26,160 nt of DNA from a virus. How positions within the stretch are numbered: the first letter of the stretch is position 1; the number at the start of each line of letters is the position of its first letter. The DNA lies in IMG/VR virus record IMGVR_UViG_3300021959_007695, positions 1 through 26,160 of that record, one strand, 5' to 3'. The notes beneath the pieces are model-generated. The model saw only the letters and a list, made by a program, of their open reading frames with translations. It had not been told where the DNA came from and searched no databases. Positions 1 to 26,160 of this stretch are shown here, piece after piece. Position numbers and translations under genes: made by a program.

Positions 1-303
1 CTGCAATGCCTTTGTTATTGTTAGTACGAGACCACCATGAGGTTCAACCGGAGTAGTATCCGCATAGTTACCGTGCTGATCAACATCAAATGCAGAATAA
101 TTATATATGTTTTCATATTTGGAATCCGACACTCCTTTCGCGCTGTTACTGAGTGTGCTAGCAAAGAAGCTTTTTCCGGAACCTGTAGGAGCTGTTAGTA
201 TCACAGTTGATGTACTCTCAAAAGCGTTTTGTAGTTTTACTAATGCCTTTGATTGTAAATCGGTAGGTTGGTAATTCTTCGGAAAGTGTTGTCTTAAATC
301 CAC
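1..303 (-). CDS. DEAD/DEAH-type (DinG-like) helicase, N-terminal part, runs off the left edge
   Basis: The 101 visible codons run off the left edge, so the C-terminal part of the protein is missing. A Walker A motif, APTGSGKS, lies at about residues 38-45, preceded by a Q-motif-like stretch (YQPTDLQSKAL). A segment ending LTITKALQ resembles the strand and helix after the P-loop in phage DinG/Rad3-like superfamily 2 helicases. The protein would unwind nucleic acid using ATP, probably in phage replication or repair. The start is GTG at 303: an in-frame TAA lies only ten codons upstream and no ATG intervenes. A sigma70-type promoter ends 6 bases before this GTG, so the gene can be transcribed apart from the five genes upstream. 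A terminase or other AAA ATPase is less likely but cannot be excluded, because motifs II-VI are outside the window. Confidence 0.65.
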   Translation of the reverse strand, partial: MDLRQHFPKNYQPTDLQSKALVKLQNAFESTSTVILTAPTGSGKSFFASTLSNSAKGVSDSKYENIYNYSAFDVDQHGNYADTTPVEPHGGLVLTITKALQ

Positions 304-338
304 AACAATATTGTATGAACATATATAGGATTATTCAA
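304..338 (-). promoter_or_regulatory. sigma70-type promoter for the helicase gene, predicted leaderless
   Basis: Reading the minus strand: TTGAAT (338-333), 17 bases, TACAAT (315-310), 6 bases (309-304), then the GTG start at 303. The -35 overlaps the end of the upstream gene. A start site 7 bases after the -10 would fall on the G of GTG, so the mRNA would have no leader. The same geometry recurs at four other genes here. Confidence 0.7.
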
Positions 339-681
339 CACCTATAATACGTACATGTTTGTTAAAGAACCGATTTGTTTTTTCTGGTATATGTTTCGTT
401 ATGTTGTCGATTGTGTCTTCGCGACCATGACATAGTGTGTATATTGTATAATCTAAGTTTACAGTCACTGTGGGTGCGTCGTAATTAAATTCAAACGGGT
501 ATGGTATTTCATAGTTTTTAGGTTCGTTTTTTTGATTCAACATCAACAAGCAAATACATGCATTCTTTTGTGACACCAGCAGTAGTTTACCGGTTTTGAT
601 ACTCTTATTACCGCATATAATTCTAACGTTACGTTGTAATAAATCGGTGAATGTATGTTCTATTTTTTCGCGTGTTAACAT
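331..681 (-). CDS. Unknown small protein, 116 residues
   Basis: I do not recognise this protein. It is a complete reading frame 3 bases downstream of the WYL_2-like gene, so it probably belongs to the same operon. There is no signal peptide or membrane segment. The N-terminal half (about residues 12-50) alternates hydrophobic strands around NVRIICGNKSIKTGKLLLV, which is the spacing of a small beta-barrel (Sm/SH3-like: strand, turn with Gly, strand). That fold guess is inference only. The C-terminus is basic (KHVRIIGVE). No Shine-Dalgarno sequence is evident in front of the ATG. The -35 of the helicase promoter overlaps its last codons. Confidence 0.6.
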   Translation of the reverse strand: MLTREKIEHTFTDLLQRNVRIICGNKSIKTGKLLLVSQKNACICLLMLNQKNEPKNYEIPYPFEFNYDAPTVTVNLDYTIYTLCHGREDTIDNITKHIPEKTNRFFNKHVRIIGVE

Positions 682-684
682 ATG

Positions 685-1059
685 TCAGGATGCCATAAAG
701 GCGATTTTATCTTGCTGGGACATGGTTACAAAGGTTTCGTTGAACACTCCCCAGAATGTATCATCACCAGGGTATGTTGTTATGATATTCACACTTTCCG
801 CGCTAACCATGCGGAAATCTTGCATGAGAATGTCCCATACTAAGCTCAAACCTTTACCTGACACATTGTAAGGGAACCCGGAACCGGATGGGGGCATGTA
901 ATTTAGAACAGTCCGACCATTAGTACTGTTGAGTATGGTACTGTCCATGGTGCATAACATTCTTCGAGTCGGTGTGACACCGGGGCGTAATCTACGGCGG
1001 TTGAATTTTATATCCAGTACATTGGACTGTAACAGACCGTTTAGCTGGCCAGGGCTCAT
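685..1059 (-). CDS. WYL_2 / DUF2693-like Sm-fold protein, 124 residues
   Basis: The pattern LLQSNVLDIKF at the N-terminus, then RRMLCTMDSTIL, then VWDILMQDFRMVSAESV fits the WYL_2 (DUF2693) family of small SH3/Sm-like beta-barrel proteins. These are common in T4-like marine phages and usually have unknown function. The conserved parts are the R-x-x-x-C-T strand and the V-W-D-x-x-x-x-x-F/W-R strand near residues 78-88. The ATG overlaps the stop of the GroES-like gene by four bases (ATGA), so the two are translationally coupled. A nucleic-acid or protein-docking role is possible from the fold, but nothing in the sequence proves it. No membrane segment is present. Confidence 0.6.
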   Translation of the reverse strand: MSPGQLNGLLQSNVLDIKFNRRRLRPGVTPTRRMLCTMDSTILNSTNGRTVLNYMPPSGSGFPYNVSGKGLSLVWDILMQDFRMVSAESVNIITTYPGDDTFWGVFNETFVTMSQQDKIAFMAS

Positions 1060-1493
1060 ACTACAGCATCTTCGCCGAGCTTTTCAAGCTTACCGAAGAT
1101 TCGCTGTGCGTTGATGAACTGTCCTTTCTTGACTGTGATGTATTCTTTACCGGATTTCACTATTAAATTGCTCACCGGTATCCCCATGTTGTTCGGAAAC
1201 GTTACATAATCTCCGGTGGTTGTAGTTAGTGCACTTTTGCCTTGTAGTATTACTTTACCAATTCTCCAGGCTTTAGGGTTTCCGTTAAGTGGTACTACGA
1301 TACCATCTCTAATAATCTCTTCTCCAGTTTCGAACCGGTCAGCGAATTCAATCAACACTATATCGTCTTCTAGAGACTCTACGGCGTAACCGATTAGTGT
1401 CGAATCTAATGAATCTTCATGCGCGGAGGATAAGTCAATTAAACTCTTGGTCGGTTCAATCGTGTCAATGTTAGCTTTTTGTTGGTTGGTCAT
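1056..1493 (-). CDS. GroES/gp31-like co-chaperonin-type protein, 145 residues
   Basis: After an acidic, low-complexity N-terminus of about 35 residues, the sequence reads as a GroES-type barrel. It contains GIVVPL, then WRIGKVILQG, then GDYVTFPNNMGIPV, and closes with GQFINAQRIFG. GroES and T4 gp31 share this order: a VxP segment, a glycine-rich roof, a G-D-x-V strand and a terminal strand. Gp31-type proteins cap host GroEL for folding of the phage major head protein. At 145 residues it is longer than GroES (about 97) or gp31 (about 111), mainly from the N-terminal extension. The start overlaps the upstream gp62-like gene by 23 bases. The assignment rests on pattern and length, so other small beta-barrel proteins remain possible. 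Confidence 0.5.
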   Translation of the reverse strand: MTNQQKANIDTIEPTKSLIDLSSAHEDSLDSTLIGYAVESLEDDIVLIEFADRFETGEEIIRDGIVVPLNGNPKAWRIGKVILQGKSALTTTTGDYVTFPNNMGIPVSNLIVKSGKEYITVKKGQFINAQRIFGKLEKLGEDAVV

Positions 1494-1866
1494 ATTTTGA
1501 TAAATCTAAATTTAGTTGTTCTTTATAAAGATTTATCTCCCTTTTGGATAATTCAAGGTTTTTAGCCAACTTTGATACTATCTGTGAGTCTTTATTTTCA
1601 GTTTTATGTTTTTTTATATAATTGATTCTAGTGAAACGTTCCCGTGGTACAATATAATGTAAAAATTTATAATGGTCTGATTTGCTCTCAAACACTTGAT
1701 ACATTGTGTTAACCGTAGTGTTTATCACATTACATGTTTGTTTGTTCAGCATGCTGCACCATCTGTTAATTAAAAATGGCTGGTAATCGCTTTGCTGATC
1801 AATCGCTTTAATTGATGCGGATTTTTTAGTGAATAATATATTTGATAGATAGTTAAATATGTTCAC
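1471..1866 (-). CDS. Clamp-loader small subunit, T4 gp62-like
   Basis: Near residues 29-38 the protein has YQPFLINRWCSM, and further on HYKFLHYIVPRERFTR followed by a lysine-rich helix. This order (a YxPFxxNR helix, then a Y/H-x-F-L-x-x-x-x-R/P-x-x-R-F segment) is what I associate with the phage clamp-loader A subunit (T4 gp62 type). That subunit works with gp44 to load the gp45 sliding clamp onto DNA. At 131 residues it is shorter than T4 gp62 (187), as is usual in marine T4-like phages. The start is GTG at 1866, overlapping the upstream DUF366 stop as GTGA. The partner ATPase subunit is not in this window, so the call depends on sequence pattern alone. Confidence 0.5.
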   Translation of the reverse strand: MNIFNYLSNILFTKKSASIKAIDQQSDYQPFLINRWCSMLNKQTCNVINTTVNTMYQVFESKSDHYKFLHYIVPRERFTRINYIKKHKTENKDSQIVSKLAKNLELSKREINLYKEQLNLDLSKYDQPTKS

Positions 1867-2456
1867 TTAACTATTGTTTTTGTTGTGGCTAGAAACATAT
1901 CATCATTCATTTGATAGAACATGTCAACAACCTCTTTCATGAACTGTGTAGCTTGTCTGTTGTCTAGACCGGTTGAGTACGCATGACTAGGGGCTTTGTC
2001 TCCAGCAGTGATGTTTATTCCGGTATGACCTAAACTTACATTATCTCTTACATATGTTATGCTCACGCTGCATTTACCTTTGCTCTGTTTGACACCACCC
2101 TGTTCATGATCTTTATGCACGATGATATCGTCCCCATCCACTTCGATTGGAGCATGTAAATAGTTAGAGCTGAGCAGGTTGGCTATGTTGGTGTTGAACA
2201 GTCGTTGCCAAGCTACTGCACCAAAGGCATCATTCAAGCATGGGATTTCCCATAGAAAGTTTATCGCATCATCGCTATATATAAATTCATTCTTTATGAT
2301 ATCTTCACTGTCAATCATTCCATCCGCTTCTACTAGCATGGGGCTCCTGAAGGCGATAATATTACCAATCGGTAATGTCTTTTCTCTAAAAAATTTATAT
2401 GCGAATCTATTATGCAGTAGCTCTCCGTCGTAATTTTCAATACTATTAACAATCAT
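1863..2456 (-). CDS. DUF366 family protein, 197 residues
   Basis: The sequence follows the DUF366 pattern along its whole length: YDGELLHNRFAYKFF, then IIAFRSPMLV, then DGMIDSEDI, then INFLWEIP, then QRLFNTNIA, then a GDDI strand, and finally CSVSITYVR followed by HTGINI. DUF366 proteins occur in archaea, bacteria and some phages and have no established activity; the conserved acidic and arginine residues suggest an enzyme. Here the gene heads a five-gene minus-strand operon that includes the gp62-like and GroES-like genes, and it has a near-consensus sigma70 promoter whose -10 ends 6 bases before the ATG. That suggests early or middle expression and a role in DNA metabolism, which is inference from context. 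Confidence 0.7.
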   Translation of the reverse strand: MIVNSIENYDGELLHNRFAYKFFREKTLPIGNIIAFRSPMLVEADGMIDSEDIIKNEFIYSDDAINFLWEIPCLNDAFGAVAWQRLFNTNIANLLSSNYLHAPIEVDGDDIIVHKDHEQGGVKQSKGKCSVSITYVRDNVSLGHTGINITAGDKAPSHAYSTGLDNRQATQFMKEVVDMFYQMNDDMFLATTKTIVK

Positions 2457-2491
2457 ACATATATTATAACTGATTAACGCGGTGTTTTCAA
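2457..2491 (-). promoter_or_regulatory. sigma70-type promoter for the DUF366 operon, predicted leaderless
   Basis: Reading the minus strand: TTGAAA (2491-2486), 17 bases, TATAAT (2468-2463), then ATATGT (2462-2457) and the ATG at 2456. This is near-consensus, and there is no room for a Shine-Dalgarno sequence after the expected start site. It lies in the only gap (38 bases) between the glycan cluster and the replication block. Confidence 0.8.
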
Positions 2492-2494
2492 GTG

Positions 2495-3325
2495 TTAATC
2501 ATGTAAATGTACATCTGCTAAAGACAGCATCTCCTCATATTTTTGAGAGGATTGGTTATATAATTGATGTATTAATTGATGTAATGGGTTTGCATCAATA
2601 GGCATGCATGAGCCTTTACTCCGGATAAAATTTAATTTAGGTCCATGAAAATGCTTGATCCTAGCTTGGCTGTCTGACAAGGTACCATTATTCATGTAAG
2701 GTGTCCAGTTCCAATACCGGCGTTGGAGTCTGGTGATTGTATTCACCGGATAAAAATTGTTGAGAGCTGCTTGATCATAAGGATTAAATGTAGCAATCCC
2801 TGTGTTATATACATACTCCATAAATGATGAGTATGTGTTTTGCATATATTCAACATTCATTACCATTACTCCCGTGTTGTAGTGTCGTTGTGCATCACCT
2901 TCAAAACTACATGCGAATCTAGGAATACCGTCAGTAGTTAGCATCACCGGATTCCATTTGTCTGTAAAGATCACATCAACATCCGTATATAGTACGTGTG
3001 TGGGGTTGATATCTAAGGAACGTACTATGTTTGGTATTTCAACTCTCAACCATGCTCCTTTCGCTATTCCATGATTGAATGTATCACTCATATCCTGATT
3101 AATACTATCAACAAGTAATGTTTGATTACAGTCTAACATTGTAACATTTTTTGATACTAACCAATCATACATATCACTCTTCTCCCCGGTGTATAAACAC
3201 CAGGTCTTTAAATTAGTGTTCACCCGGCAACTGTTAATTGCTATTTTGAGATGATCTTTGTATATAGATGTTTTTAAGCTATCTAAATTTACGCCGAAAA
3301 AATTATGATGTAAGGTTATTTCCAT
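2495..3325 (-). CDS. GT8-like glycosyltransferase, 276 residues
   Basis: This is a GT-A-fold retaining transferase by pattern. It has a DxD metal/nucleotide-sugar motif in VLYTDVDVIF (Asp115, Asp117), then a YNTGVMVMN segment, a DQAALN segment, and near the C-terminus HFHGPK. In GT8 enzymes the last motif supplies the histidine that binds the diphosphate. It would transfer a sugar from a nucleotide donor in the cytoplasm; the donor cannot be read from sequence. It is the last gene of the minus-strand glycan cluster and overlaps the preceding gene by 23 bases. The stop lies just before the DUF366 promoter, and no hairpin terminator is visible there. Confidence 0.8.
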   Translation of the reverse strand: MEITLHHNFFGVNLDSLKTSIYKDHLKIAINSCRVNTNLKTWCLYTGEKSDMYDWLVSKNVTMLDCNQTLLVDSINQDMSDTFNHGIAKGAWLRVEIPNIVRSLDINPTHVLYTDVDVIFTDKWNPVMLTTDGIPRFACSFEGDAQRHYNTGVMVMNVEYMQNTYSSFMEYVYNTGIATFNPYDQAALNNFYPVNTITRLQRRYWNWTPYMNNGTLSDSQARIKHFHGPKLNFIRSKGSCMPIDANPLHQLIHQLYNQSSQKYEEMLSLADVHLHD

Positions 3326-4097
3326 TTGTCCATTTAAATTTTATATCAAACTCTTTATTATTACTGTAATTCCAATCACCAATGTTTAGTAACGCTCTAG
3401 CCTTTTCGCACCCTATACCGGTATTGTTAAGGTCAGCAAAATCTTTAATGTTTAAATTAAGCGATGCAACGTCCTGTTCGCACTTTTGTTTGTAGTGATC
3501 TCGACCTATATCGTGATAGTGTAAGTAAACTAAATCTGTAGATTTATAATTTTTGTTATCACTAATACCGCTATGATTACCATGATCGGTTTTTTTGAAT
3601 GTCTTACTATAGTAAAATTTTTTACAGGAACGTTCTGATTTCCATCTCCATCTCCATTTTATGATCTCCTTGAAAGGGTCTTTATTATAAATTTTATGTG
3701 GTACTGAAAATAATGAACCGGTCGTTTTGTACATACTACCATCTCGTGGTAGGTTGTGTAAATACTCTTTAATACACCCAGCATTGTTGATTACATTATC
3801 ATTAATATGTAAGACTAAAAACTCATCACCGTCGATTGGGATTAATATACTATCTTGGTTTTGATACCTCTTCATTAATGTTGTCAAGTATGTACCTTTT
3901 GAACTATAGTCACCGTGTTGGTAGATATTTATTCCATATTTTTTTTTATATCGCTGCAGTATTTCCCATGTACCATCAGTCGATCCATTATCTACTACAT
4001 GTATTAAAAACCACTTAGAGATGCTCGCATGGTGTTGTAACCACTTTTCAATAAAAACAATTTCATTTTTAACATAACTAAAAAATCTTATACACAT
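3303..4097 (-). CDS. GT2-like glycosyltransferase (Glyco_tranf_2_4 type), 264 residues
   Basis: The opening VKNEIVFIEKWLQHH followed by HVVDNGSTDGTW is typical of the Glyco_tranf_2_4 / GT92-like group. The metal-binding triad appears as IPIDGDEFLV (around residues 87-96). A histidine-rich stretch (KTDHGNHSG) and a W-R-W-R-W run lie in the second half, where such enzymes bind the acceptor. The enzyme is cytoplasmic, with no signal or membrane segment. It overlaps the upstream gene by 10 bases and the downstream GT8 gene by 23, so it is cotranscribed with them. Sugar donor and acceptor are unknown. Confidence 0.75.
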   Translation of the reverse strand: MCIRFFSYVKNEIVFIEKWLQHHASISKWFLIHVVDNGSTDGTWEILQRYKKKYGINIYQHGDYSSKGTYLTTLMKRYQNQDSILIPIDGDEFLVLHINDNVINNAGCIKEYLHNLPRDGSMYKTTGSLFSVPHKIYNKDPFKEIIKWRWRWKSERSCKKFYYSKTFKKTDHGNHSGISDNKNYKSTDLVYLHYHDIGRDHYKQKCEQDVASLNLNIKDFADLNNTGIGCEKARALLNIGDWNYSNNKEFDIKFKWTNGNNLTS

Positions 4098-4831
4098 TGA
4101 ATGATTTCTAGTTCCTTAATTATCATTTGATCCCATGCAGACAAGTTAGAAAAATCCACACCATACATTGCTATCTTAGCTCCACTATATTTATTTTTGA
4201 TATATAATGCAGTGGCCGCTTCTACCCCAGGTATCCTACCAGTAGAAGGGTCATAGTGAGAGGTGTAATACTTTATATCCATTGTTTTAAAGCTTCTATA
4301 ATCACCATACACCCATGTTTTCTTGAGCACTTTTTGCTTATTATAAGCATCCCGGGTATATATCATAATATTATTATTTCCGGTATGTTGGGTGCAATAT
4401 TTACCCATATTATAATCTACTACATACATCCCATGTCCTTGAGCCTTGGCTGTATTATAATCGCCGAGAATAGGATATACATTATCAAACATTGATAGTT
4501 TTCGATTGTCAGTAGATTTAATACTACCAGTTATAAGAACTGTTGTTTCTGGGTTTAAATCAGTATATTTTGAACAATTCTCGATAGTTGTATCTATTTT
4601 AGTACCGAATCGTTGATCCCATCTTTTCAAGACAGTGCTAATATTATCAAATCTACTAGTATATCTATTCTCCTGAGGGACTGCTTCCGGAAGTTCTTTA
4701 ACTATATCACTTTTAGATTTTGTATATTTAGTATTTTTTTTGTAATTTAACTTCGTATATAGTTCATCTAAAACTTGCTGTTTTAGCTTCTCTTCAGCAT
4801 CAGTTAACTTATCAGAATTATTTGCAGTCAT
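4088..4831 (-). CDS. Unknown protein of the glycan cluster, possibly transferase-like, 247 residues
   Basis: I do not firmly recognise this protein. The first 60 residues are charged and helical. The remainder looks like an alpha/beta domain: strands such as [10 protein letters not shown] and [11 protein letters not shown], then a C-terminal [19 protein letters not shown] followed by [10 protein letters not shown]. The last pair (small-residue loop, helix, strand ending G-x-D-F) recalls the C-terminal half of DUF115/sialyltransferase-like (GT42-type) proteins, but this is only a resemblance. I place the start at ATG 4831, which has GAGGAA upstream; an in-frame TTG at 4837 is also possible. 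It overlaps gmd by 14 bases, so it is coupled to GDP-fucose synthesis. Confidence 0.55.
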
Positions 4832-5822
4832 TGTCAACCATTTCCTCTACTAACTGTTCAAAGGTTGTGACTGGATACCAACCTAATTGTGAGTTTGCTT
4901 TAGTTGCATCACCGAGTAATTCTTCAACTTCTGCTGGTCGGAAATATTTGGAATCTATAAAAATTAAATCATTACCCGTGTTTGTATCATAACCAATCTC
5001 ATTTACACCGGTGCCTTTCCATTTTATATTATAACCTCTACATGCAAATGCACGTTCAATAAACTCTCTAACAGAATAAAATTTATTTGTTGCCAGTACA
5101 TAATCATGAGGTTCTTCTTGTTGAAGCATTAACCACATACCATGTACATAATCTCTCGCATGGCCCCAGTCTCTTTTAGAGTCAATATTACCCATCACCA
5201 GGCGGTCAGACTCACCTTTAATTATTTTGTTAAGACCTAGAGTTATTTTCCTAGTCACAAATGTTTCACCTCTTCTAGGACTTTCATGATTAAAAAGTAT
5301 ACCGGTGCATGCAAACATGTTGTATGACTCTCTGTAATTTTTTGTTATCCAGTAACCGTACATTTTCGCGCAACCATATGGAGATCTAGGGTAGAATGGT
5401 GTGGTTTCTTTTTGCGGTACCTCTTGAACTAAACCATATAACTCGCTAGTACTAGCTTGATATATTTTAGTTTTATTTTCCAAACCGAGTATCCTCACAG
5501 CTTCTAGTACCCGGAGGGTGCCCATCCCATCAACATCCGCAGTGTATTCCGGAATTTCAAAACTCACCTTCACATGACTTTGAGCACCTAGATTGTAAAT
5601 TTCTGTAGGTTGTGTTTTTTGTATGATGTTTATAATGTTTGTTGAGTCTGTTAAATCACCATGGTGTAATGAAATCCTATCATATATATGATCTATCCGG
5701 TGAGTGTTTATCAACGACGATCTACGCACAATCCCATGCACTTCATATCCTTTATCTAATAGTAATTCTGCTAGATATGAACCATCTTGACCAGTTATTC
5801 CTGTAATTAGTGCTATTCCCAT
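4818..5822 (-). CDS. gmd: GDP-mannose 4,6-dehydratase
   Basis: This NADP-dependent short-chain dehydrogenase/reductase converts GDP-mannose to GDP-4-keto-6-deoxymannose, the first step to GDP-L-fucose. The nucleotide-binding loop GITGQDG is at residues 8-14. The catalytic set of the family is intact: STSELYG with Thr125 and Glu127, and SPYGCAK with Tyr149 and Lys153. The GDP-mannose-binding [10 protein letters not shown] segment is present. Length (334) is slightly below the E. coli enzyme (373). The gene is 10 bases downstream of the GDP-fucose synthase gene and overlaps the next gene by 14 bases. Substrate GDP-mannose must come from the host. Function is as certain as sequence alone allows. 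Confidence 0.96.
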
Positions 5823-5832
5823 GTTACATTAT

Positions 5833-6771
5833 TTACTTACGTATGTTTGGATATCTACTTAAGAAATGTTCGACTGTAGATGATATACCGGGTTCTAACT
5901 CGGTGAATTGCCCGGGGCGCGACCACTCCGGGAGGATATTGAGTAGCTTTGTATTGTCTGCTGTTTTTTTATACTGTCCATCACTAAACTTATCGTCAAA
6001 TACCAATGCATGTTCATAATCAAAAGCCCGGGCGATATATGTGGCAGCTTGCCCAATTGAATATTCAGCAGAAGGGCTCACTATTATATTTTCTTGATTT
6101 ATGATGGGTATGAGCTGTAAAATTATATGAGCAAGATCATCGGCATGTATGAACTGTCTTAGTGGTTTACCGGTACCTCTTACTTCGAATTTTCCTCCGG
6201 AGTTCTTAGCTAAATAACATTTGTGTATGAGAGCTGGTATCACATGCGCATCTTCTAAGTGGTAATTGTCGTTGTTACCATAAATGTTGGTTGGTATGAT
6301 ACAGTTGTAGTTTGTATTGTACTGACTATTGTATGCACGGCAATGCACATCGAGCATGCGTTTTGCATATGCATATGCATCGTTTGATTCATGCGGTTCT
6401 CCAGCATGTAACATGTCTTCATTTATAGGATATATTGTATCATCCGGAAATATACATGTTGATAACATACCTATAAATTTAGATACTCTGTGATGTGAAC
6501 ATGCTTTGATAATATTATAATTCATTAACATATTATCTTCAAACAACTGAGTTTTAAAATTCATGTTTTTGTACAAACCACCTACATTAGCCGCTAAATG
6601 TACCACACAGTCCGGTTGAGATATCTTCACAATATCGGTTAATTTATTAAAGTTTCTGAGATCACAATCTTTAGATGATAGATATTCTATATCGTAATCG
6701 GCATACATATTTGAAATATCATTGATTGCGGAACCTACTAGGCCCGAGCCACCGGTTATAAGTATTTTCAT
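5833..6771 (-). CDS. fcl: GDP-L-fucose synthase
   Basis: This is an NADPH-dependent epimerase/reductase that makes GDP-L-fucose from the Gmd product. Counting from MKILITGG, the Rossmann loop GGSGLVG is at residues 7-13. The catalytic residues of the E. coli enzyme are all in register: Ser104 and Cys106 (STC), Tyr133 and Lys137 (YAYAK), and His176 (HVIPAL). PTNIYG and RQFIHADDLA are also family landmarks. The frame opens upstream at 6804, but the ATG at 6771 starts directly on the first beta strand and leaves one base after the previous stop, so I use it (312 residues, close to E. coli's 321). It pairs with gmd immediately downstream. Confidence 0.95.
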   Translation of the reverse strand: MKILITGGSGLVGSAINDISNMYADYDIEYLSSKDCDLRNFNKLTDIVKISQPDCVVHLAANVGGLYKNMNFKTQLFEDNMLMNYNIIKACSHHRVSKFIGMLSTCIFPDDTIYPINEDMLHAGEPHESNDAYAYAKRMLDVHCRAYNSQYNTNYNCIIPTNIYGNNDNYHLEDAHVIPALIHKCYLAKNSGGKFEVRGTGKPLRQFIHADDLAHIILQLIPIINQENIIVSPSAEYSIGQAATYIARAFDYEHALVFDDKFSDGQYKKTADNTKLLNILPEWSRPGQFTELEPGISSTVEHFLSRYPNIRK

Positions 6772-6772
6772 A

Positions 6773-7642
6773 TTAGTATATATCTTGTAACTTACAACTC
6801 TCAACGTACCCAGCGTTGGCGATGTTATAAGTTTGTGTTCTAGAGTTTTGCATGTGCATGTGAAGTGTTTTTATATCCACACAAGGGTTGTATATTGAAC
6901 GTTGGTAATGCTTGTACACTTCACTCAATTTGCTGTCGCATGCCACTTTTCCCATATGTATTAGCTCCAGTTCTGATGGTATCAATATTGGTGTTTTGAA
7001 GCACCAAGTATCTTGTGAATATTTGTTAGGTTGTTCATGTTCATGAAATATTGATATATCTGTTTCTGATACAAACTCCCATCGTGTCAGAGCCAGGAGA
7101 TTGTTGTTCATATTGATCGATTGTAGTTTATGCACATCGTCTGTTACTACAATGTCTCCATTACATACACACCATAGCGCGCGGCTCTTCTGGGTGTTGC
7201 AGTATTCAAATAGTGTTTTGAAACTAGGTCTCCCATCATGTGGTACGATTGTCAATTTTTCATGAGGAGATATGAAATGTTCTATTTCGCCTCCGCAATT
7301 ATCCCACATAACGTGTACATGGTTAACATGTGGGTTGTTTAAATTTAGTTGCAACGCGAGTTTGTACTCTTCTACACGCTGTGGGTTTTTATCTACATAC
7401 AGACTAGTCAATATATTAACTGATATATCATTATGATGTTTATGATATGCATTTGTTACATGTTTTTCAATTTCTTTATAATTTATGTCTTTTAATCGTA
7501 TATGCCGGCCTTCAAATCTCCCGTTTGTTACCCAATGTTGCTCAGCTTTAGTAACATCATAGCCAAACGCCTGCTTCAAATCCGGGTATGAATTTAAATA
7601 ATCTATAAAATCAATTCTACCTATGTCCGGGTACTTTATCAA
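6773..7642 (-). CDS. YPD-module protein with a probable GT-A domain, 289 residues
   Basis: The first 46 residues form a module also seen in two nearby proteins: FIDYLNSYPDLKQAFG, then EQHWVTNGRFEGR. This Y-P-D ... H-W/Y ... G-x-x-E-G/N-R module is found at the ends of many bacterial glycosyltransferases; its role is not established. The remainder has an alpha/beta pattern starting ISVNILTSLYVD, with RALWCVCNGDIVVTDDV in the position where GT-A enzymes carry their D-x-D, so a sugar-transfer role is inferred. No membrane segment is seen. It lies between the GT-D-like gene (2-base gap) and fcl (1-base gap) in the same operon. Donor and acceptor are unknown. Confidence 0.6.
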   Translation of the reverse strand: MIKYPDIGRIDFIDYLNSYPDLKQAFGYDVTKAEQHWVTNGRFEGRHIRLKDINYKEIEKHVTNAYHKHHNDISVNILTSLYVDKNPQRVEEYKLALQLNLNNPHVNHVHVMWDNCGGEIEHFISPHEKLTIVPHDGRPSFKTLFEYCNTQKSRALWCVCNGDIVVTDDVHKLQSINMNNNLLALTRWEFVSETDISIFHEHEQPNKYSQDTWCFKTPILIPSELELIHMGKVACDSKLSEVYKHYQRSIYNPCVDIKTLHMHMQNSRTQTYNIANAGYVESCKLQDIY

Positions 7643-7644
7643 TT

Positions 7645-8565
7645 TTAGTCTTTCATTATTCCATTTCCATAGTAACGAGACACATCCGGGCGGATATCTT
7701 TAGGTATTTTGAAAATTCCGGAAGATGGTTTTTGCATTTCCGGGGTAATATTAAACAATATATTTATACCACTACCTATTGTTATTTTAGTAACATCACC
7801 TATTATCCTGTCTGATACTATCGGAGCTAATGCCCCGCATGCGAGTATTACAACATCATATGTATCTATTATTTTGTTTATCTCATTAACGACGCGGTCT
7901 GTAGTGACCATATGATTCACATCCGGACCGGAGTTTCCAAAGCATGAGGGATATTCTACATATCCGATGCTAGATATATTATGATTATTATTTTTAATAT
8001 ACTGCTCTTCACACGTTTTTCCCATATTACTTACAATTAAGACTCTCTTGTTATTACAAGCATTAACACAGAGTTTAAGTGACTCATCATACCAGTTATT
8101 AATATCTTGAGTCATTGGTTCAAAAATCTTCGCGGTGTTGATTTCTAAATCCGGTTTGTGCCAGGTGTTCCAATTCCAGTTACCAACATGAGTTGCTACA
8201 TAACAATGTTTATACTCTTCTATAAATGTTTTCATGTTTGCATTACATTGTATACCAGAGTGCATGAGAACTAAAGGGAATGATGAGTTCTTTAATGCGG
8301 TTTTGTAACTATCGATCCATTGCTCCAATGCCGGAGAATTGACTATATCATCTAGGCCCTGTTCATCATTACCGTGTATATCAATTGTACTATCATACAA
8401 CCCGGCGGTATTGTACAGCCATCTACATGCCCACTTCATGTTTTTCCACGGATTATTCATCCATTGTATGCTATCTAATTTACCCTTTTCTTTCAAGTGA
8501 TGAAGGTACAGTAGACCACCTTCTGAGCACCCGACCCGATTGAAGCTGTAATTATTATCTTTCAT
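7645..8565 (-). CDS. Possible GT-D-like glycosyltransferase, 306 residues
   Basis: The start SFNRVGCSEGGLL resembles the R-x-G-D-G-E loop of GT-D (DUF1792) glycosyltransferases, with Cys-Ser in place of Gly-Asp. Later there is a Rossmann-like strand KRVLIVSNMGKTCE, and a C-terminal YDVVILACGALAPIVSDRI followed by TIGSGINILF. The last two match the GT-D order of a strand, G-x-x-A, a second-domain helix and a short acidic or glycine strand. The changed N-terminal loop makes activity uncertain. It sits 4 bases after the WcbI-like gene. Another nucleotide-binding transferase is possible; I rate the family only moderately likely. Confidence 0.5.
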   Translation of the reverse strand: MKDNNYSFNRVGCSEGGLLYLHHLKEKGKLDSIQWMNNPWKNMKWACRWLYNTAGLYDSTIDIHGNDEQGLDDIVNSPALEQWIDSYKTALKNSSFPLVLMHSGIQCNANMKTFIEEYKHCYVATHVGNWNWNTWHKPDLEINTAKIFEPMTQDINNWYDESLKLCVNACNNKRVLIVSNMGKTCEEQYIKNNNHNISSIGYVEYPSCFGNSGPDVNHMVTTDRVVNEINKIIDTYDVVILACGALAPIVSDRIIGDVTKITIGSGINILFNITPEMQKPSSGIFKIPKDIRPDVSRYYGNGIMKD

Positions 8566-8569
8566 ATAT

Positions 8570-9484
8570 TTAACAATTATTTTCTATGTCTAGATTTCTA
8601 AATGTAAAGCTGTCTAAATGGTTGGGGAATGTTTCAAATTGAATCTTTTGTTCAGTATACACCTGGTAATATGACTTAATTATATTCACATTACCAATCA
8701 CTTTATTAGTGTGAAGGCATGGTTGATAGTTCTTTATATCAAAATTAAGCTGTTGCTTTACTGAGCTGTACATTAAAGATCTAGTATCAGTGACTTGTAT
8801 ATTAATGATACCATCCCCTTCATAAAAAGGTTTATAATTATCTACAAGCTCTAACTCTACTAACTGGGAGAGGATATAATTGTAAATATAATTTGTAGGG
8901 TGATTGATAGAATAAAATAATAACTTATCACGCCAGTTATTTTTTATATACTGAGATATTGTAATGGGGATTGCTTCCGGATAATCACTTACTGCTATAT
9001 CTTCTCTATCCTTCAAGAGCTGTATCGTACCGGAAATATGATCTAGTAGTTCCCGGGTTTCAATATAGTCCGGGTTATTTACTACTTCGTCTTGAAAGGA
9101 ATGTATATCCTTATTGTTTATATGATATTTTATCAGATTTAAATATTGATAGTCACACGGGGTAGTAACTAGCTCTCCATGGATAGTTTTAATGTATACC
9201 TGGTCTGGAAAATATACACCACAAAATATGGATGGTATTAAAATTAAATGTGAATCCTTTCTCTTGGTTTTAAGTATAAATTCCGTGTCTAGATATGATT
9301 TCCCTCTATAACCAGGTTTAATAGGCTGCGTAATAATTATATCCGCTGCTTTAATTAGTTTAGTGAATTGGTCCTGAGTCATATCTGTCACATAACACAG
9401 AACACAATTCCGTTTCATATTAGCAAACGTATTAGAGTTGGCTAACCTAGAAGTTTGGCAGTTTCCGTAAAATAATATGTTCAT
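8570..9484 (-). CDS. WcbI-like polysaccharide biosynthesis protein (putative acetyltransferase), 304 residues
   Basis: The N-terminus MNILFYGNCQTSRLA is the GNCQ loop of the WcbI family, in which this loop forms the coenzyme A site. It is followed by ADIIITQPIKPGYRG and, near the middle, LFYSINHPTNYIYNYI, both in the family order. WcbI proteins are thought to modify capsule sugars, probably by acyl transfer. The gene begins 44 bases after the upstream stop. That gap holds a T4-like late octamer (TATAAATA) and a TAAGG Shine-Dalgarno 5 bases before the ATG, so this gene and those downstream may have their own late expression. Length is normal for the family. Confidence 0.8.
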   Translation of the reverse strand: MNILFYGNCQTSRLANSNTFANMKRNCVLCYVTDMTQDQFTKLIKAADIIITQPIKPGYRGKSYLDTEFILKTKRKDSHLILIPSIFCGVYFPDQVYIKTIHGELVTTPCDYQYLNLIKYHINNKDIHSFQDEVVNNPDYIETRELLDHISGTIQLLKDREDIAVSDYPEAIPITISQYIKNNWRDKLLFYSINHPTNYIYNYILSQLVELELVDNYKPFYEGDGIINIQVTDTRSLMYSSVKQQLNFDIKNYQPCLHTNKVIGNVNIIKSYYQVYTEQKIQFETFPNHLDSFTFRNLDIENNC

Positions 9485-9504
9485 TTGGCCTTAGTTACTA
9501 TTAA

Positions 9505-9512
9505 TATTTATA
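9505..9512 (-). promoter_or_regulatory. T4-like late promoter octamer with leader and ribosome-binding site
   Basis: TATAAATA on the minus strand, 20 bases before the ATG at 9484. Unlike the other late octamers in the window, it leaves space for a leader, and a TAAGG ribosome-binding site lies 5 bases before the start. It would drive the WcbI-like gene and probably the downstream transferases and gmd/fcl late in infection. Confidence 0.6.
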
Positions 9513-9528
9513 TAAGGTTTTATATAAA

Positions 9529-11862
9529 TCACTCATGTATGTTTAGGTTATATTGCTTTAATAAAAACTGTTTTTTAGTGTTTACATTTTTTGTTCGACC
9601 GTATGATCTGTTATTTATAAGGTAAAATGCTAATGGTTTAGAGTTGCCCTTAGCTATGTTTAAGTTCATGTCAATACACTTCAACCATAAAGCATAATCT
9701 GCAACACTACCATACATTTCCTCATTAAAATATCCAACAATTTCATGTATATCCCTCCGCCATACAGGGCAGGAATGACACGGGTTCCTGGTATCTTTTG
9801 TACTTTTATCCCATAAATCAGATATATGTAACGGTTGACCAATCTCACGTTCAGCAAACCATACATGATCTGAGTTTAGATATTTTGTTTTATAAACGGG
9901 GAGATACTTACTACCTACATACACAGGTGCATATGTAACATCTACAGTAGGTGTACTATCCATATAGTTTATCATTTCCATCGAAAAATCTGGGTGGTGC
10001 CTATCATCTAGATTGGCGTTTGTAATATATCGCCCAATAGATTGTTTAATTGCTATCTCCCAGCACTTGTAAATTCCTGGATCCTTTTCCTTAGATATAT
10101 TGATTAATTTAACGTTATGATTTGTCTTTTCAAACTCTACTATCTTTTTTTGGGTTTCTTTTGAGTGTGAATCATATATATTAACAATAATTAACTCTAA
10201 TTGTTCCGGATGTTTATAATTTTGATTTGTAAAGTCTTTACAGAAATCACTAAAATATTTATCGGCGTTATATAATGACGTTATCCAGGATAGTTTAACA
10301 AGTGAGTTGTCATTTTCTAATTTCTTCAAATCGTAGCATATTTTCTGATTGAAAGTTCGCTGAGATATATGAGTTTTATCTAGTTTTTTGAGGTAATCAT
10401 TTGTTCGTTGAACTAGTTTGTTAAATTGTTCGACTGTTAAACATTCAATATCAGATATATCATCATAAAACATAGGATATTTGGCACCTATATACTGTTC
10501 AAAACTGGGATGTCTATTTAAAATCACCGGTGTTTCACACCGGATACACTCTAATAAAAGGTTGCTAGCCGTAACATCAAATGCATCCATATATAATATA
10601 TTCTCTTTGAAGATTTTTACATATTCGTTATCCTCTAAGTGACCTACAAATGTAACATTTTTCATCGCCGGGGTGATTATATCAGTGAAGCAGCTAAAAT
10701 CTTTTTTAACTAAAACATTTTTATTCAAACATACTGGTAATTTGATATCATTGAATGTTTTTAAATTTCTCATCCACCACCCTATATGATATATTTTTTT
10801 ATTATTTGACCTGGTGTACGAGTTATAGTCAAATCTAGTGGTTATATTATCTGTGATGGGATGATTAGCGGATAATATTTTATTTTTTAAAAATGGATAT
10901 TTTTGTTGTATTTCAGGAGAGGTTAAATATTTTTTATGTGTCTGTGAGACTGTATATATGTATATACATTTGTCCATTAAGTCCATGTCACAATTACCGT
11001 AATATGCATCATTACTTATAAGTACTTGATCTGTGTTTTGCGATAATAATCCGTTAAAGTTACCTGGATTATTAGCTATTTGTGTATTTAGTTCAGATAG
11101 AGTTTTAGGGGTTGTATTTTTGTACTTGGATTCCCATTCAACAAATGGTGGGTTGTGTACAAATGTTATAAGCTTTACATCTTTATCTAAAATGGTGTGA
11201 ATTATTTGCCGTCTCTTCTCTAAGTCCCGGCCCCAGGTGGTCAGTTCCTCTAGCCACGGATTGAAGTAAATATCATGTTGGTATTTACGTGTGAATATAC
11301 TTTGGTTTTTTAATTCTTGATATAAGCTAGTCATTACACCTTTCCAACCGTAAAGGTGTGTACCGAACCATTCTTGCGCGATAGAGCTATCCATTAACAT
11401 ACTTGAATTGCCTAGCTCCCAATCCCTGTAACGCGGCAGCTTTGATATTGTTGTATTTACTACGGGCCTAGAACCATTTCGATTTTCATATCTACCGAAT
11501 GTCATCCAATGCTGGAATGCACGAGATGTTGTATTGTACCCAGCTGCAACAACATCCGGGTACTGCTGCATATAATAGTTAGCATCAAAAATCTGTACCG
11601 GAGGCTTCTTCACGATGTCCTCAGATAGTGATGCATCTTTATGACCGTGAATATTCTCTATAGCTGTAGCAAGATCTATATTGTTAGATTTCATTAAACT
11701 ATATATATCAACATCCGGGTATAACGATTTAAGATATTTTTCAGATGTTATTCTGTTCTCTTTTTGTCCATTAGTTATATAATGCTTTTGCAGACTATTT
11801 ACACTCAACCCATGTAGATCTTTATATGCAGCTGAATAGAAATGTGGGTCAAACAAGCTCAT
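9529..11862 (-). CDS. Fused GT-B plus GT-A glycosyltransferase with N-terminal YPD modules, 777 residues
   Basis: Three regions are visible. Residues 1-131 carry two good YPD modules (FDPHFYSAAYKDL with GQKENR; FDANYYMQQYPDV with FGRYENR) and a decayed third between them (LKSLYPDVDIYSL). Residues about 180-520 look like a GT-B transferase, with VSQTHKKYL, IYHIGWWMRN, VTFVGHLEDNEY and a donor-site helix NLLLECIRCETPVI. From about 530 to the end is a GT-A/GT2 domain: LSWITSLYNADKYF, then PGIYKCWEIAIKQSIGRYI and NANLDDRHHP as the metal site. One chain could therefore add two sugars in turn. The start overlaps the upstream stop as ATGA. The C-terminal stop is followed by a late promoter for the next gene. 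Confidence 0.8.
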   Translation of the reverse strand: MSLFDPHFYSAAYKDLHGLSVNSLQKHYITNGQKENRITSEKYLKSLYPDVDIYSLMKSNNIDLATAIENIHGHKDASLSEDIVKKPPVQIFDANYYMQQYPDVVAAGYNTTSRAFQHWMTFGRYENRNGSRPVVNTTISKLPRYRDWELGNSSMLMDSSIAQEWFGTHLYGWKGVMTSLYQELKNQSIFTRKYQHDIYFNPWLEELTTWGRDLEKRRQIIHTILDKDVKLITFVHNPPFVEWESKYKNTTPKTLSELNTQIANNPGNFNGLLSQNTDQVLISNDAYYGNCDMDLMDKCIYIYTVSQTHKKYLTSPEIQQKYPFLKNKILSANHPITDNITTRFDYNSYTRSNNKKIYHIGWWMRNLKTFNDIKLPVCLNKNVLVKKDFSCFTDIITPAMKNVTFVGHLEDNEYVKIFKENILYMDAFDVTASNLLLECIRCETPVILNRHPSFEQYIGAKYPMFYDDISDIECLTVEQFNKLVQRTNDYLKKLDKTHISQRTFNQKICYDLKKLENDNSLVKLSWITSLYNADKYFSDFCKDFTNQNYKHPEQLELIIVNIYDSHSKETQKKIVEFEKTNHNVKLINISKEKDPGIYKCWEIAIKQSIGRYITNANLDDRHHPDFSMEMINYMDSTPTVDVTYAPVYVGSKYLPVYKTKYLNSDHVWFAEREIGQPLHISDLWDKSTKDTRNPCHSCPVWRRDIHEIVGYFNEEMYGSVADYALWLKCIDMNLNIAKGNSKPLAFYLINNRSYGRTKNVNTKKQFLLKQYNLNIHE

Positions 11863-12587
11863 GAGGTAACATACACCTGGTTTTTATATATCGTTTGGTT
11901 ATTATATTCAAAATTTTCTTTAGGTTTATTATCGTTTATATATTTGTTTAAACTATTTAAAAATGTTGAACATAGATTTAAATTATTATTTAATGTTAAG
12001 TACCACTCTTCTGCAGATATAAAATGTTCTTGCTCTATAGATAGATATGTTATATTTTCTCTAGAAAGTTGTAAACATTTCAACAGGTCAGAATCATTTG
12101 TATAGTAAAAATAAATATGAAATTCAGGATATTGTCCGGAAATCTGGTTCAAATTATCAAACATAGCTGTATCATGTTCTCCAGGTTGGTAGTTAATTAT
12201 CAAAGCGAATCTATTATATACTGTAGAGCTCTCCTTTGTAAACTCTTTTTCTCCCGGGGATGAATCTGATGATACTGCGATTGGCTGTGGGGTTTCAGAA
12301 ACCGCTGAGGAGTGGTTTATGGCTCTACCTTCAGCAAAGCCGTGTGTCATATAATGTAATTTTGCATGTAACTCATTATTAGGTACATCAGTATATTCTC
12401 TTTTGTAAAATGTAATGTCAAAGTCCGGGGCATTATTATCAAAATATTGGTCCATTACGTATTGATTTGGTACTCTGTTTTCTTTCTTTCCGGATGAGTC
12501 ATAATGTGTCTGTAGTTTGTCATCCGGAAGGAATCTCAAATCTGGGTACAGTTTTCTATAAAATTTTATATCAACAATGTTACTCAT
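11859..12587 (-). CDS. YPD-module protein of unknown activity, 242 residues
   Basis: Two YPD modules fill the first half: DIKFYRKLYPDL with GKKENR, and DITFYKREYTDV with HGFAEGR. A linker rich in Ser, Pro and Glu follows, then an alpha/beta stretch beginning RFALIINYQPGEHD and a C-terminal helical, Asn-rich tail. I see no DxD, P-loop or membrane segment. The C-terminal half is too short for a complete transferase, so it may be a docking or regulatory subunit for the neighbouring enzymes; this is inference. The frame opens at 12611, but the ATG at 12587 overlaps the previous stop by four bases (ATGA) and begins just before the first module, so I prefer it. Confidence 0.6.
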   Translation of the reverse strand: MSNIVDIKFYRKLYPDLRFLPDDKLQTHYDSSGKKENRVPNQYVMDQYFDNNAPDFDITFYKREYTDVPNNELHAKLHYMTHGFAEGRAINHSSAVSETPQPIAVSSDSSPGEKEFTKESSTVYNRFALIINYQPGEHDTAMFDNLNQISGQYPEFHIYFYYTNDSDLLKCLQLSRENITYLSIEQEHFISAEEWYLTLNNNLNLCSTFLNSLNKYINDNKPKENFEYNNQTIYKNQVYVTS

Positions 12588-13558
12588 AACAACCAAAACG
12601 CGCGTTCCCATGCATGTGCTAATGTACCGTCTGATTTTATAGGTTCCTCTTCAAATAATTTATCGTGTTCTCTCAAGTCTAAACTATTCTTAATATGTTC
12701 ACAGTAATTTGATGTACACCAGAACATTGTACCTGCATGGAACTTATATACTTTCATGTTATTAATATTTAGCTTTATTTTAGTGTCTAGAAACTTCAGA
12801 TTTTTATAGTTTATATTTGTTGATATATGCTTTTCTCGGATCTCAAATTTACTTACACTGGTTATGCCAGTGTCGGTATTATTTAAACAGTTGTTGTACT
12901 TACTATAATTCTCCGGTTTTAATAATCTTTCTAGATAAAACTCGCGCCAATTGTCATGTAAATATGTGGTTTTTTTAGTGTGTATTTTACATATCATATC
13001 ATAACTCTTATACCAAGAGTTGGATATAAAATTTAAGAATGATCTAACATCTCTACCCCTATTTTGTGTCCAATTCAATATGATATTTACATTATACTCT
13101 GCCCGGGTATTTTTAATCATTTGAACCGCGGTGTTAGTACTGTTTACATCACATAGATATACATACATATCGATACTGTCATTTACGTACTGGCTCAATT
13201 TAACTACATGATTGTACATCTCTTGAAAAAACTCCGGGTAGTATACATAACATACAATTGCGATACGTATGTCTTTGCTATCAGTTATATTTTTAATAGA
13301 TACATCATTAAATACTCGCCCGGTGATATCTTTCGCATGTTTATGTAATTTTAACATATGTTTACAATCTGCTCCAGGTTTTATATATTTACATTTACTA
13401 TATACTTGAGACACCAATGATTTTACAGACTCATCAACATGGTCAGATATTATATAAATATCACCGGTATATAACGGGTTATTTTTTACATAGGTGTAAA
13501 TAGTAACCACAGTCATATCATCATCATGATCATGTCTCAAATATACAGCTGAATTCAT
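12584..13558 (-). CDS. RgpF-like rhamnan synthesis protein, 324 residues
   Basis: The order of motifs matches the RgpF family (rhamnan synthesis F, PF05045). They are IAIVCYVYYPEFFQEM, then WTQNRGRDVRSFLNF, then YDMICKIHTKKTTY, then NWREFYLERLL, a GTMFWC strand, and TLAHAWERAFWLL at the very end. RgpF proteins act in assembly of rhamnose-containing surface polysaccharides and have a GT-A-like core. About 90 residues precede the core and are not recognised. The ATG is 5 bases after the upstream stop, and an AATAAATA octamer lies 6 bases in front of it. The sugar actually handled here could be fucose rather than rhamnose; sequence does not say. Confidence 0.85.
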   Translation of the reverse strand: MNSAVYLRHDHDDDMTVVTIYTYVKNNPLYTGDIYIISDHVDESVKSLVSQVYSKCKYIKPGADCKHMLKLHKHAKDITGRVFNDVSIKNITDSKDIRIAIVCYVYYPEFFQEMYNHVVKLSQYVNDSIDMYVYLCDVNSTNTAVQMIKNTRAEYNVNIILNWTQNRGRDVRSFLNFISNSWYKSYDMICKIHTKKTTYLHDNWREFYLERLLKPENYSKYNNCLNNTDTGITSVSKFEIREKHISTNINYKNLKFLDTKIKLNINNMKVYKFHAGTMFWCTSNYCEHIKNSLDLREHDKLFEEEPIKSDGTLAHAWERAFWLL

Positions 13559-13563
13559 TTAAT

Positions 13564-14367
13564 TTATTTATTGGTTTTAAAGTTTAAAATCCATTGTTGC
13601 TTGTCTGTATCTAGTGCATCGAACCATGGTTTCAATTTGTATGTATAATCGTATTGTAATCGATATTTCGCCTGAGTGGAACGAGTGCGTGTTTGACTCT
13701 CATGATGTATTGCAGAGACTTCATTTATATACCAGTTTATCCGACCGGAAATTATATATTTCATGTTGAGTTGTATATCTTCCCAACATTCAGTGAATTG
13801 TGTATCAAAGCCGCCAATTTCATCGAAAGAATCCTTACTAGTCATCATGAACGCGGCAGTGTTACCAGTAATCGCGCCTGTGTCATGTCTCTTATTGTAC
13901 TCTCCATATCCTCGATGTGTACATTGTAACAATCCGGAAGAGTCCACATACGCAATCTGACCAGCATGTTGTGTGGCTCCGTTCGCAAATTTCAAATGAC
14001 AACCTACGCTTCCGATATGTTTGTTTGACACGATCCAGTCATACATTGGATCGATACAATTTTCAGTGAGCTCCACATCATCATTACAAAATAGTATGTA
14101 CGGTTCTTCGACAAGGTGCTTCACTATGTCGTTGTTGTTTGCAGCAAAATGATACTCAGGTAGACTATACATCGCACAAGTAGGTTTATCAAACAGTGCT
14201 GCGAGGTTGGCTCGATTGATGTTGATGTTGACCTCGTCGCTGCCTGTGTCTCCAACATATATTTTGTAACTTGTGGTGATGGTGTGTTTGGCAATACTAT
14301 CAACACACTGTTTTAATAGTTGAGGGTTGTTCTTGGTCAAAATTATAATTGCAACTTGCTTGGGCAT
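13564..14367 (-). CDS. GT2-family glycosyltransferase, 267 residues
   Basis: This is a classic GT2 enzyme. It begins QVAIIILTKNNPQLL, has YVGDTGSDE in place of the usual DNxSxD, then PYILFCNDDVEL (Asp96-Asp97 as the metal site) and TGAITGNTAAFMM. Later come GGFDTQFTECWEDIQL, with the E/D catalytic base region, and AIHHES. It inverts configuration while transferring a sugar from a nucleotide donor. The reading frame opens at 14436, but the ATG at 14367 starts right at the first beta strand and avoids a 52-base overlap with the divergent phoH, so I choose it. It is the first gene of the minus-strand glycan cluster. I do not see a convincing promoter in front of it; one may lie inside phoH. Confidence 0.85.
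   Translation of the reverse strand: MPKQVAIIILTKNNPQLLKQCVDSIAKHTITTSYKIYVGDTGSDEVNININRANLAALFDKPTCAMYSLPEYHFAANNNDIVKHLVEEPYILFCNDDVELTENCIDPMYDWIVSNKHIGSVGCHLKFANGATQHAGQIAYVDSSGLLQCTHRGYGEYNKRHDTGAITGNTAAFMMTSKDSFDEIGGFDTQFTECWEDIQLNMKYIISGRINWYINEVSAIHHESQTRTRSTQAKYRLQYDYTYKLKPWFDALDTDKQQWILNFKTNK
13565..13572 (-). promoter_or_regulatory. Possible late octamer before the RgpF-like gene
   Basis: AATAAATA on the minus strand, with 6 bases before the ATG at 13558. It overlaps the stop codon of the upstream GT2 gene, so part of the match may be chance in AT-rich DNA. The spacing fits the leaderless late pattern seen at better examples in the window. Confidence 0.4.
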
Positions 14368-14384
14368 GGTATAATTACTTACAC
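14368..14384 (+). promoter_or_regulatory. Extended -10 promoter for phoH in a 17-base divergent gap
   Basis: On the plus strand TGGTATAAT (TGn plus the TATAAT hexamer at 14370-14375) ends 9 bases before the phoH ATG. A weak TTGCAA lies at 14349-14354, 15 bases upstream. An expected start 7 bases after the -10 leaves a leader of only 2-3 bases. No Shine-Dalgarno is present. Confidence 0.55.
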
Positions 14385-15101
14385 ATGAAAAAGAAAAAAT
14401 CTCTTCCGGAAAAACATCAGCTGGGTACATTGGCATGGGACCTGGACTTCAAAATAAATTATGAGTTTAAATCAAACGATATTCATAAAAGTTTTGTTGG
14501 TAGCATGTTATCTTCAGACTCTAAAATGCTGTTTGTTGATGGCCCCGCCGGGACAGCAAAGACATATCTCGCGGTTTACGGAGCGTTATGTTTGTTGAAG
14601 AAGCATGCAGTTGAAGAGATCGTGTACATTCGAAGTGTGGTGGAGAGTGCCAGTAACAAGTTAGGGAGTCTACCGGGGGAGGTTGATGATAAATTTTTAC
14701 CATGGAGCATGCCGTTGATTGAGAAACTAGATGAGCTTGTGAATATACCCGCGAGGAAAGAGCTGATGGAGCGTGGCTTCATCAATTGTTTACCGGTGAA
14801 TTTCGTTCGTGGGTTGACATTTCATGACACGTTTGTCATAGTGGATGAAGCTCAAAACATGACAAGTAGCGAGTTGATAACAATATTGACTAGGTTTGGA
14901 GAGAATACAAAATTTGTTGTTGTAGGTGATAGCAAGCAACGAGACATTGGCAATCGCTCCGGGTTCAAACCAGTGATGAATTGTTTTGACAATGAGGAGT
15001 CAGACGCTCATGGTATCTACAACTTTGTGTTTGGTGAAGATGAGATAGTCCGGAGTAAAATTTTGAGATTCATTGTGTCGCAGTTGGAGAATATTGAATG
15101 A
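14385..15101 (+). CDS. phoH: PhoH-like P-loop ATPase
   Basis: Counting from MKKKKSLPEK, Walker A is GPAGTAKT at residues 53-60 and Walker B is FVIVDEAQN at about 150-158. VRGLTFHDTF and the closing GDSKQRDIG are PhoH landmarks. PhoH-family ATPases/helicases are common in marine phages; a link to RNA turnover or phosphate stress has been proposed, but their role in infection is unsettled. Length (238) is usual for phage PhoH. The frame opens at 14349, but the ATG at 14385 follows an extended -10 and avoids overlap with the divergent GT2 gene. Two glycosyltransferase genes follow in the same operon, the first overlapping by four bases. Confidence 0.93.
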   Translation: MKKKKSLPEKHQLGTLAWDLDFKINYEFKSNDIHKSFVGSMLSSDSKMLFVDGPAGTAKTYLAVYGALCLLKKHAVEEIVYIRSVVESASNKLGSLPGEVDDKFLPWSMPLIEKLDELVNIPARKELMERGFINCLPVNFVRGLTFHDTFVIVDEAQNMTSSELITILTRFGENTKFVVVGDSKQRDIGNRSGFKPVMNCFDNEESDAHGIYNFVFGEDEIVRSKILRFIVSQLENIE

Positions 15102-16003
15102 ACATTGTTCATATGTCCCGAACACCTCTTGCCGGTGCTCCGAAGATGCTTTGTCGTGCGTTGCAAAAATATGATCAACGTTCGAATAAATACAACTATA
15201 TACATATAACCCCGGAAACTGTAAATGCTGCAGAAACAAAGCATCATGTAATGAATGCGGATATTATACATTGGCATAATGAGGTTTACTTCCCTATCTA
15301 CAACGCAGTAAAAAATAAAAAACATGTGATACAGTATCATAGTGAACCTGGAATAAGTGGTGTAGGTCGAGCCCCGGTTCCTAGCAACTTTCGGGAGCTT
15401 GTTATTGCTCAGTACCATTCAGCATTGAATTATTTCAAACACTGTACACCTGTTAGAAATATTATAGATATTAATTTAGATGTAGATATTTCCACCTATC
15501 GACAATCTGATGTAATTATATGTTCATCGCTATCCACACACCGGTTTGGTGTGTGGCAAACAAAAGATGTTGAGAGACATGCACATGTAATGAGACGAGT
15601 AACTGAACATTTCAAAGGTAAAGTAAGTATATATTACAAGAATTTGAACAACTTACCATGGTCAGAGGTGATGAGACATAAATACAACAGCGACATTGTG
15701 TTAGATGAGTGTGTAACCCCTAGTTATCATCTAAGTTCATTAGAGGGTCTAGCATGCGGGAAACCCACTATATGCTGGGTAGATGATCGTGTAGAGAGAG
15801 AGTTACTCAAGAGCTGTAAAAGTGATACAAACCCGTTCATAGGTACGTATATCGGATGGTTAGAGGACTTTCTTGTTGATTTGATCGAGAAAGGTCCGGA
15901 AAATCTCTTACAAATAGGTAAAAAATCATATGAATGGTATAACAAGTACTGGAATTCGCACGATATAGTTGCTGAATTTAATGCGATATATAATGATATA
16001 TGA
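15098..16003 (+). CDS. GT-B-type glycosyltransferase, 301 residues
   Basis: The N-terminus NIVHMSRTPLAGAPKMLCRAL is the glycine loop of a GT4-like GT-B enzyme. DIIHWHNEVY and HVIQYHSEPG are typical inner strands. The C-terminal donor-site segment is YHLSSLEGLACGKPTICW, where the Glu (in the usual E-x7-E position) contacts the nucleotide. It starts with an ATGA overlap on phoH and ends with another on the next gene, so all three are translated together. It lies outside the minus-strand glycan cluster but probably serves the same pathway. At about 300 residues it is compact compared with the usual 350-400. Confidence 0.75.
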   Translation: MNIVHMSRTPLAGAPKMLCRALQKYDQRSNKYNYIHITPETVNAAETKHHVMNADIIHWHNEVYFPIYNAVKNKKHVIQYHSEPGISGVGRAPVPSNFRELVIAQYHSALNYFKHCTPVRNIIDINLDVDISTYRQSDVIICSSLSTHRFGVWQTKDVERHAHVMRRVTEHFKGKVSIYYKNLNNLPWSEVMRHKYNSDIVLDECVTPSYHLSSLEGLACGKPTICWVDDRVERELLKSCKSDTNPFIGTYIGWLEDFLVDLIEKGPENLLQIGKKSYEWYNKYWNSHDIVAEFNAIYNDI

Positions 16004-16755
16004 AGATAGCTTTACTGTGCCCGACCCGAGAACGATTAGGTCATATCAAACGTTTGAAGAGATCAATCGAACGTACCGTACATAGTATTGATAATATTGC
16101 ATTATATATAGGTGTAGATTTTGATGATGTAAAGACATTAAAAGAAATACAGCTATTATGTCAATTCAATTCATGGGTTAAAATTATAAAATTACAAGAG
16201 TATGGTAAATGGCCAGGTTTAGGGGTTATTTGGAATGAATTAGCTGCTGTGGCGCCGGAAGAAATATTCGCGATGGTAGGTGATGATTTTATATTTAAAA
16301 CCTATGGGTGGGATCATAAGATCTTAAAAGAGTTTATAAACGGACCGCGAGATAAAATTTTAATGGTGCATTGTAACGATGGTATACATGGTCCGGGAAA
16401 TAAATATTCAAACTCATATGGTCTCAAACCCGGTCGTGTGTTAGCTGTGAATCCATTTATACATAGAAAATATTATGAGTTAAATGGTTATTACTTACGT
16501 AACGAATTCAAACATCAATTTTTAGATACATGGCTAGACAATACTTTCCATACTATTGGTAGAAAAATATATCGACATGATATTATGATTCAACATTTGC
16601 ATTTTTCCCAAATTAATATTGTGGATAATGTCACATTGAATTTAAGACAGCGCTCAGTATATAATACTGAAAAACTTTTGTTTGCGAAGATGGTACAGGA
16701 TAGAGAGCTGGAAATTTCTAGGTTAAAAGAGTATATTACAAAGTTAAAAATATAA
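16000..16755 (+). CDS. GT-A-type glycosyltransferase, 251 residues
   Basis: The protein opens MKIALLCPTRERLGHIKRL, followed by ALYIGVDFDD. The metal site is FAMVGDDFIFKTYGWD (near residues 89-104), a G-D-D-x-x-x-x-x-x-G-W-D arrangement seen in a group of phage and bacterial GT2-like enzymes. The middle has KPGRVLAVNPFIHRKY, and the protein ends in a charged helix. It is cytoplasmic. It overlaps the GT-B gene by four bases (ATGA) and is the last gene of the phoH operon; 39 bases later comes a late promoter and a virion gene. Specificity is unknown. Confidence 0.7.
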   Translation: MKIALLCPTRERLGHIKRLKRSIERTVHSIDNIALYIGVDFDDVKTLKEIQLLCQFNSWVKIIKLQEYGKWPGLGVIWNELAAVAPEEIFAMVGDDFIFKTYGWDHKILKEFINGPRDKILMVHCNDGIHGPGNKYSNSYGLKPGRVLAVNPFIHRKYYELNGYYLRNEFKHQFLDTWLDNTFHTIGRKIYRHDIMIQHLHFSQINIVDNVTLNLRQRSVYNTEKLLFAKMVQDRELEISRLKEYITKLKI

Positions 16756-16781
16756 TTAAGCTGTATAACAGTATATCTCAT

Positions 16782-16789
16782 CATAAATA
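16782..16789 (+). promoter_or_regulatory. Late promoter octamer, predicted leaderless
   Basis: CATAAATA on the plus strand, exactly 5 bases before the ATG at 16795. In T4 late promoters transcription begins about 5-6 bases after the octamer, so the first transcribed base would be the A of ATG or its immediate neighbour. No Shine-Dalgarno is present. Confidence 0.7.
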
Positions 16790-16794
16790 ATAAT

Positions 16795-17709
16795 ATGGCA
16801 GAAACACGCAACATAAAAGATCTACCTCAAGCAGATGCTATAACTAGCGGCGATTATTTTCTAATTGAAGCGCCGGCAGGAACTCAATTGTTATCATTTG
16901 ATAATTTTGTCATAGACCAAGACAACACCACTTTTGCTGTAGATCTACAAACCAACATGTCAACCTTGTCTACGCAAGTCACCGCGGTGTCATCTGATCT
17001 AGATTTGACCGGAGCGAATGCTGCGAGTAAATTGTACATTGTGAACACGAGCCTCACCGAGAGAATAGATAGCATGATCGATGTGCTATATGGGGAGACG
17101 TTTGAAACAACATTGCAAGAATTCCGGGATGCTAATGCGCTAGACCCGGAAACCGCAGAGACAAGAAATTATGGTAGTCATCTACAAGCATTGAGCGCCA
17201 TGTTGTTCGATACGTTCTGGACTAGAATGAACAGCATCAGTTCCGCGGTGATGGGAACCGGATCGACATCTATAACATCAGAAGGAAGGAATTTAATATA
17301 CACCAGTGGTGGGGAGTCCAATCCGGCAGACAATGACGGAGGTCTGTTAGGTGCTGTAATTGACACTGTTCGAAGCACAGTTGACGTGTATCTGGCCAAT
17401 GTAACGGGTCAGTTTGACAACACAAATACAGACACTGTACAGTTCAGCGTGACCATGCCCAGCAGATACATTGTCAACAAGGGAAGTTTACAATTTAATG
17501 TTGAACTAATGAATCAAGCTGCTATTGGAGATGCCGGAGACAATCCATACACCAACCCCGGAGTGTTCGCAGTGGCTAATTACAGTGAAGCACCAGCTGG
17601 TGGAGATGGAGTCACATACCAATGGTCAGTCAGAAGATGCGGTGGTGCACCATTCACAGATGCCACATATCCGATTAGATTGAACGGAAGAGTTGTAGCA
17701 GGAATTTAG
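16795..17709 (+). CDS. Virion/tail-associated structural protein, 304 residues
   Basis: The N-terminus ETRNIKDLPQADAITSGDYF followed by a GTQLLSFDNF strand is the short adaptor motif seen at the start of many phage tail-fibre and baseplate-attached proteins. The middle is Ala/Ser/Thr-rich with long alternating polar and hydrophobic stretches. The last 90 residues are rich in Asn, Gly and Tyr, as in beta-structured receptor-binding or fibre tips. No enzyme motif or membrane segment is present. It has its own late promoter, consistent with a structural role. The stop overlaps the stop of the convergent gene by four bases. A neck or fibritin-like protein is an alternative. Confidence 0.65.
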   Translation: MAETRNIKDLPQADAITSGDYFLIEAPAGTQLLSFDNFVIDQDNTTFAVDLQTNMSTLSTQVTAVSSDLDLTGANAASKLYIVNTSLTERIDSMIDVLYGETFETTLQEFRDANALDPETAETRNYGSHLQALSAMLFDTFWTRMNSISSAVMGTGSTSITSEGRNLIYTSGGESNPADNDGGLLGAVIDTVRSTVDVYLANVTGQFDNTNTDTVQFSVTMPSRYIVNKGSLQFNVELMNQAAIGDAGDNPYTNPGVFAVANYSEAPAGGDGVTYQWSVRRCGGAPFTDATYPIRLNGRVVAGI

Positions 17710-17918
17710 ATGTGAAACTTTAAAGCTTTGTTCATCTTTTCTAACAGAGCTTTGGGTCGTTGACCAGATTCCATCAATCGATTGTATTCAGCTTTGAACG
17801 CGTTCACAAAATCTTCGCTTAGTTCGAAATTTCTAGGGTAGAACTGTCTTCGGACGGTTCTGATACTACTAACATTTTCTTGATACATCTCATCAACATT
17901 TTTCTTAAACTGGTCCAT
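17706..17918 (-). CDS. Small unknown protein, 70 residues, late
   Basis: I do not recognise this protein. It is helical and charged (MDQFKKNVDEMYQENV ... NKALKFHI) with no membrane segment. The frame opens with a TTG at 17939, but the ATG at 17918 stands exactly 5 bases after a CATAAATA octamer, which decides the start. The gene converges on the tail-type gene, with stops overlapping by four bases. Late expression suggests a minor virion or assembly part. Confidence 0.6.
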   Translation of the reverse strand: MDQFKKNVDEMYQENVSSIRTVRRQFYPRNFELSEDFVNAFKAEYNRLMESGQRPKALLEKMNKALKFHI

Positions 17919-17923
17919 ATATT

Positions 17924-17931
17924 TATTTATG
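17924..17931 (-). promoter_or_regulatory. Late promoter octamer, predicted leaderless
   Basis: CATAAATA on the minus strand, followed by AATAT and the ATG at 17918. The spacing of 5 bases equals that of the tail-type gene and two other late genes here. It overlaps the frame of the upstream TTG start, arguing that the upstream start is not used. Confidence 0.7.
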
Positions 17932-17935
17932 CTAA

Positions 17936-18622
17936 TCAAAGCTTTCCGTCTGGAAAAACGTCTGTAGGTTCAATACCAAACTTGGATAACTCTTGCCAGT
18001 CTATCTCACAATCTTCTTCTTTGTAAGCTTCACCATTATCAGTAACATACAAGCTTGCTTGTCGAATTCGTTCCCGTGGATTACCAGTTATTCGAATCAC
18101 TGCTGGTTTGTCATCGTCATGAAAGAATATACTACCATCTTGATGAGAGTAAGCCTCTACTTGTTTGAACAAGTTGTCTATTTCTGTTATGTACTCTTTA
18201 TCTGTTTCCCTGAAACCATCTTCAACTATATCAACACTACCGTCTAGTGGTATATATATTATCAAGTCAACAAATCTCATGGCTTCTTTAACTATAGGGA
18301 TACATGACTCAATAAAATCTTCGTCAATATCTGAATTTTGTTTATCATAGGCATGAATGGAATATACCAGGTTATCAATAGGACATCTATCAAATACTAC
18401 ACATTCATTTTTTCTATATTTCATGTGCTGCTCAGTCATGAAATCTAGAATGTCTTGTTGTGTTTGTTTGGTTGTGTTGGCGCTGTGAGGTAAATTATTT
18501 TCTATTACAATATCTCTGTATGTTTTTTTTGGGGTGGTGTATACATCCTTCCAGTTGTCTAGAAAATCATTTATAAATGTACTCTTACCCACACATGCGG
18601 TTCCTATTACAGCTACTCTCAT
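17936..18622 (-). CDS. P-loop kinase-like ATPase (AAA_28/NadR-like), 228 residues
   Basis: Walker A is GTACVGKST at residues 7-15. A DR motif, VVFDRCPIDNLVYS, lies at residues 75-88, in the place where deoxynucleoside kinases and NadR-like kinases bind substrate. An acidic helical lid region follows. It probably phosphorylates a small molecule such as a nucleoside or nicotinamide riboside, but the substrate cannot be read. The C-terminal 40 residues are acidic and unfamiliar. The gene has its own sigma70-type promoter with the leaderless geometry, suggesting early or middle expression. Confidence 0.7.
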   Translation of the reverse strand: MRVAVIGTACVGKSTFINDFLDNWKDVYTTPKKTYRDIVIENNLPHSANTTKQTQQDILDFMTEQHMKYRKNECVVFDRCPIDNLVYSIHAYDKQNSDIDEDFIESCIPIVKEAMRFVDLIIYIPLDGSVDIVEDGFRETDKEYITEIDNLFKQVEAYSHQDGSIFFHDDDKPAVIRITGNPRERIRQASLYVTDNGEAYKEEDCEIDWQELSKFGIEPTDVFPDGKL

Positions 18623-18657
18623 GTTTATATTTTATAGTAAAATTGTATGTAAATCAA
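18623..18657 (-). promoter_or_regulatory. sigma70-type promoter for the kinase gene, predicted leaderless
   Basis: On the minus strand: TTGATT (18657-18652), 17 bases, TAAAAT (18634-18629), ATAAAC (18628-18623), ATG at 18622. The -35 overlaps the stop codon of the 44-residue frame upstream. The -10 is less close to consensus than the others, but the spacing is identical. Confidence 0.6.
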
Positions 18658-18788
18658 CGTTTACTATCGTCTTGTGTGAATAATATTTTTACACCTTTAG
18701 GTATGTGAGTCTTCAACCATTTCCTGAATGCTTTACTAGGTGGAACGGTGTTTACTTTCACGAGGATACTCTTGTTTTCATCAACCAT
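18654..18788 (-). CDS. Small basic protein, 44 residues
   Basis: This short frame fills what would otherwise be a 158-base gap. It starts at ATG 18788, inside the last codons of the metallopeptidase gene (8-base overlap), and ends with TGA at 18654. The product begins MVDENKSILVKVNTVPPS, continues with a basic helix FRKWLKTHIP, and ends FTQDDSKR. I do not recognise it. The tight overlap with the gene upstream and the promoter directly at its end support a real gene. Confidence 0.55.
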   Translation of the reverse strand: MVDENKSILVKVNTVPPSKAFRKWLKTHIPKGVKILFTQDDSKR

Positions 18789-19155
18789 ATATATCGCGAT
18801 TTTCTCGTTGAAATTTTCTCATTATGACACCTGCTAGAGAGTTGGCTTCGTTCTCTATAGGACTACCATCGTCGCCACTCCCGGGAGATAATCTACCATC
18901 TTCATGTTGTTTTGCGTGTACCAATTCATGAGCTATGCTTCTGAGTATGTCAACCAACGCTCTGCCTTTGGTCAGCACCTTGATCTCACGTGTCACAGGA
19001 CTGTAACAACCAGTCGTCATGTCTTGTTCAGGTTCATCGACAAAACCAATTTTACATGGGGTCTGTATGTTTAAACCATGGTTACAAAAATCTATAAACT
19101 TGTTTAAAACATCTCGGTTTTCATATAACGTTACAAAATTTTTGAACTTGTTCAC
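18781..19155 (-). CDS. Zincin-type metallopeptidase-like protein, 124 residues
   Basis: The zinc motif HELVH is at residues 76-80 within SIAHELVHAKQ. Further on, GSPIENEANSLAG supplies a Glu likely to be the third zinc ligand, about 20-25 residues downstream. This is a minimal zincin core. Four cysteines lie in the first 50 residues. It could be a peptidase acting on phage or host proteins, or an inactive binding protein. The start is GTG at 19155, exactly 5 bases after an AATAAATA octamer. It is cytoplasmic, with no signal peptide. Confidence 0.7.
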   Translation of the reverse strand: MNKFKNFVTLYENRDVLNKFIDFCNHGLNIQTPCKIGFVDEPEQDMTTGCYSPVTREIKVLTKGRALVDILRSIAHELVHAKQHEDGRLSPGSGDDGSPIENEANSLAGVIMRKFQRENRDIYG

Positions 19156-19159
19156 ATGT

Positions 19160-19471
19160 TTATTTATTCAAGTTGATCTCTTTTGTGAGCTTAACCTCCT
19201 GGGCTTGATTCACACCTACAATACTGTCATATAGCCAGCTGCATGCTGAACTAGCTAAACCTATAATTATGTGCTGTGTGTAATTCTCGTTTGTAAAATG
19301 ACTCAGCACGAATCCGGACCAAAAGCCTATACATAATGTACATGTTAAAAAATCATCAAGTATACTAGACTTAGATCTTAACCAAGATCTAGGTATATTG
19401 AAGATACTACCATATACGATTATGGCAGTAGCGCCAGTACTAGCAACTAACTGCAACCAGTATGGTATCAC
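19160..19471 (-). CDS. Small membrane protein, DUF1360-like, 103 residues
   Basis: Three hydrophobic segments are seen: about residues 6-24 (LQLVASTGATAIIVYGSIF), 45-58 and 67-81. The second contains FLTCTLCIGFWSGFVL, and this C-x-x-C-x-G-F-W-x-G pattern is typical of DUF1360-type membrane proteins found in bacteria and many phages, of unknown role. The tail is charged and would be cytoplasmic. The start is GTG at 19471 with an AAGG ribosome-binding site about 6 bases upstream, unlike its leaderless neighbours. It lies 3 bases after the preceding stop. Confidence 0.6.
   Translation of the reverse strand: MIPYWLQLVASTGATAIIVYGSIFNIPRSWLRSKSSILDDFLTCTLCIGFWSGFVLSHFTNENYTQHIIIGLASSACSWLYDSIVGVNQAQEVKLTKEINLNK
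19161..19168 (-). promoter_or_regulatory. Late promoter octamer, predicted leaderless (GTG start)
   Basis: AATAAATA on the minus strand, then AACAT and the GTG start at 19155. It overlaps the stop of the upstream membrane-protein gene. The 5-base spacing to a GTG, rather than an ATG, supports a positional rule instead of chance. Confidence 0.6.
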
Positions 19472-19474
19472 TGA

Positions 19475-19672
19475 TTACCTTTTTTGCTTTTTCTTCTCTA
19501 ACTGGTCTATAGCTTGATTGAGCAATTTGGCTTGATCAATATCCATTCTCACCTTGTTACCGTGATCATCGGTTATTGATAATTGCTCATCATTCTCTAG
19601 ATTTACTACTGGGCATTTAGCTTTGCCGCAACACAGCACAACACCACCGTTTAGTTGTCTTAACATTGTCAT
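19475..19672 (-). CDS. Small unknown protein with CC-x4-C motif, 65 residues
   Basis: The product begins MTMLRQLNGGVVLCCGKAKCP, with three cysteines that might bind metal. It continues with LSITDDHGNKVRMD, as in a small beta-sheet, and ends in a basic helix. I do not recognise a named family. The frame opens at 19705, inside queE, but the ATG at 19672 is exactly 5 bases after TATAAATA, so that is the likely start. It shares a message with the downstream membrane protein (3-base gap). Confidence 0.6.
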   Translation of the reverse strand: MTMLRQLNGGVVLCCGKAKCPVVNLENDEQLSITDDHGNKVRMDIDQAKLLNQAIDQLEKKKQKR

Positions 19673-19677
19673 GTAAT

Positions 19678-19685
19678 TATTTATA
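19678..19685 (-). promoter_or_regulatory. Late promoter octamer (perfect TATAAATA), predicted leaderless
   Basis: TATAAATA on the minus strand, then ATTAC and the ATG at 19672. This is a full match to the T4 late octamer at the 5-base spacing. It spans the end of queE, so the small genes downstream can be switched on late and independently of queD/queE. Confidence 0.75.
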
Positions 19686-20460
19686 CTCCAGTGGTCTGAT
19701 CCCAAGCACTTACATGCAATCTAGTTAAACCTGTGTAACCATATTTTTTACCCATCTCCATACAAAATTTGGTACGTTCATGATAATTTTCTTGTTTATC
19801 TAAACCAGGCATCATCAACACACGTTTAGCCGGGATGCCGAACGGTAGGATAAAATCTCTTTCAATCTCTCTCAAACATTCTTCCGTACTTATAACAAAT
19901 TTAAACCAATAATTTTTGTGTTGCATGATACGCTCTAGAGCCTTGTCATTTATACGACGATCTTTACTCATCCCACTATTAGCTAGTTTCACTGAACAGT
20001 TGATTTGATTCAGTTTATCAAACAGATTATCTTCAATATAAATAGTACCGTTTGTTTCTATCTCGTTATATACAGATTTATCTTGATACATGGTTTTGTC
20101 GCAATGCGTGTCGTAAAACCATTGTAAGAAGTTAGATATCGCGCGTTGGTTTTTTGGAATTGTTGGTTCCCCTCCGGTCCATATCAAGTTGACACGACCT
20201 TGTTTGATCCAATCTAATATATTCTCTTCTTTCCATCTGTCCACTAGATACTCAAATGACTTCTCTAAGCCTTTTCTCCATACATACTCGGTATCACACC
20301 ACCATGTCGCTTCACCACTCTCTACCATACTCCCGTCTCTACCACCACACATCAAGTTACATGCTTTGAGTCGGATAAAATAAGCTGGAACACCGCTCGT
20401 GTGACCTTCGCCTTGTACGCTATAAAAATCTTCTGCTATGTTTAATGTATCTACTTTCAT
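19681..20460 (-). CDS. queE: 7-carboxy-7-deazaguanine synthase, radical SAM
   Basis: QueE converts 6-carboxytetrahydropterin to 7-carboxy-7-deazaguanine using a 4Fe-4S cluster and S-adenosylmethionine. The N-terminus EDFYSVQGEG is the family substrate loop. The cluster cysteines are Cys34 and Cys38 (KACNLMC) and Cys55 (WWCDT), giving CX3CX16C instead of the plain CX3CX2C, because a Gly/Ser/Glu-rich insert separates the second and third. LIWTGGEPTIP at 93-103 binds S-adenosylmethionine. Length (259) is within the family range. It follows queD by 3 bases in the same operon and has no visible ribosome-binding site. The product can serve tRNA queuosine or DNA deazaguanine modification. Confidence 0.9.
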   Translation of the reverse strand: MKVDTLNIAEDFYSVQGEGHTSGVPAYFIRLKACNLMCGGRDGSMVESGEATWWCDTEYVWRKGLEKSFEYLVDRWKEENILDWIKQGRVNLIWTGGEPTIPKNQRAISNFLQWFYDTHCDKTMYQDKSVYNEIETNGTIYIEDNLFDKLNQINCSVKLANSGMSKDRRINDKALERIMQHKNYWFKFVISTEECLREIERDFILPFGIPAKRVLMMPGLDKQENYHERTKFCMEMGKKYGYTGLTRLHVSAWDQTTGV

Positions 20461-20463
20461 ATT

Positions 20464-21093
20464 TTAAAAGAGCCATGAATTGGTTGTTTTGGCATATTTA
20501 GGGTCAACCCATTTACCTACTACTTTACTTGTACCTGGAGTTGAATTATCTTGTGAGGGTTTTTCCGATTCAGTATTTGGTACTGGTTTAGGTTTTACCT
20601 GTTTAACTTCTTGTTCAACTTCTTGGATTTGTTCTGTATCGAGTGTTGGTGCAGTCTTCGGGTAGGATTCATACACCGCGGAATTGTTTTCATGTTCAAA
20701 GACTTCTACTCTGACACACCTGGCTCTCATGTTGGTCAGTATTCCAGCAAAATTGTCCGCAGCTGCATGACACCATTCCGCGAATTTTTCAATACCCACC
20801 CCATCCATAATTTTTAAATCACATAATCCATTTTTTTGTAAATCTACAAATTTATCCAAATGAGGGTCATGCTTAGATATACATGTAGTATGGTCAAATT
20901 GATCTTGTAACAGTTTCTTCAATTCCTTCAAACCACCGAAGTCTACGACCCAGTTATTTTCATCTAATTCATCAGCTGCAAACCAGAATTTAGCAGTCAA
21001 CCGGTAACCGTGTACATATTTACAATGACTCTTTGCTAGCGGTTGTCTGAATGCGCAGCTACCTAATTCTATAATTTTGGTACTATAATACAT
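20464..21093 (-). CDS. queD: 6-carboxytetrahydropterin synthase-like protein with C-terminal extension
   Basis: QueD makes 6-carboxytetrahydropterin from dihydroneopterin triphosphate. The family pattern is present as SCAFRQ, then KSHCKYVHGY (Cys24, His28), WVVDFGGLKELK, FDHTT (Asp67, His68) and a C-terminal VEVFEHENN (Glu133). Compared with E. coli QueD, the zinc triad is altered: the HGH motif reads HGY, and the first histidine position falls near Cys13. A subgroup of bacterial and phage QueD-like proteins with SCxFRQ and HGY shares this, to my knowledge. Residues 150-209 are a Pro/Glu/Lys-rich extension ending in NSWLF. It has a near-consensus sigma70 promoter with the leaderless geometry and queE follows directly. 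Confidence 0.85.
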   Translation of the reverse strand: MYYSTKIIELGSCAFRQPLAKSHCKYVHGYRLTAKFWFAADELDENNWVVDFGGLKELKKLLQDQFDHTTCISKHDPHLDKFVDLQKNGLCDLKIMDGVGIEKFAEWCHAAADNFAGILTNMRARCVRVEVFEHENNSAVYESYPKTAPTLDTEQIQEVEQEVKQVKPKPVPNTESEKPSQDNSTPGTSKVVGKWVDPKYAKTTNSWLF

Positions 21094-21128
21094 ATATACA
21101 TTATAGTATAAATTTACACAGAAGTCAA
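21094..21128 (-). promoter_or_regulatory. sigma70-type promoter for queD-queE, predicted leaderless
   Basis: On the minus strand: TTGACT (21128-21123), 17 bases, TATAAT (21105-21100), GTATAT (21099-21094), ATG at 21093. The -35 overlaps the last codons of the 1010-residue gene upstream. It is the strongest promoter in the window by consensus. Confidence 0.8.
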
Positions 21129-24100
21129 TTACCGATTACAAGTTTTCTTATTATATCAAAAGATTCTTCTAATCGCTTACGGCCGCGCCGGCGACGCCTC
21201 GTCATTTTATCTTTATCTGTTTCTTTGGATTGTTTGTAACTTTTCTTCGGTAACGCACTACCGAATTGACCAGGACCTGGGGCTTGTTTAGAAAAGAATT
21301 TACCTCTTTTAGGACCAGAGTGGGTGCTGTTGGGTTGTTTTTGTGCACCGGGGTTGTATTTAATATCATGACTTGTTGGTTCATCTTCAACATCTTCTTT
21401 GAAATGTTTCAATTTGAACTGATATGATGGTGATAGTATATTCACTTTGTATCTTGTGTATATGTCTCTTGCAAGATATTGTAACACTGAATCGTATTTA
21501 TTAAGACCAGCTGGAGCCGTGTATTTTTCTCTAGAACCTCTCCAATATTTTGGAGGATTCTTTGGATCTGGGCGCTGGAAAAATTCACCTTCTGCATTGC
21601 CCCATATAAGATCCGAGTGATCGGATAGACCAATCAACTGACCAGTCGGTCCTTTCCATGTGTTCACATTGTAATATTCCCCTAATTCTGTCCTTATTTC
21701 CATCGCTTTGTTTTTGAATTGATCTCTGACGCTTTGTCTTTCTTTCTCATCTCTATAAGCAAAATTCTTACTCGGGCCCATGACTCTTGACCCATAGTCT
21801 GTATCTACAAATAATACTTTCAAATCCTGTTCGGTGAAGTCTGGCCAGAAGCCCCAACCAGCGAAGTGCTTAAAAGCATTTTTGGTTTGATCATTCGCTA
21901 TTCTACCTAACACATCTAATATGTCTGCTTCTTGTACAACGTCTTTTGTTGGACTATTCAACATGGCGCTCGGACTAGGTTTCGCGAGTGTACATTTTGT
22001 GTAGCCGGTTATTAGTGATGTTATGTATCTCTCTAATTTTTCATCTGACATGCCTTCATCTACATCAGGTTCTCCTGGTTCACGTTCTGTAGATTTAACC
22101 GGGTCTGGAACAGTTTCTGGTGAAGATGAGGGTGGTGATGATGTATCGCTAGGTGCTGGATAATCACTACCTACAAATTCAACATTATCATCTGGATCTA
22201 TATCTGAGTCATCAGGACCTCCTTTGATATCTGAAGCCCATTCCGGACGTTCATGGGCATGAGCATCCATCCCGGTGTAGTATTTCACATGATTTAAGAT
22301 ATTTTGTTTATCTATATCGTTGAGCTTAACACCGGTTTGTTTCTCAAATCTTCTAGCAGCTTTTTTGTATCCTATTTTGATTTTCCGGAACACTCTGTTC
22401 GCGGCGTTGTAACTTTTACCTAGTGTATCTCCTAGCCAATCTATAAAACCTTCATCCAAGCCATGTATTAAATTTTCTAGTTTGTTGTTTGTTGTTAAAG
22501 ACTCTTGCAAGCTGTTACCTAACGCTAAAGGTGACCCACCCGAACTACCAGATGATGATCCGGAAGAACCAGTGTTTATATAACTACCAGAACTATGACC
22601 AAGAGCAGGTGTTGAGGAACCAGAGTGACCAAGAGCAGGTGTTGAAGAGCCTAGATTTCCAATTGCAGTTATAGCTTGATTACGAGTGGCAGATATCGAT
22701 AGACCAGATTGAACTAGACCATAACCTAAAGCGGCCATGCCTTGCCCGGATGGGATGTTGGGTGGTAACGGTGCTATATTTATAACCTCGGCGATGAAGT
22801 CATCATCTAAAAATATTTTAGGTATGTATGATCTAGGTATCTTACGGACTAGTTTCAATCGACTATCCCCATCTCCCGGGTCTGAACGTACTAGTGTACC
22901 ATAATGACCTCCTACTTTTATACGACGAGCTTGTTTGTTCATTACGGTGAACCTCTTTACCATGCGCTGAACAGTGGGGTGATACCATAAGTTTTTTGGA
23001 ATTATCACTTTATCATTATCAGATTTTGAATACTGTGGTGTGTGACTATGTACATGAGTACCATAGTTGGGTGCAGATGTACTACCACTAGATGTACTAC
23101 CACCACTAGAGGTTGGAGACTTGTTATGACCACCAGACCCAGAACTACCGGTGGATATTTTCCGAGCGTAATTTTTGACTTCCGCTGGTGGCATGTTTCC
23201 CCCGGGAATGATAGCCGGAGGGTTCATGGCATCTTTTGCAGAACCACCACTATATTGCACCCCTGCTTGTGTACCTTTCGCGAACCGGCCATCTACACCC
23301 CGTACATATTTACCGGCGGGTTGGTGCACTTTCGATGAACCGTCAGTATTTATACTGTCTATTTGTGGTGCGTTTGTGGTGGTGGTGGAATCTGCTTTGC
23401 TAGCGTATTGCGCTCCGGATTGGTTACCTTTTGCAAATCTTCCATCTGCCCCTCTCTTGGTACCTTCTTTAACGAAATTAGGTTGTACATTTTTATCTGT
23501 AGGTGCGGTCATGGGTCTGACATCCTTTTTATCACTAGGGACAATTGTTTTTACTTTAAGTTGTATGGGTTGTAAATCAGAGCCTTCAGTTGTAGAACCA
23601 GGGGCAGTACCATATAATACCAAGTTCTGTTTACTAGCTTTATCGTAATGATCAAATTCAAAGTAGTATGGATTTCCTGCAGCTCTAGCAGTTGTGATTT
23701 TACCAAATCGTCTCAAATTACCCTCTTCATCTTCATATAGATCTTCCGCGACAGGTAACACTGGAGCTCCTTTTTTAGCAACACCAGCCATGGATTTTAA
23801 CCTTCCGGCGCCTCTCATTAAACCCGGGATAATACCTCTGCGCTTTTCTGAACCATGTGTACCTATACCTATCTTTGAGTACCCGGTTCCTCCTACACCA
23901 TCTAAACTCTTTTCTGGTTTTCTATTTTCTATATCATCTATATTAACCGGGCTTCCGTCCGGGTTCACCGGTGCACGTTGTTGCTGGTCTGGTTCATCTC
24001 CAGTGGCTTTTAGTGTATCTTGTTGTTGTTGAGCTCGTCTCTGGTCTTCCAGGTCTCTTGTGACTTTCCGGATCTCATCATCTTCCTGTTTTCTAAACGA

Positions 24101-24157
24101 ACGGTTCTCGTTAAGAGGTGGTTTAACTATATGTTTAATTTTATTAAATTTTTTCAT
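21125..24157 (-). CDS. Large low-complexity protein, probably virion-associated, 1010 residues
   Basis: I do not recognise a family. Residues 1-130 are charged and Gln-rich. A motif RGxDGRFAKG occurs twice, at 235-244 and 286-295. Residues about 320-370 are Gly/Ser/Thr/His-rich. A 10-residue repeat, GSSTPALGHS, occurs twice in the middle. Residues about 580-650 are helical and basic (RVFRKIKIGYKKAARRFEK). An acidic Pro/Ser linker follows, then a globular-looking part from about 720 to 920 rich in Trp, Tyr and Phe. The end is very basic (RRRRRGRKR at 987-995). It is translated from the late promoter ahead of the upstream gene, with an ATGA overlap. Late expression and disorder suggest a structural or internal head protein; this is inference. 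Confidence 0.75.
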   Translation of the reverse strand: MKKFNKIKHIVKPPLNENRSFRKQEDDEIRKVTRDLEDQRRAQQQQDTLKATGDEPDQQQRAPVNPDGSPVNIDDIENRKPEKSLDGVGGTGYSKIGIGTHGSEKRRGIIPGLMRGAGRLKSMAGVAKKGAPVLPVAEDLYEDEEGNLRRFGKITTARAAGNPYYFEFDHYDKASKQNLVLYGTAPGSTTEGSDLQPIQLKVKTIVPSDKKDVRPMTAPTDKNVQPNFVKEGTKRGADGRFAKGNQSGAQYASKADSTTTTNAPQIDSINTDGSSKVHQPAGKYVRGVDGRFAKGTQAGVQYSGGSAKDAMNPPAIIPGGNMPPAEVKNYARKISTGSSGSGGHNKSPTSSGGSTSSGSTSAPNYGTHVHSHTPQYSKSDNDKVIIPKNLWYHPTVQRMVKRFTVMNKQARRIKVGGHYGTLVRSDPGDGDSRLKLVRKIPRSYIPKIFLDDDFIAEVINIAPLPPNIPSGQGMAALGYGLVQSGLSISATRNQAITAIGNLGSSTPALGHSGSSTPALGHSSGSYINTGSSGSSSGSSGGSPLALGNSLQESLTTNNKLENLIHGLDEGFIDWLGDTLGKSYNAANRVFRKIKIGYKKAARRFEKQTGVKLNDIDKQNILNHVKYYTGMDAHAHERPEWASDIKGGPDDSDIDPDDNVEFVGSDYPAPSDTSSPPSSSPETVPDPVKSTEREPGEPDVDEGMSDEKLERYITSLITGYTKCTLAKPSPSAMLNSPTKDVVQEADILDVLGRIANDQTKNAFKHFAGWGFWPDFTEQDLKVLFVDTDYGSRVMGPSKNFAYRDEKERQSVRDQFKNKAMEIRTELGEYYNVNTWKGPTGQLIGLSDHSDLIWGNAEGEFFQRPDPKNPPKYWRGSREKYTAPAGLNKYDSVLQYLARDIYTRYKVNILSPSYQFKLKHFKEDVEDEPTSHDIKYNPGAQKQPNSTHSGPKRGKFFSKQAPGPGQFGSALPKKSYKQSKETDKDKMTRRRRRGRKRLEESFDIIRKLVIGN
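22592..22651. repeat. Two-copy 30-base tandem repeat inside the 1010-residue gene
   Basis: Twenty identical bases recur at 22596-22615 and 22626-22645, a 30-base period that keeps frame and encodes two copies of GSSTPALGHS on the minus strand. Flanking Gly/Ser codons are similar but less exact. It looks like a recent in-frame duplication in a disordered linker. Confidence 0.85.
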
Positions 24158-24573
24158 GACATTAAGAATAATTTACACATTTTAGCGAATTCATCTCTTT
24201 CCACACCTTGCTCTTTCATGAATGATTCCAGATGTTGTATGTCACTAGAATTTATGATATTGTACATGGATGATTCATCACAATCTCCTTTATTTTTACC
24301 CATAATATAATCTAACGCGAACTGCTTGAACATTTCAAATGTTCTACCAGCTGCTGGTTCCACTTCATCTGGTTCCATATCAACAACACCATCGTCTTGC
24401 ATGTCCGGTGCCATCAACATTATTCTCAGCATGCCTTCGTTTTCTTCTATGATGTAACCTTCATATGGGTAACTCTCCACTGGGTTAGATCTATCTAGAG
24501 GGTCTGTTTTCATTCGAACTCTCTTCAGTGTTGTGTTGTTGAGAGCTTGCTCTAATATGTTGTTAAACTTCAC
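24154..24573 (-). CDS. Unknown protein, 139 residues, late
   Basis: I do not recognise this protein. It begins KFNNILEQALNN, an N-terminal helix like those on several T4-like virion or protease-processed proteins. It then has YPYEGYIIEENEGMLRIMLM as a beta hairpin, an acidic segment (MEPDEVEPAAG) and a helical C-terminus with three cysteines. The start is GTG at 24573, 6 bases after a perfect TATAAATA. It overlaps the 1010-residue gene by four bases (ATGA), so the two are made together and late, and may work together in the virion. Confidence 0.65.
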   Translation of the reverse strand: MKFNNILEQALNNTTLKRVRMKTDPLDRSNPVESYPYEGYIIEENEGMLRIMLMAPDMQDDGVVDMEPDEVEPAAGRTFEMFKQFALDYIMGKNKGDCDESSMYNIINSSDIQHLESFMKEQGVERDEFAKMCKLFLMS

Positions 24574-24579
24574 TACAAT

Positions 24580-24587
24580 TATTTATA
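24580..24587 (-). promoter_or_regulatory. Late promoter octamer, near-leaderless, for the 139/1010-residue operon
   Basis: TATAAATA on the minus strand, then ATTGTA and the GTG at 24573 (6 bases). It lies back to back with the folE promoter in a 58-base divergent region, giving opposite expression timing on the two strands. Confidence 0.7.
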
Positions 24588-24596
24588 CATTTAACC

Positions 24597-24631
24597 TTGA
24601 ATAACACTATAACATACTGTATAATCATGGT
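24597..24631 (+). promoter_or_regulatory. sigma70-type promoter for folE, predicted leaderless
   Basis: On the plus strand: TTGAAT (24597-24602), 17 bases, TATAAT (24620-24625), CATGGT (24626-24631), ATG at 24632. An out-of-frame ATG at 24627 lies within the discriminator and would be upstream of the expected start site. There is no Shine-Dalgarno sequence. Confidence 0.8.
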
Positions 24632-25276
24632 ATGGAAAATATAAAACTGCCGTTTGCTAATGGAAACCATCCACGAAGCGATGAAGAAAAACAACAGATA
24701 ATAGAAAACGCAGCTAAAGCATACGAGAAGTACATGGACGCTTTAGGTTTTGATTGGAGATCCGATCCAAATAGCGCAGATACACCCAGAAGGGTGGCCA
24801 AGGCATTTGTCAATGACCTGGCTGCCGGTTGTTATGATTCACCACCTAAGATTACTACATTTGATAATGTAGATCAGTATGATGGGTTGGTATTTCAAGG
24901 TAACATCAAGACAAATTCTTTCTGCTCTCACCATCACCTACCTTTCATAGGGCAGACACATGTAGCATATATACCGGGGAAAGACGGTAAGGTTATAGGT
25001 TTGAGTAAGTTGAATAGAATTGTTGAATGGTTTTCTAGAAGGCCTCAGGTACAAGAAAATTTAACCATGCAGATTCATAAATATATTGATAAGGTTTGTG
25101 AAGATAATAATGGTGTGGCAGTTCTAGTTGAAGCTAACCATACATGTGCTGGTTTGAGAGGTGTTAAGCATGACAGTACTATGAAAACTGCGCGCATGAG
25201 CGGGGCTTTTCTTGATAAACAAGATATTAACACAAGACAGGAATTTTATGATTTTGTTAGAGACTTAAAACGATGA
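24632..25276 (+). CDS. folE: GTP cyclohydrolase I
   Basis: FolE opens GTP to dihydroneopterin triphosphate, the entry step for both folate and 7-deazapurine synthesis. The zinc ligands are Cys98 and His101 (SFCSHHHLPF) and Cys172 (ANHTCAGLRG). The substrate-binding stretches GKVIGLSKLNRIVEWFSRRP and the STMKTARMSGAF end are intact. Length (214) matches the E. coli enzyme (222). With queD and queE on the other strand it completes GTP to 7-carboxy-7-deazaguanine; queC is not in this window. Its promoter fits the leaderless pattern. The stop overlaps the next small gene as ATGA. Confidence 0.96.
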   Translation: MENIKLPFANGNHPRSDEEKQQIIENAAKAYEKYMDALGFDWRSDPNSADTPRRVAKAFVNDLAAGCYDSPPKITTFDNVDQYDGLVFQGNIKTNSFCSHHHLPFIGQTHVAYIPGKDGKVIGLSKLNRIVEWFSRRPQVQENLTMQIHKYIDKVCEDNNGVAVLVEANHTCAGLRGVKHDSTMKTARMSGAFLDKQDINTRQEFYDFVRDLKR

Positions 25277-25413
25277 ATAAATTAACACAAGCAATTGAAT
25301 GTTCCACTGGAACCTGTGGTCATATGAGCCATCAATTATTAACTACAACAAGTATATTTTTACTTGTCACCATAGCAGCATTTACTTTGGTACATTATTT
25401 TATCAAAGACTAG
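25273..25413 (+). CDS. Small membrane protein, 46 residues
   Basis: This frame begins with an ATGA overlap on folE and ends with TAG at 25411-25413. The N-terminal 18 residues hold two cysteines and two His/Met-containing turns (CSTGTCGHMSH). A single hydrophobic segment runs from about residue 23 to 42 (TTTSIFLLVTIAAFTLVHYF), followed by IKD. It would be a one-pass inner-membrane protein. I do not recognise it. Translational coupling to folE supports expression. It overlaps the end of the convergent nucleotidyltransferase gene by 11 bases. Confidence 0.65.
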   Translation: MNKLTQAIECSTGTCGHMSHQLLTTTSIFLLVTIAAFTLVHYFIKD

Positions 25414-25984
25414 CAAGTATGTTTTGTACTTGAACCGGGTCGACATGTTCCGGAATATCTGCTATTATAGCGTTAGGATCATCAAAATTGTTACGTATAT
25501 TTGACGCACTGTACGGTGTACCGTCAGTTTTATCGAGTACATCCACCGCGGTTAGTTGAGGGTCCATAATATCAACATTTAAATCTTTACCGGATGCCCA
25601 TTTTTGAGCTCCACCCCAACGTTTCCAATCGTTGTCTTTTTTACTAGCACCAAGTATCACTCGCTTACCACCTAATGATTCTAATGCTTGGTATGCTGCC
25701 CCTACAGGGCTAGGCATGGTGCTTATCTCTACTGATACATTTGGTAGATTACTTACATACAATTCAAAAATTCTCTTGGAGATCTCAGGAGTTATTATTT
25801 GTCCAGTTTTAGTAACTCTTTGGCTTTTTGCACCAGGCGCTGAAATTAATACAACTACATCTTTAGCCATCCCGGAGTAAATGCTCACCATTTGATAGTG
25901 TCCTTTGTGAGGTGGTTTAAAGCTACCAGGTACCAGAGCTATATCAGCCTGTCGATTGACATAGTCTTTGAATGTTGGTATCAT
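25403..25984 (-). CDS. HxGH-family nucleotidyltransferase, 193 residues
   Basis: This is a cytidylyltransferase/NMNAT-fold protein. The nucleotide site is GSFKPPHKGHY, with His26 and His29 of HxGH. The C-terminal PYSASNIRN corresponds to the ISSTxIR motif that binds phosphates. It would transfer a nucleotide to a phosphorylated small molecule; similar proteins in T4-like marine phages are annotated as cytitidyltransferases of unknown substrate. The N-terminal MIPTFKDYVN is a short helix typical of this phage group. It starts 30 bases after the ligase-like gene and ends by overlapping the small membrane-protein gene on the opposite strand. No clear ribosome-binding site is present (an AGG about 14 bases upstream is too far). 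Confidence 0.8.
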   Translation of the reverse strand: MIPTFKDYVNRQADIALVPGSFKPPHKGHYQMVSIYSGMAKDVVVLISAPGAKSQRVTKTGQIITPEISKRIFELYVSNLPNVSVEISTMPSPVGAAYQALESLGGKRVILGASKKDNDWKRWGGAQKWASGKDLNVDIMDPQLTAVDVLDKTDGTPYSASNIRNNFDDPNAIIADIPEHVDPVQVQNILASL

Positions 25985-26014
25985 AGCTGCTTTTTACCTA
26001 TATTTTTCATAAAG

Positions 26015-26160
26015 TTATCCGAATTTTTTGTTGGGGTCGAAATTCGCTTTGCTAAATTCTAGTCTATCAACTAATTTCACCGCATTACCTATATGATCTA
26101 CCGCGACAAAACCTTCTGGTTTTGTTACTTGAAAGCTACCATCCTCTTGTTCAATAAAGC
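26015..26160 (-). CDS. C-terminal end of a probable ligase-fold protein (DUF6267-like), runs off the right edge
   Basis: Only the last 48 codons are seen. They contain KPEGFVAVD and then AVKLVDRLEFSKANF before the stop. E-G-F-V followed about 12 residues later by K-L-V-D-R matches the spacing of motifs IV and V of nucleotidyltransferase/ligase-fold enzymes. In T4-like marine phages a DUF6267-type protein with a KWDG motif often neighbours this nucleotidyltransferase, as I recall. The catalytic lysine would be outside the window, so the assignment is tentative. Confidence 0.4.
   Translation of the reverse strand, partial: FIEQEDGSFQVTKPEGFVAVDHIGNAVKLVDRLEFSKANFDPNKKFG

Follow-up and report, generated by a model that had tools for sequence, protein, structure and literature searches.

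A 26,160-nucleotide stretch of viral DNA (IMGVR_UViG_3300021959_007695, positions 1-26,160; hereafter the window) probably belongs to an uncultured relative of T4 in which transcription of many operon-first genes begins at the start codon itself, and which would therefore make leaderless mRNAs. We put the probability of this reading at about 0.87. Together with the relatives of the window, it amounts to a strong sequence-based prediction that early-type as well as late genes would be leaderless in a large group of uncultured T4-like phages. The prediction draws on promoter geometry and its statistics, on the conservation of spacing in orthologs, on a restriction to ATG and GTG starts and on a nearly absent Shine-Dalgarno (SD) signal.

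From these features we infer the transcription start sites, the form of polymerase acting at each promoter and the mode of translation start, as follows. In many operon-first genes transcription would begin with the A or G of the start codon (ATG or GTG). At sigma70-type promoters the start codon lies 6 bases past the -10 hexamer, and at T4-late-type promoters 5 to 6 bases past NATAAATA; the latter would be read by RNA polymerase together with the phage gp55 sigma factor, as homology suggests. Ribosomes recognizing a 5'-terminal AUG or GUG would then translate the leaderless mRNAs. Downstream cistrons also lack an SD sequence, and about a fifth of them could use stop-start coupling.

Promoters and start codons in the window

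The first-pass annotation had read TTGAxx, 17 bases, a TATAAT-like hexamer, 6 bases and ATG or GTG in front of five genes, on both strands and with one GTG start. The arrangement was exact at all five:

301..338 (-): helicase promoter and start; TTGAAT 338-333, TACAAT 315-310, GTG 303-301
2454..2491 (-): DUF366 gene promoter and start; TTGAAA 2491-2486, TATAAT 2468-2463, ATG 2456-2454
18620..18657 (-): AAA_28 (kinase-like) gene promoter and start; TTGATT 18657-18652, TAAAAT 18634-18629, ATG 18622-18620
21091..21128 (-): queD promoter and start; TTGACT 21128-21123, TATAAT 21105-21100, ATG 21093-21091
24597..24634 (+): folE promoter and start; TTGAAT 24597-24602, TATAAT 24620-24625, ATG 24632-24634

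The -35/-10 spacer was 17 bases in 5/5 sites, within the range (TTG at spacer 16-18) taken as sigma70-type, and the -10 ended 6 bases before the start codon in 5/5. As claimed, no SD sequence precedes these starts: GGA, GAG, AGG and AAGG were all absent from the 20 bases upstream of each. The composite pattern (TTGA, N2, N17, TATAAT with at most one mismatch, N6, ATG or GTG) occurred five times in the window versus a mean of 0.138 and a maximum of 2 over 400 dinucleotide shuffles, which bears out the earlier view that chance is an improbable source of the identical spacings. When spacers of 14-20 were tabulated against distances of 0-14 (105 cells), the 17/6 cell held five sites and every other cell at most two. 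Not all promoter-like sites in the window fit this geometry, since the PhoH gene has its TTG element at spacer 15 and its -10 at 9 bases:

14349..14387 (+): exception, PhoH gene; TTGCAA 14349-14354, TATAAT 14370-14375, 9 bases, ATG 14385

Restricting the proposal to early and middle genes, as the first-pass annotation did, was too narrow, because T4-late-type boxes are arranged likewise at 5 bases. Boxes in the window include:

16782..16797 (+): box CATAAATA 16782-16789, 5 bases, ATG 16795; orthologs 2/5 at 5, 2/5 at 6
24571..24587 (-): box TATAAATA 24587-24580, 6 bases, GTG 24573; orthologs 1/6 at 5, 4/6 at 6
19670..19685 (-): box TATAAATA 19685-19678, 5 bases, ATG 19672; orthologs 2/3 at 5
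19153..19168 (-): box AATAAATA 19168-19161, 5 bases, GTG 19155; orthologs 2/3 at 5
17916..17931 (-): box CATAAATA 17931-17924, 5 bases, ATG 17918; of 4 orthologs, 2 at 5, 1 at 6, 1 at 7
13556..13572 (-): box AATAAATA 13572-13565, 6 bases, ATG 13558; of 2 orthologs, 1 at 6, 1 at 7

Spacing in related phages and in orthologs

A genome-wide distance scan, suggested earlier as a check, revealed the 6-base peak in relatives of the window. Sigma70-type motifs stood at 6 bases in 11/74 cases in G002, 18/169 in G003, 9/89 in G011 and 22/183 in G012, compared to 0/127 in T4. Taken singly, G005, G008 and G038 gave weak peaks (P 0.005, 0.03 and 0.02, respectively), and the peak was not significant in T4, HTVC008M, Syn9, P-RSM6 or phiM9. 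Among the controls, 5/212 exact copies of TATAAT in P-RSM6 stood at 6 bases (P 0.02); reversed hexamers gave 3/125 at 6 bases in G002 (P 0.02) and 24/414 at 4 bases in G012, the latter read as overlap with TATAATAT. Thermus phage P23-45, reportedly a leaderless precedent, contributed two sigma70-type motifs, one of them at 6 bases, a count too small to judge.

At 6 bases, ATG was enriched 21-fold and GTG 18-fold, while TTG (5 versus 6.7 expected; 0.8-fold) and CTG (1 versus 3.2; 0.3-fold) were not, which is the ATG/GTG-only pattern of leaderless genes. If RNA polymerase simply demands a purine at +1, however, that alone could account for the missing TTG. In the larger records, the majority of operon-first genes lack both promoter types at 5-7 bases (108/143 in G003, 91/131 in G012), so that leaderless starts appear to be common, not universal.

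Orthologs of the window genes retained the spacing to differing degrees. The -10 lay at 6 bases in 5/7 distinct helicase upstreams (2/7 at 7), a set that includes G001; this record matches the window at 98-99.9% identity over the aligned pieces and is therefore not independent evidence. The corresponding counts were 6/12 for DUF366 (3/12 at 5, 2/12 at 7), 18/46 for queD, 7/13 for folE and, weakest of the five genes, 5/26 for the AAA_28 gene. Among the PhoH orthologs it was 0/11.

The phage DNA polymerase gene offered a larger set, in which 80 loci gave 56 distinct upstreams after 22 near-duplicates and two startless or near-end loci had been dropped, and the start codon was fixed before the -10 distance was measured. 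Exactly 6 bases separated the -10 from ATG or GTG in 41/56 upstreams, with 7 bases in eight and 5 in two. Of the 41 sites at 6 bases, 33 had a TTG element at spacer 16 or 17 and two had one at 20; spacers 14, 15, 18 and 19 had none. SD tetramers were absent from the last 19 positions of all 56 upstreams. The -10 logo, drawn from TATAAT-like sites only and so leaving other promoter types outside the selection, read TATAAT, with T as sixth base in 41/41 and A or C as fifth. Eight of 85 polymerase rows in the clade, G012 among them, had no -10 at 5-7 bases; the labels on the polymerase tree allow a start to deviate by up to 30 bases from its expected place, which biases them towards fit. On balance, the leaderless mRNAs proposed by the first-pass annotation are favored by the peak in relatives, the ATG/GTG-only enrichment and the ortholog spacing, and the PhoH gene and some polymerase genes speak against them.

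Late boxes stood 5 bases before starts in 27/119 cases in G003, 15/48 in G011 and 25/77 in G012; in G002, they peaked at 7 bases no less than at 5 (8 versus 6). Homologs of gp55 were found in G002, G003, G004, G008, G011 and G012, and none was seen in the window or G001, both of which are fragments. Out of 19 T4 query proteins, 12 matched in G003, 12 in G012 and three in G002, with no match in the window or G001 at E 1e-3; gp45, the sliding clamp, matched in no record at this threshold.

Comparison with known phages and leaderless genes

T4 shares the NATAAATA box and gp55 with the clade (PMC2988020, PMC2984593), and its late box is described as preceding the transcription start by roughly one turn of the helix (PMC2988020). 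It differs in that only 1/65 of its boxes stands 5 bases before a start and in its strong SD peak. The cultured Pelagibacter phage HTVC008M resembles the clade in its late boxes, which lie 5 bases before starts in 9/45 cases; within its first 50 kb, exact late-box matches end at annotated CDS starts in 7/7. Unlike the clade, it has a strong SD peak, and its sigma70-type peak is not significant. Clade phages, in contrast, show almost no SD signal genome-wide, a faint bump of about 4% per two-base bin being left in G003. Identifiable SD sequences are also described as rare in huge phages with possible S1 proteins (PMC7162821), and lake myoviruses encoding bS21 are known (PMC9723584); bS21 is likewise encoded in 9/28 of the related records. 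The word 'leaderless' does not occur in the portions of these two papers that were examined.

In published computational work, leaderless bacterial genes are marked by a TA-like box with its first T about 12 bases before the start (PMC3160421). In the present sites this T stands exactly 12 bases before the start, at the positional peak of such TA-led genes. Those of Actinobacteria and Deinococcus-Thermus likewise combine this distance with ATG or GTG and no SD (PMC3160421, PMC4633059). Unlike them, the present genes belong to a phage, use T4-late-type promoters as well and occur where the SD signal is nearly absent elsewhere, too. In mycobacteria, leaderless starts are also reported to be ATG or GTG, not TTG or CTG. 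Among phages, the lambda cI mRNA is leaderless (PMC9031893), and phage transcripts have been called 'often leaderless' (PMC5312081). In the literature searched, with subscription journals and preprints mostly outside its scope, no phage was described as having leaderless starts across its genome. The leaderless cI mRNA concerns one gene and is not a genome-wide arrangement.

Competing explanations, host and implications

Genome compaction might simply crowd promoters near genes, so that transcripts carry at least one and up to several leader bases and are translated with no SD pairing. Such leaders would cost little because there is hardly any SD signal overall, and a minority of sites does lie at 5, 7 or 9 bases. 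We regard this as improbable, as the polymerase peak is one position wide and the enrichment at 6 bases is limited to ATG and GTG. Less probable still is that start-proximal promoters are secondary, with most mRNA coming from upstream promoters or processing and translation being mostly leadered. Roughly half of the genes lie inside operons, and some late boxes stand before such genes (4/21 in the window), but sigma70-type sites at 5-7 bases cluster at operon heads (17/143 versus 3/128 internal in G003), and an SD sequence to serve a longer leader is absent. That the TATAAT-like word is an A/U-rich translation signal rather than a promoter would find a parallel in the A-rich start contexts of non-SD bacteria (PMC6847099), yet the TTG elements upstream of the polymerase gene follow promoter geometry, and we give the idea hardly any weight. 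An origin by chance, or through biased reading of A+T-rich DNA, could draw on the 36.6% G+C of the window, whose two strands together hold 64 exact TATAAT words; it is contradicted by the shuffles and the spacer-by-distance table, by the peak in relatives and the polymerase upstreams, and by T4 and HTVC008M, which at 33-35% G+C have no significant sigma70 peak. We consider it refuted.

Beyond leaderless starts as such, the clade, taken as one of aquatic phages, may have abandoned SD sequences altogether and run infection on leaderless mRNAs from host- and phage-type promoters, either in an SD-blind host that prefers leaderless mRNAs or by retuning the host ribosome (bS21 in some members), in which case phage mRNAs without leaders would outcompete the leadered ones of the host. 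This extension is speculative and rather unlikely.

A Bacteroidota host was considered because the best FolE matches are phages of Bacteroidota (50-56%) and the phylum is described as not using SD sequences (PMC6847099). The promoters lend this candidate no support: the -7 element of the phylum is given as TAnnTTTG (PMC6847099), while the polymerase logo, restricted to TATAAT-like sites, is not of this type. Exact matches to the composite pattern in 46/118 sampled Bacteroidota genomes (at most six each) and 39/142 Alphaproteobacteria (at most nine each) point to no host. A profile built from six of the nine phage bS21 proteins did not separate Bacteroidota (mean 26.6 bits, maximum 30.6) from Pseudomonadota (mean 19.8, maximum 33.3; 16 proteins each). 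Of the 80 loci retained from the polymerase-alignment genome scan for a host, none exceeded 31% identity; the closest phage records reached about 36-37% for terminase and 31% for polymerase. None of these searches identified a host, and the reliance of the host on leaderless translation, also suggested by the first-pass annotation, is conjectural.

Most work on leaderless translation has dealt with individual genes or with a small number of bacterial phyla. A clade whose early-type and late genes both appear to be leaderless would offer a natural system to study ribosome start on a bare 5' AUG or GUG. It would help to find the host, and the rule would mend gene starts in many environmental phage genomes. 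Since the late half of the pattern is present in HTVC008M, a cultured phage of SAR11, a test is already feasible.

Promoter spacing in the window and its relatives

The five promoter/start arrangements proposed in the first-pass annotation, in front of the helicase (303), DUF366 (2456), kinase (18622), queD (21093) and folE (24632) genes, were all found in the window (a virus record of 26,160 bases, 36.6% G+C). Four are minus-strand sites and the fifth is on the plus strand; one start is GTG, and, as had also been claimed, a Shine-Dalgarno (SD)-like word was absent from the last 20 bases before the start in 5/5 sites. The composite pattern (TTGA; a spacer of 17 bases; TATAAT, one mismatch allowed; 6 bases; ATG or GTG) occurred 5 times, compared to a mean of 0.138 and a maximum of at most 2 in 400 dinucleotide shuffles. 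When spacers of 14-20 bases were tabulated against distances of 0-14 bases, the 17/6 cell held 5 sites and the remaining 104 cells at most 2 each.

For the comparison, viral contigs were searched with QueD, yielding 53 loci, and with PhoH, from which 80 of 111 relatives were retained. G001 (61.6 kb) shares 98-99.9% identity with the window across aligned pieces and, for the present purpose, counts as the same phage. Other relatives are G002 (68.7 kb; DNA pieces with 66-84% identity), G003 (222 kb), G004, G005 and G008, and further off are G011 (78 kb), G012 (185 kb) and G038 (83 kb). Among 19 T4 protein queries, 12 matched in G003, 12 in G012 and 3 in G002 at E 1e-3; none of the 19 matched in the window or G001 at this threshold, so that the T4-like label depends on the relatives. 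Cultured phages are distant (top terminase identity about 36-37%, top polymerase identity 31%). G003 also carries a tmRNA gene (L149:12277-12660; ARAGORN match and Rfam RF00023, 90 bits), and 21 predicted tRNA genes are clustered in a 20-kb piece of G012 (L170:10788-18893).

For each sigma70-type motif pair, ATG or GTG codons opening at least 40 codons were tallied at every distance. The genome-wide peak at 6 bases anticipated from the five sites was found in the window, where the background is 0.22 per position, and in its relatives. The control phages T4, HTVC008M, P-RSM6, Syn9 and phiM9 were not significant at this distance, and P23-45 had 2 motifs, 1 of them at 6 bases, a number too small for judgement. 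With exact TATAAT and no -35 requirement, the 6-base distance held 69 of 362 hexamers in G012 (background 2.3); the value for P-RSM6 was 5/212 (P 0.02).

Promoter distances by record: sigma70-type motifs at 6 bases; late boxes at 5 bases; operon-first genes with either promoter type at 5-7 bases (genes called as simple longest open frames)
Window: 5/35 (Poisson P 4e-6); 4/23, plus 2 at 6 bases; 6/10
G001: 8/68; –; 18/35
G002: 11/74 (P 2e-11); 6/44, plus 8 at 7 bases; 13/43
G003: 18/169 (P 1e-13); 27/119; 35/143
G004: 4/36 (P 5e-4); 5/13; 9/19
G005: 3/23 (P 5e-3); 5/19; 9/21
G008: 2/28 (P 0.03); 7/21; 4/12
G011: 9/89 (P 8e-10); 15/48; 21/40
G012: 22/183 (P 3e-22); 25/77; 40/131
G038: 3/85 (P 0.02); 8/21; 10/37
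HTVC008M: 2/119; 9/45 (P 3e-9); 4/59
T4: 0/127; 1/65; 0/116
Syn9: 2/103; 0/38; 0/82
P-RSM6: 2/96; 1/41; 0/95
phiM9: 0/6 (few motifs); 0/4; 0/148

A second promoter form, with AGGAA(A/C) in the spacer upstream of TATAAT, occurs in G011, in G012 and in polymerase loci including L345, L376 and L383, and may be a separate kind of middle-promoter element. Separately, the chromosome of a WOR-3 candidate division bacterium (CP070705.1) contains 39 exact matches to TTGA-N18-20-TATAAT-N6-ATG compared to 0 in the reversed control, which suggests that this bacterium may have many leaderless genes.

Orthologous upstream regions and start codons

An alignment of four DNA polymerases was used to fetch the best 80 of 497 viral loci; starts were set first and the upstreams then made distinct (n = 56). 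A TATAAT-like hexamer was located at exactly 6 bases in 41, at 7 in 8 and at 5 in 2, each other distance within 0-44 holding 0-6 hexamers. Within the 41 sites, TTG stood at a spacer of 16 in 18, 17 in 15 and 20 in 2, and at 14, 15, 18 or 19 in none. The 56 starts comprised 33 GTG and 23 ATG; no SD tetramer began in the last 19 bases of any upstream, and AGGA-type words occurred at -23, within the promoter, in 9. A FastTree phylogeny was built from 91 polymerase rows, 78 of them different, and 85 of the rows formed a single clade on a long branch (SH-like support 100; the program issued a long-branch warning). Within it the distance was 6 in 63, 5 or 7 in 12 and neither in 8, with no callable start in 2, these labels being biased towards fit. 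Distinct upstreams of window-gene orthologs, each set including a near-identical record, were at 6 bases in 5/7 cases for the helicase, 6/12 for DUF366, 7/13 for FolE, 18/46 for QueD, 5/26 for the kinase and 0/11 for PhoH.

Start codons were pooled from nine related records and the 80 polymerase loci, with expected values taken from other distances. At distance 6, ATG (187 observed, 8.8 expected) and GTG (68, 3.8) were enriched, and TTG (5, 6.7) and CTG (1, 3.2) were not; the pool includes near-duplicate contigs and G001, so the argument is borne by the enrichments and not by the counts. Late boxes at distance 5 gave the corresponding values of 135 and 5.2 for ATG, 18 and 1.9 for GTG, 0 and 2.9 for TTG, and 1 and 1.2 for CTG. 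RNA polymerase requires a purine at +1, and the exclusion of TTG would also follow from this requirement. The exclusion agrees with that described for mycobacteria, where TTG is likewise excluded (PMC4633059).

Late boxes and Shine-Dalgarno signals

The late boxes NATAAATA of the window and its relatives peak at 5 bases before starts, an arrangement absent from the first-pass annotation. In T4, transcription begins about one helical turn downstream of the late box (PMC2988020), so that a start codon placed 5-6 bases past the box would be near +1. In the Pelagibacter phage HTVC008M (NC_020484), nine late boxes lie exactly 5 bases before ATG compared to 1 in the reversed control; seven of the nine fall within the 50 kb whose annotation was examined, and 7/7 end at an annotated CDS start. 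HTVC008M resembles the relatives in its late boxes, yet otherwise has a strong SD peak. A pelagimyophage study describes its prediction of middle and late promoters as unsuccessful (PMC7029224).

SD tetramers at -8 to -14 showed no clear peak in the nine related records, with a faint bump in G003 (about 4% per two-base bin); the peak was strong in T4, HTVC008M, phiM9 and P23-45 and weaker in two cyanophages. For same-strand genes preceded by a gap, the G content of positions -13 to -6 was 0-14% in G002, G003, G011, G012 and G038, 12-59% in T4 and 13-37% in HTVC008M. Stop-start coupled neighbours were about as frequent as in T4 (G003 45/209, G012 42/205, T4 51/214), so that such coupling could account for the starts of about a fifth of the downstream genes.

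Host signals, other genes and overall reading

A genome scan for the host gave no close match. The best matches of FolE are in phages of Bacteroidota, a phylum in which SD sequences go unused but whose promoter is TAnnTTTG (PMC6847099). A divergent ribosomal protein bS21 is encoded by 9 of 28 related records (G326-G329, G332, G335, G336, G341 and G343; 7 above the Pfam cut-off), and not by the window or its near relatives; its C-terminal residues are W/Y-rich in the six examined, and the phage bS21 proteins gave no discrimination between Bacteroidota and Pseudomonadota. The QueE-, QueD- and FolE-like genes of the window (19681-21093 and 24632-25276; under NCBIfam cut-offs) likely constitute a 7-deazaguanine pathway, which perhaps serves DNA modification. 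At 4818-6804, a GDP-mannose 4,6-dehydratase gene (above cut-off) adjoins a GDP-fucose synthase-like gene (below cut-off) amid glycosyltransferase-like genes.

The promoter-to-start geometry is thus a real feature, conserved and specific to this lineage, and its simplest account is predicted leaderless mRNA, in which the first base is that of the start codon. Leaderless genes and T4-type promoters are already known separately. Their fixed combination, spanning early-type genes as well as late ones in a nearly SD-free T4-like clade, had no report in the literature searched and is, to that extent, new.
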